Positions 1-64,000 of a stretch of DNA of 64,000 bases are shown here, in pieces. Source of the DNA: a virus. The translations under genes were made by a program, and so were the position numbers. Under the pieces are notes generated by a model, which saw only the letters and a list, made by a program, of their open reading frames with translations, did no database searches and was not told where the DNA came from. Position 1 is the first letter of the stretch. Each line of letters begins with the position of its first letter. The stretch covers positions 1 through 64,000 of the IMG/VR virus record IMGVR_UViG_3300023174_000138, one strand, 5' to 3'.

Positions 1-2
1 AA

Positions 3-38
3 GTCAAAAAATTGCATAATGGTATCCATATTGTATAA
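3..38 (+). CDS. possible 3' end of an upstream gene (partial)
   Basis: Frame 3 reads V-K-K-L-H-N-G-I-H-I-V and then stops at 36-38. Eleven codons are too few to identify a protein, and other short readings exist. It is the likeliest tail of a gene entering from the left, because the early-type promoter of the polymerase gene begins only a few bases later. The rest of 39-80 appears to be promoter. Confidence 0.25.
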   Translation, partial: VKKLHNGIHIV

Positions 39-45
39 TATTTTA

Positions 46-73
46 TTGCTTCCGTAAAGAAATCAATTATTAT
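46..73 (+). promoter_or_regulatory. early-type sigma70-like promoter of the DNA polymerase gene
   Basis: TTGCTT (46-51), a 16-bp spacer and TATTAT (68-73) lie 7 nt before the ATG at 81. There is no Shine-Dalgarno sequence between the -10 box and the start codon. The spacing matches that of seven other early-type promoters in the window. Confidence 0.5.
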
Positions 74-80
74 ATATTTA

Positions 81-2669
81 ATGATAGGCTACAGAAATAT
101 TGCATATGATCCGAGACAAGAGCTAATACGTCTTTTTACCTGGGATTCTACAGGTAAGAGAGTAGCTATTGACTCTACTTTTCACCCTTATATTTTTCTC
201 GAGAGCAATAACTCTTCTGACGCCATTAGTATTTTTAACACCAAGCTAAAAAAGAAAACGTTTCGGAATCAATTTGAAAAGTCAAAATTTTTGGCTGATA
301 TTAATACACCGCGAGTGTTTGAAAACCTATCACCGGCACAACAGTTTCTTATAGATAATTTCTGGCAAGTCAATGAGACGCCAGAATTTTCACAGTTTCC
401 TCTAAAGCTATATTTTCTTGACATCGAAACTTATTCTGTAGATGACTTCCCTAATATTGAGACTGCAAACCACCCTATCAATATTATTACAATATATGAC
501 TCTCTGGCAAAAAAATTTATTACCTGGGGAACAAAACCATATCATACTATTGCTGAGGATCAAACATATTTTTATTGTAAGACGGAAAGAGAGATGCTTG
601 AACGTTTCATAAGGCATATTGAAAATGATTACCCCGATGTTTTACTAGGTTGGAATTCAGTACTCTTTGATTTACCTTATCTTATTAACAGGATAAGAGG
701 CATGTTCGATGACGCTACGGTTGCGAGATTGAGCCCTATGCAACGCGTTCATAGCCGTAGTTTACGTGGTCAGTTTGGTAAAGAGCAAATTAGATGGTAT
801 ATAGACGGTATATCATGCTTGGACTATCTAGATATCTATAAACGTTTTTGTTTAACGTTAAGGGAAAATTATAAACTGGACAATATTGCTAAAATAGAGC
901 TTGGAGAGAAAAAAGTTGATTATGGTGAAACCAACTTAAGCAGCCTTGCTGATAAGGATTGGAAAACATTTGTTGAGTATAATATTCAAGACGTGCGTCT
1001 ACTTGTTAAGCTAGAAGAAAAGTTACAATATTTTCAGTTGTTGCGCATGCTCAGTTACACCGGGCTTACATCTATGGAAGCGGCCATGGGTAGTATGAGT
1101 GTTATTATTGGTGCATGTGCTATACGCGCTAGATATAGAAATAAAAAAATTCCCACGTTTATTAGAGGCGCAGATGACGGTAAGCAAAACGAAGGAGCAT
1201 ATGTGAGTGAACCTAAGAGAGGATTTCAGAAAAATGTTGTTAGTTTCGACGCTAACAGTCTATATCCTTCAGTCATGATAACGCTTAACCTATCGCCAGA
1301 AACTAAAATGGGTGTAATAGAGTCACAAACAAAAGACGAAGTAACTATTCGTGACGTTAACAACAACACAGTCACATTACCTATGGCAAAATTTGCTACT
1401 TTGGTACAACAAGAGAAGCTAAGTCTAAGTAAAGCTAAGGTCCTCTTCAGTCAGAAGCACAAAGGTATTATACCAGAAATGGTTGATCAGTATTACAAAT
1501 ATCGCGTGCAGGTTCGAAAGGATTTAAACAAAGCAAAAAGACTGCTAACAACGCTAGAAAAAGGCACTAAGGAATATCTTAAAACAAAAGATGAAATCAA
1601 TGTACTGAATATCAAACAACATACTATAAAAATTTTTATTAATACAGTGTATGGTGCTTTAGGCAATAAAGTCTTCCCGCTAGGTGATGATGATCTTGCA
1701 AGAAGTATCACCCTTACAGGTCAATCTGTTATTAAGCAAGGTAATATAATACTTTCAAATTATATTAAGGAGAAAGCCGGATTAACGGATGAACAAATTA
1801 AAATTGACCCGCCTATTATATACAATGATACCGATTCCGTTTATATAACATTGCATAATTTAATTAAAAATACGGACTTAAAATTCTTAGACAGTAAAGG
1901 AAAAATTACACAAGAGTTTTATAAGGAAGTTGAAAATATTGAGCAGTATCTGAATACGCATATAAAAAATTGGTGCGAGAAATCCCTTAATAGCCAAGAC
2001 AGTAGAATTATTTTTAAGCGTGAAGCTATTTGTGATGTAGGTGTTTTTTTACAAAAGAAAAGATATGTTATTCATATTCTTGATGAAGAAGGTATACCCA
2101 CAGAAAAGTTTAAGTATACAGGTGTAGAAATCGCTAGAACGACAATGCCTGCCCCTATTAAACCATTAGCTAAGAAAATCGTTGAAACAATGCTACTGAC
2201 ACAAGACCAGTCTAAAACAGGTCAAGTTATTTCAGATACATATGAACTGTTTAAAACTTTACCTGTTAGCGATATATCATTTGTTACTGGTCTAAAGGGT
2301 TACGAGAAATATTCACATCGATGCGATGGCTTTAAGACTGTAAAATCGATGCCATTACACGTTAAAGCTGCATATATGCATAATCTACTATTAGAGCATT
2401 TTAATATCGATAAAAAATATGAGAAAATCGGTTCTGGCGATAAAATAAGATATTTTTATGTCAAGCAACCTAACAAATATAACATTAGTGCAATTGCGTA
2501 CAAATATTATTATCCAGAAGAGTTTGTAGCAGTATTTGAACCAGATCACGATATGATGTTTGACAAAATTATCTATAGTGCTGTTGAGCGTTTTTATGAG
2601 GCTGTTAATTGGACCCCTAAAAAACCAGGTGAAGCATTGCAATGCGATTTATTTTCACTTTTAAGTTAA
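81..2669 (+). CDS. 43: family B DNA polymerase (T4 gp43-like)
   Basis: This is the replicative DNA polymerase with 3'-5' proofreading, 862 aa (T4 gp43 is 898 aa). The exonuclease domain has Exo I D-I-E (about residues 114-116), an Exo II region with GWNSxxFDLPY (about 190) and Exo III YNIQDV (about 300). The polymerase domain has motif A DANSLYPS (about 388), motif B with NTVYG (about 517) and motif C DTDS (about 583). A QKKRY motif follows in the thumb-proximal region. The C-terminus ends C-D-L-F-S-L-L-S, which fits a clamp-binding peptide and would dock on the gp45 encoded at 11.2 kb. All catalytic acidic residues are present, so it should be active. It opens the early replication block and carries its own promoter. 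Confidence 0.97.
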   Translation: MIGYRNIAYDPRQELIRLFTWDSTGKRVAIDSTFHPYIFLESNNSSDAISIFNTKLKKKTFRNQFEKSKFLADINTPRVFENLSPAQQFLIDNFWQVNETPEFSQFPLKLYFLDIETYSVDDFPNIETANHPINIITIYDSLAKKFITWGTKPYHTIAEDQTYFYCKTEREMLERFIRHIENDYPDVLLGWNSVLFDLPYLINRIRGMFDDATVARLSPMQRVHSRSLRGQFGKEQIRWYIDGISCLDYLDIYKRFCLTLRENYKLDNIAKIELGEKKVDYGETNLSSLADKDWKTFVEYNIQDVRLLVKLEEKLQYFQLLRMLSYTGLTSMEAAMGSMSVIIGACAIRARYRNKKIPTFIRGADDGKQNEGAYVSEPKRGFQKNVVSFDANSLYPSVMITLNLSPETKMGVIESQTKDEVTIRDVNNNTVTLPMAKFATLVQQEKLSLSKAKVLFSQKHKGIIPEMVDQYYKYRVQVRKDLNKAKRLLTTLEKGTKEYLKTKDEINVLNIKQHTIKIFINTVYGALGNKVFPLGDDDLARSITLTGQSVIKQGNIILSNYIKEKAGLTDEQIKIDPPIIYNDTDSVYITLHNLIKNTDLKFLDSKGKITQEFYKEVENIEQYLNTHIKNWCEKSLNSQDSRIIFKREAICDVGVFLQKKRYVIHILDEEGIPTEKFKYTGVEIARTTMPAPIKPLAKKIVETMLLTQDQSKTGQVISDTYELFKTLPVSDISFVTGLKGYEKYSHRCDGFKTVKSMPLHVKAAYMHNLLLEHFNIDKKYEKIGSGDKIRYFYVKQPNKYNISAIAYKYYYPEEFVAVFEPDHDMMFDKIIYSAVERFYEAVNWTPKKPGEALQCDLFSLLS

Positions 2670-2675
2670 AAGGGG

Positions 2676-2703
2676 TTGATTTTTAAAAAATATCATATAT
2701 ATT
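2676..2703 (+). promoter_or_regulatory. early-type promoter before the gene at 2710
   Basis: TTGATT (2676-2681), a 16-bp spacer and TATATT (2698-2703) stand 6 nt before the ATG at 2710. No Shine-Dalgarno sequence lies between. It would also drive uvsX, which overlaps the end of the first gene. Confidence 0.5.
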
Positions 2704-2709
2704 ATACAT

Positions 2710-3069
2710 ATGAACGATATTATTGTATTTGTAAATCACGTAGGTCAAACTCTTCTTGCTGAAAAAGTAGAAGAAACATCAAAACTTCTTAAAGTTAAGA
2801 ATCCAGCTATTTTGCATGTGACGCCTAACCAGGGCGGTCAGTTGCAGGTCCAGTTGGTTCCGTATTTCTTTAGAGAATTTATTGATGCTTCTGCTAGAAA
2901 AAATGGTGCCATTTTCAACTTTGATAAAGACAAAGTTGTTACAACTGAGATTGTATTGGAGCCTAAGCTCAACGAACAATACAATCGTATCTTCTCTGAC
3001 GCTCCAGTGCCGACGGCTCCGACGGCTGCCGGGAGCGAACCATCGGTTATTAAGCTGTTTGACGAATGA
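2710..3069 (+). CDS. conserved small phage protein, possible LSm-like beta barrel
   Basis: 119 aa. The first 85 residues look like a compact beta-rich domain (I-I-V-F-V-N-H-V-G-Q-T then alternating hydrophobics through V-P-Y-F-F-R-E-F). A short P/T/A-rich linker and the tail S-V-I-K-L-F-D-E follow. I recall similar proteins in T4-like marine phages, sometimes annotated as Sm-like, but I cannot confirm the fold from sequence alone. It lies between the polymerase and uvsX and overlaps uvsX by 4 bp (ATGA), so translation is probably coupled. Position suggests a replication or recombination accessory role. Function is otherwise unknown. Confidence 0.7.
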   Translation: MNDIIVFVNHVGQTLLAEKVEETSKLLKVKNPAILHVTPNQGGQLQVQLVPYFFREFIDASARKNGAIFNFDKDKVVTTEIVLEPKLNEQYNRIFSDAPVPTAPTAAGSEPSVIKLFDE

Positions 3070-4160
3070 AGCAAGACGATCTTTTGTCGAAGGCATTTAA
3101 GACACTAGATGCTCTTAACCCTGAGGCTACGTTTTTATCAGAGAATGCTCTCTGTAATGTAGATACTTGGTATGATACCGGGTGTTATGCATTAAACGCT
3201 ATTGTTTCTGGTAAACTAAAAGATGGCGGTATACCGAAAGGCCGTATAACTATTTTTGCTGGTCCATCGCAGACAGGTAAAACGTTATTGGTTAATAAAA
3301 TTCTGGGTATTGCTCAAAAGAAAGGCATTATACCAGTAATCTTTGATACAGAGTTTGCTATTGATAAGAATACCACGGCAGGCGTTGGTTTGGATCCTGA
3401 CAAGACAAAGTATGTACCAGTCTTTACTATAGAAAATGCCCGTAATCAGATTAGCACGTTCCTTGATAGTATTGTAGAAAATAATCTGCAAGGTAAATTT
3501 ATTATTAGTCTAGATAGTCTGGGTAATCTTGCTGGTAGTAAAGAAGTAACAGATGTTGAGAAAGATAAGAGCGCAGCTGACATGGGCACTAGAGCTAAAG
3601 GGTTAAAGAGTATGTTGAGACTACTAACATACAAGGCAGGCCGCGCTGGTGTACCTATTTTAATGACCAACCACACGTATAGTGACCCGGCTTCTTTATA
3701 CCCGTCTTTGGTGCAAAATCAAAGCGGTGGCAGCGGTCCGCTCTATATGGCCAGTGTAATAGTGCAGCTGGCTAAGAAAAATGAAAAGCAAGAGAGTGAT
3801 GAAGAAGCTATTTTACCTGAAGCTAGGAATTATAGCGGGGTTACGTTGAGGGCGCTGACGGTTAAGAATAGATTCGTACCTCCTTTTTTAGAAGCTAGTA
3901 TTAATTTAAATTATTTAACTGGTCTCGACAAGTATAGTGGGTTGCTCGAGATGGCTGTTAACCATGGTCTTATTATTCAGACTGGTTCTACTTACACCAA
4001 GCCAGACGGTACAAAGTTAGGATATGCAAAGAGCTTTACTAAAGATAAAAAGTTCTATGAAGAGCTTATTCCGCTTCTTGATAAGAAGCTTGAAGCAACT
4101 TACAAGTACGGTAATGTAGCCGATATGACTGGTGAGGTGATTGGTGGAAAAGAAGAGTAA
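3066..4160 (+). CDS. uvsX: UvsX-like RecA family recombinase
   Basis: Strand-exchange ATPase for recombination-dependent replication and repair, 364 aa (T4 UvsX is 391 aa). Walker A is GPSQTGKT (about residues 66-73). Walker B is F-I-I-S-L-D-S-L-G (about 145-153). The central region T-N-H-T-Y-S and S-G-G-S-G-P resembles the RecA/UvsX L2 area. The gene starts inside the stop of the previous gene (ATGA overlap). Its last codons overlap the start of the nucleotidyltransferase gene, so 2710-6058 probably forms one early operon. I saw no separate promoter or Shine-Dalgarno sequence. Confidence 0.93.
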   Translation: MKQDDLLSKAFKTLDALNPEATFLSENALCNVDTWYDTGCYALNAIVSGKLKDGGIPKGRITIFAGPSQTGKTLLVNKILGIAQKKGIIPVIFDTEFAIDKNTTAGVGLDPDKTKYVPVFTIENARNQISTFLDSIVENNLQGKFIISLDSLGNLAGSKEVTDVEKDKSAADMGTRAKGLKSMLRLLTYKAGRAGVPILMTNHTYSDPASLYPSLVQNQSGGSGPLYMASVIVQLAKKNEKQESDEEAILPEARNYSGVTLRALTVKNRFVPPFLEASINLNYLTGLDKYSGLLEMAVNHGLIIQTGSTYTKPDGTKLGYAKSFTKDKKFYEELIPLLDKKLEATYKYGNVADMTGEVIGGKEE

Positions 4161-4653
4161 TCTAAGGATAGGTTTTAATTGCAGCTCATTTGACCTGTTG
4201 CATGCTGGACATGTAACAATGTTAAAAATGGAGAAACAGCTGTGTGATTATTTGATAGCAGCATTACAGATTGACCCAACCATAGATCGCCCTGGTATTA
4301 AGAATAAACCAATTCAAAGTTGCTATGAGCGCTACGTACAGTTACAAGCTTGTAAGTATGTTGATGAAATATTAGTTTATGAAACTGAGTTTGATCTACT
4401 TCAATTAATTAAAACACAGGCTATGCATATTCGTTTTTTGAGTGAAGAATATAAAGATAGAGATTTTACTGGGAAGCAATACTGCCTTGACAATAATATA
4501 GAACTGTATTATCATAAGCGGCAACATATATATTCCTCTAGTGAGCTTAGGGCCCGTACAGCTAAATTTGAAAGCTTAACGGAGAGAGATAGCAATATTA
4601 TTGCACCGCTGCAGTATTCACCGGAGCTTGTTAAAACAACACATGAGCCCTAG
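4141..4653 (+). CDS. cytidylyltransferase-like nucleotidyltransferase (TagD/RfaE type)
   Basis: 170 aa of the small HxGH nucleotidyltransferase superfamily, which joins a nucleoside triphosphate to a phosphorylated alcohol or sugar. Visible features are the N-terminal G-F-N-C-S-S-F-D-L-L-H-A-G-H signature (HAGH near residue 25), E-R plus K-Y-V-D-E-I in the middle, and the distal Y-S-S-S-E-L-R motif that replaces the ISSTxxR phosphate-binding motif. The substrate cannot be read from sequence; glycerol-3-phosphate cytidylyltransferase is the closest family type. The start is TTG at 4141 or GTG at 4144, both inside uvsX. It is followed by queC-like and amidotransferase genes with little or no gap, which suggests a shared pathway. 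Confidence 0.8.
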   Translation: MVEKKSNLRIGFNCSSFDLLHAGHVTMLKMEKQLCDYLIAALQIDPTIDRPGIKNKPIQSCYERYVQLQACKYVDEILVYETEFDLLQLIKTQAMHIRFLSEEYKDRDFTGKQYCLDNNIELYYHKRQHIYSSSELRARTAKFESLTERDSNIIAPLQYSPELVKTTHEP

Positions 4654-5383
4654 AGTTGTAGTACCAATTTCAGGCGGTATGGATAGTACTGTCATTTTAT
4701 ACAAAGCCGTTGAGCAATTTGGCCCGGGGAATGTATATGGGTTGTCATACGATTATGGTCAACGACACAAAAGAGAATTAAAATTAGCAAAATACCATAT
4801 TGAAAAATTAAAAGTAGAGAAATGGTCAATTATAGATACAACTTTTATTAAAAAACTAGCACCTACAAGCAGTCTAACTAACGATAATATTGATACACCC
4901 GATATAAGACAAATCGCGGGCGAGGCACAACCTAAGTCGTATGTTCCTAATAGAAATATGATTTTTTTGAGCATTGCTGCTTCGTATGCAGAAGCAGTTG
5001 GCGCAAGCGTGGTGTATCACGGCGCGACTAAGGTTGATAGTTTAGCTGGCTACTGGGATGCTAGTCCAGAATTTCTACCAACTATTAACAGTGTATTAGC
5101 TCTTAATAGAGAAATTAGAATTAGTATAGAAGCCCCGTTAATAAAAATGGATAAGGCTGATATTGTAAAAGAGGGTATTAGACTGAAAGTACCGTTTAGC
5201 AAAACATATACGTGTTATTCTGGTGAAAATTTGAGCGATGCAAATTCACCTAGCAGTGCATTGCGTATCAAAGGATTTGCAAAAGCTGGTTATATAGACC
5301 CTCTTAAATATAGACAAGATTTAAGCAATGTATGGGAAAAGTATAATTGTAGATTAATTGACTACGACACATATAATAATTAA
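4643..5383 (+). CDS. QueC-like 7-cyano-7-deazaguanine synthase homologue lacking zinc cysteines
   Basis: 246 aa of the PP-loop ATPase family. QueC turns 7-carboxy-7-deazaguanine into preQ0 using ATP and ammonia. Recognisable are the PP-loop SGGMDST (residues 10-16), YDYGQRHKREL (about 39-49), VPNRNMIFLSIAASYAE, and the C-terminal sequence with L-R-I-K-G-F-A-K-A-G-Y-I-D-P. The zinc site of QueC (C, then CxxCxxC before LR) is reduced to Cys191; the other three positions align with D199, S202 and S205. I chose ATG 4643 because the PP loop sits near the N-terminus in the family; a TTG at 4601 would add 14 residues read from inside the previous gene. It is directly followed by a class II amidotransferase. 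The lost ligands may mean altered chemistry or a different cofactor arrangement. Confidence 0.85.
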   Translation: MSPRVVVPISGGMDSTVILYKAVEQFGPGNVYGLSYDYGQRHKRELKLAKYHIEKLKVEKWSIIDTTFIKKLAPTSSLTNDNIDTPDIRQIAGEAQPKSYVPNRNMIFLSIAASYAEAVGASVVYHGATKVDSLAGYWDASPEFLPTINSVLALNREIRISIEAPLIKMDKADIVKEGIRLKVPFSKTYTCYSGENLSDANSPSSALRIKGFAKAGYIDPLKYRQDLSNVWEKYNCRLIDYDTYNN

Positions 5384-6058
5384 ATGTGTGGTATTTTTGG
5401 AGCGACTGAAAGAGAGCAATTTCTCACCCTCTACGAATTAAACCAAAAGAGAGGCAATTTTGCCACATCGCTCTGCTTTGTTAATAAGAAAGGCGATATG
5501 CATATTCATCGCTGGAGCGGCGTCATAGATACTCGGCAAATTAAAAAAACTCTAGATAATACAGAAGAAGAAATTGTTATGCTTGTCGGTCATACACAAG
5601 CACCTACTTCCTCAAAAAGAAAGTATTCTGCAGAAACTGCTCACCCTTTTAACGTACAAAACTATACAATAGCACATAATGGGGTTTTATCTAATTTTAA
5701 TGATTTGAAGGAAATGTTTGACCCTAAATGGAAGAATCCTGTTGATAGTAGTATTATACCTTTTATGTGTACAATGTATGAAGAAGAATTTCCAAACAGT
5801 GAAAGTATAGAAGCAATTACACATACACTAGGCAAACTAGAGGGTACGTTTGGATTATGGATATATGAATCTACACACAATACGATGTATCTTGCAAGAT
5901 GCGGCAGCACTTTATTTGCTAATAAAATAGAAAATAGTTTTAGTAGTGTAAAATTTAAAAACTCTGAAGCTCTGGACGAAGGGTGCTTATATCAATCGAC
6001 ACCTGAAGGAATTACAGCTGTGGGTATGTTTGATTGTGACAGTCCGTTCTTTACTTAA
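5384..6058 (+). CDS. class II glutamine amidotransferase (Gat)
   Basis: 224 aa Ntn-hydrolase glutaminase domain that should release ammonia from glutamine for a partner synthetase. It begins M-C-G-I-F-G, so Cys2 becomes the N-terminal nucleophile and the start is certain. H-N-G (A-H-N-G-V-L-S-N) gives the oxyanion-hole residues, and a downstream Asp in V-D-S-S-I-I-P matches the glutamine-binding position. The usual GHTR is G-H-T-Q here, so the arginine that binds the glutamine carboxylate in canonical members is replaced. Its ATG follows the stop codon of the QueC-like gene with no gap. Archaea and some phages have fused Gat-QueC enzymes that make archaeosine-type 7-deazaguanines; here the two halves are separate and in the opposite order. 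It converges with the minus-strand gene, overlapping it by 4 bp. Confidence 0.88.
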   Translation: MCGIFGATEREQFLTLYELNQKRGNFATSLCFVNKKGDMHIHRWSGVIDTRQIKKTLDNTEEEIVMLVGHTQAPTSSKRKYSAETAHPFNVQNYTIAHNGVLSNFNDLKEMFDPKWKNPVDSSIIPFMCTMYEEEFPNSESIEAITHTLGKLEGTFGLWIYESTHNTMYLARCGSTLFANKIENSFSSVKFKNSEALDEGCLYQSTPEGITAVGMFDCDSPFFT

Positions 6059-6903
6059 TCGCCAAAGCTAAATCCGCCAGCGTCAACACCTCTGCCTCTG
6101 CCCATCATTCCTAGTTCCCGGGCAACCGTACCTGCGTCGTCTGTCTCTGGATAATCTTCTATTGTATCCACTTCACCCGAACCTTCGCCTTCTGCAGATT
6201 GTTTTTCTACTTGCTTTTCCTTTAGTACTCCTGCTTGCTTAAGAATATCTATTAAATCATAAGATTTTATCTTTAATTGCTGATCTCTTGGAAGCCCCGG
6301 GGCTTCATTATATTCTTTCACAGCATTTTTTAGCACACTTAAAATCTCTGTCTCATGTACATCTTCATCGGGGAGACTAAACACTAATGTTTTTAATTTC
6401 TTGTCTGTTAAAGGAACGGATTTATCTATCTCGAAAACTGTTTCTGTCTTAACAGGCTTTACTGGCGGTGTAGCTTTTGCACCGTCTTCTACTGCTTTTT
6501 CAACTTCTTTTGGTTGCGCTACTGTGTAACCGTGTTCATCAATATCAATCACGTCAAGCAAATTACTTACAATTCTTGCTGTATATCCCGCGGCAGTGCT
6601 ACCAATCTTTAACTCACCCCTTAACAATTCAATTAGTTCTGCTTTAAATTTGTCTCTAGACCCTGGATAATACAACTTATATTCAACGCCGTTAGATATA
6701 TGTGTAACGGGTTTAAATAATTTTGTCTCAATTGTGCGAATTAAAACATCAATTTTTTCGTCAGGTAACCCCTTTAGACCATAGCCCCCGCCTGCCCCTT
6801 GACGTGGATCTGACTTAAATTTTAACTTATCAACAGCATATTTGGCCATTTCATCTAAATGTTTAGAGTACGCTTCAAAAATTAACTTTGTATCTAAGTC
6901 CAT
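6055..6903 (-). CDS. late virion-associated protein of unknown function
   Basis: 282 aa with no family I recognise. It has a helical N-terminus (L-I-F-E-A-Y-S-K-H-L-D-E-M), a mixed alpha/beta region to about residue 125, a P/K/V/E-rich linker, a second folded part (about 160-225), and an acidic then glycine-rich tail ending in G-F-S-F-G-D. A late box AATAAATA (6914-6921) lies 10 nt upstream on the minus strand. It is alone on this strand among early plus-strand genes, as are other late virion genes here. The L-I-F-E|A or H-L-D-E|M sites near its start resemble sites cut by the T4-type prohead protease. Role as an internal head or structural protein is inferred from position and promoter only. 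Confidence 0.7.
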   Translation of the reverse strand: MDLDTKLIFEAYSKHLDEMAKYAVDKLKFKSDPRQGAGGGYGLKGLPDEKIDVLIRTIETKLFKPVTHISNGVEYKLYYPGSRDKFKAELIELLRGELKIGSTAAGYTARIVSNLLDVIDIDEHGYTVAQPKEVEKAVEDGAKATPPVKPVKTETVFEIDKSVPLTDKKLKTLVFSLPDEDVHETEILSVLKNAVKEYNEAPGLPRDQQLKIKSYDLIDILKQAGVLKEKQVEKQSAEGEGSGEVDTIEDYPETDDAGTVARELGMMGRGRGVDAGGFSFGD

Positions 6904-6908
6904 AGTAC

Positions 6909-6936
6909 TTGATTATTTATTAGAAAACACTATAAT
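6909..6936 (+). promoter_or_regulatory. early-type promoter of the glycosyltransferase gene
   Basis: TTGATT (6909-6914), a 16-bp spacer and a consensus TATAAT (6931-6936) lie 7 nt before the ATG at 6944. This is the best early promoter in the window. Its -35 box overlaps the minus-strand late box at 6914-6921 by one base. Confidence 0.65.
6914..6921 (-). promoter_or_regulatory. T4-type late promoter box (AATAAATA)
   Basis: On the minus strand AATAAATA ends 10 nt before the ATG at 6903. This is the longest box-to-start distance in the set. Confidence 0.5.
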
Positions 6937-6943
6937 TTCATGA

Positions 6944-7594
6944 ATGATAGGTGTTTTTTCGATTAGTCCATTAGAAAAGAACTGTTTATTAGAGCGTACA
7001 CTACCTAAGAACAGCAATCTAGAGCTCAATATACTTTATAATAATAAAGATATAGGGTTAAGTAAGTTTTATAATAGCGTTATAAACAACCAGGAGAATG
7101 ACAAGTATGAGGCTATAATTTGTTGTCATGATGATATTTCTCTGAGATTTGCAAACCTAACCGCAGCGGCAAAAGATTCGCTTATTAATTACGATGTAGT
7201 TGGTGTTGCAGGTGGTGTAAACCCTAAGATTGTAGAAAGAAATTTATGGCATTGGATGGTTCAACGTGATGAATATAGAGGTATTGCTGCGCACGGTGAT
7301 AAGTTGGAAAATATGTACGTAACATCGTTCGGTAATACACCTGCAAATGTGCAGGTACTTGACGGTGTCTTTTTAATGTTTAGACCGAAAAGACTGAGAG
7401 AGTCAAACGCGAGATTTGATGAGTCGTTTATATGGCATCATTATGATATAGATTTTTCCTTGACTTGTAATAAACAAGGCGTTAAACTAGGTGTATGGCC
7501 TATTCTTATCTATCATCAAAGCCCAGGATTGAGAGATATAAACGATCCTAAGTGGGTAAAGAGTAATGATTACTTTAAATTAAAATGGAAGTAG
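6944..7594 (+). CDS. GT-A fold (GT2-like) glycosyltransferase
   Basis: 216 aa. N-terminal I-G-V-F-S-I-S with a hydrophobic strand leading to C-C-H-D-D-I (about residues 64-69) resembles the acidic metal/nucleotide-sugar motif of GT2 enzymes. A-N-V-Q-V-L-D-G-V-F-L-M-F-R matches the conserved central GT2 segment, and F-D-E-S-F-I-W-H-H-Y-D-I-D-F-S looks like the acceptor-side ED motif (here Y-D-I-D). No signal peptide or membrane segment is visible, so it is cytoplasmic. The acceptor (DNA base, host glycan precursor or protein) is unknown. It has its own early promoter and overlaps the helicase gene by 10 bp. Confidence 0.78.
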   Translation: MIGVFSISPLEKNCLLERTLPKNSNLELNILYNNKDIGLSKFYNSVINNQENDKYEAIICCHDDISLRFANLTAAAKDSLINYDVVGVAGGVNPKIVERNLWHWMVQRDEYRGIAAHGDKLENMYVTSFGNTPANVQVLDGVFLMFRPKRLRESNARFDESFIWHHYDIDFSLTCNKQGVKLGVWPILIYHQSPGLRDINDPKWVKSNDYFKLKWK

Positions 7595-8922
7595 AAAAAA
7601 AGAAAAATTTAGATCTAGATTTTTACGAGACAGTTATTGCTTATAATAGTTTAACTAGCTCGAGTTATTTAGCGTCTATTATAGATTCGCTCGAGACTAG
7701 ATTTTTTAAAAATAAAGATATTAAAAATATCGTCTCAATAATAATTAAATTTTTTCAAGAGAGAGGGAATGTACCTACTCACACCGAGGTTAAAACATAT
7801 CTAGTTAATGACGAACTTAAGCAAAGCTTTAAAACCGTGGTAAATAGCTTTGTTGATGTAGATAAAAAATTTGATAAGAACGAACTAGTAGAAAATACGG
7901 AATTATTTTTAAAAGAAAAAGCTGTTTATCATGCTCTGCTAGACGCGGCTGATAAGTTAGATTCAAAGCAGCTTAATACAGCAGAACTTTTAACAAAAAT
8001 AGAGAGGGCTGTAGGTATTAATCTATCACAGCATATGGGAATAGAATTATTTGAGGACATTGATGTTTTTATTAATGATCTTCATAGCGAGGAGCCTCAT
8101 ATTAAAACAGGTTGGAAATGGCTGGATAGCCGGTTAGGTGGCGGTTTTCTAGAAAACGGAAGGGCTCTTTACGTATTTGCAGGTGAAACTAACGTAGGTA
8201 AAAGTATATTTTTAGGAAATATTGCTACTAATATAGCTCTTAACGGTAAGACTGTACTATTAATTTCTTTAGAAATGAGTGAAATGATGTATGCAAGACG
8301 GTTGTCTTCTGTTATAACTAGTATTCCTCTTAGTCATTTAAAAGCGGAGTCAGATAATCTCAAGCAATTAATAACTCAGATTGCCTCGGGTAAAAAATCT
8401 AAAATTATAATTAAGGAATTTCCTCCCTCCACATTAACCCCGTATCAATTAAAGGCTTTTATAAAGAAATTAATTCAAAAAGGCATTAAACCGGATGCTG
8501 TTGTTTTAGACTATTTAAACTTATTACACAGCCCTATCGGGAACAATAGTTATGAAAGAGTGTTACATGCTGCTCAACAGACCCGTGCGTTAAGCTATGA
8601 ACTCAACTGCCCCATAATTTCCGCAACACAGCTAAATAGATCTGGCTACAACGTTGACAACCCCGGGTTAGAGACAATATCAGAAAGTATTGGCTTGGCC
8701 ACTACTGCGGATGCTATTATATCTATTTGGCAAAAAGACGAGGATAAAGAACTTGGCACAATTAATATAGGAATGACAAAGAATAGATTTGGCCCTAATT
8801 TCGGTAGTATTGCTTTAAAGATTGATTATAATACATTACAGATCACTGAAGACGACACAATTAATGAAAGTGAAGAGGCTAGAGAATTCACAAAGACATT
8901 ATCGGTATTAAGCGGGCCGTGA
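7585..8922 (+). CDS. 41: replicative DnaB-like helicase (T4 gp41-like)
   Basis: 445 aa hexameric 5'-3' helicase. The N-terminal about 150 residues form a helical DnaB-N-like region. The RecA core has T-G-W-K-W-L-D, Walker A GETNVGKS (about 200-207), I-S-L-E-M-S-E and Walker B V-V-L-D-Y-L-N-L-L (about 307), then S-A-T-Q-L-N-R-S-G and an arginine-finger region T-K-N-R-F-G. The gene overlaps the glycosyltransferase end by 10 bp, so it is translated from the same early transcript. In T4 the helicase forms the primosome with gp61, whose gene is at 13.96 kb here. Confidence 0.95.
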   Translation: MEVEKKKNLDLDFYETVIAYNSLTSSSYLASIIDSLETRFFKNKDIKNIVSIIIKFFQERGNVPTHTEVKTYLVNDELKQSFKTVVNSFVDVDKKFDKNELVENTELFLKEKAVYHALLDAADKLDSKQLNTAELLTKIERAVGINLSQHMGIELFEDIDVFINDLHSEEPHIKTGWKWLDSRLGGGFLENGRALYVFAGETNVGKSIFLGNIATNIALNGKTVLLISLEMSEMMYARRLSSVITSIPLSHLKAESDNLKQLITQIASGKKSKIIIKEFPPSTLTPYQLKAFIKKLIQKGIKPDAVVLDYLNLLHSPIGNNSYERVLHAAQQTRALSYELNCPIISATQLNRSGYNVDNPGLETISESIGLATTADAIISIWQKDEDKELGTINIGMTKNRFGPNFGSIALKIDYNTLQITEDDTINESEEAREFTKTLSVLSGP

Positions 8923-8967
8923 TTTTTAGTTTACTGATCATAAATTCATACAGCCTTAAAGGTTTAT

Positions 8968-9234
8968 ATGAATTTCAACAATATTCAACACGAAGAGGCA
9001 GATCATCTTTTTCGTTCGTATTGTAGTTTTGTTTGCATTGCATACAACAAGAAGTATAATCTAGCCAATATATTGCTTCTGTTTCTACAGAATAAAAGTT
9101 TGAAATCTCTATTTAAATCGTTGCTTGATGTTGAAAGTGATGTACTAGCAGTTAGAATGTTTTTAGAGTTTGATCCTTCACTATGTAAAAGCAAATACAT
9201 AATGAAGTATTTGAATTCTCATAAACCTAAATGA
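8968..9234 (+). CDS. small unknown protein next to the helicase gene
   Basis: 88 aa, mostly helical, with four cysteines (S-Y-C-S-F-V-C near residue 20 and S-L-C-K near 73). I recognise no family. A weak purine-rich AAAGG lies upstream and its last codons overlap the next ATG (ATGA). The place between gp41 and gp32 would suit a helicase-loading or replisome accessory role, but nothing in the sequence proves it. Confidence 0.6.
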   Translation: MNFNNIQHEEADHLFRSYCSFVCIAYNKKYNLANILLLFLQNKSLKSLFKSLLDVESDVLAVRMFLEFDPSLCKSKYIMKYLNSHKPK

Positions 9235-9875
9235 TTTCAGAGAAAATAATTTATAATGTATTTTTAAAAATTTCTCGCACCCAAGCTGGTTTACCCTATC
9301 GCTTTCGAAAGCAGTGGCACGGCTTTGAGGGGACACCTCAATATCAGCATGTACTGAGATTAAAAAACTTTTTTTCTAGAAATAAAAGTGTTGATGTAAA
9401 TGAATTTTTCTCTGCACCCTTTACCATATACCCAGGCGAAAGCGGTTTCGATCTTGCCTTTTATTCTTCACCTAAAGCAATTAAAATCTACACTCTTGCT
9501 CAAAAAAAGAAGCTATTTCTCTCACCTGATATGCCCTATCACCTAAACAACATAGCTAAGGGGTTAAAATATATTTGGAGATTTTGTCAAGAAAATAATA
9601 TTAAAGTTTTAGATTATCCTAAATTTAAAAATGGAGTACATCCTATTTGTATAACACACATTAAAGAAAGAAGGGTTAGTATATACAACATGTTTGCGTT
9701 TGATAGTTTTGAAGGAGAAATACTCCGTTGTGAACCTGAAGCACTTAGGTTTGTATTAGGCGATATTTACGATAATATTGCTGTGTTTCGCACAAAATAT
9801 TTGAGCAGTAACAAGGCAAAAACTTTGTCTAGCTTAGGGTTAAAAAAACTTCTTGGCAAAGAAAATAATAGTTGA
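9231..9875 (+). CDS. unknown early protein between helicase and SSB
   Basis: 214 aa, basic, rich in aromatic residues (Q-W-H-G-F-E, Y-I-W-R-F-C). The N-terminus (I-Y-N-V-F-L-K-I, then Y-R-F-R-K-Q-W) and length recall the helicase loader gp59 (217 aa in T4), which in many T4-like phages lies near gene 32. I see no diagnostic motif, so the gp59 idea rests on size and position only. It is coupled to the preceding gene by an ATGA overlap and precedes the gp32 promoter. Confidence 0.6.
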   Translation: MISEKIIYNVFLKISRTQAGLPYRFRKQWHGFEGTPQYQHVLRLKNFFSRNKSVDVNEFFSAPFTIYPGESGFDLAFYSSPKAIKIYTLAQKKKLFLSPDMPYHLNNIAKGLKYIWRFCQENNIKVLDYPKFKNGVHPICITHIKERRVSIYNMFAFDSFEGEILRCEPEALRFVLGDIYDNIAVFRTKYLSSNKAKTLSSLGLKKLLGKENNS

Positions 9876-9899
9876 TTCTTATTTTTTTGATAGTATTAT
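9872..9899 (+). promoter_or_regulatory. early-type promoter of gene 32
   Basis: TTGATT (9872-9877), a 16-bp spacer and TATTAT (9894-9899) stand 6 nt before the ATG at 9906. The box starts over the stop codon of the preceding gene. No ribosome-binding sequence separates the -10 box and the start. Confidence 0.6.
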
Positions 9900-9905
9900 A
9901 TAACT

Positions 9906-10742
9906 ATGAGCGTAATTACAAAATCAATGTTTGATAGCATTAAGAGTGCTTTAACCAAGAATAATAATCAACAGTCAAAAAATAAAGATATTTTAAAGTG
10001 TGAAGTAGGCAATACATACACTGTTCGTTTATTGCCCAACACAACTGACCCGCAGAAGACGTTTTTTCACTATTATACATTTGGCTGGACAAGCTTTTGT
10101 ACCGGGCAATATGTTTCTGCGGTAAGCCCCTCTAGCTTTGGTGGTCGAGATCCTATTGCAGAATATCGTTATAAGGTCTTAAAAACTGGTACGGAAGAAG
10201 AAAAGCAAAAGGCCCGTGCAATTATTCGCTCTGAAAAATGGCTAGTAAATGCTTATATTGTAAATGATCCAGTAACGCCTGAAAATAACGGCAAGACTAT
10301 GATCGTAAGATACGGTAAGCAGCTTCATAAGATTATTATGGACGCTATTGAAGGCGATGGTGCCGAGGATCTTGGCTCTAGAATTTTTGATTTGTCCGAT
10401 AAAGGTTGTAGCTTAAAGATTAAGGTTGAGCAGCAAGGTGATTATCCCACTTACGTTAGTAGTAAGTTTGCTCTTCCCAAGGCTGTTGAGGGTCTGGATA
10501 AGTCTAAATTCGATGATGTGTACAAGAATATTCATGACCTGGAAACGGTACTCCCTGCTAGAAGTTACGATGAGATGAAAAATATGCTTGATGAACATTA
10601 CTTTTGCTCATCTGGCGAACAGCGCGCTAATGATACAACCTCTAAGAGTGTAAAAGAACAAAAGCCCGCTGCTTCGGCGGAAGATTTGCTTGAAGATGAT
10701 ACCGTCAAGCAACTTTTAGCAGATATTGAAGATACTAAATAA
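9906..10742 (+). CDS. 32: single-stranded DNA-binding protein (T4 gp32-like)
   Basis: 278 aa (T4 gp32 is 301 aa). It coats ssDNA at the fork and organises recombination. The OB-fold region is recognisable from Y-T-V-R-L-L-P and F-H-Y-Y-T-F-G-W through G-R-D-P-I-A-E-Y-R-Y-K to N-A-Y-I-V-N-D-P and G-K-Q-L-H-K-I-I. The C-terminus is acidic (L-L-E-D-D-T, A-D-I-E-D-T-K), like the protein-interaction tail of gp32. The H/C-C-C zinc module of T4 gp32 is not seen; the few cysteines are scattered. The stop overlaps the next start by one base (TAATG). Confidence 0.9.
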   Translation: MSVITKSMFDSIKSALTKNNNQQSKNKDILKCEVGNTYTVRLLPNTTDPQKTFFHYYTFGWTSFCTGQYVSAVSPSSFGGRDPIAEYRYKVLKTGTEEEKQKARAIIRSEKWLVNAYIVNDPVTPENNGKTMIVRYGKQLHKIIMDAIEGDGAEDLGSRIFDLSDKGCSLKIKVEQQGDYPTYVSSKFALPKAVEGLDKSKFDDVYKNIHDLETVLPARSYDEMKNMLDEHYFCSSGEQRANDTTSKSVKEQKPAASAEDLLEDDTVKQLLADIEDTK

Positions 10743-11161
10743 TGGATAGTATAGTCAACTTAACACCTGATGACCCGCGAGCACGTGAGGCTATTATAGG
10801 TCTTCTCGGTACTACATTATCTGAATTAAGAGAAATAGATAAGAACGTTGTTGGTGGTTCGAAAAATATTTCTGCGCTAAGAACAGATCTTAAAAATGTA
10901 CTGAATTTTCCACAGGCACCGCCTACTGCAACCGTTGTTAATGCTGGAGCAAATATAGGTGGCTTACATGTTGCACCTGTTCAGCAGCAACCAACTGTCG
11001 TGCAGCCATCACAAATCCCTATATCTACGGCGCCTGCTGAAGACCCAAATCAACTAGTATTTGATTTTAATCAAAAAATAACACCAGAAACTGTTAATAA
11101 CAAGTTAGATAGAATTTTAGATAAACTAGATAGAATTATTTTTAATTACATTAAACAGTAA
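10742..11161 (+). CDS. unknown protein between SSB and sliding clamp
   Basis: 139 aa in three parts. An N-terminal helical domain (about residues 1-55) is followed by a P/V/Q-rich linker and a C-terminal helix with the repeat K-L-D-R-I-L-D-K-L-D-R-I. Just before that helix is N-Q-L-V-F-D-F, which resembles a short clamp-binding peptide. It follows gene 32 with a one-base overlap and precedes gene 45. T4 co-activator gp33 also binds the clamp, but I cannot establish homology. Confidence 0.65.
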   Translation: MDSIVNLTPDDPRAREAIIGLLGTTLSELREIDKNVVGGSKNISALRTDLKNVLNFPQAPPTATVVNAGANIGGLHVAPVQQQPTVVQPSQIPISTAPAEDPNQLVFDFNQKITPETVNNKLDRILDKLDRIIFNYIKQ

Positions 11162-11188
11162 TTGCATTTTCTACGTTAGTATTATAAT
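11162..11188 (+). promoter_or_regulatory. early-type promoter of gene 45
   Basis: TTGCAT (11162-11167), a 15-bp spacer and consensus TATAAT (11183-11188) lie 6 nt before the GTG start at 11195. The spacer is one base shorter than in the other examples. Confidence 0.5.
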
Positions 11189-11194
11189 AATAAT

Positions 11195-11923
11195 GTGAAC
11201 GTTTACATACCTAATCGAAAACTTTTTGTAAACGGTTTTTTATCTCCACTTAGTAGAATTAACGATAGTTGTGTTGTATGTGTAAAGGATACAGGTCTGT
11301 TCTGTACTGTTTGTACGGCTGACTCATCTATTATTCTACATACCCAATATAAGCTTGACCTGGATGTCGATTCCCAATTATGCTTAAATATTGCGGATAT
11401 CAAGAAAATAGTTAAAGCGTTTGATTGTATTAGTACAGAGTCCTTCACTTTTAATGTAGATAAAAATAATATTAACTATAGTGGACCGGAGGTTAATTTT
11501 AAGTATCATTTGCTTGAAAACGGTATTATTACCCAGCCCAAGCTAAACATAGATAAAATTAATTGTCTTGAGTTTCCCGTCTCGTTTAACATACAATATA
11601 AAACGTTGATTGAACTGCTTAGAGGTAGTACATTTGCTACTGAAAGTAATAAACTTTATTTGCGTACAAAAGACAATAAAATTTATGGCGATTTAACAGA
11701 TAGATCTAGACATAATATCGATAGTTTTTCAATTGTCCTAGCAGATTATAGTGGCCCAGAATTTTCAGATATTTGCTTGAACTTTGAGACGATTAGAATA
11801 ATTAGTAGTGTGAGGGTGAAGCAGTTAGAGTGTAAGATAAATCCGAAACTTGGAGTTATTGTATTCCAGGTTAACGATGATATTATCAAGACAAAATATA
11901 TTGCATCATCATTAGTAAAATGA
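11195..11923 (+). CDS. 45: DNA polymerase sliding clamp (T4 gp45-like)
   Basis: 242 aa (T4 gp45 is 228 aa). The trimeric clamp gives the polymerase processivity and in T4 also activates late transcription. Two clamp-like halves of alternating strands are visible, with N-I-A-D-I-K-K-I-V-K-A-F and L-N-F-E-T-I-R-I-I at equivalent places. The start is GTG, 6 nt after a TATAAT box and with no Shine-Dalgarno. It ends in an ATGA overlap with the next gene. A role in activating the NATAAATA late promoters found here is inferred from T4. Confidence 0.85.
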   Translation: MNVYIPNRKLFVNGFLSPLSRINDSCVVCVKDTGLFCTVCTADSSIILHTQYKLDLDVDSQLCLNIADIKKIVKAFDCISTESFTFNVDKNNINYSGPEVNFKYHLLENGIITQPKLNIDKINCLEFPVSFNIQYKTLIELLRGSTFATESNKLYLRTKDNKIYGDLTDRSRHNIDSFSIVLADYSGPEFSDICLNFETIRIISSVRVKQLECKINPKLGVIVFQVNDDIIKTKYIASSLVK

Positions 11924-12285
11924 GTACACCTAAAAATAAGATTAGAACGCCTAGCTACTTTATGAAGAGGCTCAGGGACAATGGGTTTATTGTTCTGAGA
12001 ATATTTGATAGGTACGGGAAACACGATCCTAGACGATGGACAGTGCTTGTTGATCCAGGGTTATCATCTGTTTTTATTACATGTTTTTCAAATAAAGATT
12101 TTAATGGTGATTTGATGTTTGAGTTAAATGATGGTGGTATTAGATTTAATAAAAACTATAGTATCAAAACAGATAGTATTGAAGTTATCATTACATATTT
12201 GATTGAACGCGGTATTAATAATGATCCTACTAACAGCCCGTATTATATAGAGAGACCTAAATATATTAAGGGTGAAAAAGTCTAA
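11920..12285 (+). CDS. conserved hypothetical protein of T4-like phages
   Basis: 121 aa with a conserved-looking start (K-I-R-T-P-S-Y-F-M-K-R-L-R-D-N-G-F) and R-R-W-T-V-L-V-D-P. I recall similar proteins beside gp45 or clamp-loader genes in large aquatic T4-like phages, without assigned function. No membrane segment or catalytic motif is seen. It is coupled to gene 45 by ATGA. Confidence 0.7.
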   Translation: MSTPKNKIRTPSYFMKRLRDNGFIVLRIFDRYGKHDPRRWTVLVDPGLSSVFITCFSNKDFNGDLMFELNDGGIRFNKNYSIKTDSIEVIITYLIERGINNDPTNSPYYIERPKYIKGEKV

Positions 12286-12607
12286 AAATAACAACGGTGA
12301 TAATATGAAAAATGATTCGCCAAAGATTGTTAAGTATGATAAAAAGCAAGTAGAAGAATTATTAAAGTCTGCGATGCAAGATTTTTTAATTAGAAAGTCT
12401 AGTGTCGCGCAGGAAAAAACAAAAAACGTTAATAATTTAATATCTCAAATTACTGAATTTTTAAGTGCTTTTATTATTATTGGTTATGATGTATCCGGCG
12501 AACCGGTTAATATTATTCACGCTACAAATCAGATGGACGCCGATGCATTAAGTGCTGCAATTAACAAGTTTATATTACACTCAATCAACGGCTCGTCTGA
12601 AAAATGA
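12272..12607 (+). CDS. small unknown early protein
   Basis: 111 aa from GTG 12272, or 100 aa from ATG 12305; the sequence does not decide. The N-terminus is K/N-rich, followed by a helical region and a compact C-terminal part (I-I-G-Y-D-V-S-G-E-P-V then A-D-A-L-S-A-A-I-N-K-F). The ending overlaps the SDR gene by 4 bp. Function unknown. Confidence 0.6.
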   Translation: MKKSKNNNGDNMKNDSPKIVKYDKKQVEELLKSAMQDFLIRKSSVAQEKTKNVNNLISQITEFLSAFIIIGYDVSGEPVNIIHATNQMDADALSAAINKFILHSINGSSEK

Positions 12608-13470
12608 AGACAGTTTTAATTTTAGGCAAAGGATTTATTGGTCAGGGCTTAACAAAATACTTAAAGGGCAGGAATATATCTGTTGAGTTTTACAGTAGGG
12701 CAGAACTTGATTATACTGACCCACTAACATTACAACAATTTTTAAAAGACAAATATAATAATATTGAAGTTGTTATAAACTGCTCAGGATTTACAGGGCG
12801 TCCAAACGTGGACGGTTGTGAGGACCATAAAGCAGAATGTTGGTTTCGCAATGTAATTGTCCCGAGAAATATTGTATTGTCTTCAAATATGTTTGAGTTG
12901 CCTGTGTTTCAGGTAAATAGTGGTTGCATTTATACTGGCTACGAAAAGGAATATTCTGAATTAGATGAGCCAAATTTTGGCTTATTTGAAAATGATAGTA
13001 GTTTTTATAGTAAAACTAAACACGCTTGTGAGACAATATTTAAAAATTGCTTAGTTTATAGTCTTAGAATTCGTATGCCGTTTGAGGGATCATTGGATAA
13101 GAAAAATTATCTTTATAAGCTATACAAATATAATGATCTTATTAGCATGCCTAACAGTCTCACAAGTACAGAAGACTTATATAGCTTTATATTAAAATTT
13201 ATTGTTCTAAGGGGAACCCTTGCCCCAGGACCTATTAACGTTGTTAACGGGGGTAGTATTAGCGCAAAAGAGATAATAGAGATTTTTAAATTAAAAAACA
13301 TTAATAATCCAAGATGGAATTTTATTGAGCTTGATTCTTTGAATACAAAAGCAAAACGGAGTAACTGTATCTTATCAACAGATAAATTAAAAGCGGTAAA
13401 TTTACAGCTACCAGATACAAGAGCATCACTTGAAAGAGATATTTCGACATTTGCATCATTGCTTCAATAA
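12604..13470 (+). CDS. extended SDR sugar-nucleotide reductase/epimerase (RmlD-like)
   Basis: 288 aa NAD(P)-dependent enzyme of the extended short-chain dehydrogenase family. The Rossmann start is I-L-G-K-G-F-I-G-Q-G (about residues 6-15). N-C-S-G, then N-S-G-C-I-Y-T-G (the S/T catalytic region) and Y-S-K-T-K (about residues 137-141, the YxxxK pair) complete the active site. I-N-V-V-N-G-G-S-I-S-A-K-E-I fits the C-terminal substrate region of RmlD-type dTDP-4-dehydrorhamnose reductases. The exact substrate is not readable. With the cytidylyltransferase-like protein and the glycosyltransferase it suggests a sugar-nucleotide branch among the early genes. Confidence 0.85.
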   Translation: MKTVLILGKGFIGQGLTKYLKGRNISVEFYSRAELDYTDPLTLQQFLKDKYNNIEVVINCSGFTGRPNVDGCEDHKAECWFRNVIVPRNIVLSSNMFELPVFQVNSGCIYTGYEKEYSELDEPNFGLFENDSSFYSKTKHACETIFKNCLVYSLRIRMPFEGSLDKKNYLYKLYKYNDLISMPNSLTSTEDLYSFILKFIVLRGTLAPGPINVVNGGSISAKEIIEIFKLKNINNPRWNFIELDSLNTKAKRSNCILSTDKLKAVNLQLPDTRASLERDISTFASLLQ

Positions 13471-13741
13471 GCACACGCCAGCCCCGCGCGGTATTTACGC
13501 AATAGACAGGGGCGACTACGTGGGAGAATTTTTTGTATACGTGAAAACAATGGACACAGGTGAGCATTGTTTTTTAGGTTTACCCAAAATGGAGAAAAGA
13601 TTAGTACCAGCAGAGTCTTTTAATTCAGGCATTAAAAATAAAATTATGGTTTTTGTACAAAAGTTACCAAAGCCAATTCATAAAATATGTTGTCAGCAAT
13701 ACGATACTAACATTGATAAACGTGTTAAGCGTAATAAATAG
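13430..13741 (+). CDS. conserved small hypothetical protein, start uncertain
   Basis: Up to 103 aa, overlapping the SDR gene end by 41 bp. The recognisable domain begins at about residue 20 (R-G-I-Y-A-I-D-R-G-D-Y-V-G-E-F-F-V-Y-V) and runs to I-C-C-Q-Q-Y. I recall relatives in T4-like phages with no known role. Only TTG codons (13430, 13451) are available as standard starts before the domain; no ATG is in frame. The initiating codon may be TTG or an unusual ATT. Confidence 0.6.
   Translation: MKEIFRHLHHCFNKHTPAPRGIYAIDRGDYVGEFFVYVKTMDTGEHCFLGLPKMEKRLVPAESFNSGIKNKIMVFVQKLPKPIHKICCQQYDTNIDKRVKRNK
13733..13740 (+). promoter_or_regulatory. T4-type late promoter box (AATAAATA)
   Basis: AATAAATA overlaps the stop of the preceding gene and ends 5 nt before the ATG at 13746, the spacing most often seen for late boxes in this window. 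Confidence 0.5.
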
Positions 13742-13745
13742 TTAT

Positions 13746-13931
13746 ATGGATTACGTAAGACCAGTAAAAATTACAAGCCCGATAAGCGGTCAGCCTGTTG
13801 CCCCGAAAATAGTCGAACGTGTTTACGAGGGCAAGCTCTATAGAGAAGCGCATTGGATTGACCCGGCCAGCGGTACATTTATCCGCAAAGGCATTATTAG
13901 TATTGAAGATTTAAAAGAAAAAAAGAATTGA
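13746..13931 (+). CDS. small conserved protein, probably late
   Basis: 61 aa starting M-D-Y-V-R-P-V-K-I. An in-frame upstream extension to 13653 runs through the previous gene and is not credible. The chain has K-I-T-S-P-I-S-G-Q-P-V-A-P-K-I and Y-E-G-K-L-Y-R-E-A-H-W, a pattern I recall from short T4-like phage proteins of unknown function. The late box 5 nt upstream chooses this start and suggests late expression, unlike its early neighbours. Confidence 0.7.
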   Translation: MDYVRPVKITSPISGQPVAPKIVERVYEGKLYREAHWIDPASGTFIRKGIISIEDLKEKKN

Positions 13932-13942
13932 TTGTTAGCTAG

Positions 13943-13977
13943 CTTCAGTTAAAATTATATTGTGTTATTAACTGAAG
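13943..13977 (+). promoter_or_regulatory. 10-bp inverted repeat enclosing the primase start codon
   Basis: CTTCAGTTAA (13943-13952) and its exact reverse complement (13968-13977) are separated by 15 nt that contain the GTG start at 13962. In RNA this would form a hairpin with the start codon in the loop; in DNA it would be a symmetric protein site. No T tract follows, so it is not a terminator. Confidence 0.6.
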
Positions 13978-14987
13978 ACTATATTGTTTCTAAATTCTAT
14001 CAATATGCGGGATACCCTAAATATAATAGGCTTTCTAAATGTTATAGTGGTGGCTGCCCTACATGTAGAGAAGGGGCGTCGTGGGGTAAGAAGCGCCGGC
14101 TGTATTACGTAACAAAGAAAAATTTAATATTTTGTCATAATTGCGGTCTCAGTGATAGACCTGCTAAATGGATTCAAAAGGTTGCTAATCTTACATATGG
14201 TGAGGTGTTAAAAGAAAACAGCCAATTTCAATCAAGGGTTATAGATATTACGGAGACACCTATTCAGGAGGCGCCTGCCAAACAAATACAACCAGATCTT
14301 CCAACAGACCCCATAAACTTATTTGATAAAAATCAATGTGAATTCTACAAGGATAATCCTGTTGTCAAGGAGGCTCTAGCGTTAATTAAGCATAGAAAGC
14401 TAGACACAGCTGTTAATAAGCCTGCTGCACTATATCTCACCCTGACAGATAGAATACATAAAGATAGATTAGTTATACCGTTTTACGATACTACAGGTAA
14501 GATAGTTCATTACCAAACGCGTACGATAATTGAAAATAAAAAATACCCTAAGTATCTTTCAAAGTTAAATAGTGAAAAGAGTTTATTTGGTATTAATCAA
14601 ACTTTAGAAAAAATATCGTACTTGTTCGTAACGGAAGGGCCTATTGATGCTTTTTTTATTGAGAACGGTATTGCAGTCGCCGGTATTAATGAGGGTAAAG
14701 GGTCGTTCTTTACACACAAGCAACAAGAGCAACTCAATGCATTCCCTCTACACGAAATTATATGGGTACTAGATAATCAGCGGATTGATTCTGCAAGTAA
14801 AAAGAAGACTATTGCTTTAGCTAAGGCAGGTCAAAAAGTTTTTATATGGCCAGAAAAACTTAAAATGTACAAAGACCTTAATGAAATGGCTATCGGTCTA
14901 AAAGTTAACAAAATTTCTACTAAATTTATTCTAGATAATACCTTTTCAGGTGTAAAGGCCAATCTGATACTTGCTAACCAATCTTAA
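13962..14987 (+). CDS. 61: DNA primase (T4 gp61-like)
   Basis: 341 aa (T4 gp61 is 342 aa). An N-terminal zinc ribbon is seen as C-P-T-C (residue about 25) with F-C-H-N-C-G. The TOPRIM part has V-T-E-G-P-I-D-A (about 225) and I-W-V-L-D-N-Q (about 266), supplying the acidic metal ligands. It makes RNA primers for the lagging strand with gp41. The start is GTG, inside the loop of a 10-bp inverted repeat, with no Shine-Dalgarno. It converges with the late gene at 14984, overlapping by 4 bp. Confidence 0.9.
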   Translation: MLLTEDYIVSKFYQYAGYPKYNRLSKCYSGGCPTCREGASWGKKRRLYYVTKKNLIFCHNCGLSDRPAKWIQKVANLTYGEVLKENSQFQSRVIDITETPIQEAPAKQIQPDLPTDPINLFDKNQCEFYKDNPVVKEALALIKHRKLDTAVNKPAALYLTLTDRIHKDRLVIPFYDTTGKIVHYQTRTIIENKKYPKYLSKLNSEKSLFGINQTLEKISYLFVTEGPIDAFFIENGIAVAGINEGKGSFFTHKQQEQLNAFPLHEIIWVLDNQRIDSASKKKTIALAKAGQKVFIWPEKLKMYKDLNEMAIGLKVNKISTKFILDNTFSGVKANLILANQS

Positions 14988-15391
14988 GAATCTTCGCCAG
15001 AAATTAAATAGCCTTTTAACGATTCATTTAATGAACTTAGCTCCATTGCAACTCTAGCTAAGCGCTTCTTTTCACTGTTTGAAATTTTTTCAAAAAGCGT
15101 ATCACAACCAGCAGCAGCAAGCTGCGATTGTACGCTGGAACTATCAACACCATTAATAAAATTAATAAACTTTTCTACTTCCTGTATCCAGCCTGCAAGT
15201 GTCTTTTTCTGAGCAGCGTTGTGCGCGCCTCTAACCTGATCAACACCTTGTGGAGGTGCGTTCGCATCTAATGCAGCGGGGTTAGTACCAGGCTCTAATT
15301 CTGAGGCCATTGCTTCGGGCTCTGTAGGTAAATCTTGCTCAGTTTTATCGGCTTCTAAAAGGTGTGTAAATCTCTTTGCAAACAAATTCAT
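14984..15391 (-). CDS. small late virion-type protein with propeptide-like N-terminus
   Basis: 135 aa, acidic, with no recognised family. It starts M-N-L-F-A-K-R-F-T-H-L-L-E-A, very like the start of the protein at 17774 and like T4 capsid-targeting peptides, with an L-L-E|A site typical of gp21-type cleavage. After an E/P/A-rich linker, a helical C-terminal domain (about 55-130) follows. The late box AATAAATA (15397-15404) ends 5 nt before the start. Packaging into the head as an internal protein is inferred. Confidence 0.7.
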   Translation of the reverse strand: MNLFAKRFTHLLEADKTEQDLPTEPEAMASELEPGTNPAALDANAPPQGVDQVRGAHNAAQKKTLAGWIQEVEKFINFINGVDSSSVQSQLAAAGCDTLFEKISNSEKKRLARVAMELSSLNESLKGYLISGEDS

Positions 15392-15396
15392 ATTAT

Positions 15397-15404
15397 TATT
15401 TATT
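15397..15404 (-). promoter_or_regulatory. T4-type late promoter box (AATAAATA)
   Basis: On the minus strand AATAAATA ends 5 nt before the ATG at 15391. It shares the 19-bp divergent gap with the start of the plus-strand gene at 15411. Confidence 0.6.
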
Positions 15405-15410
15405 ATCTAC

Positions 15411-15803
15411 ATGACTAGATTAAATATATATATGGTAAAAAAAGTAAGTGCGCTAAATGAGGACTCGCAAATGCTTTATAATAAATGGGTTAGAGGCATT
15501 GCTACGAGACAGCTACAACCCGAAATAATTACACTTTCTGATATAGTCAATCGTTTCCGCAATAACAACCAGGCGCCTAAAGTATTACCGTATCCACTTG
15601 ATAAGGTTATAGATTTCTTGGGCGATATCTTTGTAAAATGTGCAGATTTGCGTAGAACTCTAGCTCAAGGTGTTAGCAGTCCTTTAATTAAAGATAAAGC
15701 TGAAAAAATTAAGACTATTAGAGAATTAAATTCAGAAATACAAAAAATTCAAGAACAATTGTTTAGCTGTACAGACAAACTAAACAAATTACTTGAAAAA
15801 TAA
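15411..15803 (+). CDS. unknown helical protein
   Basis: 130 aa; an internal ATG at 15432 gives a 123-aa alternative. The last 40 residues are a likely coiled coil (K-A-E-K-I-K-T-I-R-E-L-N-S-E-I-Q-K-I). No family recognised. A possible promoter (TTGCAA at 15376 with T-rich -10) overlaps the minus-strand late promoter, but it is weak. It precedes the membrane protein gene. Confidence 0.6.
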   Translation: MTRLNIYMVKKVSALNEDSQMLYNKWVRGIATRQLQPEIITLSDIVNRFRNNNQAPKVLPYPLDKVIDFLGDIFVKCADLRRTLAQGVSSPLIKDKAEKIKTIRELNSEIQKIQEQLFSCTDKLNKLLEK

Positions 15804-15821
15804 CTAGTTACAGTTTAATAT
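15793..15821 (+). promoter_or_regulatory. possible early-type promoter before the gene at 15828
   Basis: TTGAAA (15793-15798), a 17-bp spacer and TAATAT (15816-15821) stand 6 nt before the ATG at 15828. The -10 box is weaker than in the other examples. Confidence 0.4.
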
Positions 15822-15827
15822 ATAGGT

Positions 15828-16259
15828 ATGTTAAAACGGGCTGCACTTAGTCTTTTATTGACTTTTTTTGTCAGTACACTATTAGCCTGGCCATTGACTT
15901 TTTTAGGGGTTTGGTTTTTAAGTGGGTTTGGATTTTTTACCGTTCTACAATTCGTTGGGTTTTATTTTTATAGAGATTATCTTACACGTAAAAATGCTAT
16001 TGAAGAGCAAAAATTAATTATTGCCCGTGAAGCCGAGCTTAGTAAGCAAGGAGCAGAGGTTGTATGTCCATGTGACAGACAGGTAAAATGCTTTATACCT
16101 ATAGTGCTAAATCAACGAAATGAATATATCTGCCCGGGTTGTGATAAGAATGTAAATGTAGCTGTAAATCTAAAAACTGTATTAGTTACGACACCAATTG
16201 TTGATACACTAGAGGATGTTGTAGTAAATAAATTAAGGAGTCAAAGTGGAAATAGTTAA
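15828..16259 (+). CDS. membrane protein with a C-terminal zinc-ribbon-like domain
   Basis: 143 aa. Residues about 5-50 form two hydrophobic segments (A-L-S-L-L-L-T-F-F-V-S and F-G-F-F-T-V-L-Q-F-V-G-F), a likely membrane hairpin. A charged helix follows, then V-C-P-C-D-R-Q-V-K-C-F and Y-I-C-P-G-C-D-K, which make a plausible four-cysteine zinc site facing the cytoplasm. Function unknown; it could tether a replication or assembly complex to the membrane. It overlaps the next gene by 14 bp. Confidence 0.7.
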   Translation: MLKRAALSLLLTFFVSTLLAWPLTFLGVWFLSGFGFFTVLQFVGFYFYRDYLTRKNAIEEQKLIIAREAELSKQGAEVVCPCDRQVKCFIPIVLNQRNEYICPGCDKNVNVAVNLKTVLVTTPIVDTLEDVVVNKLRSQSGNS

Positions 16260-16632
16260 TGTAGTCGCTAGTCAAATAATGCCTGTTTCTGGCTACACGG
16301 CCCCGCCGTCTATTGCTCAGGTAAAAAAAGAAGTTGAAAATTTCTTTTTTTCAAAAGGACCACTAGCCTATAAAATATACAAAAACGCCTATACAAGCTC
16401 GTTAGGTGACTCTGCCTCGCCCGAGGCTTTTATTCAAGAATTCTTTAATGCATTAGAAAATTCTATTAAATTACAGCTCAGGGACGTTGTTGTTGAACCA
16501 ACAACAACATTAAAGAATGTTTTTGAAATATTGCGCAATAGCTTTGCTATTTTGAGTACTGCTGGCGTAAAAATTGACCCGGTTACCTTTTACGCGACTT
16601 TGGTCGCGTTTGTATTAAGTAAATTAAAATAG
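16246..16632 (+). CDS. unknown protein with GTG start
   Basis: 128 aa, mostly helical (F-I-Q-E-F-F-N-A-L-E, V-F-E-I-L-R-N-S-F-A). A clear AAGGAG (16235-16240) five bases before GTG 16246 fixes the start. It is operon-internal and uses a Shine-Dalgarno sequence, in contrast to promoter-proximal genes. No family recognised. Confidence 0.65.
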   Translation: MEIVNVVASQIMPVSGYTAPPSIAQVKKEVENFFFSKGPLAYKIYKNAYTSSLGDSASPEAFIQEFFNALENSIKLQLRDVVVEPTTTLKNVFEILRNSFAILSTAGVKIDPVTFYATLVAFVLSKLK

Positions 16633-16635
16633 TTC

Positions 16636-16664
16636 TTGCGTTAAAAAAATTGTTCATATATTAT
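16636..16664 (+). promoter_or_regulatory. early-type promoter before the gene at 16672
   Basis: TTGCGT (16636-16641), a 17-bp spacer and TATTAT (16659-16664) stand 7 nt before the ATG at 16672. No Shine-Dalgarno sequence intervenes. Confidence 0.5.
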
Positions 16665-16671
16665 TTACCGT

Positions 16672-17028
16672 ATGAACGATACAATTAATATTCAAGGTTC
16701 GGAAAAAACGCATACCATGAAAAAAGTTGAGTATGCTAGATGGCTATGTCTTGTCGAGGCTATTGATTTGATTGAGAGAAAAGCCAGCGAGCTTAAAGCT
16801 GATTTAATTTCAGATGACTTCTGGGTAAAGCCGTTAGCTTTTCAAAAATATATTGAACAAAGACTTGAAACGATGGTCATTGATGTCGATAGGGAGGAGT
16901 TTAACATCCCTACAAACGTATCTATAGATTTGAATAAGGATTTAGTACCAGTCGCTACTCAAGAAGAAGAAATTAAAGAGGAAGATGTTGAACCTTCGGA
17001 AGAAGATATTGCAGAGGTTACCGTTTAA
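16672..17028 (+). CDS. small acidic-tailed unknown protein
   Basis: 118 aa. Residues about 17-80 form a helical domain (Y-A-R-W-L-C-L-V-E-A-I-D-L-I-E-R). A strongly acidic tail follows (E-E-E-I-K-E-E-D-V-E-P-S-E-E-D). It has its own early promoter and converges with the gp14-like gene, overlapping it by 4 bp. The acidic tail could be a protein-interaction arm; no homology is known to me. Confidence 0.65.
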   Translation: MNDTINIQGSEKTHTMKKVEYARWLCLVEAIDLIERKASELKADLISDDFWVKPLAFQKYIEQRLETMVIDVDREEFNIPTNVSIDLNKDLVPVATQEEEIKEEDVEPSEEDIAEVTV

Positions 17029-17777
17029 TAGTACCCGCCGTAAATTTCAGTGTTATTAACAGACATATCAAATATTTGTCTGCTACTAGTTGTGTCCGTG
17101 CTTTCAGGATAACTACTTGGCCGCGGTGTATAGGTTTTATCGTCCGGTATTGACGTTGCAATTGTACCGTACTGTGCATTGTCATAGACTTGTGCGCTAC
17201 CTTTTTCTTGAGGTAAATTCGGCTCAAAAGAATTATCAAAGCGCTTAGCTTTTAATAACCATACATAGTGACCCATAAGAGGATTAATTTCCGAATTTTC
17301 CTGGTCCAATCGCTCTGTTATCTCGTACATTTTTCCATCTCTCTCACCTGGTCTTGTATTGCCATATTCTACCATCTTGAAAACATCTCCTGCTTTAGGT
17401 TCCGTATCAGGTGGATAAACAGAATAAAATGAACTTATGTGAAGATAGGCTGTACATGTTTCATCGCTCATGTAACCAAATTTGCTCAAGATTAATGCGT
17501 TTTCAGATAACTTGATCGCCATCACAACATCTCTTGGATCTTCAAATCTTGCTGTAGGTTGTTCACCGTAAACATTATCTGCAGATAACAGATTGTATGT
17601 ATTACGAAAATACTGAACTTTTTGACCGTATAAATCTAACTGCTCTCTCCAATAATTACTGTACAGTTGTCTTTCACATTCATTATTTTCTTTTTCCGTA
17701 AACCTTAAAGTGCTTGTAGTGTATTTTAATGGGTATGTTCTTATACAGTTTACACCGGTGTACTTATCGATACTCAT
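17025..17777 (-). CDS. 14: neck protein, T4 gp14-like
   Basis: 250 aa (T4 gp14 is 256 aa). The match is by pattern: E-Q-L-D-L-Y-G-Q-K-V-Q-Y-F-R-N-T-Y near the N-terminus, a beta-rich centre with I-L-S-K-F-G-Y, and P-K-A-G-D-V-F followed by a residue pair like K-M-Y-E-I-T. gp14 helps gp13 close the filled head for tail joining. It is second in a minus-strand late operon after the 127-aa gene, with an ATGA overlap at 17774-17777. The C-terminal 50 residues are T/S/P-rich and probably disordered. Homology is likely but not certain. Confidence 0.65.
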   Translation of the reverse strand: MSIDKYTGVNCIRTYPLKYTTSTLRFTEKENNECERQLYSNYWREQLDLYGQKVQYFRNTYNLLSADNVYGEQPTARFEDPRDVVMAIKLSENALILSKFGYMSDETCTAYLHISSFYSVYPPDTEPKAGDVFKMVEYGNTRPGERDGKMYEITERLDQENSEINPLMGHYVWLLKAKRFDNSFEPNLPQEKGSAQVYDNAQYGTIATSIPDDKTYTPRPSSYPESTDTTSSRQIFDMSVNNTEIYGGYY

Positions 17778-18157
17778 TTTTGTAAAATATATCCTCTCAA
17801 ATTTGGATCAAACTTTAACAAGATACCTGTATTGCCTAAGCTCTTTGGTGTGTTTGGATCTAGTCTTGAAATACCAAATTGTTGAGATAGTTTCTGTACT
17901 TCACTTGGGGTTAATGCTTTTCTACCCGAGTTGGCTATTTTTAAATCTTGCAACGCTTGAATAGCCTTTGGATCAACCCTGTGCATGTCAGGCACTGTTT
18001 GCGCGTGCTTCCGAAAACCTGGATCTTTTATTATTTTGCGATGCCTTTCTGTAGGTTTGAAAAAATTAGGACCTATATTTGTTGACAAAGTACCTTGATT
18101 CCATGTAGCTACTTCACTGAGCAATTGTTTATTGAAATATTTGGCAAAAAGACTCAC
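17774..18157 (-). CDS. small late virion-type protein with propeptide-like N-terminus
   Basis: 127 aa, basic. It begins M-S-L-F-A-K-Y-F-N-K-Q-L-L-S-E-V, close to the start of the 135-aa protein at 14984. L-S-E|V could be a prohead protease site. The middle includes T-P-S-E-V-Q-K-L-S-Q-Q-F-G-I, a helix-turn-helix-like stretch of no proven meaning. GTG start at 18157, 4 nt after a TATAAATA box, with no Shine-Dalgarno. It leads a two-gene late operon with the gp14-like gene. Confidence 0.7.
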   Translation of the reverse strand: MSLFAKYFNKQLLSEVATWNQGTLSTNIGPNFFKPTERHRKIIKDPGFRKHAQTVPDMHRVDPKAIQALQDLKIANSGRKALTPSEVQKLSQQFGISRLDPNTPKSLGNTGILLKFDPNLRGYILQK

Positions 18158-18161
18158 AGGT

Positions 18162-18169
18162 TATTTATA
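18162..18169 (-). promoter_or_regulatory. T4-type late promoter box (TATAAATA)
   Basis: Perfect T4 late consensus on the minus strand, ending 4 nt before GTG 18157. It lies directly downstream of the terminator at 18178-18195 for transcripts coming from the acidic-protein gene. Confidence 0.75.
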
Positions 18170-18170
18170 A

Positions 18171-18199
18171 TAAAAAAGCCGTCATTAATGACGGCTTTT
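18171..18199 (-). terminator. intrinsic terminator between two minus-strand late genes
   Basis: GCCGTCAT-TA-ATGACGGC (18178-18195) is a perfect stem followed on the minus strand by six T (18172-18177). It ends the acidic-protein transcript just before the next late promoter. A shorter T run on the other side means it may also work on the plus strand. Confidence 0.85.
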
Positions 18200-18224
18200 C
18201 TATATATTATTTAAATAAGGATCT

Positions 18225-18821
18225 TTATTTAAAGAAATCGCCAATTTTGTAACCAGTGGCGTTAACTTTATTATTCTTACTCGTTAGTGAGTGGCCCTTG
18301 CTATCAGGAAGGGCGGAAAGCTTACCATCGTTTACGGCCTTGATATCACCGGAAGCTTTGCCGCCTTTAGCATGACCGAGCTTACCAGCAACCTTATTGT
18401 TCTTGCCTTGTAGAGCTTGACCCTTACTGTCAGGGAGCTGTTCAAGTTGAGTAGCTTCACCGGCTACTTCTTCTTGATCTTCATCTTTTTCTTCTTCTTT
18501 TTCGTCTTTTTTAGCTTTGTGCTGCTCATCTTCTTCTGCAGCAACAGGGGCTTGCTCGTCTTCAGGCTTTTCTTCTGTTTCACCGCCAAGATCTTCTTCA
18601 CCACCGTGATCTTCTTCACCACCACCTAGAACGTCGCCGAGCATATCGTGTAATTTTTGAGCAACATCGCGAGGAAGTGTCAAGGTGATTTCATCGCCCT
18701 CACCACCCATATCTTCTGGCTTATCAGCCTCAGCACCTTCCGGGCCGGCTTGAATGCCAAGATCAAGGGCATCATCCTTCATTACATCTTCATAAAGTTT
18801 ATCAAATATCGATTTGCTCAT
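18225..18821 (-). CDS. nested in-frame product of the acidic late protein (alternative start)
   Basis: A perfect TATAAATA (18827-18834, minus strand) ends exactly 5 nt before the in-frame ATG of Met115, giving 198 aa. The product begins M-S-K-S-I-F-D-K-L-Y-E-D, which fits the propeptide-like starts of the other minus-strand virion genes (L-Y-E|D). Either this is the main form and the upstream part belongs to an older or fused protein, or both forms are made. Confidence 0.6.
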   Translation of the reverse strand: MSKSIFDKLYEDVMKDDALDLGIQAGPEGAEADKPEDMGGEGDEITLTLPRDVAQKLHDMLGDVLGGGEEDHGGEEDLGGETEEKPEDEQAPVAAEEDEQHKAKKDEKEEEKDEDQEEVAGEATQLEQLPDSKGQALQGKNNKVAGKLGHAKGGKASGDIKAVNDGKLSALPDSKGHSLTSKNNKVNATGYKIGDFFK

Positions 18822-19163
18822 AATATTATTTATATTCGCTGGCTCCTTTTTTTCAAGGGCTGTAGAAAATTTTTGTGGCTCAAAATGATTATTTTTTTCT
18901 GCATTTTTAGGATCAACTATATTCTTGCTAAAACCTTCTGCGGCTTCTGGGCCAGTATTCTTAAGAGCGAAAGCGTTTTTATCTGTGCCCTTTGCCATTA
19001 TCTTTTTAGCATCAATTTTTTTATCTTTTGCCAATGGAAAAGTAGCTAATGTCTTTTTTGTCTTTTCTTCTACTACTTCTGTACTAGTATTATTTTTCGG
19101 AGCAACATGCTCCATGGCTGCGTAAACCAACCCGATATCTTTAATACTAGTAACTCTTGTCAT
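18225..19163 (-). CDS. highly acidic late protein, possible prohead core or internal protein
   Basis: 312 aa. The N-terminal about 110 residues are lysine/alanine-rich (K-K-I-D-A-K-K-I-M-A-K-G). From residue about 150 to 250 the chain is extremely acidic, glycine- and glutamate-rich. Near the C-terminus L-P-D-S-K-G-x-x-L-x-x-K-N-N-K-V occurs twice. The composition suggests a scaffold or internal head protein. It starts 6 nt after a perfect TATAAATA (19170-19177). A second TATAAATA lies inside the gene in front of Met115, which could start a separate 198-aa product. A strong terminator follows at 18171-18199. Confidence 0.75.
   Translation of the reverse strand: MTRVTSIKDIGLVYAAMEHVAPKNNTSTEVVEEKTKKTLATFPLAKDKKIDAKKIMAKGTDKNAFALKNTGPEAAEGFSKNIVDPKNAEKNNHFEPQKFSTALEKKEPANINNIMSKSIFDKLYEDVMKDDALDLGIQAGPEGAEADKPEDMGGEGDEITLTLPRDVAQKLHDMLGDVLGGGEEDHGGEEDLGGETEEKPEDEQAPVAAEEDEQHKAKKDEKEEEKDEDQEEVAGEATQLEQLPDSKGQALQGKNNKVAGKLGHAKGGKASGDIKAVNDGKLSALPDSKGHSLTSKNNKVNATGYKIGDFFK
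18827..18834 (-). promoter_or_regulatory. internal T4-type late promoter box (TATAAATA)
   Basis: Perfect consensus inside the coding sequence, 5 nt before the internal ATG at 18821. In a coding region this exact box-and-start spacing is unlikely to be chance. Confidence 0.65.
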
Positions 19164-19169
19164 ATATAG

Positions 19170-19177
19170 TATTTATA
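19170..19177 (-). promoter_or_regulatory. T4-type late promoter box (TATAAATA)
   Basis: Perfect consensus ending 6 nt before the ATG at 19163. It is back to back with the plus-strand box for the terminase gene, only 5 bp away. Confidence 0.75.
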
Positions 19178-19182
19178 CTCAG

Positions 19183-19190
19183 GATAAATA
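19183..19190 (+). promoter_or_regulatory. T4-type late promoter box (GATAAATA) of the terminase gene
   Basis: GATAAATA ends 5 nt before the ATG at 19196. Confidence 0.6.
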
Positions 19191-19195
19191 ATAAT

Positions 19196-20911
19196 ATGAC
19201 GGATAAAGAAAAATATTATCTAGGCAACGAACGCTTGCCCACCACAGATACCAAGTTCGAATACACATCTGAGATGATAAGCGAGATTAAAAAATGTAAG
19301 AAAAACCTATTACATTTTGCTGAGAATTACTTCTTTATCATTAACTTAGATAGAGGTAAGGAAAAAATTAAATTATATCCTTGTCAAAAAAGAGTACTCA
19401 GGAACTTAAGAGATAATCGTTTTGTCATACTACTCTCTTCTAGACAGAGCGGTAAAACTACACAAATGACAATATATTGTCTGTGGAATGCATGCTTTAA
19501 TGATGATCAGAGAATTCTTATTGTTGCAAATAAAGAGCAAACAGCGAAAAATATTTTCAAACGGGTAAGACTAGCCTATGAGATGTTACCTAATTTTTTA
19601 AAGCCTGGTGTAGTCGAATACGGTCAGACAAGCATGACACTTACAAACGGCAGTAGTATAGGTATCAGTACAACTAGCAGCGACGCGGGTAGAGGTGATA
19701 GCTGTAATTGTCTTGTGTTGGATGAATTGGCTTTTATTGACAATCATATTGTTGATAAATTCTGGGAATCAGTATATCCAATTATTAGTAGTTCTAAAAA
19801 AAGTAAAATTTTTATTGCAAGTACCCCTAACGGTACAGATAATCTTTTCTACAGACTCTATAAAGGCGCTGAAGAGGGCGATAATAACTGGCGAGCAGAA
19901 AGAATCGATTGGTGGGAAATCCCCGGAAGAGATGAAAAATGGAAACACGATACAATTAAAACTCTTGGTAGCGCGGAAACATTTTCGCAAGAATTTGGAA
20001 ATGAATTTCTTCATGGTGGCGAAAGTAGTATTAATGAATTTCTATATAATTCCTCTTTAAGAGATTGCAGAGAGCCAGAATTTGTTTTTGATGATGGAAA
20101 ATATTTAATGTGGGAGGAGCCACGTGAAGAAAGAATTTATATAGCGGGTGTTGATGTAAGCGAGGGTGTGAACGAGGCGGCTAGCGTTGTACAAATTTTA
20201 GATGTTACTGATTTATCTAGTATAGAGCAGGTTGCGGTTTACCATACTCGAAATACACCGCCATTTCAATTTACTGCAAAACTTTTAGAGATTTTAACAC
20301 AATGGGGGCGGCCACCTGTTTGTATAGAAAGAAATAGTTGCGGTGCGCAAGTGGTAGAACAACTCAAATTTACTCATGGGTATGAAAATATAGTATCGTG
20401 GGGCGCTAAAGCAGGTGATAAAACTGATTTTAAAAGAGTTGGAATTTTATCACACACAAATACAAAGTACAGAGGCATTACTAACATGAGATATTGGGTG
20501 AACGAATTAAAAGTATTAAAGTTTAGAGATATTAATACTCTTAAGGAATTTAAAACTTTTATAAGATATCCTAATAATACGTGGGGTGCACGCCCCGGTG
20601 CTGATACCTGGGATGATAGAGTCATGGCCTTAGTATGGGCTTTAATTATTCTTGAAAATGAGCTTTGTAACAGATATTTTGATGTTATTAAGCTTGATGA
20701 TTGTGATAGACCACAAATTATTAAACCGTTAGACTATGGTATAAGAGGTGTCGTGAGTCCACTCAGCTTATACATGAACGAAAAAAATATTGGGGCTGAA
20801 ACCGCGCTGCCCACTATTTTCGAAGGCGGGAGTGAAGAAAAAGATGCAGAAATGGAAGAGTTAAAAAGACAAGGCTGGTACTTACCGGGACAGTCATTTT
20901 TTGATAAATAA
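19196..20911 (+). CDS. 17: large terminase subunit (T4 gp17-like)
   Basis: 571 aa packaging motor and headful nuclease (T4 gp17 is 610 aa). The ATPase domain has the Walker A-like S-R-Q-S-G-K-T-T (about residues 82-89), Walker B C-L-V-L-D-E-L-A-F (about 171-179) and coupling motif A-S-T-P-N-G. The C-terminal RNase H-like nuclease has V-D-V-S-E-G (about 317), E-R-N-S-C-G and D-D-R-V-M-A-L acidic positions. The ATG at 19196, 5 nt after a late box, is preferred to a TTG at 19157 that lies inside the promoter. The small subunit gene is not adjacent but about 13 kb away on the other strand. Confidence 0.95.
   Translation: MTDKEKYYLGNERLPTTDTKFEYTSEMISEIKKCKKNLLHFAENYFFIINLDRGKEKIKLYPCQKRVLRNLRDNRFVILLSSRQSGKTTQMTIYCLWNACFNDDQRILIVANKEQTAKNIFKRVRLAYEMLPNFLKPGVVEYGQTSMTLTNGSSIGISTTSSDAGRGDSCNCLVLDELAFIDNHIVDKFWESVYPIISSSKKSKIFIASTPNGTDNLFYRLYKGAEEGDNNWRAERIDWWEIPGRDEKWKHDTIKTLGSAETFSQEFGNEFLHGGESSINEFLYNSSLRDCREPEFVFDDGKYLMWEEPREERIYIAGVDVSEGVNEAASVVQILDVTDLSSIEQVAVYHTRNTPPFQFTAKLLEILTQWGRPPVCIERNSCGAQVVEQLKFTHGYENIVSWGAKAGDKTDFKRVGILSHTNTKYRGITNMRYWVNELKVLKFRDINTLKEFKTFIRYPNNTWGARPGADTWDDRVMALVWALIILENELCNRYFDVIKLDDCDRPQIIKPLDYGIRGVVSPLSLYMNEKNIGAETALPTIFEGGSEEKDAEMEELKRQGWYLPGQSFFDK
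20903..20910 (+). promoter_or_regulatory. T4-type late promoter box (GATAAATA)
   Basis: Overlaps the end of the terminase gene and ends 6 nt before the ATG at 20917. Confidence 0.5.
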
Positions 20912-20916
20912 ATCAA

Positions 20917-21510
20917 ATGGCAACACAACCAAATCAAACACCAATATTTCAAAGCCCGTTAAACAAGCAGAGAAAAGATAAATTTATTTGCGTTTTAACT
21001 ATTCCAAGAATATTGCGCGATGAAGTAGAGGATATTGCTAGAAGAAATTCTTCAGTAAATTTTGACGCATTACAATTTAGTATTTTTGGCGCTGTCGCCC
21101 CACCTATAGAAATACCTCCAGTCCAAGTACCTTACGCTGGCCAGACTCTTAAGGTGACTTCCTATGCAAGACCTTCATTTCCTGTATTAAAAATTGATTT
21201 TACTGTTGACAATTTTTTTAATAATTATTGGGTTATATATAAATGGCTTGAAGTTTTTAATGACCCAACAATTGGAGTTTTTAGCCCCAATGATACAGAT
21301 TTAGATTCACGAACAGCACAGTATATGACTAATATTACTATCTACGGGTTAGATGAATATAATAATAAAACAATAAAATTTGACTATATCCGGGCGTTTC
21401 CTGTTGCTCTGCAAGGTATTGAATACAATGATAGGGACAGTGGGGAGATGGAATGTAGTTTTAATTTTGCTTATCACCAACTTAAAATAACCCTTTTACC
21501 AGTAAATTAA
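20917..21510 (+). CDS. tail-tube-fold virion protein
   Basis: 197 aa. The pattern Y-A-G-Q-T-L-K-V-T-S, then F-T-V-D-N-x-F-x-N-Y-W-V-I-Y-K-W, and I-T-I-Y-G-L-D-E-Y-N-N-K resembles tube-fold proteins of T4-like phages, distinct from the gp19 at 24081. I recall relatives annotated only as structural proteins. It may sit at a tail end (terminator or adaptor) or be a minor tube protein. It stands between the terminase and the sheath with its own late box. Confidence 0.75.
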   Translation: MATQPNQTPIFQSPLNKQRKDKFICVLTIPRILRDEVEDIARRNSSVNFDALQFSIFGAVAPPIEIPPVQVPYAGQTLKVTSYARPSFPVLKIDFTVDNFFNNYWVIYKWLEVFNDPTIGVFSPNDTDLDSRTAQYMTNITIYGLDEYNNKTIKFDYIRAFPVALQGIEYNDRDSGEMECSFNFAYHQLKITLLPVN

Positions 21511-21559
21511 GAAATATTGTATAAAATATTTTTTTTTTGAAAAAGTTAAACATAAATAG

Positions 21560-21567
21560 TATAAATA
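21560..21567 (+). promoter_or_regulatory. T4-type late promoter box (TATAAATA) upstream of the sheath gene
   Basis: Perfect consensus. It ends 7 nt before the ATG of an 11-codon reading frame (21575) and 44 nt before the sheath ATG. CATAAATA (21551-21558) lies just upstream. Confidence 0.75.
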
Positions 21568-21574
21568 TTAACGT

Positions 21575-21610
21575 ATGAGTAACCGTCTTTCTACTGGAGT
21601 AACAAAATAA
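21575..21610 (+). CDS. 11-residue leader reading frame before the sheath gene
   Basis: M-S-N-R-L-S-T-G-V-T-K then TAA, ending one base before the sheath ATG at 21612. It occupies the place where other late genes start (7 nt after the late box). Its codons for S-T-G-V include GGAG (21596-21599), which may serve as the sheath Shine-Dalgarno sequence. It could be a translated leader coupled to the sheath, or simply untranslated leader. Confidence 0.35.
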   Translation: MSNRLSTGVTK

Positions 21611-21611
21611 T

Positions 21612-24056
21612 ATGGCAAGAACTATTCAAAGTCCAGGAGTTGAAATTCGTGAAGTTGACCTCACGTTAAGACCTGTAATCAATCAAGGCACTAGTGTATT
21701 TATAACTGGTTTTGCCGCTCAAGGCCCTATCGATGAAGTGTTACAGCCAACCTCTTTAAGCGAATTTGAGCAAATTTACGGTACCCCGACCAATGCCGCA
21801 GAAAGATATTTTTATCATACAGTAAAGGCTGCCCTGCAAGGGCCAGTGCAGTTAAAAGTTTCTAGACTACCTTACGGTGATGATCGAGGTGAAGGCTTTG
21901 CTACATGGCGCTACAGCGCTCTAGTTTACCCAGCAGTCGGCTTCAACACAACAACCAATCCTATTTCTTCAACCTATACAAGCAAGCTTTCTGCAAATGC
22001 ATTATTTCTTACGGCGCCTTATCACCTAGAATTATCTTTAGAACAATATCAACTATTGGCTAATAATAATATTGATTGGTCGGTTGATGGTATTACTGCA
22101 GAAATTCCATTTACTGGGTTTAATGAAATAGGTAGAACAGCGATAATAATCATAAACAAATCTCAAGTGACAAACAATAATAAGTTTGAAGGTTATTATG
22201 TCGCTTTAACAGACAATGCTAATGTTAACCCTGCTACACCCTTTGACGGTGTTGGCTCCATTAAAGCTGTAGGAGCGTCTCTACCAGTTATTGGTGAGGC
22301 TACCTCGTACATTAGTGTACCGAAAACTAGATTAAATTTTGCTTTATCTGCTACAAAATTTGGTGACGGTACAAGTATTAGTGAAGTAATGGAAAACATG
22401 AGCACATTTGATATAGCTGGTACAAACTTCTCTGATACATTATCATTAGGTGTCTTCAAGCTAAGACAGAGCGTATTTTCACCAGATGTGATAGCGTTAG
22501 ATTATGTTTTATCTGAAAAATATGTAGGCTCGCTTGATTATCACAGACAGATTGCTTCTGAAACTGGTGGTGCACCGACGAGCTTTTTCTTAGGGAATTT
22601 AACAAAGAATTCCCCTAACATTAAGGTTTTAGTTAACCCTTATATTTCAAATCAACTATCCAATACATGGCTTGATTCTAGTGGTAAGCCAACAAAAACA
22701 GTGAGAATGGCATCTCAGCAAAACTTTACACCTTTAAGTGTTCAGGGAGCTGTTGACACAAGCACATCATTTTTAACACGCGTAGGTACAACATCCGCTG
22801 TTACTATTAAAGGTAGCGTGGTAAATCTCAAGAATTCAGAATTTGCAGATGTAAACGATTATGCTGACAGTCTGTTTCCACTTGGTGTATATTCAGAAAC
22901 AGTTACAACTAATAAAAATATCGGAAGCTTGCCTCAGAAGTTAGAGCGTGTTTTCGATTTAGTTGAAAATGCCGATCTATATCCAATTAATATTGTCCCC
23001 GAAGCTGGTCTAGGATCAATTTATGTTGGTGTAACTGAGGCCGCGGTTAAGGCAAATATACCTCTTTCCGCGTGCGGTCCCTACAGTGAGACAACTCCAA
23101 TCAACACATTAAGTAGTTTCTATACAACTAATAACGAGCTAATAACCGATGAAGGATTGAGAATACGCGGTAATTATAATGCCGTAGCTAGTGTATTTGT
23201 AAATGCTGCGCAAAATCAAAGAAAAGACTTTTTAGTTGTTCTGGATGCTCTAAGACATATTTTTGTTCAAGGTGAGAACAATAAGATTATCAATACAAAG
23301 AAAATTTACAGTCCTAATGCAGGTGTTGATCCAGATCCTCGCGCACCAGGTTATGTAAGTACTAACTTTAGTCAACACATTTATTGGCCATTAAGACATC
23401 AATTTGGTCTGCTAGATTCTAGTTATGCATGTACATATGCTACGGTAGCCCAGGTCTTAGATCCATCTACTAATAGACAGGTCTGGATTCCATTCTCTGG
23501 GTTTGCAACCGCTGCAATGGCTAATACTGATGCAAACTTTCAACCATGGTTTGCCCCCGCAGGGTTTACACGCGGTATATTACTTGGTGTAAATGATCTT
23601 GGTGTTTATCCTAAGCAGAAGCAGCGCGATCAACTTTATAAAATTGGTCTAAACCCTGTACCGTTCTTCCCTGTTGAAGGTTTTGTTATCTTCGGTCAGA
23701 AGACATTGCTCAAGAAGCCCAGCGCTTTTGATCGCATTAATGTACGTAGATTATTCTTAAATCTAGAAGTAGCTACTAGGGACACTGTTAAGTATTTTGT
23801 GTTCGAACCCAACACATTGTTTACTAGAACACAAGTAATTAATACTTTAACACCTATTTTTGAAAATGCTAAGAATACTGAAGGGTTATATGATTATCTC
23901 ATTATTTGCGATGAGCGTAATAATACGCCCGATGTTATCGATCAAAATGAAATGAAGGTTGATATTTATCTAAAGCCGGTCCGTGCCGCGGAGTTTATCT
24001 TAGTAAGCTTCTACGCTACACGTACTGGTCAAAACTTCCAGGAGTTAGTAGCGTAA
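21612..24056 (+). CDS. 18: tail sheath protein (T4 gp18-like)
   Basis: 814 aa contractile sheath subunit (T4 gp18 is 659 aa). The start R-T-I-Q-S-P-G-V-E-I-R-E-V-D-L and the C-terminal domain with F-V-F-E-P-N, L-F-T-R-T-Q-V-I-N-T and V-D-I-Y-L-K-P-V-R-A-A-E-F-I are typical of phage sheath proteins. The extra length lies in the middle, where the variable protruding domains are in this family. GGAG at 21596-21599 stands 12 nt before the ATG. It is one of the few promoter-proximal genes here with a leader of normal length. Confidence 0.95.
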   Translation: MARTIQSPGVEIREVDLTLRPVINQGTSVFITGFAAQGPIDEVLQPTSLSEFEQIYGTPTNAAERYFYHTVKAALQGPVQLKVSRLPYGDDRGEGFATWRYSALVYPAVGFNTTTNPISSTYTSKLSANALFLTAPYHLELSLEQYQLLANNNIDWSVDGITAEIPFTGFNEIGRTAIIIINKSQVTNNNKFEGYYVALTDNANVNPATPFDGVGSIKAVGASLPVIGEATSYISVPKTRLNFALSATKFGDGTSISEVMENMSTFDIAGTNFSDTLSLGVFKLRQSVFSPDVIALDYVLSEKYVGSLDYHRQIASETGGAPTSFFLGNLTKNSPNIKVLVNPYISNQLSNTWLDSSGKPTKTVRMASQQNFTPLSVQGAVDTSTSFLTRVGTTSAVTIKGSVVNLKNSEFADVNDYADSLFPLGVYSETVTTNKNIGSLPQKLERVFDLVENADLYPINIVPEAGLGSIYVGVTEAAVKANIPLSACGPYSETTPINTLSSFYTTNNELITDEGLRIRGNYNAVASVFVNAAQNQRKDFLVVLDALRHIFVQGENNKIINTKKIYSPNAGVDPDPRAPGYVSTNFSQHIYWPLRHQFGLLDSSYACTYATVAQVLDPSTNRQVWIPFSGFATAAMANTDANFQPWFAPAGFTRGILLGVNDLGVYPKQKQRDQLYKIGLNPVPFFPVEGFVIFGQKTLLKKPSAFDRINVRRLFLNLEVATRDTVKYFVFEPNTLFTRTQVINTLTPIFENAKNTEGLYDYLIICDERNNTPDVIDQNEMKVDIYLKPVRAAEFILVSFYATRTGQNFQELVA

Positions 24057-24067
24057 CAGTGAGAGGG

Positions 24068-24075
24068 AATAAATA
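24068..24075 (+). promoter_or_regulatory. T4-type late promoter box (AATAAATA) of the tail tube gene
   Basis: Ends 5 nt before the ATG at 24081. Confidence 0.6.
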
Positions 24076-24080
24076 ATTTT

Positions 24081-24632
24081 ATGGCTGATGTAAAACAATT
24101 AATTGCTGATTTTTATAGGGTTGCATCTACTAGAGATTTTCAACGCGATATTCAATTTCGTGTATTGAGCATCACCCCTGGTGGCACAACTATTAGTTTT
24201 GATGAAAATGATTTAGTGTATGCAAAAGCAGCGAGTTTACCTGCACGTCAAATTACAAATGTACAAGCTAAGTTTATGGGATTAAATTTCAACCTTCCTG
24301 GTACCGCAGCATACCCTAACAGTGACGGTTATACACTAACATTCTATAATGATGCTAAGAATAATTTAAGACAAAAATTTGAAGATTGGACCCGTGATAC
24401 ATTTAATGATGCTAACAGCACCGGTAATTACTTCACACCTACACAAGCCAGTACAATAGATCTAGTTCAGCTAGACACTCAAATGAACAGAGTTGCACAA
24501 TATCAACTTGTAGGTGTGAGTATTCGCAATGTTGGTGATATCAAATATAGTATCGGTGAAGGCACTGGTCAAATAGTTGATTTCGACGTTACTCTAGCTT
24601 ATCACTATTTCACACGCAAAGAATTATCTTAA
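24081..24632 (+). CDS. 19: tail tube protein (T4 gp19-like)
   Basis: 183 aa (T4 gp19 is 163 aa). It builds the inner tube of the contractile tail. Y-A-K-A-A-S-L-P-A-R-Q-I-T-N matches the conserved strand-loop region, T-L-T-F-Y-N-D and F-E-D-W-T-R-D match the central helix region, and the C-terminus ends V-D-F-D-V-T-L-A-Y-H-Y-F. It follows the sheath gene as in T4, with its own late box 5 nt upstream of the ATG. Confidence 0.9.
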   Translation: MADVKQLIADFYRVASTRDFQRDIQFRVLSITPGGTTISFDENDLVYAKAASLPARQITNVQAKFMGLNFNLPGTAAYPNSDGYTLTFYNDAKNNLRQKFEDWTRDTFNDANSTGNYFTPTQASTIDLVQLDTQMNRVAQYQLVGVSIRNVGDIKYSIGEGTGQIVDFDVTLAYHYFTRKELS

Positions 24633-24644
24633 TTTAATCAGTGC

Positions 24645-24652
24645 CATAAATA
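24645..24652 (+). promoter_or_regulatory. T4-type late promoter box (CATAAATA)
   Basis: Ends 6 nt before the ATG at 24659. Confidence 0.5.
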
Positions 24653-24658
24653 TTTTAA

Positions 24659-25597
24659 ATGGCACTTTCTAATCCATTAATTGATGCTTTCCAGGGCTTA
24701 GTTTCTAACACTGTTGGTGTTGGTCGCGGTGTTAATCCTCTTAGCCAGCCTCAAATTACTACACTACTCGGGTTTAATATTCCTGGTGTACCATTAGTTA
24801 GTACTAGAGATTACTTTTTACTTCAACTACAATCATGGCTTACTTCTCTACCGCTACAAACCCAATGGATTGCTGTTATAGATAGTTTTCCTTACGCATT
24901 AAGAACTGAGCTATTACAGAGTCTAGAAAGGACAGACGGCGGTAAAAAAGGCTTTGATATTGACCGAGCACGAGCAATATTAACGAGCTATCCATTACAA
25001 AAAGTAATAGGGTGTGTATTTGCACAAGGCGCACAAATACCTGGCGAGACCCTAACTGTTATGGATACGCCGTTAGACAATAATAGAGGATTTGTACCTG
25101 GTATAATATCTGATAAGCGATCTGGGTACGCTGGTAACCCTCTTGCATTAGATTTTTTAGAAACAAATACAAGTATTGTAGATTTTGTCTTTAGACCCTG
25201 GGTGATGCTCGCTAGTCATTATGGTCTAGTTGCGCGACCAGGAGATATGCCCGGGTCTAAAGACCTTTTTAACGTTAAATCAAACATTACATTACTATGT
25301 TATACGCGTAGCTATCAAAACGTAAGTCAAATTCCAAGAAAAGTATTTACATTTTATAACGTTGTACCCACGCTAATTAATAACTTTAATTTAGACTATG
25401 GCTCTGAACCCACAGATGCTACTGCATATCGTGTAAATTTTACTTACACGAATTATACTATACAAAATAATCTATACTTTCCGCTTGCAGATATTATTCA
25501 AACTGCAAGTTCTGTATTCAACAACGGGTATACACCTACAGTATCACCGTTACAGTCTTCAAATAATTACCCTCAAAATGTAGCTGGTTTTTTCTAA
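24659..25597 (+). CDS. 54: baseplate tail-tube initiator (T4 gp54-like)
   Basis: 312 aa (T4 gp54 is 320 aa). The C-terminal two-thirds show the tube-like fold of the gp48/gp54 pair: V-M-D-T-P-L-D-N-N-R-G-F, L-A-L-D-F-L-E, V-D-F-V-F-R-P-W, and V-N-F-T-Y-T-N-Y near the end. It primes tube polymerisation on the baseplate. T-Q-W-I-A-V-I-D-S-F-P near residue 63 is a typical start of the folded part. Confidence 0.75.
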   Translation: MALSNPLIDAFQGLVSNTVGVGRGVNPLSQPQITTLLGFNIPGVPLVSTRDYFLLQLQSWLTSLPLQTQWIAVIDSFPYALRTELLQSLERTDGGKKGFDIDRARAILTSYPLQKVIGCVFAQGAQIPGETLTVMDTPLDNNRGFVPGIISDKRSGYAGNPLALDFLETNTSIVDFVFRPWVMLASHYGLVARPGDMPGSKDLFNVKSNITLLCYTRSYQNVSQIPRKVFTFYNVVPTLINNFNLDYGSEPTDATAYRVNFTYTNYTIQNNLYFPLADIIQTASSVFNNGYTPTVSPLQSSNNYPQNVAGFF

Positions 25598-25616
25598 TTT
25601 TTTTGTTAACTAGCAT

Positions 25617-26441
25617 ATGGAGTTTGTTCTAAATTGTTGGGTCCCATCATTAAGCGGTTTTTATAAAATAAAAGAACTCAGAAACCGGCAAATATCTACC
25701 CTCTCGAAATATATTCTTAACGAAGATCACCCCGGTACAAATCAGTGTTTTGAAGAAATAATAAAAGAAAATTTTGTAGATTACAATGCATATAGTTTAA
25801 ACCGTTTTGATAAATGGTTTATCCTAACATTTCTGCGTGCAATTAACGTTTCTCCAACACTATATCTTCAAACTACAAATACAGGTAACATACCATGTAA
25901 TATAGAAATATCACTTTTTGATATTTTAACTAAACTATCGGAAATTAATTGTATAGATACTTTTAAAATAGGTGTTGAAAATATTAATTTTTTGCTACAA
26001 CCTCATAAATTATTATTTACCGATGAACCAGTTTTAGACTCTATTGCTACGGTTGAATATAAGAGTCAAAATATTACAGATTTAAAATTAATAAAAGAAT
26101 TGCTTTTAAAAAATGTCAATTTAAGAAACTACATAGCTCAGGAATTACTTCTTAAAGATGGTCAGTCTCAACACTACATTATAAAAAATAATAATACTTC
26201 ACTTAATTTAGCTGATTTACCGGTGCGTGTTTATGATAATACATTATTCTTTTTTGTAAGGTCTATCTATTTACCCTACTGCAAGGGATTATATGAAAAG
26301 CAGTATAATTTAATGAGATTTGGCAATTTTAGCTATAGTGATCTACAGCAATTAACACCTGCAGAAAGTGATATTTTCCTAAATTTATTTAAACAAGATG
26401 AATCTGATAAATCTCAGTCTAATGGTATTAATATTCAATAA
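25617..26441 (+). CDS. 26: baseplate hub assembly protein (T4 gp26-like)
   Basis: 274 aa. N-terminal V-P-S-L-S-G-F-Y-K-I-K-E-L-R-N-R-Q (about residues 9-25), F-D-K-W-F-I-L-T-F-L-R-A and I-S-L-F-D-I-L-T-K-L follow the pattern of the T4 gp26 baseplate family (208 aa in T4), here with a longer C-terminus. The family assists assembly of the central hub. It has no promoter box or Shine-Dalgarno sequence of its own and probably depends on read-through from gene 54. Confidence 0.65.
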   Translation: MEFVLNCWVPSLSGFYKIKELRNRQISTLSKYILNEDHPGTNQCFEEIIKENFVDYNAYSLNRFDKWFILTFLRAINVSPTLYLQTTNTGNIPCNIEISLFDILTKLSEINCIDTFKIGVENINFLLQPHKLLFTDEPVLDSIATVEYKSQNITDLKLIKELLLKNVNLRNYIAQELLLKDGQSQHYIIKNNNTSLNLADLPVRVYDNTLFFFVRSIYLPYCKGLYEKQYNLMRFGNFSYSDLQQLTPAESDIFLNLFKQDESDKSQSNGINIQ

Positions 26442-26452
26442 CTGGAAAACAT

Positions 26453-26460
26453 TATAAATA
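26453..26460 (+). promoter_or_regulatory. T4-type late promoter box (TATAAATA)
   Basis: Perfect consensus ending 7 nt before the ATG at 26468. Confidence 0.75.
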
Positions 26461-26467
26461 TATTATT

Positions 26468-28012
26468 ATGGACGATATTAGCTCTGCAAGTAAAGCATCT
26501 CACGAGCTAGATCAATTGCTTCTTGATATAACCATGGGTGATCTGAATAAGGATTTTGCCAATGCTGATAATACAGCAAAGAACTTAATTCAATTTACCC
26601 CGGTCGAAGTACCTAGCGACAAAATAGCTGATCCCTTAGCGGTAGCTAGTCCGCAGTCTAGTAAGCAGGGCGAAACCACTAGTGATATTATTCAAGACAT
26701 TAACTTATCAGATCTTGATAGGCTTAACCAAAAATTTACCGAGCAAACAGCTCGTAATAATCAACCAACTGAGCCTGCAGCCTCTCAACCGCAACAACTT
26801 CCTGTAAAGCAAGAAAAACCTGAAAAAACATTACCTCAACCTGCTTTACAAAAATTTGATGAAAAAGCTTTTAACGAAGAAATGGAAAAAATGGAAGAGA
26901 AACTAGCTAGAGATACTGCCCATTTGGCTCCTCCGCCAGATATATTTTCAAAAAGTACACCTAGCGCAGCGGATAAGGTCAAGGCCATAAAGGAAAAAAC
27001 CGTTACAGAGGGCAAACCAGCAGCTAGCCTGGCAGAAACTCAAGAAAAAAAATTACCCGATTGGGTAACTATGCCTGTAAAGAAAAAAGATAAAGAAGAA
27101 GTAGTTACTAAAGATGTACCTGCAATAAAAGAAAATATTAAAACAACTGGCATTCAACCTGATACAGTTAAAGTAGCTAAACCAGAGCCAGTTCAAGCAC
27201 CTAACACACCTGTAGCAGCTCCGGTAGCTAAGATTACCACACCACCTGCATTACGTACCGAGCAAGAAGCTACCACAAAAAAATCCGAACCTAATCAAGG
27301 TTTAAAGCCTTTTAGTGAAGCACAAGTAGCGCAAGCACCAAAACCAGAATCAAAAGAAAATAAGCCTAAACGACCTATTGATAATCCAAATATAGCTAAC
27401 CAAATACAGTCTGCATTAAGAGGTATTAATGAGCTAAGCCCGGCACTTGATGTTTTTAATCTTAAGGCGTATGTTAATCAGGGTATTAAAGAAGGTGCCG
27501 CAATGAGAGGTGCACCTGGAGTAACGGATATGGAGTCATTGCTAAAGCAGTTACCATTTGCCTCTATACCAAAGCAACCATCTGCTGAACAATCACAGCA
27601 AGCAGCACCAGAACAGCCATCAACACCATTTAATTTTAACCTTGGCTCTTCTATACCAAATATATCGGAGCGCAGGTCTCCAACAGCCCTCGCAAGTAAT
27701 AACGATAGATCACTTATTGTTATAAATCAAAATTTAAATAAGATATCAATTAGTCTTCAGCAAACACAACAAACTCTTGTCAACTCGCTAAATTCGCTAA
27801 ATAATACAGCAATGGAAATACTAAGAACTATACCAACTATATCCATACAACAAGGTCAAACTAATAGTAGTGCTAGTACTAGCAACAATAAAGGTCACTT
27901 CACACCCACTGAATCGTTAAACTTAATAGGTAATTTTAGAGATAAACTCGGATTAACGCCACGAACGTTTGCTAATAATACCGTTTTTCCAGGTAATAAC
28001 AGCATAGCATAA
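26468..28012 (+). CDS. long disordered tail/baseplate protein, possible tape measure (gp29 position)
   Basis: 514 aa. Residues about 70-310 are P/K/E/Q/A-rich and probably disordered. A short folded part (about 312-370) and a helical segment with N-L-N-K-I-S-I-S-L-Q-Q-T-Q-Q-T-L (about 420-460) follow. It lies between the gp26-like and gp48-like genes, where T4 has the hub and tape-measure genes 27-29. A tape-measure or hub role is inferred from place only; the extended composition is unlike a typical helical tape measure. Confidence 0.6.
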   Translation: MDDISSASKASHELDQLLLDITMGDLNKDFANADNTAKNLIQFTPVEVPSDKIADPLAVASPQSSKQGETTSDIIQDINLSDLDRLNQKFTEQTARNNQPTEPAASQPQQLPVKQEKPEKTLPQPALQKFDEKAFNEEMEKMEEKLARDTAHLAPPPDIFSKSTPSAADKVKAIKEKTVTEGKPAASLAETQEKKLPDWVTMPVKKKDKEEVVTKDVPAIKENIKTTGIQPDTVKVAKPEPVQAPNTPVAAPVAKITTPPALRTEQEATTKKSEPNQGLKPFSEAQVAQAPKPESKENKPKRPIDNPNIANQIQSALRGINELSPALDVFNLKAYVNQGIKEGAAMRGAPGVTDMESLLKQLPFASIPKQPSAEQSQQAAPEQPSTPFNFNLGSSIPNISERRSPTALASNNDRSLIVINQNLNKISISLQQTQQTLVNSLNSLNNTAMEILRTIPTISIQQGQTNSSASTSNNKGHFTPTESLNLIGNFRDKLGLTPRTFANNTVFPGNNSIA

Positions 28013-28013
28013 T

Positions 28014-29483
28014 ATGAACCTATACACATTTGAAAGTTTTTCTCAGCCAAATCCCATGTTGAACGGGGCCCCGCGATTAATGCCTGCGGGTATGATTTCT
28101 GGCCAGGGCGCCAATTATATAGCAAAAGATAGTGCTAGCTATGGATTGATTGATGTTATTAACAAATTTCAATGGACAACATCGCCAAAATCTTCTCGAC
28201 AAGAAGTACCTAACATACTATTAAAAGAAAAGCGTCTTAAGAATAATGCTCTTTATGCGCAAGTCGCTTATTATGGGTTAGCACTTGGCGGTGTTATGGC
28301 TGGTGGACTTGGTGGTTTAACTTCGCTAAACGAAACATTTAGACCATTTGCGCAGGCATTAGTCGGCGGGTTCGGTGCACAAACGTTTGCAAGTACAGTG
28401 ACAAAGACTTTGCAAAATATAACTTCCTTTATTAATGGCGATGCGGGTGGGTTGGGCTCGGGGTTACTTTCAAAATCTTTAGAACTTGCGACAGCCGGGC
28501 TTGGTATAGCTGGCGGTGCTATGGCCACCCCCGAAAACATACAAATGGGCCTTAACACTATAGCGCAAGCAGCTCAATTATTAGGTCAGAATATGCCTGG
28601 TAAATTTAATATAGAAAGATTAGCTAGTGACACACTGCAACCCTATGAAGGTCTTTACATAACTGAAGATACAAAGTTTATCTACAGCCTTCCATACTTT
28701 AGCGATGAACAAAACAGTATTAATAATGCCTTCGGAGATTTTGATGAAGTAATGGGCCAAGGCGGTCTTGATCCACTCAATGCATATGCAGCCGCACAAA
28801 ATGTTAGAGCTGCTGCAAACTTTATGTCCGGCACACTTAATTTTGATGCCCCCGGCATTTATATTGAAAAGCCTAAGTTTTTTAATTTTAAAGAACAAGG
28901 CGAACAAATTAGATTTAGGTTTCCTCTTATTAATACTGGGTGGTCGACATATGAAGATGTGTGTCAAAACTGGCAGTTAATGTATCTTTTAGCTTATCAA
29001 AATAGACCTAATAGAAGAAGCCGTGATTTAATAGATCCAGCTGTAATTTACGAGCTAACAATACCTGGTGTAAGATTTTACCCTTTCGCGTATATTAGTG
29101 ACATGTCTATTAATTTTGTTGGAGCTAGACGTAGAATGAATTTAACGGTACCTTTAGCTGGTGGCTCTAGATCTATAAACACAATTGTGCCTGATGCTTA
29201 TGTGATTGATATAACATTAACAACACTTGTATCTGAAACTCAGAACTTTCTTTTTGCACTTTTACATGATAAGCAGGATGTTATTACGACGGTTGAGCAA
29301 AGATCGGTGTTTGATATTTTTGCTGAAGAAGCAAGAAGAGGGTTTAATAGGACTGTGCTTCAAAGTCAAGAGCCAACAACTAGATCTGGCGCTCAACAAT
29401 TAGGTGAAGCCGCAGGCAATATTATTAATTTCTTTAGGAAATCACCTGTCGGATCAGGTCCCGGGTCAGGAGGTATACAATGA
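28014..29483 (+). CDS. 48: baseplate tail-tube cap protein (T4 gp48-like)
   Basis: 489 aa (T4 gp48 is 364 aa). The C-terminal half carries the tube-like fold: I-R-F-R-F-P-L-I-N-T, E-L-T-I-P-G-V-R-F-Y-P-F-A, and I-V-P-D-A-Y-V-I-D-I-T-L-T-T-L-V, a signature of gp48-type proteins. Residues about 85-165 are glycine/alanine-rich and hydrophobic (Y-G-L-A-L-G-G-V-M-A-G-G) and may form an inserted helical hairpin. The stop overlaps the next start (ATGA). Confidence 0.7.
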   Translation: MNLYTFESFSQPNPMLNGAPRLMPAGMISGQGANYIAKDSASYGLIDVINKFQWTTSPKSSRQEVPNILLKEKRLKNNALYAQVAYYGLALGGVMAGGLGGLTSLNETFRPFAQALVGGFGAQTFASTVTKTLQNITSFINGDAGGLGSGLLSKSLELATAGLGIAGGAMATPENIQMGLNTIAQAAQLLGQNMPGKFNIERLASDTLQPYEGLYITEDTKFIYSLPYFSDEQNSINNAFGDFDEVMGQGGLDPLNAYAAAQNVRAAANFMSGTLNFDAPGIYIEKPKFFNFKEQGEQIRFRFPLINTGWSTYEDVCQNWQLMYLLAYQNRPNRRSRDLIDPAVIYELTIPGVRFYPFAYISDMSINFVGARRRMNLTVPLAGGSRSINTIVPDAYVIDITLTTLVSETQNFLFALLHDKQDVITTVEQRSVFDIFAEEARRGFNRTVLQSQEPTTRSGAQQLGEAAGNIINFFRKSPVGSGPGSGGIQ

Positions 29484-29872
29484 CCGGCTTAAGTGCGTTA
29501 GGGGTATTTAGAAAAGATTTAGATTTTCTAGAAACTGTACCCAGTATAAGCTACGAAAATATATTTCGTATGTATTCTACAGAAAATACAGAATCTTCAA
29601 ATTTTTACTATTTTAATATTTTAAATAGTGTTTATTTTCCTGATAATATACCCACAGGTAGTTATTATACAATTACTCTAAATAAACGGTTACCGTGGAC
29701 AGCAATAAGCTATAATGAGTATAGGACAATAGATCTATGGTGGATTATAGCACTAGCAAATAAAATATATAATCCCGTATATTATCCGGCTCCCGGTTCG
29801 ACGTTAAGAATTATTAAACCTGAATATGTGAAGTTAATTTTTGATGAAATAACCTTACAGACAAAGCAATAA
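29480..29872 (+). CDS. 53: baseplate wedge protein (T4 gp53-like)
   Basis: 130 aa (T4 gp53 is 196 aa). R-L-P-W-T-A-I-S-Y-N-E-Y-R-T-I-D-L-W-W and A-N-K-I-Y-N-P are the family signature. gp53 joins wedges into the hexagonal baseplate. AGGAGGT (29468-29474) five bases before the ATG is the strongest Shine-Dalgarno sequence in the window and lies inside the previous gene. Confidence 0.88.
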   Translation: MTGLSALGVFRKDLDFLETVPSISYENIFRMYSTENTESSNFYYFNILNSVYFPDNIPTGSYYTITLNKRLPWTAISYNEYRTIDLWWIIALANKIYNPVYYPAPGSTLRIIKPEYVKLIFDEITLQTKQ

Positions 29873-31425
29873 TGAACTCGATACAAAACTTAAGTTTTAC
29901 TGGTAAACCAGAGCGTGTGACTATAGGTGATAATACTTATGAATTTAATATAATGTTAATTAACGGTGACGGTCAAACTATTGGTATAAAATACTCAAGT
30001 TTAGTTGAGTTGTCTATCTCTGATACCTTAACAAACTTTTACGCTGATGGATATATTATTTTTAATAACGCATTAGATGCATTAGAGAGTGTTCAGAGTA
30101 TTTCAACAGATGTAAGGGGTCGCCCAGAGCAAGCGTTTTCTACATTTACGTTTCGTGGAGATGGAAGAGATTTCTTAGCAATTAATATACAGCCTTCTGT
30201 TCACACAGATGACACCGATCCAATAAACCACGTTGATAATAAAAATCAATTCTCTCTTAATTACATGTTCTCTATTCTTGACATGCAGGACATTATTACG
30301 GAGGATAAAGAAACTAAACTTAAGAAATTATATTTTTGTGATTTTGTTTTTCAAATTTTAAACGAAAAAAACGCCTATTTTTCAACAAGTAAACTTTCAA
30401 CAGATAAAGGAAAAGGAAACACAAACAGGAGCATTTATACTGGCGAGGCAATAAAACAGCTTCTAGCATCTACCCTTTCACAGGACACTGGACTCACACA
30501 AAAATTTAGCGCTAAATGGGATCGGGGAGAAGAAAAAATATTTTACAGTAGCTCCGCTGGTGGCAAAGCTATTGATGATCTGTATTATCTTTTAGATTAT
30601 CATGTTAGTACAAAAGAGAATGACTATTGCCCTGCGTTGTTAAGAAAAAACAGACAAAATATATGGACATTGAGTCCTGTGACAGAGTTATTTAAATCTG
30701 CATATTACAAAGGGTCTTCATCTCTAGGAGATATAGGCGGGACAGGATTAATAGAGAATTTTATTATCGGGAAACCTACATCGGGAGATTATAATCCTAT
30801 TAATTCAATAGAACGTAATCCTAAAACTTCGTTTTTTGCTAATAATTTGCCTGATTATTCATTTATAGAAAATTTCGAAAGTGCCAATATTAGCGCACCT
30901 TCCAGTACATATGGCGTTGCAACGCACGTAGTACACAATTACAACGTTGCAGAAAAAACGTTTTCTATTGACTTAGCAGAAAATAGCATAAACTCTGCTT
31001 TTAAGAAATATAAAAAACATTTTGTTCAAACTCAAAAAGGACTGATAGGTTCTTCGCCTAGTGCAAATTTATCACTTAATAGGACTAAGACCGATAATAA
31101 AAATGTTCATCATGTTTTTAACCCTAACCCCACTCAAACTATTAGGTTAAATTCTGGTAGCAATAAAATTCTACTTAATTCGATTTTTAACAATACAACC
31201 ATTGGATTTAAAACACGTGGAAGTATTTTTAGGGAAGCTGGTAAATTCTTTACGGCAGACAGACGTGATTTTGCCAATAGTTCCGCTTTTGATAATAAAA
31301 TGCTCGGCACGTATTTGATAACTAAAGTAGATCATGTATTTAAAAACGGACAGTATTATAATTATCTGGTTGGTGTGAAAACATATGCTGCAGAAAAAAC
31401 TAAAAATTCTAACGAGATTATATGA
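29872..31425 (+). CDS. baseplate central hub protein (gp27-like)
   Basis: 517 aa (T4 gp27 is 391 aa). The two-domain hub pattern is suggested by N-terminal strands (L-V-E-L-S-I-S-D-T-L-T-N-F-Y-A-D-G-Y-I) and a C-terminal R-G-S-I-F-R-E-A-G-K-F-F with L-G-T-Y-L-I-T-K-V-D-H-V-F, as in tail hub proteins of T4-like and other contractile phages. It follows gene 53 with a one-base overlap and is coupled to the next gene by ATGA. Confidence 0.7.
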   Translation: MNSIQNLSFTGKPERVTIGDNTYEFNIMLINGDGQTIGIKYSSLVELSISDTLTNFYADGYIIFNNALDALESVQSISTDVRGRPEQAFSTFTFRGDGRDFLAINIQPSVHTDDTDPINHVDNKNQFSLNYMFSILDMQDIITEDKETKLKKLYFCDFVFQILNEKNAYFSTSKLSTDKGKGNTNRSIYTGEAIKQLLASTLSQDTGLTQKFSAKWDRGEEKIFYSSSAGGKAIDDLYYLLDYHVSTKENDYCPALLRKNRQNIWTLSPVTELFKSAYYKGSSSLGDIGGTGLIENFIIGKPTSGDYNPINSIERNPKTSFFANNLPDYSFIENFESANISAPSSTYGVATHVVHNYNVAEKTFSIDLAENSINSAFKKYKKHFVQTQKGLIGSSPSANLSLNRTKTDNKNVHHVFNPNPTQTIRLNSGSNKILLNSIFNNTTIGFKTRGSIFREAGKFFTADRRDFANSSAFDNKMLGTYLITKVDHVFKNGQYYNYLVGVKTYAAEKTKNSNEII

Positions 31426-32249
31426 GTACATCTATTGATCCGCATTTAATGCAAATTAGTCTTTTTTATAAAAAAGATTTCTATCAACAGGCCTCTAACT
31501 ACTTGCAAGCTGTACAAAGCTATTCTTCTGAGCTTGAGACCGCTATTAACTTTGCAAAATCAAAAGTGGCTAATGATCCGATCACTACTATGGGTCAATT
31601 TTTTATAGAGTTAGATAAAAAAATGAAATCTATGTCACCTCAATTTGCCGCGAATTGGATAAAAACATTTAATAGTGCTCACGAGCAAGTCAGAAATGAA
31701 GTAGGTGTTGCAATAGGAACAGGTACTTTTTATAGAAGTTTTAGCGATAGTATTGGCGTACTCACAAGGCAGGAAAATGTATACGATGAAAGTACGCAAT
31801 CTGTATTGAACAATGCGTTTCCTTTAAGATATGGTGCTTCATTAACTAATAAAATACATCCAAGGATTCAGCTTCTACATGGTGAAATAAGCAACAAATT
31901 AAACACTGTAATGAATAAAAACCTTAAAAATATTCAGACACAAGGTACTTCACCGGATAAAGCCCACGGAGAAAATTTAGTACCAGATATTGCCCATGTA
32001 AAGAGAGTACAGGGGTTAGTACCTACGTTAAACCAGCGTATAAGAAACGAGTTTAAAGAACTCTACAATGTAATTTCTTTCTATTGCAATTACAATCCAC
32101 GGTCAGCATCTCAGAATATACAATTTGTACCTAACATTAATATTTCAGTAAACGTTGAAGGGACCCCTGTTAATCAGGATGTACTGTTTAATCAGCTTCA
32201 AGATGTTAAAAGAGATATTACTACTAAGAAAGTGTTGGGTGTAGCGTAA
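31422..32249 (+). CDS. unknown baseplate-region protein
   Basis: 275 aa, mostly helical (F-Y-Q-Q-A-S-N-Y-L-Q-A-V-Q-S-Y), with a beta-rich C-terminus (I-Q-F-V-P-N-I-N-I-S-V-N-V-E-G). It closes the plus-strand hub operon and overlaps the TerS-like gene on the other strand by 26 bp. No family recognised; a hub or baseplate assembly role is inferred from its operon. Confidence 0.65.
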   Translation: MSTSIDPHLMQISLFYKKDFYQQASNYLQAVQSYSSELETAINFAKSKVANDPITTMGQFFIELDKKMKSMSPQFAANWIKTFNSAHEQVRNEVGVAIGTGTFYRSFSDSIGVLTRQENVYDESTQSVLNNAFPLRYGASLTNKIHPRIQLLHGEISNKLNTVMNKNLKNIQTQGTSPDKAHGENLVPDIAHVKRVQGLVPTLNQRIRNEFKELYNVISFYCNYNPRSASQNIQFVPNINISVNVEGTPVNQDVLFNQLQDVKRDITTKKVLGVA

Positions 32250-32703
32250 TATTAACAGCTTCAGCCTGGGCCTCAATAACTTTGGCCTCGTCCATAATTT
32301 TCTTAAAAACTTCATCACGGCTTAGCATTAATCGATCTTTTCTATCTTCTTCTTTCAACATTTTACGTGATTCTATTTCCATTGCCTTTAAATCTTTGGC
32401 CGAATCGCGTCTTATTTGAGTGATGTGCACATCTTTAATTACAGAAAGCGCGCTTGCTACAGCCTTCAGCGCTTGCGACAACGCCTCTACTTCCCTGCTT
32501 TCAGGGTTATTCATTACATAATCTTTTACACCCTCAACTATTTCAAGCCCTTGGGTGACTAGTTTACCTGTACTATTAAGTACAAAGTCTTCTAGCTTTT
32601 CTCTAGGTAAATTAAAGTCCTGTTTAAGTAGTTCTTTATTTGCAGAGGTGGTGGTTTGTAGCTGATTAATTAGATCATTTACGCTAAATTCTTTTTCTGG
32701 CAT
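32224..32703 (-). CDS. 16: small terminase subunit, gp16-like
   Basis: 159 aa (T4 gp16 is 164 aa). The central helical hairpin pattern D-F-N-L-P-R-E-K-L, about 20 residues, then N-P-E-S-R-E-V-E-A-L-S-Q-A-L-K-A-V and a charged helix matches the oligomerisation core of T4-type TerS. The C-terminal L-S-R-D-E-V-F-K-K-I recalls TerS tails. It has its own late box GATAAATA 4 nt upstream. TerS recognises DNA for packaging and stimulates gp17. Unlike in T4 it is far from gene 17 and on the opposite strand. Confidence 0.6.
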   Translation of the reverse strand: MPEKEFSVNDLINQLQTTTSANKELLKQDFNLPREKLEDFVLNSTGKLVTQGLEIVEGVKDYVMNNPESREVEALSQALKAVASALSVIKDVHITQIRRDSAKDLKAMEIESRKMLKEEDRKDRLMLSRDEVFKKIMDEAKVIEAQAEAVNITLHPTLS

Positions 32704-32707
32704 ATAT

Positions 32708-32715
32708 TATTTATC
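32708..32715 (-). promoter_or_regulatory. T4-type late promoter box (GATAAATA)
   Basis: On the minus strand it ends 4 nt before the ATG at 32703. Three bases away is the -35 box of the divergent dUTPase promoter. Confidence 0.55.
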
Positions 32716-32717
32716 CC

Positions 32718-32745
32718 TTGAAATATATATACCATACTTTATATT
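32718..32745 (+). promoter_or_regulatory. early-type promoter of the dUTPase gene
   Basis: TTGAAA (32718-32723), a 16-bp spacer and TATATT (32740-32745) stand 6 nt before the ATG at 32752. Confidence 0.6.
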
Positions 32746-32751
32746 AATGAT

Positions 32752-33201
32752 ATGACGACTAACGCTCCTCTGTATGCTCCTAGTATGAAATTTGAAAAGA
32801 CTCACTCTGAGGCTGTACTACCAGCAAAAAATTTTCCATCCGATTCTGGCTGGGATTTAGTCGCTGTCGAAGACATAGTTATTCCTGCTAACGGCAGAAA
32901 TACAGTGCCTGTAGGTCTGAAGCTAGCATATTTAGAGAGCGGATACTGGTTAAGTGTCGAGTCTAGGTCAGGCTTGAGTTTTAAACACGGTATACTTGCT
33001 CACCCCGGTATTATAGATCAAAACTATAGAGGTGATCTCGGGGTGCTACTCTACAACCATAACGCTGCAGATTACAATGTTAAGAAAGGTGATAGAATAG
33101 CGCAACTTGTATTGCATTACAACATTGATATTAATGTTGGGTGGGGAACGGTTCAAAGTACCGATCGTGGCGAAAAAGGTTTCGGAAGTAGTGGGAAATG
33201 A
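32752..33201 (+). CDS. dut: dUTP diphosphatase (trimeric dUTPase)
   Basis: 149 aa. It hydrolyses dUTP to dUMP and PPi, keeping uracil out of phage DNA and feeding dTMP synthesis. All five motifs are visible: S-D-S-G-W-D-L (motif 1), S-R-S-G-L (2), G-I-I-D-Q-N-Y-R-G-D-L (3), G-D-R-I-A-Q-L-V (4) and the C-terminal R-G-E-K-G-F-G-S-S-G (5). The active-site Asp and Tyr of motif 3 are intact. It leads an early transcript with the clamp loader, overlapping it by 4 bp. Confidence 0.95.
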   Translation: MTTNAPLYAPSMKFEKTHSEAVLPAKNFPSDSGWDLVAVEDIVIPANGRNTVPVGLKLAYLESGYWLSVESRSGLSFKHGILAHPGIIDQNYRGDLGVLLYNHNAADYNVKKGDRIAQLVLHYNIDINVGWGTVQSTDRGEKGFGSSGK

Positions 33202-34133
33202 TGGATGTTAATAGAGTTTGGACGGAAAAATACCGCCCAACAAAGCTAGATGATATTATTTTATCTGATAAAAATAGAAGTATACTAAAAACATTTATTG
33301 ATAACGATGAAATACCAAACCTATTATTCTGCGGGCATGCAGGAATAGGCAAAACAACCACAGCAAAAGCTCTCATTAATCATCTAGATGCTGAATTTAT
33401 TTATCAAAATTGTTCAGAAGTTGGTATAGATACTGTACGTAATGATATTACCGGTTTCAGTAGAACAAAAAGCTTTAATGGTAAAAAGAAAATTGTTCTT
33501 CTAGATGAAATAGATGGTATTGCATCAATAGATGCACAACGATCGCTAAGAAATGTTTTGGAAGAATATGCTGGACATTGTCGATTTATTTTAACATGTA
33601 ATTACAAGCATAGAGTCATTATACCTTTACAAAGTAGATGTCAATCTTTGGACTTAGATCCAAATATAACCGATGTTGCAAAGCGCTGTCTTTACATTTT
33701 AAAACAAGAGAATACTAGTATTGACGACGATAGTAAGAGAAAATTAGTCGGGTTATTGCGAAAATATTTCCCCGATATTCGTAAAAGCATTAACGAAATG
33801 CAGAAATTTTGTATTGATGGTAAGTTATCTATACCTGAATTAAATATTGCCAATGATTTTATAGGTAAAGTCATTTCATTGGTTTTATCTAAAAAAACGC
33901 TTCAAGGTAGAAAGCTAATCATAGAAAACGAGGCCGTATTTAACGGTGACTATCCCGTTCTTATGAAGAATCTTTTTGATGAAGTATGTACAGGTAATTA
34001 CAAGCTTACAGATAATCAGAAAAGACTATGGTTGGTTGCTATAGGCGAATACATGTACAGATCTACATTAGTTCTAGATCAAGAAATTAACTTTTACTGT
34101 CTCCTACTAACTTTGAGCGATCTTAACGGCTAG
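33198..34133 (+). CDS. 44: clamp loader large subunit (T4 gp44-like AAA+ ATPase)
   Basis: 311 aa (T4 gp44 is 319 aa). It loads the gp45 clamp onto primer-template DNA. N-terminal W-T-E-K-Y-R-P, Walker A G-H-A-G-I-G-K-T (46-53), Walker B L-L-D-E-I-D (101-106) and the S-R-C sensor/arginine-finger motif (146-148) are all present. Start is ATG 33198 or 33201. No gp62-like partner was recognised nearby. It converges with the late gene at 34123. Confidence 0.93.
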   Translation: MMDVNRVWTEKYRPTKLDDIILSDKNRSILKTFIDNDEIPNLLFCGHAGIGKTTTAKALINHLDAEFIYQNCSEVGIDTVRNDITGFSRTKSFNGKKKIVLLDEIDGIASIDAQRSLRNVLEEYAGHCRFILTCNYKHRVIIPLQSRCQSLDLDPNITDVAKRCLYILKQENTSIDDDSKRKLVGLLRKYFPDIRKSINEMQKFCIDGKLSIPELNIANDFIGKVISLVLSKKTLQGRKLIIENEAVFNGDYPVLMKNLFDEVCTGNYKLTDNQKRLWLVAIGEYMYRSTLVLDQEINFYCLLLTLSDLNG

Positions 34134-34746
34134 GGAGATAACGAGCTGTTGTTTTACCGGGGTTAGGGAAGTTAGGATTGACAGCAGGCGACTTTTCGCC
34201 CTGCGCAGGAGAGCTTGGAATGGTTACATTTACATTATTGAGCTTTCTATCGCCTTCATTATCCTTTTTATTTCCTAAATCGCTTGTGCCTGTTTGTCTG
34301 TGAGGGGTTAGCATATTCTCAGTGTTATTAGTTGTATCTTCCAACTTAGGGTCAATGTTAGAATTATCTTTTCTCTTCAAACTATCAGGGATTGGTGCTA
34401 AATTCGGGTATGTATGAATGGGTTCGAGAACATGTGCAGGTACTGTGATAAATTCTCTGTAAAGACCCGGGGCAACTTCCTGTACTAAATCTACTAAAAA
34501 CGACTCTGCTTCATTTTGAATATCACCCGAATGAATTGTTGGACGAACAGCCTTTACAGCACTTACTCTTAGATTAAGACCGCCTTCACTAAAAGATTTT
34601 GCTTTTTGAAGATAGTTTGGGGCTTGTTTCTTAAAAAAATCATCTTTAAAAGCATTTTCTGTAAATTTAACTAAATCACCTGTAAGAAAACCACCCCTTG
34701 TAAAACGTTGAATCGTTGATTCGTATAAAGCAACAAATTTATTCAT
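34123..34746 (-). CDS. conserved virion structural protein of T4-like phages
   Basis: 207 aa. The N-terminal two-thirds is a conserved-looking domain (G-F-L-T-G-D-L-V-K-F, L-N-L-R-V-S-A-V-K, T-V-P-A-H-V-L-E-P). I recall similar structural proteins of unknown role in marine T4-like phages. The C-terminal 90 residues are N/T/P/K-rich and disordered. It begins M-N-K-F-V-A-L-Y-E-S, another propeptide-like start. The perfect late box TATAAATA lies 8 nt upstream of the ATG. Confidence 0.7.
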   Translation of the reverse strand: MNKFVALYESTIQRFTRGGFLTGDLVKFTENAFKDDFFKKQAPNYLQKAKSFSEGGLNLRVSAVKAVRPTIHSGDIQNEAESFLVDLVQEVAPGLYREFITVPAHVLEPIHTYPNLAPIPDSLKRKDNSNIDPKLEDTTNNTENMLTPHRQTGTSDLGNKKDNEGDRKLNNVNVTIPSSPAQGEKSPAVNPNFPNPGKTTARYLPSR

Positions 34747-34754
34747 ATCTTTAT

Positions 34755-34762
34755 TATTTATA
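34755..34762 (-). promoter_or_regulatory. T4-type late promoter box (TATAAATA)
   Basis: Perfect consensus on the minus strand, 8 nt before the ATG at 34746. It is divergent from the gene 25 promoter. Confidence 0.7.
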
Positions 34763-34805
34763 CTTGAAACCTTGCAAATAAATACTTTCGCAACAAATAT
34801 TACTT

Positions 34806-34813
34806 AATAAATA
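34806..34813 (+). promoter_or_regulatory. T4-type late promoter box (AATAAATA) of gene 25
   Basis: Ends 4 nt before the ATG at 34818. Confidence 0.55.
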
Positions 34814-34817
34814 TAGT

Positions 34818-35285
34818 ATGGCAGCTATTGTACTGAACACTTTTTCCGCACCAGCCTCTGGTGCCATATACAAGGATTTGCTTATAGATTTAAAAATAGA
34901 CTATACCCAGAATGTTCAATTAGAAAAACGTAGAGAGATCAAGGATTTACAAAGATCTGAAGATATTGGCGCGATTAAAAATAGTCTATTTACCCTGTTT
35001 ACTACTATGCCTGGCCAAAAAATATTAAACCCCATCTACGGTTTAAACCTAATGCAATACTTGTTTGTGCCTGTTTCCACGTCACAAGCACGGATTATTG
35101 GAGAATCGATTTTTTCTGGTATACGTAAATTTGAGCCAAGAGTTCAAGTGAGAAAGCTTAATGTTGAGGCGCTAACAGATGAAAATCAGTACTTAATATC
35201 AATGATTATTGATGTCCCGTCGTTAAATATACAAGGAGTTTCTATATTAAGTACATTAAATGATTCTGGATATTATTTTAACTAA
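34818..35285 (+). CDS. 25: baseplate wedge protein (T4 gp25-like)
   Basis: 155 aa (T4 gp25 is 132 aa). The gp25/GPW fold is clear from S-E-D-I-G-A-I-K-N-S-L and P-G-Q-K-I-L-N-P-I-Y-G, then V-Q-V-R-K-L-N-V. gp25 is the core wedge subunit that primes sheath assembly. It leads a long plus-strand transcript of wedge and fibre genes. Confidence 0.93.
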   Translation: MAAIVLNTFSAPASGAIYKDLLIDLKIDYTQNVQLEKRREIKDLQRSEDIGAIKNSLFTLFTTMPGQKILNPIYGLNLMQYLFVPVSTSQARIIGESIFSGIRKFEPRVQVRKLNVEALTDENQYLISMIIDVPSLNIQGVSILSTLNDSGYYFN

Positions 35286-35287
35286 TT

Positions 35288-37165
35288 ATGAATAGCGACA
35301 TTACAGCAAACCCTTTTAATTTACCGCTAAATGCTTATGCTGCATTTGACGCGGCTAATTTAAAATCGTTAATGATTCAACGCTTGAATCAAGGAAACGT
35401 ATTTACAGATCAAATTTATGAAGGAAGTAACTTTAATAGCCTTCTAGATATCATTGCGTATAGTTACAATGTTCTATTATTTTATTTGAATAAAACAGCA
35501 AGCGAAAGTTCATTTAGCCAGGTCCAGCTATATGAAAACATGAATCGAATTGTAAAGTTATTAAATTATGATCCTATTGGCTATCAAACAAGTATCCTTG
35601 CGTTCAACGCCACAGCGCCATCATTATTAGATAGAGGTGTGTACACAATACCAAGATATTCCTATTTTACTATAAATGGCATCACATATACATTTACCGA
35701 GGATACGACTTTTATAAAAACAATTGACGGTGATGAGGAACTTACGACTTTAAGTGACTCCTCTGTTCTTTACCAAGGCAGTATTATTAGCTACCCGTCC
35801 TATCTTGCAACAGGTGCACCGTATGAGGAATTTGTATTAGCATCTGTTGCTCAAGATGGGACGTCTGATATTATTGATCACAATAACATACATGTCTATG
35901 TAACTACAGCTGACGGTACATACGAACAATGGAAAAGAGTAAGCAGTCTTTACTTAGAAGATTCTAATAGTAAAAGTTTTGAATGCAGGTTAAACGAAAA
36001 TCAGAGATATGTATTAAAGTTTGGCAATGATGTTAATGGTAGACAGCTTTCTACAAACAGTATTGTTAGTGTTTTTTATCTCAGGAGCGATGGTACTGTA
36101 GGCCAGGTAGGGCCTAATACTCTTGACGGTACCAAATTGTTTTTGTACAGGCAACCTCTATTTACAAAAATATTTAATGATATTAAATCTAGTACAACAT
36201 ATCTAAGTGATTTGCAAGCTGCTTCATTAATATTTTCTAACTCTTCACCGAGTACAGTTTTTTCAAACTTGGAAACAACAATAGATATTAGAAATAATGC
36301 CCCTAATGCGTTTAAAACACAGTATAGATTAGTAACAACAAACGATGTCGAGACCTACATTAAAAATAATTTTAATAATGTACTTAATGATGTTAGTGTG
36401 CTGAATAATTGGGAATATCTCGCAGAGCATGTAAGATATCTTTACAATTTAGGCTTAAAAGCCCCGAATAATGATAGCCGTGTATTATTCAATCAAGTTG
36501 CGTTTGCTGATAGTTGTGATTTTAATAATCTTTACATTTATGCTGTTCCTAAATTACAAAATAACAATATTTTTAGTACGACATTGAGAAATAATTATCT
36601 GAACACTGGTTTAAAAGATAAAATTCTTAATACTTTGCAAGACATAAAAATGGCTACGGTTGAAATGATAATGATGGACCCAGTTTATGTTGCTGTAGGT
36701 CTGGGGGTAGGAAGCACCGATGAAGTTAATAATGAGCTATTAACTACAGATATTGTTGGTACAACAGTTTTAATAATAGGAAGATCTCCCGGTAGTAGAT
36801 ACTCAGAAGATGAAATAAAATCTCAAGTAACAAATATTTTCACAAATTATTTTAGTGTTGAAAATTGTAAGCTAGGGCAAACAATTGATATTTCCTATCT
36901 TGCAGCGTCTATCTTGTCAATAGAGGGAGTGACATCGTTAAAAACTCAACGCTATGTTAACGGGCAACAAATACTAAAAAGCGGTTTAAGTCTAATAGTA
37001 TTTAATCCTGTTTATAGCGAGCCAAAAGAAGATATTTCAATAATTTCACAAAATTTAATTTTACCTCGCTTTAAAATACCGTACTTATATCAACCTGAAA
37101 ATATATTTTCACAAATTGTAATTGCAACGCCTGATACACAAGAAAAAAGTATAAGGGAGTATTGA
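35288..37165 (+). CDS. 6: baseplate wedge protein (T4 gp6-like)
   Basis: 625 aa (T4 gp6 is 660 aa). It forms the dimeric inner ring of the baseplate. Recognisable parts are the N-terminal L-I-A-Y-S-Y-N-V-like segment (I-I-A-Y-S-Y-N-V-L-L-F-Y-L-N-K), V-L-K-F-G-N-D-V-N-G-R and the C-terminal J-like part with G-Q-T-I-D-I-S-Y-L-A-A-S-I-L. It is two bases after gene 25, as in many T4-like phages. Confidence 0.92.
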   Translation: MNSDITANPFNLPLNAYAAFDAANLKSLMIQRLNQGNVFTDQIYEGSNFNSLLDIIAYSYNVLLFYLNKTASESSFSQVQLYENMNRIVKLLNYDPIGYQTSILAFNATAPSLLDRGVYTIPRYSYFTINGITYTFTEDTTFIKTIDGDEELTTLSDSSVLYQGSIISYPSYLATGAPYEEFVLASVAQDGTSDIIDHNNIHVYVTTADGTYEQWKRVSSLYLEDSNSKSFECRLNENQRYVLKFGNDVNGRQLSTNSIVSVFYLRSDGTVGQVGPNTLDGTKLFLYRQPLFTKIFNDIKSSTTYLSDLQAASLIFSNSSPSTVFSNLETTIDIRNNAPNAFKTQYRLVTTNDVETYIKNNFNNVLNDVSVLNNWEYLAEHVRYLYNLGLKAPNNDSRVLFNQVAFADSCDFNNLYIYAVPKLQNNNIFSTTLRNNYLNTGLKDKILNTLQDIKMATVEMIMMDPVYVAVGLGVGSTDEVNNELLTTDIVGTTVLIIGRSPGSRYSEDEIKSQVTNIFTNYFSVENCKLGQTIDISYLAASILSIEGVTSLKTQRYVNGQQILKSGLSLIVFNPVYSEPKEDISIISQNLILPRFKIPYLYQPENIFSQIVIATPDTQEKSIREY

Positions 37166-37166
37166 T

Positions 37167-40100
37167 ATGCCTACACCAGGGGTAAGCATATTTACAACTG
37201 TAGTAAGTGGTAGCGATATATTTGCTGCAAAAAGCTATACTCTACCGAATACCCCCTTTTACTTTACACCAGTCTGGGCAAACCTGTATAATGTAGATGA
37301 ATCTGTTAATTTTAGTCAATATGAAATTGTATGGAATTTTGACGACGGTACTACGTTTGTTGGCCCGAGCGCCTGTTACTATTATAAATTTCCTGGTGTA
37401 TACAAACCGACTGCAACTTTTTTTGATAAGCAGGGAAATGCATATACGGTTACAGTTACTTACAAGCTTAGCGTTTATAATGTGTTCCCAGATACTGTGG
37501 TATTTGATGCTTTAGCACCAGCTGCGCTTGAAGGGGTGTACATGCTACCTGCAGGCAAAAAGAGTGAACCATTAAAAATTTTTAGATATAACAGCTGGCA
37601 ACATGATGCTTTTCTCTCACAAAACAATTATACAATAAATCTATATGCTTCTGGCTCAAAAAGCACATATTATTCTCCTACAGAATACTACAAAGGTAGA
37701 TATTCTCATTTAAGAAATTTTTTCGGGTTTATAGAAACTACAGCATCAACAAACAACACACTTATTACAAGAATTGTTGATAAAACAACAACAACATCAG
37801 TAAGTGTTTATGCTACACCAATTTTTGACGTGCTAAACAACATAACGTTTAATTTTGATACTTTATCAAGTACTGGGTCTGTGTTTGTCGGTACGTCAGG
37901 CTCGGTAACAACATCAAATAAATTTGTTAGTTTTATTGATCAAACACCGTCGCCAGCTGGCAAGAACACTTTGATATATTTGTTTGCTTCACAAGACTCA
38001 ACAGGTTTTCAAGATAAATATACTATTGAAAAGGGGTTTAAGTCGTATCTTGAGCCTACACCTTACAGTGTTAATAATACATCTTGGCAAGTACAGTATC
38101 TTAAATCAGTCTTTAACCCTGCACAATCTATTAGCATTACTAGTAACGGTATAACTGTAGAAGGGGATACAGATACAATTGGTCCTCTGTCTTCTGAACA
38201 AATTAATTCCTTTTCAATATATCCAATCAAATGGACAGATTCAAAAATTTCTTTTTGCTGTATATTTAAGGATTCAGATAACTTTACCACAAAAAATTAT
38301 CCACCAATAACCGGTTTTAGATATGACGGCAAGTTACCAACAGAATTAAATTCTATAAGCTTAAGTTTAGTTGAATACCAGCAACCTGAATATAGAACAG
38401 ATATTCTTCAAACACAAAACGTTGTAGAAGATAAAGCAGTAAGAATACAAGATGCAATTTTTGAGAAAAACCAAACAATACCCCAGTTTGAAAATAGCAG
38501 TTATTTTTGTGGTACTGTTAAAACCAATACTGCTGTACACGTAGCTGCCATAAGCGCTTGCGCCCTAGTTAAAGATGAACCTATTTTAAATCTAGGCATT
38601 ACATATGGCTACGCAGGTCAACCAGGTCTAGGTAATATCAAGAGATTTAAGAAAAATATTACAATGGATCATTGTAGCTCTGAAAATTTACAATTTGAAA
38701 TTCTTGCAACGGGTACTAACGCTATTACCACCTCAAACAATTCGAGTATAGGAATATCCGTATTGCCTATGGGTAATTACAAATTAGGTGAAAATAGAGT
38801 TTATATCACCGATGCAGATAATGATACAATAAAAGTATTTAATAATGACGGTTTGAGACTAGGAGCAATTGATTTGCGTAATGCATTAGTTTACAATGGA
38901 GAAAATAACTTACCTATTTCAGTAAATCTTCTTGGTAATTTAGACAGCGCATCACCTGCTAACATTGCAATAGACGGTGATGGTAATGCGTGGGTTTCAT
39001 TATACGACAGCGGCTCGTGTTTTAAATTTGACTATACAACTTTAACTATAACTGCTTGTGCTGTACCGCCATTAATTAACGTCGAATATGTGTATTCGGA
39101 CTATTACACGGTAAGTGGTTTTGCAGGAGAAAACAGCTTACTACCCGCTTGTATTGATACTGATACGCAGAATAATGTTATTGTTGGTTATAGCCATCCA
39201 ATTAGCGGTTTTGTTATTAAATACGATGCAAACGGAAATTTGTTAAAAATAGCCACTATTCCTGTTAATTTTTCTATTCAGGAGCTAATAGTTGACAGTG
39301 AAGATAATGTTTATGGTGTTGTCAAAACTCTTCTGCGTAACAAACCAAACCCACACTATGTAGAAGACTTTCTATTTAAATGGGATAGTAGTTTAAATTT
39401 AGTTAATAATTTCCCTGTATCAATAAAAAATATTGGAAGCGCTACTATAGACATGAACGAAAATATATATGTAAGCTCGCAAGCATCAAAATTTACTAGA
39501 GTAACGCCTACAGGGGAAGTTACAACGATAGATTTGCCTGCTTACCCGGTGACCTACCTTCAATACATAGGAGGCATTGCCTGTGACGAGGAAGGGTTCA
39601 TTTGGATAATTCATAATCAAACCGGTAAAATTTATTTTTATCCAATTAATGATTTACAGCAATTACCTTTATCAGGCATTTTTAGCGGTGACTTGCCTGA
39701 TATTCAACTTACTACGTCTCTAGGGAGTCAAGCTATATACTCTGTAGCAGGGGACTGGACGGGAGTTAGGTGGATAAACAAATACATCCGAGAAACTACT
39801 ACAACACCGCGGTATGTTTACGGAAAAAGTAATTTGTTTGCTATTTACGAAAATAAACCCGTAATCGCTAAAATAAATGAAGATTTTGATCAAGCTGCGA
39901 CACTTAAAAGTTATGCTTTGCAAGAATCGATGATTAATAAGCCTGTACTATTCGATGATTTTATAGGACAGATTGTAGGAGATTATAATAGCTTGCCAAC
40001 TGATCTCGGCAAAACTATTTACGAAAAAATCGCTAATTTTGTAGCAAATAATAGCGATGTTGATACATGCGAACTCGAGTCCTTAAGAAATCACTACGAA

Positions 40101-40679
40101 ATGGTAGGTAAAGATCTTGAACAGTTTGGGGTCAATTACCCGCCTAAATTACGCAGAATAATGAATCTTTTAAGTATAAAGCCGAGTAAGCTTCTCGGTT
40201 CACCAAATACATTTAATCAAAATTTTAGCAGGTTACCTTATAATCAAGATAAACAAAATCTAGGCGAGGAAATTTCTATCGATACCGGGACATTTATTGC
40301 AGGTGAACCTATAATTAGTTTTGAAAAGTTTAGTGAAAAATATAAGCTAATTTATAATACAATAATCCCATTAACAGATGGAACTTTTTGTTCTGCAGGC
40401 CAAGTATGTGCTCTAAGCGGTATTAATTATAATTGGGGCTGGGGACTTGTTACATCTGATAACAGTGTATCCGGGGCAAGCATTGGACAATTTTATAGAT
40501 TTTATAAATACATACCATACATGCCTTTAACACCAATTGACAGCGTAATAGACTTTAACAGTAGTCAAAACACCTACACCAATACGCAAAGTTCCTATGG
40601 ATCCTGGATTGAATACGGTGGCGGAATGGATGTGGCATTATCAAGAGCACTATATGAAGGGTTAAACTTATATGATTAA
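37167..40679 (+). CDS. large baseplate/fibre protein with PKD and NHL-type propeller
   Basis: 1170 aa in the place of T4 gene 7. An N-terminal PKD-like domain (about 45-100: W-N-F-D-D-G-T, Y-Y-Y-K-F-P-G-V-Y) is followed by a beta-rich region. A six-blade-type NHL/SMP-30 propeller runs from about 545 to 870 (repeats such as V-Y-I-T-D-A-D-N-D-T-I-K-V-F and I-D-G-D-G-N-A-W-V-S). A C-terminal domain (about 950-1170) with N-Y-P-P-K-L-R-R-I-M-N-L-L-S-I-K resembles domains of other large phage baseplate proteins. AAGGGAG (37153-37159) precedes the ATG. Attachment of peripheral fibres or host binding is inferred. Confidence 0.75.
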   Translation: MPTPGVSIFTTVVSGSDIFAAKSYTLPNTPFYFTPVWANLYNVDESVNFSQYEIVWNFDDGTTFVGPSACYYYKFPGVYKPTATFFDKQGNAYTVTVTYKLSVYNVFPDTVVFDALAPAALEGVYMLPAGKKSEPLKIFRYNSWQHDAFLSQNNYTINLYASGSKSTYYSPTEYYKGRYSHLRNFFGFIETTASTNNTLITRIVDKTTTTSVSVYATPIFDVLNNITFNFDTLSSTGSVFVGTSGSVTTSNKFVSFIDQTPSPAGKNTLIYLFASQDSTGFQDKYTIEKGFKSYLEPTPYSVNNTSWQVQYLKSVFNPAQSISITSNGITVEGDTDTIGPLSSEQINSFSIYPIKWTDSKISFCCIFKDSDNFTTKNYPPITGFRYDGKLPTELNSISLSLVEYQQPEYRTDILQTQNVVEDKAVRIQDAIFEKNQTIPQFENSSYFCGTVKTNTAVHVAAISACALVKDEPILNLGITYGYAGQPGLGNIKRFKKNITMDHCSSENLQFEILATGTNAITTSNNSSIGISVLPMGNYKLGENRVYITDADNDTIKVFNNDGLRLGAIDLRNALVYNGENNLPISVNLLGNLDSASPANIAIDGDGNAWVSLYDSGSCFKFDYTTLTITACAVPPLINVEYVYSDYYTVSGFAGENSLLPACIDTDTQNNVIVGYSHPISGFVIKYDANGNLLKIATIPVNFSIQELIVDSEDNVYGVVKTLLRNKPNPHYVEDFLFKWDSSLNLVNNFPVSIKNIGSATIDMNENIYVSSQASKFTRVTPTGEVTTIDLPAYPVTYLQYIGGIACDEEGFIWIIHNQTGKIYFYPINDLQQLPLSGIFSGDLPDIQLTTSLGSQAIYSVAGDWTGVRWINKYIRETTTTPRYVYGKSNLFAIYENKPVIAKINEDFDQAATLKSYALQESMINKPVLFDDFIGQIVGDYNSLPTDLGKTIYEKIANFVANNSDVDTCELESLRNHYEMVGKDLEQFGVNYPPKLRRIMNLLSIKPSKLLGSPNTFNQNFSRLPYNQDKQNLGEEISIDTGTFIAGEPIISFEKFSEKYKLIYNTIIPLTDGTFCSAGQVCALSGINYNWGWGLVTSDNSVSGASIGQFYRFYKYIPYMPLTPIDSVIDFNSSQNTYTNTQSSYGSWIEYGGGMDVALSRALYEGLNLYD

Positions 40680-43600
40680 TTCTAGTATAGTGAATAACAA
40701 TTTTTTTGCTAGAGATTCAAACGAGCCTTTTACATTTTTACAGTGGCTTGTTCAAAGCACTAGTTCAAACTCCGATGTTAATATACAGTTTGCAAACTAT
40801 AAAAAATATATTTTAAGATGGACAGAAAAAAAGTCTTTGTCTAAAAAAGAATCAAGTAAAACGTTGCAGTCCGCATATGTACAGGTACTTAGAGAAATAA
40901 CCCTAACTTACAGTACGGAAGAAGAGAAGAGGTTTATAACGAATGCAGATTTGACCAACCCTAGCGATATAGAAGTTATTTTACCTTTTTTTATAAACAG
41001 ATTAAAACAAATATGCTTATACTATAGTATTGCACGTGAAAAACTAAAATACACTTCAATTGAGTATAGTCAGAGAGGCACTAGTGTTAGTATTGAAAAG
41101 GCGGTTAAAGATTTAATTTTTTCCACTGCGCGTTTAGATCTTTCATTTGATAATTTACCTACATTTTTCCCTCCAATATCCGCTATAGCGCAAGATCTTT
41201 CTATATACATTGAAGAAGTATATGATACAACATCTAACTATTTTAATCAAACCGCGCCTGAAAAAAACACGAACAAAACTGCATTACAAAACATTAGCTC
41301 TACAAATATAATATTTGACACTCTTTACATAGATTTTAAGCAAGCGATAATTGATGCTATAAATTATTATCCCTTTTATTTGGATAGTATCATGGGGTTG
41401 TTTTCGGTAAATATTGCTCTTTCTGGAACAGAATTAAACTATTTAAAAAATAGAGATTTTATCGATTATATTAATACTGGATTATCTCAAGATTTAAAAA
41501 TTAACCTACTCAAAAAACTAGCACCAAAATTTTTGGCTAATGATTTTTATTTTTTAAGCACAGGTAATTCCGTGGCTAATACAGTCTCGGGTGTATTGTT
41601 TTCTGTGACTCCGCTCTCCGGGGCCCCGACTCTTAATCTACTCAACAGAAATAGCCCTACTGTTGCTACGGTACCGAGTGTGGATAATCTCTATACAGCT
41701 TATGAAATAGGTAAGTTTTTCTTACCTCAACACCAAGGAATTCTTGTTTACGCAACACCACAAAAAAAATTCTACATTAATAAAGAAAAATTACAACCTA
41801 ATACTGTTTATACATTTCCGGATCCCGAAACTATTGGCAATGTTGTATACAACAACTCTACTGAAAAAGAAGCGATAACACCTTTAACCTATATTGTTGA
41901 TGTTACATGGAACAAAACAAGTCGAAGCAATCAATATAAATTTGGAGATGTCTTCGCTACGCCCTATAATTCTTTTTATTATGGTTACCAGAGCAGGGAG
42001 CAAGATCTTAACCAAAGCGCATCAGGTATCAGTAGAGTTCAAGATAACATAGATTTTTGGGATGGCCAAGAGAGCAATATATGGAAAAACGAAGACACAT
42101 GGCCGGGCATAGATATGCTTGATAGTTACCCATATGAAAAAAGACAAGATTCGCTCCTCATTAATACTGGTACTCCTGTATGCTGGAGTAGCGATATCTT
42201 TAATAACGATTTCTGTTTAATAAAAGAAATAGACAGTTTAAAACCGGCCAGTAAAGAATTGACTAGTGACGGTGTTATGCCAGGTCAAAGCACCATATTG
42301 TCTGAACAAACAAATTATCTTAACGAAAAATCAATTTACGAAAAACACACCGAACCCGGTGTATTATATTTTCGAGACAATATAAAGGGTATAATACAAT
42401 CAGGCTATGAAGCTTTAAGTTCAGTTATTTTAAGATATCATCCGTCAATTGTATCTGATATAAGAAGCAAGGTTTATTATTTTGCAATTTATGGTAACAC
42501 TTTTGTATTAGAAACTAGCGGTCACGTTATAGTTGATAGCTTTGAGTATAATTATGATAGACTTGCTATAGAATCTATTACACCACAAGGTCTTATTTTT
42601 AATAAATTTAACAATAGCTCAAAACTTCAAAAATTTGTCGGTGAGTGGTATTCGGAGAAAAACAATCTTCTTTATTTGTGTTTTTTGAGGATAAGGAACG
42701 AAAGCGCTAGTTCAAACTATAAAGTAGTATACCCGGTAATTCACGCAGCTACATTATCACCTCTTCAGAGCCGAATTATATACCCCAACAAAGAAACAGA
42801 TCTTGTACGTATATATTCTCTTAGCGGTACATCGCTTCAACCGCCACAAGTTAATTTAGTTAATATTGATGGTGCAAGTTTTGAGTTTTTAAATAAAACT
42901 AATATTTTTAACATTACTTATTTCAGTAAAAACTTAAACAGCATGCCATTTGTTGTTAATGAGCAAATTTTTAAGAATGAACCTTATTGTACGACATACA
43001 ATCCTCAGTTTTTTCAACCTTTTTATTTTATAGTTGATAATAACTACTATACACCTAGTCTTCCATACTTTGTTAAATACGTTGGAGCTTCTACCGGTTT
43101 GATAGGGTCACACTTAATAAATAGTGGCCGGTTTAATACTCTCGCATTTAATTTATCTAATATGAACTACGCATACTGTGACGGTATCAAGCCTTTACAG
43201 CTTAATTCACTAGCTAGCTACATAGTTCAGTTTGACTGGCAAACATATAGCGAAATAACCATGTTCATTGGCTGTTCTAGCTACATTGTAAGAAAAATAG
43301 ATGATTACTTGTTATGGAATGCATATACTTCAAAAGCAGGTTATCTTTTTAAAGATACTACTATATCATCATATCAAGAAAAAATTTCTTCTAATAGTTT
43401 AACTATTCCAATCACTTCGTACATAACACGTCTTACAGATGATGCGTCTTTAGTTAGATTTGATATTGTATCTAATCACCCTACCTTTAAAACCCCAGTT
43501 TGCGATAATCCAGACGATATATACCGTAGAATAACTATTACTAAGGCTGGCCCTGGTAAAGGCCAGGTATTATCTGATCCTTTTTGTATAGATTGCTCAG

Positions 43601-45240
43601 AAAAAGGCAATAAATGTTTTGAAGATTTTGGAATTAATACCACGGTTAGTTTTATTGCGAGCGCGGACTATTTTAGTTATTTTGAAAAATGGGAAGGCGG
43701 GGTGTGCAACGGTATTAATACAGATTGCATTTTTCCTGTGACTACAGCGGTCAATTTAACTGCATATTTTGGAAAAATACCAACAGTTGACTTATTGTTA
43801 ATAACACCAGCAGGTTCAGTTTTCTCGCAAGACGGTAGAATAAGAGTAACTGCTGGAAATGGCTCTACAGGTCCTGCAACAGCTAATATAGCCTACCCTA
43901 TTAATACTATTATTACACTCTCTGCAGTATATCCTATCTCAGGCTGGGCTATGTATGGCTATGATGGCGGAAGATGCAAAGGAGTGCAGGGATTAAGATG
44001 TACATTCGGAATTAACACTGATATGACAATTGAAGCTCGCTATGTCAGGTTTTACGAGTATCCTCTTAGAATAAATTTAACATCTTACATTGCAGCGCAG
44101 TCAGCAAAAGGCGATAGTGTCGCTATTGGTGTCGATAATGTAGATGACGGTGTTCGGTCAGGGAATGAGTTTTTCTATAATTATCTATGTAACAATGCTT
44201 CATGTACCTACATACTCACGGGGACAAACACCGAAAGGTATAAGAATCAAATTGCAACATTATGCGCAAGACCTTCACCTGGTAGAAAATTAAAATACTG
44301 GATTGGTGAATTAGAATGTAATCAATCTGAATTTACAAACGTGATACTTTCTGAAACTTCTGCAGACATTTTAAATACAGGCTACATATGTAAATTAGAG
44401 ATGAACACTTATAAAGAGACCACCGCAGTATTTGACAAAGGGTATTATACACTAACTGTGGTTACTACTGGTGACGGAATAGGCAGTGTGTTCAGTGAAT
44501 CTCCTGACCCTTATTTTAAGAGAGAAATCGAGGGTGATCAGCAACCGGAAGATGACGACGGGTCGTTTGATCCTGCATCCGTAACAAATAATATTGTAAA
44601 GTTTGCGGTATTAAGCGGTACAACCCTGACTGTGAAAGCATCAGCCTTTAGAGGTAATTCGTTTATATGGTTGTCTAGTTATAATTGCACGACTTTAAGT
44701 GATGCAATCACTTCGTGCCAAATGACATTAAATCAAGATAGAACTATCTTAATAAAGCTGTCTGCTTTTGCTTACTGGGATGTTGTTATTATTAATAAAG
44801 CGACTGGCGGTGTAAGAGTTTCAGCATTTCCCGCTGGTAGATACAACACACTTATTGCCTGTCCGAGCAGCCCAAGTGGTGGGTGTCGCGCAAGCTATAA
44901 ATCAGGCAGAATAGTAAGCCTTGTTGCAGAAAATTATCAGCCTGCTAATCCCACAGCGCCTGTCGGGTCGGTAATCCCTCTAACAGGTGTACAATATTTT
45001 CAAAGTAATAAATTGCTGGGCGGCGGTGGTCTAAAATATCAATACACTGCTGGTCCTGGAATTTACCTTTCGGTTATGGATCGACCAGAACCGGAGGGCG
45101 AGATTTTCTCGATTATTGACGGAAGTATAATCCTTACCTCAGGCGGTATACCTTATGTTGCCGGACCAGGTATAATAGTAGAAGCAAAAGCATTTCTACA
45201 AGTAACAGACACCGCCTACGTAACTGCTTGGCCGCTGTAA
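40672..45240 (+). CDS. giant baseplate/fibre protein with InlB-like repeats
   Basis: 1522 aa. The N-terminal about 150 residues (P-F-T-F-L-Q-W-L-V-Q-S, I-C-L-Y-Y-S-I-A-R-E-K-L-K-Y) are helical and look like a baseplate-docking domain. The middle is beta-rich. From about 957 to 1430 there are four divergent InlB/Listeria-Bacteroides-type repeats (G-x-G-x-V, a W/Y core, then C-x(4-6)-C and A-x-F/Y-endings), each with cysteine pairs. The C-terminus (about 1457-1522) is a module with two A-G-P-G-I motifs shared with two other proteins in this cluster. It overlaps the previous gene by 8 bp. It probably projects from the baseplate as a receptor-binding or stalk protein. Confidence 0.75.
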   Translation: MINSSIVNNNFFARDSNEPFTFLQWLVQSTSSNSDVNIQFANYKKYILRWTEKKSLSKKESSKTLQSAYVQVLREITLTYSTEEEKRFITNADLTNPSDIEVILPFFINRLKQICLYYSIAREKLKYTSIEYSQRGTSVSIEKAVKDLIFSTARLDLSFDNLPTFFPPISAIAQDLSIYIEEVYDTTSNYFNQTAPEKNTNKTALQNISSTNIIFDTLYIDFKQAIIDAINYYPFYLDSIMGLFSVNIALSGTELNYLKNRDFIDYINTGLSQDLKINLLKKLAPKFLANDFYFLSTGNSVANTVSGVLFSVTPLSGAPTLNLLNRNSPTVATVPSVDNLYTAYEIGKFFLPQHQGILVYATPQKKFYINKEKLQPNTVYTFPDPETIGNVVYNNSTEKEAITPLTYIVDVTWNKTSRSNQYKFGDVFATPYNSFYYGYQSREQDLNQSASGISRVQDNIDFWDGQESNIWKNEDTWPGIDMLDSYPYEKRQDSLLINTGTPVCWSSDIFNNDFCLIKEIDSLKPASKELTSDGVMPGQSTILSEQTNYLNEKSIYEKHTEPGVLYFRDNIKGIIQSGYEALSSVILRYHPSIVSDIRSKVYYFAIYGNTFVLETSGHVIVDSFEYNYDRLAIESITPQGLIFNKFNNSSKLQKFVGEWYSEKNNLLYLCFLRIRNESASSNYKVVYPVIHAATLSPLQSRIIYPNKETDLVRIYSLSGTSLQPPQVNLVNIDGASFEFLNKTNIFNITYFSKNLNSMPFVVNEQIFKNEPYCTTYNPQFFQPFYFIVDNNYYTPSLPYFVKYVGASTGLIGSHLINSGRFNTLAFNLSNMNYAYCDGIKPLQLNSLASYIVQFDWQTYSEITMFIGCSSYIVRKIDDYLLWNAYTSKAGYLFKDTTISSYQEKISSNSLTIPITSYITRLTDDASLVRFDIVSNHPTFKTPVCDNPDDIYRRITITKAGPGKGQVLSDPFCIDCSEKGNKCFEDFGINTTVSFIASADYFSYFEKWEGGVCNGINTDCIFPVTTAVNLTAYFGKIPTVDLLLITPAGSVFSQDGRIRVTAGNGSTGPATANIAYPINTIITLSAVYPISGWAMYGYDGGRCKGVQGLRCTFGINTDMTIEARYVRFYEYPLRINLTSYIAAQSAKGDSVAIGVDNVDDGVRSGNEFFYNYLCNNASCTYILTGTNTERYKNQIATLCARPSPGRKLKYWIGELECNQSEFTNVILSETSADILNTGYICKLEMNTYKETTAVFDKGYYTLTVVTTGDGIGSVFSESPDPYFKREIEGDQQPEDDDGSFDPASVTNNIVKFAVLSGTTLTVKASAFRGNSFIWLSSYNCTTLSDAITSCQMTLNQDRTILIKLSAFAYWDVVIINKATGGVRVSAFPAGRYNTLIACPSSPSGGCRASYKSGRIVSLVAENYQPANPTAPVGSVIPLTGVQYFQSNKLLGGGGLKYQYTAGPGIYLSVMDRPEPEGEIFSIIDGSIILTSGGIPYVAGPGIIVEAKAFLQVTDTAYVTAWPL

Positions 45241-45248
45241 ATATACAT

Positions 45249-47216
45249 ATGAACCAGTTCGTTGATAATATCGCTATATACAATGATCAGCAACTAGATA
45301 CATGGTCTGACATAATAGTAAGTTTTGAGTACGAGAGAATATCATACAACAGCAATCCTACTGGTGGGTTTGCCTTGGTTTTTTTTGATAGTATTGTAGA
45401 TATACCTCGTAATGGCGGTAAAGGCTATAGTCTTGGTTATACCCCTAATGTATCAAAAGATTATTGTAAGCAAAGCGGGTATTCAGGATTACAAGCAGCA
45501 TTTTTAGCAGTAGGATTTGATAATAAAGGCTTATTTGCCGCGGACATCAACGGTGCAACAGGTTTGCCTTTATCTGCAATAAATTACAACCATACAATTA
45601 CTGTCAGAGGCGGGGTCGCTGAAGACTACGGGGTGTTAAAAACATTAAACTTAACAACTAGTACTCTATCTAGTTATTCCAACGCTTCAACCTTTACAGT
45701 TGATCAAAGTGCTTCTTCTGCTAATTTTCCTACAGCACATCGCTCAGTAAGAGTAATTTTAAAAAACCACGCAACCAAATTATTGGTACAGCTCAAAGAT
45801 AATGCAGAGAAAGATAATTTCGATACCGTGTTAACTCTAGATCTACCAGAAAAGAGTAGAGCATCATTAAAGGTAGCAATAACAAATACAGTTGACAACG
45901 ATTTGACACAGTTTAAAATAAGTAGTTTTAATACAGCAGGATTTCCCGGAACGGTAAATACCCAGAGACTTGCAGGCTGTTCTTACATTATACAACAACC
46001 TTTGTATGGCTCCACTGATAGTCAGCTTTGCGCAGGAAATGAATTTGTAACCACAACATTGCCCGGTCAAGTTGTAACATATACAACAGATACTGTAAAA
46101 TATAATTTAAAAAACATTATCTACACCGGTTCCGGGATACAGCTAACAGGTTCATCTGTAGATTATGTTGCGGGTATTTACCTAAATACCCCTGTTGTAG
46201 TCATCTACAAATATCTTGGAGAAAAACTTGCTAAAACTTTTTTACTTAATACTTTTGATAATGAGATACCTAAATGGGTAGATGTAGATGGTGTAAACGG
46301 TACTTTAGCAGTATTAACCAGGGCAGTGTCAGGAGCAATTTACATTTACAATTACATAACCAGTTCCACAACTCAATCAGATTTGGGCACATGGAAGCTC
46401 TACCAGACTATCTCTTTTGATCCGACAATTCACGGTTCATACGGGTTTTTAGATAAATTAAAAATTAAAGGTAAACATTTAATAGTAAGCGCAGGTCAAG
46501 AACATGTACATACTTTTCGTAAAAGTATTTTTAATACCTGGGAATACATACAAACATTAAGTGCAACTATCGCCCCGCAATTTACTAACGGTTTTGGTGA
46601 AGAGCTAGCATTAGATGGAAACGATCTCTTAATAGGGGCACCACAATCACAGAAAGTTCCTTATCCTGAGCCTGTACAAGGCGAGGTGTACCACTATATT
46701 TATTCAGAAGAAAAAAACATATGGCAACTAGCAATGGCTCTAGGAAGCTTTTACAAACTTAATACTGCTTTGGGAGCATTTGGATCATCGATTGCACTAT
46801 CTAACAATGTGTGTGTAATTGGTAGCCCAGGCGAGGAATACAGATACAATGAATCTGTAGCCGATATTAATATGGGTAGAGTGCATATTTTTAGAAAAAC
46901 AACTGGCGGGCTATTCTCACAGGGAACTGCTATTGCACCGGAAGGTATCTATAGAGAGCGTGGGGCTTTTTTTGGAACTAAAGTAGCTTTGTATGAAAAC
47001 TATGCTTTTATCTTATCGCCTTATACTTCCTCTATTTATAAATCTTACATCACAATACTAGATTTAAGCTGTAAGTTTCAAATACCTCCACCGCAGATTA
47101 GTGCACCGGCTTGCGCGTTAATTACGTTTGATAATAGAAATTATATTCTAGATACATTAACAGACTCGTACTTGCTGTCTTACACGTGTCAATTAGGAGG
47201 CGCAGCAGAATTTTAA
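45249..47216 (+). CDS. fibre/adhesin with L-type-lectin-like domain and FG-GAP-like propeller
   Basis: 655 aa. Residues about 10-230 resemble an L-type lectin sandwich: G-G-F-A-L-V-F-F-D, G-K-G-Y-S-L-G-Y, then L-A-V-G-F-D-N-K-G. A propeller follows (about 300-620) with FG-GAP-like blades such as F-G-E-E-L-A-L-D-G-N-D-L-L-I-G-A-P and F-G-S-S-I-A-L-S-N-N-V-C-V-I-G-S-P. The start is ATG 45249; a TTG at 45228 is in the previous gene. A weak box TGTAAATA (45236-45243) is 5 nt upstream. Carbohydrate binding on the host surface is a reasonable inference. Confidence 0.75.
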   Translation: MNQFVDNIAIYNDQQLDTWSDIIVSFEYERISYNSNPTGGFALVFFDSIVDIPRNGGKGYSLGYTPNVSKDYCKQSGYSGLQAAFLAVGFDNKGLFAADINGATGLPLSAINYNHTITVRGGVAEDYGVLKTLNLTTSTLSSYSNASTFTVDQSASSANFPTAHRSVRVILKNHATKLLVQLKDNAEKDNFDTVLTLDLPEKSRASLKVAITNTVDNDLTQFKISSFNTAGFPGTVNTQRLAGCSYIIQQPLYGSTDSQLCAGNEFVTTTLPGQVVTYTTDTVKYNLKNIIYTGSGIQLTGSSVDYVAGIYLNTPVVVIYKYLGEKLAKTFLLNTFDNEIPKWVDVDGVNGTLAVLTRAVSGAIYIYNYITSSTTQSDLGTWKLYQTISFDPTIHGSYGFLDKLKIKGKHLIVSAGQEHVHTFRKSIFNTWEYIQTLSATIAPQFTNGFGEELALDGNDLLIGAPQSQKVPYPEPVQGEVYHYIYSEEKNIWQLAMALGSFYKLNTALGAFGSSIALSNNVCVIGSPGEEYRYNESVADINMGRVHIFRKTTGGLFSQGTAIAPEGIYRERGAFFGTKVALYENYAFILSPYTSSIYKSYITILDLSCKFQIPPPQISAPACALITFDNRNYILDTLTDSYLLSYTCQLGGAAEF

Positions 47217-48220
47217 TGAATACTAGTTTTTTAGTAACATCAGCAAGAATTACAGTCCCTACAAACGCTGTAGCGCTGTCAACATATGACTATTGCTCGT
47301 GGTTAGATCATCACATTTTTAAAGACACGAGCTTAACACCTACAGGGTACAATTTTACATATCCGTTAACAGCGTATGGTGGTTATTTTTTCCCTAGAAC
47401 AATTACATTTACATCCGAAATAAGTGGCGGGCCTTTTTATGATATTTGTTACCAAGATTTTTGTTATGAAAGTTATTCCTTATCTCCAATTAACATATAC
47501 TGTGTGTCTAATGTTACCTTTATCTTGAGTACATTAGATGAATCTACTGGAAAAATTGTTAAGATAGTCTATGATTTTGGCGATAACTCTGATCTTTTAA
47601 TTAAAAATTATGATTATCTAGACCTAAGTAGCTTGCCAATAAAGTTACAACCAGTTACACATACATACTACCCGACAGATTCTTTTGTATCTGCATATAC
47701 TCCACGTATATCGACAGTTAATGAAGATGGTTGTATTTCAACAATAACGCTTACACTCTGCAGCTTTAAGTGTGGTATAATTGATCTATACGAAAACATG
47801 ACATTATTAGATGCAGCTCAGTCAAAAACTGTCCGGTCTATAGTCTTGACTTTAGAAGATAAAAAACAGCGACAAGTGTATACGAATATGCTAGATCTTG
47901 ATGCACCGCTACCGCAGCTGTCGAGCATTACTAATGCCTCTATTGCTCAAGCTCTGGAGCAAGCCACAACAATAGTAAGAGCTTCTACGGCTAGACTACA
48001 GTTCCTTAATCCTATTAAAGCTGATATCTTTAATTATGAATATACTGAAGGACCTGGTATTAACATGACCCCGGATACACTGGTATTACCACCTGGTAGC
48101 TTTATCTCATCGTCTTCTGCATATGGTATGACCGTTATCGATGGTAGCGGTGCACCATATATTGTTGGAGACGGTCTAATAGTAACCCCTGGGTTTCTTA
48201 GAACCCCATTACCGGAGTAA
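47216..48220 (+). CDS. baseplate/fibre protein with PKD-like domain and shared C-terminal module
   Basis: 334 aa. The N-terminal half is beta-rich with several cysteines. V-Y-D-F-G-D-N-S-D and H-T-Y-Y-P-T resemble a PKD domain (about 115-165). After a helical linker, the C-terminal 60 residues (Y-T-E-G-P-G-I-N-M ... Y-I-V-G-D-G-L-I-V) are the same module as in the 1522-aa and 661-aa proteins. The start is ATG 47216, overlapping the previous stop by one base. Length is like T4 gp8, but homology is not shown. Confidence 0.7.
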   Translation: MNTSFLVTSARITVPTNAVALSTYDYCSWLDHHIFKDTSLTPTGYNFTYPLTAYGGYFFPRTITFTSEISGGPFYDICYQDFCYESYSLSPINIYCVSNVTFILSTLDESTGKIVKIVYDFGDNSDLLIKNYDYLDLSSLPIKLQPVTHTYYPTDSFVSAYTPRISTVNEDGCISTITLTLCSFKCGIIDLYENMTLLDAAQSKTVRSIVLTLEDKKQRQVYTNMLDLDAPLPQLSSITNASIAQALEQATTIVRASTARLQFLNPIKADIFNYEYTEGPGINMTPDTLVLPPGSFISSSSAYGMTVIDGSGAPYIVGDGLIVTPGFLRTPLPE

Positions 48221-48227
48221 ATAATTT

Positions 48228-51200
48228 ATGTATATAAACTATCTAACTGAAACTAATTTTTATGGTTTAAGTGCGAATTATGTATTTGACAATAATGTTG
48301 ATTTCGAAAATAAGAAAATTTATACTGACGGCAGATTAGCGCTAAACATTGCACCTATTTTTACAAATTTAAAAGATTTTAAAAAAAACAACTATACGTT
48401 AATATATCTAACAGATCAAGTAAATTTTTCTAAACTCACAAACTTTTATGTTCCACTACAAAATAAAAATATTACAGTAGGTAAAATAATTTGCAAACCT
48501 AATAATAATATAAAATTTTTAAAATTTGACTCTGTAATAGACGAATTTGAATTTTTAGCTTTTAATTACGATCAAAGTTTTAATTCAGTGCAAATAGAGG
48601 AACCTTTAAATGTATTTCACTTTATACAAAAATCCCCTGTACAGTGTAACATTATGTATTACTACAAAGATACTGAATATTATTTAAATTTTAATCCCGT
48701 AACATTAAATTTAAATTTTACAACTCTTTCTGCATTCAACGATCTTAAAGAATATACTCGTAATTTTTACTATACATACAATGAGGAAAACAAAGTATTT
48801 ACTTTACAATGTAGAATTCAAGGAAAAGCATACAGAGTTGTATATAATTTTTCTACTAACCGGTTAGCATTAAGCACATTAACAGACATTTCACTTAATG
48901 ATAGCAGGTGCATATTTTATCTATCCGGATCAAAAAACTTTTTTTCACCAGAAATAACTATTGACTGGGGAAGTTATGATAAAAAATTTAATCAAAATGA
49001 TTTATCAATAAATAGTACAAGAAGCTTTTTCGACACAAAGACAAACTTTTTGCTGCACGCTCAGTATATTAAATCTGAACAAAACTATTTGCCTTGTGAT
49101 ATTTTAACTTTAAAAACACAGCTTAATTTAGCTAACATATCTACTAGAGGGAATCCCTTCCCTGGTGAAGATGCGGTTATAAACCGCAATTACGCTACAA
49201 TATTTAGTGGGGGTAGACAAGAGCAAGGACATGAGAAATTGCATCTACAATATCAAACTTACACATACCCGTATAAGTTTTTGCCAGGCAAAACAACATG
49301 GTTTCATACACCACAATCAATGTGGCCATATCAACGATTAAACATTAACAACACTACTCTAATTGATGCAGGTGCTGTGGGCGGCGACCACCCTTTAAGA
49401 AGTGATAAGGTCTTTAAGAAGCTTGGAAACTATAAAAGTACTGCAAACTTTGGCAACAGTACTAGCGAGCAAACCGGGCAATGGCTATGTGCATGGCTAT
49501 CAGCAGGTCCAGATATTAATACAAAACCTATTTGGGTAGATAGGTACTATAATCCTACTAAATTGACCCCATTTCAAGCACTATCTGCAACACCAGGTTC
49601 AATTAGCTATATACCTTCGTATGAATGTTATATGACTACCGGAATTTATGATGTAGAATCCAGCCTTACATTTGAACCGGGTAATCTTTATGCATATACG
49701 CACCTAGGTAAAGTAGACGCTTTGCAAAATATTAATTCTTTTTCTATACATCAAAAACAAAAAAACTTCACCAAATTTTATCGTTTAGACGGTAAGGTAT
49801 TACAACCGGTAGTTGTAGATAATATTACTAGCTATGAATTCACAGGAAACAATTACAGCACTGTAGATGTTTCAACATTTAATACAAAGTTAAATACATT
49901 TACAATAAGCTTCTGGGCTTCACGGGATGACTGGTCACAGCCTTGTGGTTTTCAGTTAGCAGGAAATTTTACCGACTATGGTTTAGGTATTTTTCAATAT
50001 GAGAATGTTTCGCCTTTACTAATGTTTATTGTTACCAAAAATAATAAAGGCTCGGTTTACGCTTATAATGAAAATTTAGACTTGGTTAATATATACAATG
50101 TATCTAATACAGGAAGTAATATCATTGATGGTGTTTGTAGGCGGGACCCTCTCAATTCATTTCACATATTTACAAGTCTATCTGGAATAAGTGAATTGAA
50201 CTTGCAAGAAGCTATTATTGACTCCGCGTCAATGCCTGGGAGAGTGAGGAAGGTTTTTAATAATTCTACTCACGCCTATTTTACTTTAAATAACACAGTA
50301 TCGGTGGGTAAATTAGATTTATTGACTAATGACGTTGCTTTGACCTCAGTTGGTCTTAATAACTATATAAATTTACGACCACCGGCGGCCGCCTTACAGA
50401 GTATTTTTGGCACTCAAACGCTCGATACAAGAATTATTTACGCAAACAACACTTTATATGCGCTATCTACATTCAATGCAACAGAACCGCGATTTCGAAA
50501 CGGTATAATTTATTATTTAGATAATGTTTATGGTAAAGGTGGTACCCTTTTTTCCTGGGATGTTCTCTCTACAACTAAAACCTTTAGTGCTGTTCTCGCC
50601 CAAGATAGATACTATAACTGCTTTAATATAGATAAAACAAATAATATCTGGTGCGCTAGCGGCGGAGAGATTCACAAATACGGTCAATATGGACTATTAC
50701 AACAAATTACTTCCCTTGCACCATTGCTAAGCAGTACTATTCAAGGATTAAAAATTTTTAATATTTCTTTTGCGGATAATTTTATCGATGGCGCTTTAAA
50801 GCAAAATTTGTTTGTCTCTTGTTCTGGTAATACTGCAAAAACCTTATATGTAGTTAAACTAGATTCAGACGGGACGTTTGAAAAAATAATTAATATAAAT
50901 ACAGACAGCTATACAGAAATAGACTGTAGCAATGACAATTTTTATTATTCCAAAATTAATTTAGATGATAAAAATAATTATTCCTTTAAGGTGAGATTGT
51001 ATAATCAATTTAATACAGAAGATTCAATCATACTAAACCTACCTATAGACCATAGCGATCTAAACGCGGGTTACCATCATTTTTCTATAACTCTAGATAC
51101 ACTCAACGGGGCTGCCAAACTATACGTTGATGGTGAAGAATATACCTCAACAACATTCAGTAGCGGAAAATATGCATTTACTCCTCTTCTATTAGATAAT

Positions 51201-51686
51201 CTTACTGTGGGAGCTACCCCTTTCTACAACGGTGCTACATTCAATAGTTTTTTAAATATAAACGGCTCTTCTCTTTATTATACAGTAAAAGATCTAAAAG
51301 TTGAAAATTTTTATTGGTTCAACACTATATTAAATTATTTTGATATTTCTATGTTATATAAAGAAAAAATAGAACCAAATTCTTTAGTATGGGATATACC
51401 ATGCGGTAGAAGACATTACAACGAAACTATAGCAAGATACTTTAAAAACAGGATACCTGGCGCAAAAAGTTCATATTTTAATGTAAGTGTAAATACAAGT
51501 ACACTCGATGCCGCGTGTAGAGATGCACTAGAACCAAAGATTATAGAAACAATCGGCGGTGTGATACCAGCATATGCAAAATTAAATAAATTTATGTGGG
51601 TTACTAATCTACCTTCGCTTAGTGCAACGGATATACAGCCTTATTACCCCGGAAATACACTAACAAATTCAGGACTCACGCGATGA
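48228..51686 (+). CDS. large baseplate/fibre protein with LamG-like domain split by a propeller
   Basis: 1152 aa. A beta-rich N-terminal half leads to a concanavalin A/LamG-like sandwich: Y-E-F-T-G-N-N-Y-S-T-V-D-V, F-T-I-S-F-W-A-S (about 535-605), resumed at G-Y-H-H-F-S-I-T-L-D, A-K-L-Y-V-D-G-E-E-Y (about 922-1041). Between them is a propeller-like insert. The C-terminal L-V-W-D-I-P-C-G-R-R-H-Y-N-E-T-I and F-K-N-R-I-P-G-A-K-S recalls ends of other large phage baseplate proteins. A weak box AGTAAATA (48216-48223) lies 4 nt before the ATG. Confidence 0.72.
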   Translation: MYINYLTETNFYGLSANYVFDNNVDFENKKIYTDGRLALNIAPIFTNLKDFKKNNYTLIYLTDQVNFSKLTNFYVPLQNKNITVGKIICKPNNNIKFLKFDSVIDEFEFLAFNYDQSFNSVQIEEPLNVFHFIQKSPVQCNIMYYYKDTEYYLNFNPVTLNLNFTTLSAFNDLKEYTRNFYYTYNEENKVFTLQCRIQGKAYRVVYNFSTNRLALSTLTDISLNDSRCIFYLSGSKNFFSPEITIDWGSYDKKFNQNDLSINSTRSFFDTKTNFLLHAQYIKSEQNYLPCDILTLKTQLNLANISTRGNPFPGEDAVINRNYATIFSGGRQEQGHEKLHLQYQTYTYPYKFLPGKTTWFHTPQSMWPYQRLNINNTTLIDAGAVGGDHPLRSDKVFKKLGNYKSTANFGNSTSEQTGQWLCAWLSAGPDINTKPIWVDRYYNPTKLTPFQALSATPGSISYIPSYECYMTTGIYDVESSLTFEPGNLYAYTHLGKVDALQNINSFSIHQKQKNFTKFYRLDGKVLQPVVVDNITSYEFTGNNYSTVDVSTFNTKLNTFTISFWASRDDWSQPCGFQLAGNFTDYGLGIFQYENVSPLLMFIVTKNNKGSVYAYNENLDLVNIYNVSNTGSNIIDGVCRRDPLNSFHIFTSLSGISELNLQEAIIDSASMPGRVRKVFNNSTHAYFTLNNTVSVGKLDLLTNDVALTSVGLNNYINLRPPAAALQSIFGTQTLDTRIIYANNTLYALSTFNATEPRFRNGIIYYLDNVYGKGGTLFSWDVLSTTKTFSAVLAQDRYYNCFNIDKTNNIWCASGGEIHKYGQYGLLQQITSLAPLLSSTIQGLKIFNISFADNFIDGALKQNLFVSCSGNTAKTLYVVKLDSDGTFEKIININTDSYTEIDCSNDNFYYSKINLDDKNNYSFKVRLYNQFNTEDSIILNLPIDHSDLNAGYHHFSITLDTLNGAAKLYVDGEEYTSTTFSSGKYAFTPLLLDNLTVGATPFYNGATFNSFLNINGSSLYYTVKDLKVENFYWFNTILNYFDISMLYKEKIEPNSLVWDIPCGRRHYNETIARYFKNRIPGAKSSYFNVSVNTSTLDAACRDALEPKIIETIGGVIPAYAKLNKFMWVTNLPSLSATDIQPYYPGNTLTNSGLTR

Positions 51687-53431
51687 AATCAATAGCAAAA
51701 GAATTTTTTGATCACGGGCTAAATTATGACAGGCTACCTTCAGATATTTTTTCTCTGCCTAATCAACTTGAAGATATAAAAATTCAACCTAATGATTTAG
51801 CAGTTGCTAGTGTGTTTAATCAAAAAATAAAAAAACTTTATGATAACTTTTTATACCTTTATGGAATATGTTTTATTTCAAGCTTTAATATTAATAAAAA
51901 ATACAGAGGTTGGTTCGACGAAATAAATGGATTTATACCTGAAAATTACAACGATTTTTGGTTGACAGCAACCACCGGAAAGACCCCGGCGTTAAGTGCT
52001 AGCACGAAAGCTGTAGCATTTCGTGATTCTAGGGCACCAAATATTATTAATACGGTATTTACCAGCAATAGCGCTGTAGGTATTTTAACTATAGAAAAAA
52101 TTATTGAAGATATAGAATACATAAATTTACCTTTGCAATTAATCTTAACAAGTGGTCTTACCCCAGGTACATCTGAATATACTAACGTTATAAACAATAT
52201 TGAAAAACAAAGAAATTATATAAACAGCTATAGAGGCGCGGTCAAATTCACTCAAACCAGTATAGACCCATTATCAGGGTCTATAAATTTTCAAAATATT
52301 GGCGGTATTGCACAAATTAATAACGAGCTACTTTACATGACGGATTCTATATTTGATAATGTATATTCATATAATTTAAAGGATGCTGCAGGAAACGATA
52401 ATATTAAGAAAAATATTTTATTTCAACTTAATATCGTAGGAGGTGAAGGCAGTATACAAGAAAAAATTAAATTTAATACCCCCACGCTGACAGTTAATGT
52501 AGACGATAATATATTAATTATTGATCAGGCTAACAGCTGTTTCAAAATTTTCGATAAAAATCTTAATTGGGTGTCTACTTCTACGCAATCGGTATTTTTC
52601 AAGCAGTACCCTAAGCAAAATGCGGCTATTTTCTACAGCGCGCAGCGCATTCTGGTAATTGCTACAGATACAGATCTTCATTTATTTTCCGTTAGCACTG
52701 CTTTTGATATTAGTTATATCAAGAGTATAAGCGTGTATACAGAGACGTTAGCTGTAAATAAAATTATTGATATTAAATTTGCAAACTATGATTCTGACGT
52801 ACTTTACATTCTTACAAATAAAAGCATAATTAAAAAATGGATGTCTAAGTTAGAAAAAAATATAGCGGCCTTTAACATTGATGGCCCGGGCTCGTTAGAT
52901 CTGAATCTGGGCTCTTTCTACTGGCTTACGCTTTCACCGCTGGACAGTACAACAGATATTCTATTAGTCAGGGCAGGAAAGGAGAATACGAACTCATTTA
53001 TATTAATTTTTGAGGACGATTTAAATCTTGTTTCTCTACTTAAGCAGCAAGATTTTAATGTATATTCAAAAAATGAAATATGCTTAAATGATCAAGAGTA
53101 TGTATCATCATGGACATACAACAAATCTTTTAAAAAGCTGTTATATAATTTAAATCTATTAACTTCCAACCTCGTGTTTAGGTTTTATACAAAAGAAAAA
53201 GAGGCAACCGGGACAACAGAATTTATCTTAAAAACTTACAATAATATAATAAACGAAAAAACCATACAAGACACTAATACCTATGCAAATATCTTTATTA
53301 ATGAAAATTTTCAGTCCGAGACTGTTAATAGGTGCTTCTCTTTACTGTTTGACTATCAAAATTACATACTCAACACACTATCAAACAATGACCCTATAAA
53401 TGTGGATTTAACACCTCACAGAGTCGTGTAA
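51683..53431 (+). CDS. baseplate-region protein with propeller-like repeats
   Basis: 582 aa, coupled to the previous gene by an ATGA overlap. The N-terminal about 110 residues are helical (E-F-F-D-H-G-L-N-Y-D, then L-Y-D-N-F-L-Y-L-Y-G). From about 200 to 460 there are beta blades with D-N-I-L-I-I-D-Q-A-N, I-L-V-I-A-T-D-T-D-L and L-Y-I-L-T-N-K. It looks like a partner of the 1152-aa protein. No family name can be given. Confidence 0.65.
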   Translation: MKSIAKEFFDHGLNYDRLPSDIFSLPNQLEDIKIQPNDLAVASVFNQKIKKLYDNFLYLYGICFISSFNINKKYRGWFDEINGFIPENYNDFWLTATTGKTPALSASTKAVAFRDSRAPNIINTVFTSNSAVGILTIEKIIEDIEYINLPLQLILTSGLTPGTSEYTNVINNIEKQRNYINSYRGAVKFTQTSIDPLSGSINFQNIGGIAQINNELLYMTDSIFDNVYSYNLKDAAGNDNIKKNILFQLNIVGGEGSIQEKIKFNTPTLTVNVDDNILIIDQANSCFKIFDKNLNWVSTSTQSVFFKQYPKQNAAIFYSAQRILVIATDTDLHLFSVSTAFDISYIKSISVYTETLAVNKIIDIKFANYDSDVLYILTNKSIIKKWMSKLEKNIAAFNIDGPGSLDLNLGSFYWLTLSPLDSTTDILLVRAGKENTNSFILIFEDDLNLVSLLKQQDFNVYSKNEICLNDQEYVSSWTYNKSFKKLLYNLNLLTSNLVFRFYTKEKEATGTTEFILKTYNNIINEKTIQDTNTYANIFINENFQSETVNRCFSLLFDYQNYILNTLSNNDPINVDLTPHRVV

Positions 53432-53468
53432 AACACATTGTTTTTGAATAACTATATATAGGAGTATT

Positions 53469-54224
53469 ATGGCCGGATCATACGTTTTTCATAATAAATT
53501 ACACCGAGCTAGTCATCATACGCTATCAGGTACTGGTCTTCCGGATGCTGGTTTAGATCCAATAGCCTCTATAGATCAACCGTTTATAGGTATTTTTTAT
53601 AATGTTTTACCTGACGTAAACGGTGCCCTTTCAATAAAAACCAGTAGTTTAGATTGGTGGTCGACTTGGACTACAGTAAATAATCTTTCTAGCATTTGGG
53701 CTCCGACACAAAGTATCTATGTTACTTTGACAGGTTTATCTGCTGATTGGTCGTTAGGTTTTAGTGCTTATACATCGCTTTCATCAAATAGTGCAAAATA
53801 TGAAAGTGCATATACAACAGTAAAAACATATAGCGCTGATTGGAGTGCGCCGTATAAAATGTTTACTAATATTGTACAGGAATATACAGCTGCAAAAACA
53901 TTTGCTGGAACCACTATTAGCTTTGATCCCATACTTAATACAGCGACGTGGGATGTTGCGCTCAATCAAATTACGTTTTTAAATTTAAGTGATAATATTA
54001 CTTTTAACCCTGTTGTAAGCGCTAAACGAGGCGGGGTATATGTTTTAACTGTAATTCAAGATAGTGTCGGCGGTCATGATATAGCATTTGACCCTAGTTT
54101 TAGATTTAACAGCACTTTGAATATAACTGGTGTTATTGCGACTGATCCTAATAGTCGAACCGTTATAACTTTTATTTATGACGGAAATATAATGTACGGT
54201 CATAGAGCGTTTTACTATCCATGA
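53469..54224 (+). CDS. short tail fibre protein, paralogue of the next gene
   Basis: 251 aa. N-terminal H-N-K-L-H-R-A-S-H-H-T-L then G-L-P-D-A-G-L-D-P-I-A-S is repeated nearly intact at the start of the next protein. Central W-S-L-G-F-S-A-Y-T-S-L and Y-T-T-V-K-T-Y-S-A-D-W form short tryptophan-containing fibre repeats. The C-terminal about 90 residues are a beta domain (R-G-G-V-Y-V-L-T-V-I-Q-D). AGGAG (53460-53464) precedes the ATG by 4 nt. The stop overlaps the next start. Confidence 0.75.
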   Translation: MAGSYVFHNKLHRASHHTLSGTGLPDAGLDPIASIDQPFIGIFYNVLPDVNGALSIKTSSLDWWSTWTTVNNLSSIWAPTQSIYVTLTGLSADWSLGFSAYTSLSSNSAKYESAYTTVKTYSADWSAPYKMFTNIVQEYTAAKTFAGTTISFDPILNTATWDVALNQITFLNLSDNITFNPVVSAKRGGVYVLTVIQDSVGGHDIAFDPSFRFNSTLNITGVIATDPNSRTVITFIYDGNIMYGHRAFYYP

Positions 54225-56206
54225 GCAATTTTTTGTATCATAGCAAATACCACAGGACCAATCATCACACTCTACCTACACCTGGTTTACCAGATAGTGC
54301 AATAGATCCCATAGCGTCAGAAGCTGAACCATTTGTAGGGCCGTTTTATACATTTTTTATCGCCGATCAAGGTACAGTTCCATTAAACGTAAAATATATT
54401 TTAACTTATAACACCGATTACGTTACAACGTTTTCTAATCTTTCCGTAGCTACATTAGATAGTACATATTTAACATTAACAGCAAACGCCGTCACAAATA
54501 GCTATGATTGGTACCGGACTAGAACAAACATTCTCACATTGAGTACAGGCTATAGTCTGTACCCTTATCTTACCGGTACTGTTATATCATTAAGTGGTAG
54601 TTGGAATCTCGGATTTAGCAGTTATACGACACTCTGTGCTAATAGTGGATTTTACGAATCTACTCGCACAACAGTTTTTATTAATAGCGCGGGCTGGCCA
54701 TTTATTGATACAACATTAAGATTAAACATACCGCAGCAAAATACAAAAAGTAAAAATTTTTCCTTACAGACAATTATTCCTAGTGATGCTGATATTTATT
54801 GGGATATAAACCTGCAACAGGTTGGCTTCGTACCATTGACACGGAATTCATTATTAAAAAATATTAATCCTTCTGATAAAAAGCGTGGTGGAGAATATTA
54901 TCTTATAATACAGCAAGACGGCTATGGTGAAAAAAAGTTAGATTTTGAAAGTGATTTTTCTCTACTAGCTTCTGAAATTGCACCGCAAATAAGTGAACAG
55001 CTAGTAGAGTTTTCAACTAATGAAATATGGACATCGGTTTACTATGGCAGCGGTTCGTGGATTGCTGTGCCATATAATTCTAATAGGGCTTCACGTTCAG
55101 ATGATGGCGGTGTTTCATGGTACGGTCTACCCTTGCCGGGTGTAAAAAATTGGAGATCAATTGTTTACGGTGCAAGTGCCTGGGTTACTATAGCTGACTC
55201 TTTTACAGGTGCAGCTGTTTCATATGATTATGGTACAACCTGGGAATATAAAGATTTACTCGCAGCAAGAAAATGGACTAGTATAGGTTATAATAATAAC
55301 ACTTTTATAGCTGTAGCCTCAGCATCTAATAAAGGTGTTAGATCTGTAGACAGGGGTGTCACATGGGTTGAATTTGCTTTACCTTTTACGGCAGATTGGG
55401 CTTCAGTAAAATATGGCGACGGTAAGTGGATATCGGTTGCTGGAGGTGGCGTTGAAGGTAGTAACCCTACTAATCAGGGTGCAATTTCTTTAGATGACGG
55501 TCAAACGTGGGATGCATTTAATCTACCCTCTACTAGATTGTGGTCTGATATTGCATATGGTGAAGACTATTGGGTAGCAGTAGCTAAAAACTCTACATTT
55601 ATTGCATTGTCTTCACCGCTTGAGGGTAATGGTCAATGGTTTGACTATTACATGCCTGGTAGCCCAGGTCAAGGATTTTCCTCTGTTACATTCGGTAATG
55701 AAACTTTTGTTGCAGCAAGTTTAAACCCGACGCGGGCTATATATACATCTGTTGATGGTAAAATTTGGAAATATAAAAATACTGTTTCTAAGATAATTTA
55801 TAATGTAAATTATGGCGGTACGACATACGGAGGCAACTTTATGATGGTCGGTAAGGACGGAGATGGTACAGTCACGTACAGTAATTATAAGATTGCTGCT
55901 TTTGACGCACCAGATTTATCTAGTACTATTAGTGTATTAACTGCAGCATATGGTGTCACTGTTATAAAATTTGTATGTGACGGGTATAGATACTACGGTA
56001 TTCCAAGTGTCTATTACGTTTCCCGAGGATCAGTTTGGACATATTTCGCCGGACCAGGTATTACACTTATTCCGAATCCGACTGATTTATTAAATGGCGA
56101 GGGTATGCTACCAGATGGAGGATTAACAGTTGCAGGTGCTGTAGTCGTAGATGAAGGTTTTACAGGCATTGAAGGTATTTCAGTTCTATCGGGTATGCCT
56201 GTATAA
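54221..56206 (+). CDS. tail fibre with BNR-like propeller and shared C-terminal module
   Basis: 661 aa. The N-terminal about 250 residues are a paralogue of the preceding protein. An insert at about 266-537 has six or so sialidase-like (BNR/Asp-box type) repeats such as W-R-S-I-V-Y-G-A-S-A-W-V-T-I and S-L-D-D-G-Q-T-W. After the propeller the paralogous C-terminal strand region returns (V-I-K-F-V-C-D-G-Y-R-Y-Y-G). The last 60 residues (Y-F-A-G-P-G-I-T-L) are the module shared with proteins ending at 45240 and 48220. Host-surface binding is inferred. Confidence 0.75.
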   Translation: MSNFLYHSKYHRTNHHTLPTPGLPDSAIDPIASEAEPFVGPFYTFFIADQGTVPLNVKYILTYNTDYVTTFSNLSVATLDSTYLTLTANAVTNSYDWYRTRTNILTLSTGYSLYPYLTGTVISLSGSWNLGFSSYTTLCANSGFYESTRTTVFINSAGWPFIDTTLRLNIPQQNTKSKNFSLQTIIPSDADIYWDINLQQVGFVPLTRNSLLKNINPSDKKRGGEYYLIIQQDGYGEKKLDFESDFSLLASEIAPQISEQLVEFSTNEIWTSVYYGSGSWIAVPYNSNRASRSDDGGVSWYGLPLPGVKNWRSIVYGASAWVTIADSFTGAAVSYDYGTTWEYKDLLAARKWTSIGYNNNTFIAVASASNKGVRSVDRGVTWVEFALPFTADWASVKYGDGKWISVAGGGVEGSNPTNQGAISLDDGQTWDAFNLPSTRLWSDIAYGEDYWVAVAKNSTFIALSSPLEGNGQWFDYYMPGSPGQGFSSVTFGNETFVAASLNPTRAIYTSVDGKIWKYKNTVSKIIYNVNYGGTTYGGNFMMVGKDGDGTVTYSNYKIAAFDAPDLSSTISVLTAAYGVTVIKFVCDGYRYYGIPSVYYVSRGSVWTYFAGPGITLIPNPTDLLNGEGMLPDGGLTVAGAVVVDEGFTGIEGISVLSGMPV

Positions 56207-56212
56207 TAAATA
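56205..56212 (+). promoter_or_regulatory. T4-type late promoter box (AATAAATA) of gene 13
   Basis: Overlaps the stop of the fibre gene and ends 4 nt before the ATG at 56217. Confidence 0.55.
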
Positions 56213-56216
56213 ATAT

Positions 56217-57203
56217 ATGAACTGTAGCACTGTCGAACCTGTTAGCGCATTTTATAGTACAAACTTACAATCTAAGATTCAGAGTTATGAACGCTTAGGT
56301 GAAAGAATTTGCCGCGCGTTAGGGGCCCCGTTAATTAATTTAGAAATTCATGCAGATCAACTTAATGAATTTATAAGCATTGCCTGTGAGATGTTTACTA
56401 AGTACGCGGGCTATACGCAAGAATATCTTGTATTTGATAGTTCATTATATGAACCTGGTAAGGGTCTTAGACTAGACGTACTTTTTAGTTTAACAAAAGA
56501 TTTTAACTTTAGGGCAAAATTTAAAAATGTATCTAGTGATATTAAATCTCTTTACAACATAGGACGCATGGTTATAGGTGATGCAACAAGCCCTTATCTC
56601 TACCAGGTTTTTGATAATAGTCGCCCTAATGAATTAGAGCTTTTAAACAGCTATGATTATCTTATCGACGATTATAGAAGGGTTGTCGATGTACTAGATT
56701 TTGAGGAGGGCAGCACAACCGGGGTCAATACTTTATTCACAATTGAGCAAAGCCTTGCACAGCAAACATATTTTAGTTATTCGTTGGGTAATTACGGCTT
56801 TGATTTAGTTAGTTGGTATGTCCTAAAGCAGTGGCTTGATACGAGAGAAAAAGTATTAGCACTGAGGAGAGATACCAGGTTTGATCAGCGCACACAATAC
56901 TTACAATTGTTTCCTGAGCCTAGAGATACAAGATTTTGGGGAATTGTAACGTGTTACGTCGAAAGATCATTGACCGATATTATTAAAGAGCAATGGGTTT
57001 ATCAATACGCTCTTGCCCTTACAAAAATTGCAATCGGGACAATTAGAGGTAAGTACCAAAATACACAATTGTTTGGCGGGGGTACAATTAATGCTGCAAT
57101 ACTTGAAGATGGTAAAGCAGAAAAAATTGAACTTGAAAAAAAGCTGTATGAAAGTGCGCCAGGACTTGGTGATGCAGCGCCGCCCGACTTTTTTGTAGGG
57201 TAA
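56217..57203 (+). CDS. 13: neck protein (T4 gp13-like)
   Basis: 328 aa (T4 gp13 is 309 aa). It closes the filled head with gp14 and accepts the tail. The pattern matches: an N-terminal region with A-C-E-M-F-T-K-Y-A-G-Y, a central beta part, and C-terminal W-V-Y-Q-Y-A-L-A-L-T-K-I-A-I-G, then R-G-K-Y and an E/K-rich helix. It starts a late transcript leading into head genes 4, 21, 22 and 23. Confidence 0.8.
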   Translation: MNCSTVEPVSAFYSTNLQSKIQSYERLGERICRALGAPLINLEIHADQLNEFISIACEMFTKYAGYTQEYLVFDSSLYEPGKGLRLDVLFSLTKDFNFRAKFKNVSSDIKSLYNIGRMVIGDATSPYLYQVFDNSRPNELELLNSYDYLIDDYRRVVDVLDFEEGSTTGVNTLFTIEQSLAQQTYFSYSLGNYGFDLVSWYVLKQWLDTREKVLALRRDTRFDQRTQYLQLFPEPRDTRFWGIVTCYVERSLTDIIKEQWVYQYALALTKIAIGTIRGKYQNTQLFGGGTINAAILEDGKAEKIELEKKLYESAPGLGDAAPPDFFVG

Positions 57204-57207
57204 CAAT

Positions 57208-57663
57208 TTGAAACTTACTATTAAAAATAATAAATTTGTGCAAGGTATTTTTAAACCAATGCACATGGAAAAATATAAGGGCCATGATTTACCTAGGTAC
57301 CTAAGTAGTTGGGAGTTGAAATTGTTTCGTTGGTGTGATACAAACCCTAATGTTCTAGAATGGGGTAGTGAAAGTATAGTCATACCTTATGAAAGCCCTA
57401 TTGACGGAAAGGTTCACAGGTATATTGTCGATGCAGTTGTAAAACTCAAGACATCGGAGGGGTTGAAAAAATATTTGATTGAGGTTAAGCCATATAAACA
57501 GACTATAGAGCCGCAAAATACCCCGGGCAAACAGAAGAAAACACTAGTTTACGAGCAATTAACGTTTCTGCAAAATAAAGCTAAATGGCAAGCCGCTAAA
57601 CACTTTGCTCAAAAACATGGCTTTGAATTCACAATTCTTACTGAAAAAGAGCTTAGAAAATAG
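57208..57663 (+). CDS. 4: head completion protein (T4 gp4-like nuclease fold)
   Basis: 151 aa (T4 gp4 is 150 aa). S-S-W-E-L-K-L-F-R-W-C-D, N-V-L-E-W-G-S-E, and H-R-Y-I-V-D-A-V with K-Y-L-I-E-V-K-P-Y match the restriction-nuclease-like core (D and E-x-K positions present). It closes with L-T-E-K-E-L. The start is TTG at 57208, 4 bases after the gene 13 stop; the next ATG would remove conserved N-terminal residues. It prepares packaged DNA ends for the neck in T4. Confidence 0.92.
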   Translation: MKLTIKNNKFVQGIFKPMHMEKYKGHDLPRYLSSWELKLFRWCDTNPNVLEWGSESIVIPYESPIDGKVHRYIVDAVVKLKTSEGLKKYLIEVKPYKQTIEPQNTPGKQKKTLVYEQLTFLQNKAKWQAAKHFAQKHGFEFTILTEKELRK

Positions 57664-57673
57664 TAAAATAAAC

Positions 57674-57681
57674 AATAAATA
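57674..57681 (+). promoter_or_regulatory. T4-type late promoter box (AATAAATA) of gene 21
   Basis: Ends 5 nt before the ATG at 57687. Confidence 0.6.
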
Positions 57682-57686
57682 ATATT

Positions 57687-58361
57687 ATGGCCTTACGTCT
57701 TTTAATAGAAACACCTGCACCAGATGATCAATACGAATACGTAATTGAAGAAAAAAGCGGTAATCAGCCCAGCACAATGTATATTAAGGGCCCCTATATG
57801 CAGTGTGAAGAGGTTAACAAAAATAAGAGAATATATGATTCTAGTGAGATGGATAAAGAAGTTAACCGTTATATTTCTGAAATGGTCAAAACAAATAGAT
57901 CAATGGGTGAATTAAATCATCCCACAGCTGCTGAGGTAAATCTTGAGCGTGCATGTCATTTAGTTACAGAGTTAAATCGCAGCGGAAATGTTTATTATGG
58001 TAAGTCGAAGGTGTTAACGACTCCTATGGGTCAAATTGTTAGAAGCCTCGTTAACGACGGTGTACGGGTTGGTATGAGTTCTCGTGCATTAGGAAAGCTT
58101 GAGGAATGTGGCAATGGCGTTAATAGAGTAAAAGAGTTTAGACTTGTTGCTGTAGACTGTGTTGCTGATCCTAGTTTTCCAAAAGCTTTTGTAAACGGTA
58201 TTCTTGAATCTAAACAATTTGTAGTAACACAAGATGGTAGGTTTGAAGAATTTTACGATGGCTTTTCTGGCACTTTAAAAAATCTTCCTAGAAAAGATGT
58301 TGAAGGTTATCTCAAGGAACAAATTTTAGAATTTTTTAATAAAATTAGTAAAGTACTATGA
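57687..58361 (+). CDS. 21: prohead core protease (T4 gp21-like)
   Basis: 224 aa (T4 gp21 is 212 aa). Serine protease of the phage prohead/herpesvirus assemblin type, which matures the prohead. G-E-L-N-H-P (catalytic His, about residue 76) and G-M-S-S-R-A-L-G (catalytic Ser, about 132) are present, with V-A-D-P-S-F downstream. It would cut gp22, gp23 and internal proteins at L/I-x-E|A-type sites. ATGA overlap with the next gene. Confidence 0.95.
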   Translation: MALRLLIETPAPDDQYEYVIEEKSGNQPSTMYIKGPYMQCEEVNKNKRIYDSSEMDKEVNRYISEMVKTNRSMGELNHPTAAEVNLERACHLVTELNRSGNVYYGKSKVLTTPMGQIVRSLVNDGVRVGMSSRALGKLEECGNGVNRVKEFRLVAVDCVADPSFPKAFVNGILESKQFVVTQDGRFEEFYDGFSGTLKNLPRKDVEGYLKEQILEFFNKISKVL

Positions 58362-58756
58362 GTAACGAACTAAAAGAAATGGCACCAGTTGCTGTCATTG
58401 CTAGAGTTGTTCCTGCTGCGACTGCAGTCTCTAGAGCAAATAATTTAGTCAATAGTCTAGCCGCTAAGTTAGCTAGTAAAACACAAAAGCCAGAAGCTAG
58501 TGAGCCTCACACCGATGAAGAGTGTTATGAAGATGAAACTGGTAATGTAAAAATGTGTAAAAAATGTGAAAAAGAATCCAGGAATCTTACAGGTAACTAC
58601 AATAAATATAATATGCAAGAACGTGTTAATTTAGTCAAGTTTTTAAAGCAATTAAATGAAAAAAATTATGCCGAGGCCCATAAATATTTAAAGAAAGTTA
58701 TGGAATCTAAACTCGTAAATCGTATTGCTAAAAACAAGAATGTGAGGTTGTTCTAA
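58358..58756 (+). CDS. prohead core/scaffold accessory protein (gp67/gp68 position)
   Basis: 132 aa. An alanine/valine-rich N-terminus is followed by D-E-E-C-Y-E-D-E-T-G-N-V-K-M-C-K-K-C, a possible small metal knuckle. The C-terminal helix L-K-Q-L-N-E-K-N-Y-A-E-A-H-K-Y-L resembles core-associated proteins near gene 21 in T4-like phages. Position between protease and scaffold genes supports a prohead role. Confidence 0.7.
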   Translation: MSNELKEMAPVAVIARVVPAATAVSRANNLVNSLAAKLASKTQKPEASEPHTDEECYEDETGNVKMCKKCEKESRNLTGNYNKYNMQERVNLVKFLKQLNEKNYAEAHKYLKKVMESKLVNRIAKNKNVRLF

Positions 58757-58757
58757 T

Positions 58758-59633
58758 ATGGCTAAAGATATTAAAGCTATTCTAAAGGAAGCCACACAGG
58801 ATTTACTTTCTGAAGAAGTTCTAAAGGAAATTGAAGCTGCTTTTAATTCTGCTATTACAGAAAAAGTTCAGCTACATGTAACCAAGGCTTTAACCGAGCA
58901 AGATGAAGATTACAGTAAGAAGCTCGAGCATCTTCTCGGTGCTATCGATGCTGATCATACAACTAAGCTAGAAAAGGTTGTTGAGGCCATCGATCAAAAC
59001 CATTCCGAAAAATTAAAAGCGATCGTCAGTAAATACAGCGAGGCTTTGAGTAAAGAAGCTAAGACATTTAAGGATGCCACGATCAATAATATTAGTGCCT
59101 ATCTAGAAGCTTATCTAGATGAAACAATACCTGCGCAAGATATTAAAGATGCTGTTAAGAATCGCAAGGCTCTAGAAGTTCTAGACCAACTAAGATCAAT
59201 TTTGGGTGTTGATGCCGCCCTAGCGAAAGAAAGTGTTCGCAAAGCCATCGTTGATGGAAAGCGTCAAATACAAGAAGCTTCTGAGAAGCTTGAAGCCGCT
59301 AATAAAGAATTAGCTAAGTTAAGGACAGATCTAGCATCTAAGAATGCAGAACTTACCCTAGAGAAGAAGACAGTTGGTTTATCCGCTCGCAAGAAGGATT
59401 ATATCAATAAAGTAATGAAAAGCAAGAGTGCTCAATTTATTACAGAGAATATTGATTACGCCGTCAGTCTCTTCGATAAAACTGAAAAAGAGCGGCTTCA
59501 AAACATCAAAGAACAAGCAGTACAGGAATCTACGACAGCAACTGTCGATCGTCCTGTAGTTGAGGAAGAAGTAGAAGAGATTACTGAACAAGTAGTCATG
59601 AATCCTTACCTCAAAGAGCTTTCTAAGTACTAA
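58758..59633 (+). CDS. 22: prohead core scaffold protein (T4 gp22-like)
   Basis: 291 aa (T4 gp22 is 269 aa). Almost wholly helical, charged and coiled-coil rich: two related D-x-D-H/N-Q-N-H-S repeats (about 52-85) and long helices to 240. The end N-P-Y-L-K-E-L-S-K-Y is typical of T4-like scaffolds. It fills the prohead and is degraded by gp21. Codons are richer in C and G than in neighbouring genes, as expected for high expression. It lies just before gene 23. Confidence 0.88.
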   Translation: MAKDIKAILKEATQDLLSEEVLKEIEAAFNSAITEKVQLHVTKALTEQDEDYSKKLEHLLGAIDADHTTKLEKVVEAIDQNHSEKLKAIVSKYSEALSKEAKTFKDATINNISAYLEAYLDETIPAQDIKDAVKNRKALEVLDQLRSILGVDAALAKESVRKAIVDGKRQIQEASEKLEAANKELAKLRTDLASKNAELTLEKKTVGLSARKKDYINKVMKSKSAQFITENIDYAVSLFDKTEKERLQNIKEQAVQESTTATVDRPVVEEEVEEITEQVVMNPYLKELSKY

Positions 59634-59641
59634 TTTTAAAG

Positions 59642-59654
59642 AGGCGTTGAGCCT
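59642..59654 (+). promoter_or_regulatory. weak 4-bp hairpin between genes 22 and 23
   Basis: AGGC-GTTGA-GCCT. Too short and without a T tract to be a terminator by itself; it may stabilise an RNA end. Confidence 0.3.
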
Positions 59655-59664
59655 GAATTAATAT

Positions 59665-59683
59665 TATAGATATTTTATCTATA
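59665..59683 (+). promoter_or_regulatory. perfect palindrome in the gene 23 leader
   Basis: TATAGATA-TTT-TATCTATA, an exact 8-bp inverted repeat with a 3-nt centre, 26 nt before the gene 23 ATG. The left arm differs by one base from the late box TATAAATA, so it may be a variant late promoter. As RNA it could form a hairpin just upstream of the Shine-Dalgarno sequence. Confidence 0.5.
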
Positions 59684-59709
59684 GGTCGAAAATTAAGGAG
59701 AACAAATAC

Positions 59710-61179
59710 ATGAAATCAATCAGACCTACACAGTCTTACATTGATGAGAGTCGTGCACAAGCGTTGCTCGAAAAGTGGAAACCAGTTCTAGATTATACCT
59801 CTGATAACGTTAAGGCTATCAATGACGATCATACTCGTTTAAATACTGCCATGCTCTTGGAAAACCAAGAAGCCTGGTGTGTTAACGAGGCGAACGTTGC
59901 TGGTGGTACTTCCAGCGTTTTCGGTGGCGTTAATGCCGGTGCCTACGGTGGCGTCGGTGGTAACGTTCCCGGGGGTGGATCTGACTGGTACGCTTCTGGC
60001 GATGCCCGTTTGCCTAAGATTCTCATCCCAATGATTCGTCGTACGTTCCCCGAGTTAATTACCAATGAAATTGTAGGTGTACAGCCTATGGGTGGCCCAG
60101 TTGGGCTAGCCTTTGCTCTACGCTACAAGTACGCTGCTACAGCTCTTGGCTATGATGCTCTCGGTAGAGGTCTAGACGCTTCCCTCGGAAGTGATCTAGG
60201 ATCCCCTCAAACCGCCGCTAATGGCAGGGAGCTTGGCTATCAATATCTCGATACCCGTTATACCGGTACATCCAGCGCCCGCCTTTCTGGCGGTAGTGGA
60301 GATGCCGCTTCTCTCTTCCCATTTGTGGATGCAGATAAGGGTGTTGCTCAACTTCTCAAAGAATTCGAATTGACGAGTAAAATCCCTCAAATCGAAGTTA
60401 GCTTTGAAAAGACAGCTGTTGAAGCCGGTACACGTAGATTAGCCGCTCGCTGGTCGGTTGAACTCGAACAGGATCTTAAGAACATGAACGGTATCGATAT
60501 CGACACTGAGCTCACCAACGCTATGTCGTATGAGCTACAGGCCGAAATCGACCGTGAAATGATTATTCGTATGATCCAAGTCTCACTCAACGCCGGTCTC
60601 GGTGCTGGGTACTCCGTATGGAGCCCCGCTTCCGCTGACGGTCGTTGGTTGGTAGAGCGCAATCGCGACTTCTATCAGAGACTAATTATCGAGGCCAATC
60701 GTATCGCAGTCCGTAATCGTCGTGGTGCTGCCAACTTTATCGTTGCCACACCTCGCGTTTGCGCGATCCTCGAGATGCTACCTGAGTTTCAATGGGTACC
60801 AGTCCAAGGCAATGTCAACACTCAACCTGTTGGCGTAGCTAAGGTTGGTAACCTTGGTGGCAGATTCAACGTTTATCGTGACACTCGTACAGAAGCCCAA
60901 TTTGAGGGTGGCTTACGTTCCGGTCAGAAGCGCGTTGAGTATGCTCTACTCGGGTACAAGGGTCCAGAGTTCTATGACACTGGTATCATCTACTGCCCTT
61001 ACATCCCTGTAATGGTACAGAGAACCATCGGTCCTAATGACTTCTCGCCCCGTGTTGGCTTGCTAACACGTTACGGCGTTGTTGACAATATCTTTGGTGC
61101 TAATCTCTATTATCACACAATCCTATTGTCCGGACTCGGCGAAGCGTTTACACCTGCTGGTGCTAACGTTTACTTCTAA
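59710..61179 (+). CDS. 23: major capsid protein (T4 gp23-like)
   Basis: 489 aa (T4 gp23 is 521 aa). HK97-type capsid fold. L-L-E-K-W-K-P-V-L-D at the N-terminus, I-P-M-I-R-R-T-F-P, G-V-Q-P-M-G-G-P-V-G-L-A-F-A-L-R, W-S-V-E-L-E-Q-D-L and the C-terminal Y-K-G-P-E-F-Y-D-T-G-I-I-Y-C-P-Y are diagnostic. V-N-E|A at residues 58-61 is the likely gp21 cleavage site, close to E65 of T4. AAGGAG (59695-59700) stands 9 nt before the ATG. Codons are biased to C-ending forms, unlike most genes here. A strong terminator follows. Confidence 0.97.
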   Translation: MKSIRPTQSYIDESRAQALLEKWKPVLDYTSDNVKAINDDHTRLNTAMLLENQEAWCVNEANVAGGTSSVFGGVNAGAYGGVGGNVPGGGSDWYASGDARLPKILIPMIRRTFPELITNEIVGVQPMGGPVGLAFALRYKYAATALGYDALGRGLDASLGSDLGSPQTAANGRELGYQYLDTRYTGTSSARLSGGSGDAASLFPFVDADKGVAQLLKEFELTSKIPQIEVSFEKTAVEAGTRRLAARWSVELEQDLKNMNGIDIDTELTNAMSYELQAEIDREMIIRMIQVSLNAGLGAGYSVWSPASADGRWLVERNRDFYQRLIIEANRIAVRNRRGAANFIVATPRVCAILEMLPEFQWVPVQGNVNTQPVGVAKVGNLGGRFNVYRDTRTEAQFEGGLRSGQKRVEYALLGYKGPEFYDTGIIYCPYIPVMVQRTIGPNDFSPRVGLLTRYGVVDNIFGANLYYHTILLSGLGEAFTPAGANVYF

Positions 61180-61226
61180 GCGAATCTAAAAAGAAAACTT
61201 TCACCTGGTACGTCCCAGGATATTTT

Positions 61227-61259
61227 AAAAGAGGGGTCCTTGTGGCCCCTCTTTTTTTT
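61227..61259 (+). terminator. strong bidirectional intrinsic terminator after gene 23
   Basis: GAGGGG (61231-61236) and CCCCTC (61246-61251) form the stem, followed by eight T on the plus strand. The A run on the left gives a T run on the minus strand, so it can also end the convergent fibre transcript. Confidence 0.92.
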
Positions 61260-61287
61260 GTTTTAATGCATAAAAAATAATTAACTA

Positions 61288-64000
61288 TTAAATAAGCCAG
61301 CCTTCAATTAATATAGAAGCTGAAAGTGTTGTAACTCCTGTAGCTGCAGGAGCAACTAATCTCAAAGCAATAACATCACCTGCATTGGTAATAATGTTAT
61401 TTGTATTACCTGCAATATATGATCCATCTAGGATAGTGCCTGCTATGGAGGGTATATAGGCATTAGCTATACCGGTATTACTTTGAGTTGCGTCTACGAG
61501 CTTTAAAGTTGGCGCTACGGTTGTAGTTCCAGTTATGGCAGTAATATAACCTCCAAATGTTTTACAAATAAACCTTCGTCCCGCGGGTACAGTAAATAGA
61601 TTTGTATTTGTAGTTAGGGCACCAATTAAATTATAAGGCGAGTAGGAGATAGTAGTTAAAAGAGGATATGTTGTAAGTTGGTTTGCCGCAGCATTCCACC
61701 CAGCACTATTGGTATTTGTTGTTGTCCAGTCAGATGCCCAATCTTGACTACTCTTATGAGCATTAGTAGAAATTGTTCCGACTACAGTAAGTTTTTCATT
61801 AGGTGCTGTTGTGCCTATGCCAATATTACCTGCTGATGTTATAATGAATATAGTAGAAGCATTACTTCCGCTAGTAACAGTAAACAAGTTAGATGCACTT
61901 GTGCTAGAGGATGCTGTTGTAATGGTTAAGCTGCCTTGCACTGAAGAATCTTTATATGATTTAAATCCTTGACCAAATGCAGCACCTCCTGCCACATCAA
62001 GATCATTTCCTATGACAGCATTTCTTATAATATATGCAGTATCTGTTGATAGCCCTCCTGCTTGTAATTGCTGTATATATGCTCCACCTAAATCAAGAAC
62101 ATTTATTCTATTATTAGCTCTATCAGCTAAATAGGCATATCTACCTTGTATATCGAAATTACATGGCCAGGTAGAAGTGCCGCTATAGCTAGCTATGGAT
62201 GCAACTAACCTAGGAGAAGATGGATTAGATACATCTATTTTATGTAACCCAGCTAAATTAGAAAAATAAGCATAATTGCCTTGCAAAATAATGTTACTCA
62301 AATTTGTACTCCCTACAACAAAAGGTACAGGGATGTATGATGTAGTTGTACCGTTGTTTATTCCAAATTGATTATTAAAGTTCATGTAGAGGTACCTTCC
62401 TCTAACTATTGCACCATTTACTGCTCCTCCGGTAAAATAGAACATTTCAGCTGCAGGCTTACTTCTCGGATCAGATACATCCATTCTATATACCCCTGCA
62501 GTACCTGAGTACCCTCTAGCCCAGTACAAATATTTTCCTTGTATTGTTAATCCGTTACTGTTTCCATTAGTACTCGTTTGTGTTATAAATATTTTTTCAG
62601 GCGCATATGGATTACTAATATCATACGCAATAATATACCCATCAACCGATGAGTTGTTAGTTAGAATAAATGCGTAGCTTCCTTGCACAACAACATCAAA
62701 AGCGTTTTGTGTCGTCCCTATGGTAGAGGTGCTTAGCAATTTAAAACTTGAGGGATTCTGAATTTCAAATATTTGAAATACACTACTTGATCCGTTACTA
62801 GTAACCACATAAGCATATTTGCCATTAACATACAGACCTTGTGGGTTAGAAGCGGTTGAAATCTTACCGGTACTAATTGGCGTGGTTTGTGTCAAGTCAT
62901 AACTCATTAAAGACGCGTCACCGTAGTTTGTGACATACGCATAGTTACCTTGTATTTTAATATTAGATGTAGAAGAAGTGGCTGCAGCAGAAGCAGCAAA
63001 CTTCATAGTACCTCTCACATCCACTGGTGCTACAGGTGCATTGGTATAAAAACCAGCATAACCTGATACAGGTTCAACATACATGCCAGTCATAGCAGAT
63101 ATAGGTGTTGTAGAGGTTATGCTACTAGGATTAGGACCTGCATAAACACCACTTGCATAAGCAATGCCATTAGTGCTTAAAAAGCTTGTTACTGTAAAGC
63201 CGCCAAGACGAATATTATCTAACGTTTCATCAGCAATACGTCTGCCGGAGTATAATGCTCTATTAGTACCAGCATTTGCAAGAATTACAAATAAACCGTT
63301 ACCGTATGCTGCAGCTTTGTATGTCTCAGCTTCTGTTCCTGTTTTAACCACCCATGTAATACCATCAAAAGAATACATCCACTTTGAACCTGAACTAGTA
63401 AGTGAGGCTGCAACAAACACTCCATCGCCATAAGCAACACTTTGCCAATTGCCTCCAGAAACGGCTCTAGAAGTCCATGTGATACCATCAGGTGAAGTCA
63501 TTACACGACCACTTGTACCGGAACTTGCTACAGCGACAAATATTCCATTGCCATAAGTAATACTATTCCATTGCTCTGATGCTGCAGCAGTTCTAATTGT
63601 CCAGGTGACGCCATCTGGTGACGTCATGACACGGTTTATCGCAGAAGGAGTGCCTGCAGTATTTGACACAGCAACATACAAACCATTGCCATATGTAACT
63701 GAGTTCCAGCTAGTAGCAGCTACAGCTACTGAAGTCCAGGTTACACCATCTGGTGAGGTCATGACACGGCCATTGGCTACTGCCACAAACAAACCATTGC
63801 CATATGTAACACTGGTCCAGGCATATCCTTCAACAGTTCGCACAGTCCAGTTAATGCCATCTGGAGAAGTCATTAAGCGGTTGCTGCCAGCATTAGCAAC
63901 TGCTACAAACAAACCTCTGCCAAATGTCACGCTGGTCCAGTAATTTGTAGTAATAGAACCACTATTCAATACCCAGTTTATACCGTCTCGTGAATATGCT
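61288..64000 (-). CDS. large tail fibre/adhesin with two propeller regions (5' end outside window)
   Basis: At least 904 aa; the frame is open to the right edge (A-Y-S-R-D-G-I-N-W precedes the TTG at 63969), so that codon is not the start. From the N-terminal side: sequence-similar blades of the form W-x-S-V-T-Y-G-N-G-L-F-V-A-V-A with S-P-D-G-V-T-W (63.3-64 kb); then LVIVD-type blades (V-Q-G-S-Y-A-F-I-L-T, Y-D-I-S-N-P, about 62.1-63.0 kb); then a fibre shaft with G-I-G-T-T-A-P-N-E-K-L-T-V-V-G-T; and a beta-rich tip. It is convergent with gene 23 across the shared terminator. It is probably a receptor-binding fibre. Confidence 0.85.
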   Translation of the reverse strand, partial: AYSRDGINWVLNSGSITTNYWTSVTFGRGLFVAVANAGSNRLMTSPDGINWTVRTVEGYAWTSVTYGNGLFVAVANGRVMTSPDGVTWTSVAVAATSWNSVTYGNGLYVAVSNTAGTPSAINRVMTSPDGVTWTIRTAAASEQWNSITYGNGIFVAVASSGTSGRVMTSPDGITWTSRAVSGGNWQSVAYGDGVFVAASLTSSGSKWMYSFDGITWVVKTGTEAETYKAAAYGNGLFVILANAGTNRALYSGRRIADETLDNIRLGGFTVTSFLSTNGIAYASGVYAGPNPSSITSTTPISAMTGMYVEPVSGYAGFYTNAPVAPVDVRGTMKFAASAAATSSTSNIKIQGNYAYVTNYGDASLMSYDLTQTTPISTGKISTASNPQGLYVNGKYAYVVTSNGSSSVFQIFEIQNPSSFKLLSTSTIGTTQNAFDVVVQGSYAFILTNNSSVDGYIIAYDISNPYAPEKIFITQTSTNGNSNGLTIQGKYLYWARGYSGTAGVYRMDVSDPRSKPAAEMFYFTGGAVNGAIVRGRYLYMNFNNQFGINNGTTTSYIPVPFVVGSTNLSNIILQGNYAYFSNLAGLHKIDVSNPSSPRLVASIASYSGTSTWPCNFDIQGRYAYLADRANNRINVLDLGGAYIQQLQAGGLSTDTAYIIRNAVIGNDLDVAGGAAFGQGFKSYKDSSVQGSLTITTASSSTSASNLFTVTSGSNASTIFIITSAGNIGIGTTAPNEKLTVVGTISTNAHKSSQDWASDWTTTNTNSAGWNAAANQLTTYPLLTTISYSPYNLIGALTTNTNLFTVPAGRRFICKTFGGYITAITGTTTVAPTLKLVDATQSNTGIANAYIPSIAGTILDGSYIAGNTNNIITNAGDVIALRLVAPAATGVTTLSASILIEGWLI
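63362..64000 (-). repeat. tandem imperfect repeats encoding propeller blades
   Basis: Units of 111-135 bp start near 63362, 63485, 63611, 63746, 63857 and 63981. They share CCATCTGGTGA-G/C-GTCATGAC-like and AAACCATTGCCATATGTAAC-like stretches on the plus strand. Their close DNA similarity suggests recent duplication or homogenisation of blades. The array continues past the window edge. Confidence 0.8.

Follow-up and report, generated by a model that had tools for sequence, protein, structure and literature searches.

Late boxes in the contig

Late transcription in T4 is a textbook system in which the position of the promoter relative to the gene is taken for granted. The locus described here raises the question of whether a T4-type phage may instead begin late transcription at the start codon itself, as was suggested when seventeen T4-type late boxes (NATAAATA) were noticed close to start codons and interpreted as probable sources of leaderless late mRNAs. 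The window, i.e. the whole stretch of DNA analyzed, is a 64-kb part of a viral contig with a length of 78,143 bp, from an uncultivated T4-type water phage. In this window we recognized T4-superfamily genes for DNA polymerase (gp43), UvsX, gp41 helicase, gp32, primase, and clamp loader gp44, as well as T4-type genes for gp17, tail tube, sheath, gp25, gp6, gp13, gp21, and gp23. Among the best matches listed, identity of gp17 to phages of the annotated collection was at most ~37%. Scans of IMG/VR gave at least 80 gp17 relatives at 56–96% identity in one case and 563 relatives in a second.

Gene starts were assigned with a simple caller of our own that is independent of the boxes, the exceptions being gp17, for which 19196 was imposed as the start, and a single ORF that was added. 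The number of bases between box and start codon is termed the gap, and boxes with a gap of 4–8 are termed near boxes. All seventeen boxes could be confirmed (for those on the minus strand, the low coordinate had been quoted), with a start codon 4–8 nt downstream and in one case 10 nt downstream. Apart from the boxes at 18827 and 21560, which are described below, these are listed here together with variant boxes:

6914..6921, minus strand: late box AATAAATA, gap 10 to the ATG of gene 6055-6903
13733..13740, plus strand: late box AATAAATA, gap 5 to ATG 13746 (61-aa gene)
15397..15404, minus strand: late box AATAAATA, gap 5 to the ATG of gene 14984-15391; near box in ~40 orthologues
15419..15426, plus strand: variant box ATTAAATA, gap 5 to ATG 15432
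18162..18169, minus strand: late box TATAAATA, gap 4 to the GTG of gene 17774-18157; gap 4–5 in 14/14 orthologues
19170..19177, minus strand: late box TATAAATA, gap 6 to the ATG of gene 18225-19163; in back-to-back arrangement with the box of gp17
19183..19190, plus strand: late box GATAAATA, gap 5 to ATG 19196, gp17 (terminase large subunit)
20903..20910, plus strand: late box GATAAATA, gap 6 to ATG 20917 (tail-tube-like protein); overlaps the gp17 3' end
24068..24075, plus strand: late box AATAAATA, gap 5 to ATG 24081, gp19
24645..24652, plus strand: late box CATAAATA, gap 6 to ATG 24659
26453..26460, plus strand: late box TATAAATA, gap 7 to ATG 26468
32708..32715, minus strand: late box GATAAATA, gap 4 to the ATG of gene 32224-32703
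34755..34762, minus strand: late box TATAAATA, gap 8 to the ATG of gene 34123-34746
34806..34813, plus strand: late box AATAAATA, gap 4 to ATG 34818, gp25
45236..45243, plus strand: variant box TGTAAATA, gap 5 to ATG 45249; weak case
48216..48223, plus strand: variant box AGTAAATA, gap 4 to ATG 48228
56205..56212, plus strand: late box AATAAATA, gap 4 to ATG 56217, gp13
57674..57681, plus strand: late box AATAAATA, gap 5 to ATG 57687, gp21 (prohead protease)

Near boxes were found at gp17, gp19, gp21, and gp25 and at minus-strand genes, in agreement with the claim that the rule holds for these four genes and on both strands. The start at 13746, which had been picked for a small gene on account of its box, has the box at gap 5, and this box is kept in most relatives. 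The variants reported ahead of 45249 and 48228 are present at gaps 5 and 4, respectively; however, TGTAAATA is not enriched near starts in the clade (3/21 at gap 4–8).

In the contig as a whole, NATAAATA was observed at gap 4–8 in 15 of 68 genes, compared with a mean of 0.66 and a maximum of 4 in 2000 dinucleotide shuffles. With the looser NNTAAATA the number rose to 23/68 (shuffle mean 1.45, maximum 6). Boxes spread evenly relative to starts would have refuted the sequence-only reading, and this is clearly not the distribution observed. At 41% of the ATAAATA sites in the contig an ATG follows at gap 4–8. Among 7-mers of the same composition the next is TAAATAA with 28.6%, which overlaps the box, and the others reach at most 15%. 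Boxes without a start are mostly located inside coding sequence, often antisense.

Spacing across the clade and in other T4-type phages

Many orthologues of gp17, the tube gene, gp18, gp19, and several minus-strand genes keep the box beside the start, and this adjacency is conserved down to ~30–50% protein identity, gap 5 being the commonest. The clade is a large environmental one with gp17 56–96% identical, and spacing counts were pooled over seven of its large contigs after deduplication. With NNTAAATA, 229 boxes had gaps of 4–8 where ~11 were expected, distributed as 47, 104, 46, 18, and 14 over gaps 4, 5, 6, 7, and 8 (mode 5), with a background of ~2.3 per position at 13–51 nt. An in-frame stop is located upstream of 199 of 228 near-box starts without any earlier in-frame start, and the start of these genes can thus not be further upstream.

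Eight comparator phages, processed with the same gene caller as the clade, had only 2/59 of their NNTAAATA boxes at gap 4–8, most boxes being located 15–46 nt upstream. The individual counts were 0/12 for T4, 0/15 for S-PM2, 1/12 for Pelagibacter phage Mosig, 0/10 for DSL-LC03, 0/4 for Cr30, 0/2 for phiM9, and 1/4 for RM378, while C48C1 was without such boxes. The close spacing sets the clade apart from T4 and the other T4-type phages compared.

Adjacency of this kind could in principle arise by chance in a compact or AT-rich genome, and the contig does have 64% A+T and short intergenic gaps. The shuffled sequences and permuted motifs described above count against such an origin, as does T4, which has the same G+C content of 36% and no box at 4–8. 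Moreover, where at least 40 nt of intergenic room is available, 60/99 NATAAATA boxes are still located at 4–8, and compaction is thus not the cause of the spacing. Based on these controls, we reject compaction and composition as an explanation and leave them a negligible probability.

The occurrence of near boxes depends on gene arrangement. They precede 65% of the starts of tandem genes spaced by 6–14 nt, 37% of divergent starts, and only 5% of coupled starts (19/364). This distribution by operon position indicates a promoter and not a general translation signal. A Shine-Dalgarno (SD) sequence is also present in only 13 of 228 near-box genes. SD-like sequences were observed for 11–23% of all clade genes versus 68% of T4 genes, and shuffling alone gives 11% in G006. 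Counting against leaderless starts, GTG or TTG is used at ~10–16% of near-late starts, and leaderless GUG is a poor start in E. coli.

Position of the predicted transcription start

In the numbering of the T4 octamer, the first T is at -13 and the box extends from -13 to -6 (PMC2988020). For a box ending at -6, +1 coincides with the first base of the start codon when the gap is 5, and the T4 start-site geometry that had been invoked for these boxes is thus matched by the modal gap. Based on this geometry, the conserved spacing, and the scarcity of SD sequences, we infer, with a probability of roughly 0.86, that the late promoters set the transcription start at the start codon and give rise to leaderless late mRNAs. 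Mapped RNA 5' ends are lacking for the clade. The earlier proposal of probable leaderless late mRNAs is supported to this extent, gp18 being an exception (see below).

The boxes would be T4-type late promoters read by the host RNA polymerase with the phage sigma factor gp55, assisted by the gp45 clamp. Homologues of both proteins occur in relatives. Of 14 relatives, 12 have gp55 (phrog_234). The 78-kb contig, a fragment, yielded no gp55 but does contain gp45 (phrog_223). That gp55 uses the boxes is inferred. Transcription would begin on the start codon or 0–3 nt before it, and the mRNAs from near boxes would carry a 5'-terminal AUG or GUG; their translation without an SD is likewise an inference. 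Downstream genes of an operon would rely on coupling or, in a minority of cases, on SD sequences.

The boxes could also be genuine late promoters whose RNA start is displaced relative to that of T4, or whose transcripts are outnumbered by read-through mRNAs, leaderless translation then being of minor importance. Many near-box genes are indeed located in tandem arrays open to read-through, and no 5' ends are available to settle the matter. However, divergent genes, which have no upstream neighbour on the same strand, show the same gaps, SD sequences are missing even where there is room for them, and with a start site further downstream the mRNA would lose its start codon. We consider both variants improbable and retain transcription starting at the start codon as the preferred interpretation.

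With respect to the less common gaps, it can be noted as a counterpoint that gaps of 7–10 would leave leaders of 2–5 nt, and that a gap of 4 puts a T4-like start at codon position 2 unless initiation shifts by 1.

The gp18 mini-ORF and gp23

The box at 21560 had by implication been tied to gp18. This is corrected here, as the box adjoins a mini-ORF at 21575, and gp18 starts at 21612 in another frame:

21560..21567, plus strand: late box TATAAATA, gap 7 to the mini-ORF start at ATG 21575
21575..21610, plus strand: 11-codon mini-ORF (MSNRLSTGVTK), predicted to be leaderless; contains the GGAG SD of gp18

The stop of the mini-ORF lies 1 nt before the gp18 ATG, and the distance from box to gp18 start is 44 nt. 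The mini-ORF frame is kept in ~30 loci representing 15 distinct 36-nt sequences; at one additional locus it has 10 codons. In the closest relatives, the box is likewise followed at a gap of 7–8 by a mini-ORF of 11 codons that includes the gp18 SD; a single base usually separates its end from the gp18 ATG. The mini-ORF is absent from L013, where the box directly precedes gp18, and in a few distant relatives an SD-containing leader comes after the box. gp18 of the present contig is itself not leaderless, which corrects the earlier reading. It would belong to a few genes that retain SD leaders, in this case behind a leaderless 11-codon mini-ORF. Another is gp23:

59634..59709, plus strand: gp23 leader containing an AAGGAG SD, without a near box; exception

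Early sigma70-type promoters

In the clade contigs, genes having neither a late box nor an SD are enriched in TATAAT at gap 6. Over all genes, exact TATAAT was observed 41 times at gap 6 versus ~2.6 times per other position. The element TTG[AC] is most often found 16 nt upstream of TATAAT, giving TTGA-N16-TATAAT as the early promoter. This -35 element accompanies 35/62 TATAAT starts (spacers 15–17) as compared to 24/228 near-box starts (spacers 13–15). Hence ~90% of the late-box starts are without it, which matches the expectation for gp55 promoters. Late-box starts that do have a -35-like element may be mixed early/late promoters, as proposed for S-PM2 and RB49 (PMC2984593). The box at 13733, with TTGATA 14 nt upstream, is possibly such a dual promoter. 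Two putative early promoters were noted in the window:

5372..5377, plus strand: sigma70-type -10 TATAAT, gap 6 to ATG 5384; predicted leaderless early start
6931..6936, plus strand: sigma70-type -10 TATAAT, gap 7 to ATG 6944; predicted near-leaderless early start

At gap 6 the last T of the -10 hexamer is at -7, the same base register as in the late octamer. For both promoter classes the expected transcription start thus coincides with the start codon. We infer from these sequences that leaderlessness may extend to early genes, which had not been recognized earlier. Leaderless starts would then be the general mode for promoter-proximal genes.

The promoter classes also bear on whether the AT-rich octamer might be a translation-initiation element of an SD-independent host, the mRNAs starting upstream and having leaders. 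The low use of SD sequences in the clade implies that some SD-independent initiation exists. Against a translation element stand its rarity at coupled genes and its frequency at divergent and short-gap tandem starts, and the sigma70-type genes, which instead of the octamer carry TATAAT with a matched -35 in the same register. Furthermore, the motif equals the late promoter of T4 and cyanophages, and the gp18 box precedes a mini-ORF and not the gp18 start. An element of this type is therefore very unlikely, and the octamer is here regarded as a late promoter.

Nested in-frame starts

Late boxes were also identified inside genes, ahead of in-frame start codons:

18827..18834, minus strand: internal late box TATAAATA in gene 18225-19163, with an in-frame ATG at 18821 (residue 115), gap 5
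58601..58608, plus strand: internal late box in gene 58358-58756, with an in-frame ATG at 58613, gap 4

Both boxes are predicted to drive nested in-frame starts. ATG 18821 would give a nested product of 198 aa. The in-frame box and ATG are kept in 56 of 58 dereplicated orthologues of gene 18225-19163, with a gap of 5 in 47, 8 in eight, and 11 in one. The Ile-Asn pair at the internal box is invariant, while the surrounding stretch of protein is poorly conserved, and the Ile under the box is encoded by ATA in every orthologue having the box (ATA makes up 44% of Ile codons). This pattern suggests that selection acts on the DNA and that a putative internal promoter makes a product of ~170–210 aa. 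Internal transcription and in-frame translation are annotated for gene 17 in the T4 record, which is a precedent for a nested product. An arrangement like that at 58601 was found elsewhere in G002 only.

Hosts and wider meaning

With a start codon at the predicted transcription start throughout the clade, a different mode of late translation is implied, and the hosts are constrained to ones that are proficient in translating leaderless mRNA or are rendered so. A wider proposal, which we can only offer tentatively, is that a globally common T4-type clade has moved almost its whole promoter-proximal set of genes, early and late, to leaderless mRNAs, that either the hosts favour leaderless translation or the phage remodels host ribosomes or initiation factors, and that internal leaderless promoters make nested proteins. 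For annotation, near boxes fix start codons and predict nested genes. Genes such as gp18, which exist in SD-led and leaderless versions, offer a natural comparison.

Scans of genome contigs with gp17 gave no relative that could indicate a host. A Bacteroidota host has been suggested for one marine Far-T4-like genome (PMC7198788); as judged by promoter type, such a host is not supported for the present clade, the Bacteroidota-type -7 element TAnnTTTG not being enriched near starts. WhiB, PsbA, and peptide deformylase were not found in any of the relatives searched, and an S21-like protein above the family cut-off was identified in only two of them. The phage tRNA-Met genes of relatives were also inspected for initiator features; all are without the three G-C pairs beside the anticodon loop, and no link to leaderless initiation is therefore drawn.

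Comparison with known systems

In the open literature, many subscription papers being outside our reach, we found no report of the leaderless trait for T4-type phages. The clade resembles T4, whose late promoters are served by gp55, gp33, and gp45, in having the TATAAATA box, mostly no -35 element, and homologues of gp55 and gp45. However, the T4 box is mostly located 24–28 nt upstream of the gene and in general separated from it by an SD, whereas the clade has a distance of 4–8 nt and almost no SD sequences. The late promoter of S-PM2 (NATAAATA; PMC2984593) has the same degenerate first base and precedes the same kinds of late genes as in the clade, but its gaps are 19–40 nt in the region examined, with none at 4–8. 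The Far-T4 phages (Roux et al. 2015, PMC4360716) are aquatic and uncultivated and have T4-type core genes, as does the clade. That work reports neither an analysis of promoters nor core genes for transcription regulation, whereas gp55 and gp45 were found here. For the isolate RM378, to which the name Far-T4 has been applied in the literature, the 50 kb examined do not show the trait.

The middle and late mRNAs of the lytic Thermus phage phiYS40 are mostly leaderless (reviewed in PMC3594737), experimentally shown in that case and predicted for the clade; unlike the clade, phiYS40 is not presented in that review as a T4-type phage having gp55-type promoters. In the TA-led genes of Deinococcus-Thermus and Actinobacteria, a -10 element immediately ahead of the start codon gives a leaderless mRNA (PMC3160421, PMC12340547). 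These are cellular genes using the housekeeping sigma factor, whereas the clade has phage genes with both sigma70-type and gp55-type promoters. The criterion for TA-led genes, a -10 element ~10–12 bp before the start codon and no SD, is fulfilled by the clade.

Internal late boxes and late gene leaders

Features of the window
18225-19163, (-): gene with an internal late box (18827-18834), then an in-frame ATG
58601-58613: second internal late box with in-frame ATG
21560-21612: mini-ORF region ahead of gp18, 11 codons, predicted to be leaderless
59634-59709: gp23 leader with inverted-repeat stretches and a Shine-Dalgarno (SD) sequence

The gene at 18225-19163 adjoins the terminase gene gp17 and encodes an acidic protein of unknown function. 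Its arrangement of late box and in-frame ATG is conserved; the ATG is predicted to be a leaderless start, and the internal late promoter to give a nested C-terminal product. Conservation of the second such arrangement is limited to G002, a close relative. At 19163-19196, divergent start codons lie just 32 bp apart, with two late boxes placed back-to-back; as only 5 bp separate these, simultaneous binding of two polymerases would hardly be possible.

The SD of gp18 is located within the mini-ORF, whose stop lies one base ahead of gp18. The mini-ORF is kept at fixed length in about 30 loci, with variable peptide sequence. The inverted-repeat stretches of the gp23 leader are conserved among relatives; on this message, the most abundant of the late mRNAs, a structured leader may serve in regulation or stability. 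Pelagibacter phage Mosig otherwise uses leaders, apart from a single GATAAATA box with a gap of 5 to the start of gene 3 (L092, position 14965, (-)).

Translation-related genes in relatives

G006:C1:39344-39463: ribosomal protein S21-like gene
G008:C1:24336-24452: ribosomal protein S21-like gene
L129:12277-12660: tmRNA gene (relative G013)

On the ribosome, S21 is positioned close to the anti-SD region, and involvement of the S21-like proteins from these two relatives in initiation is therefore conceivable.
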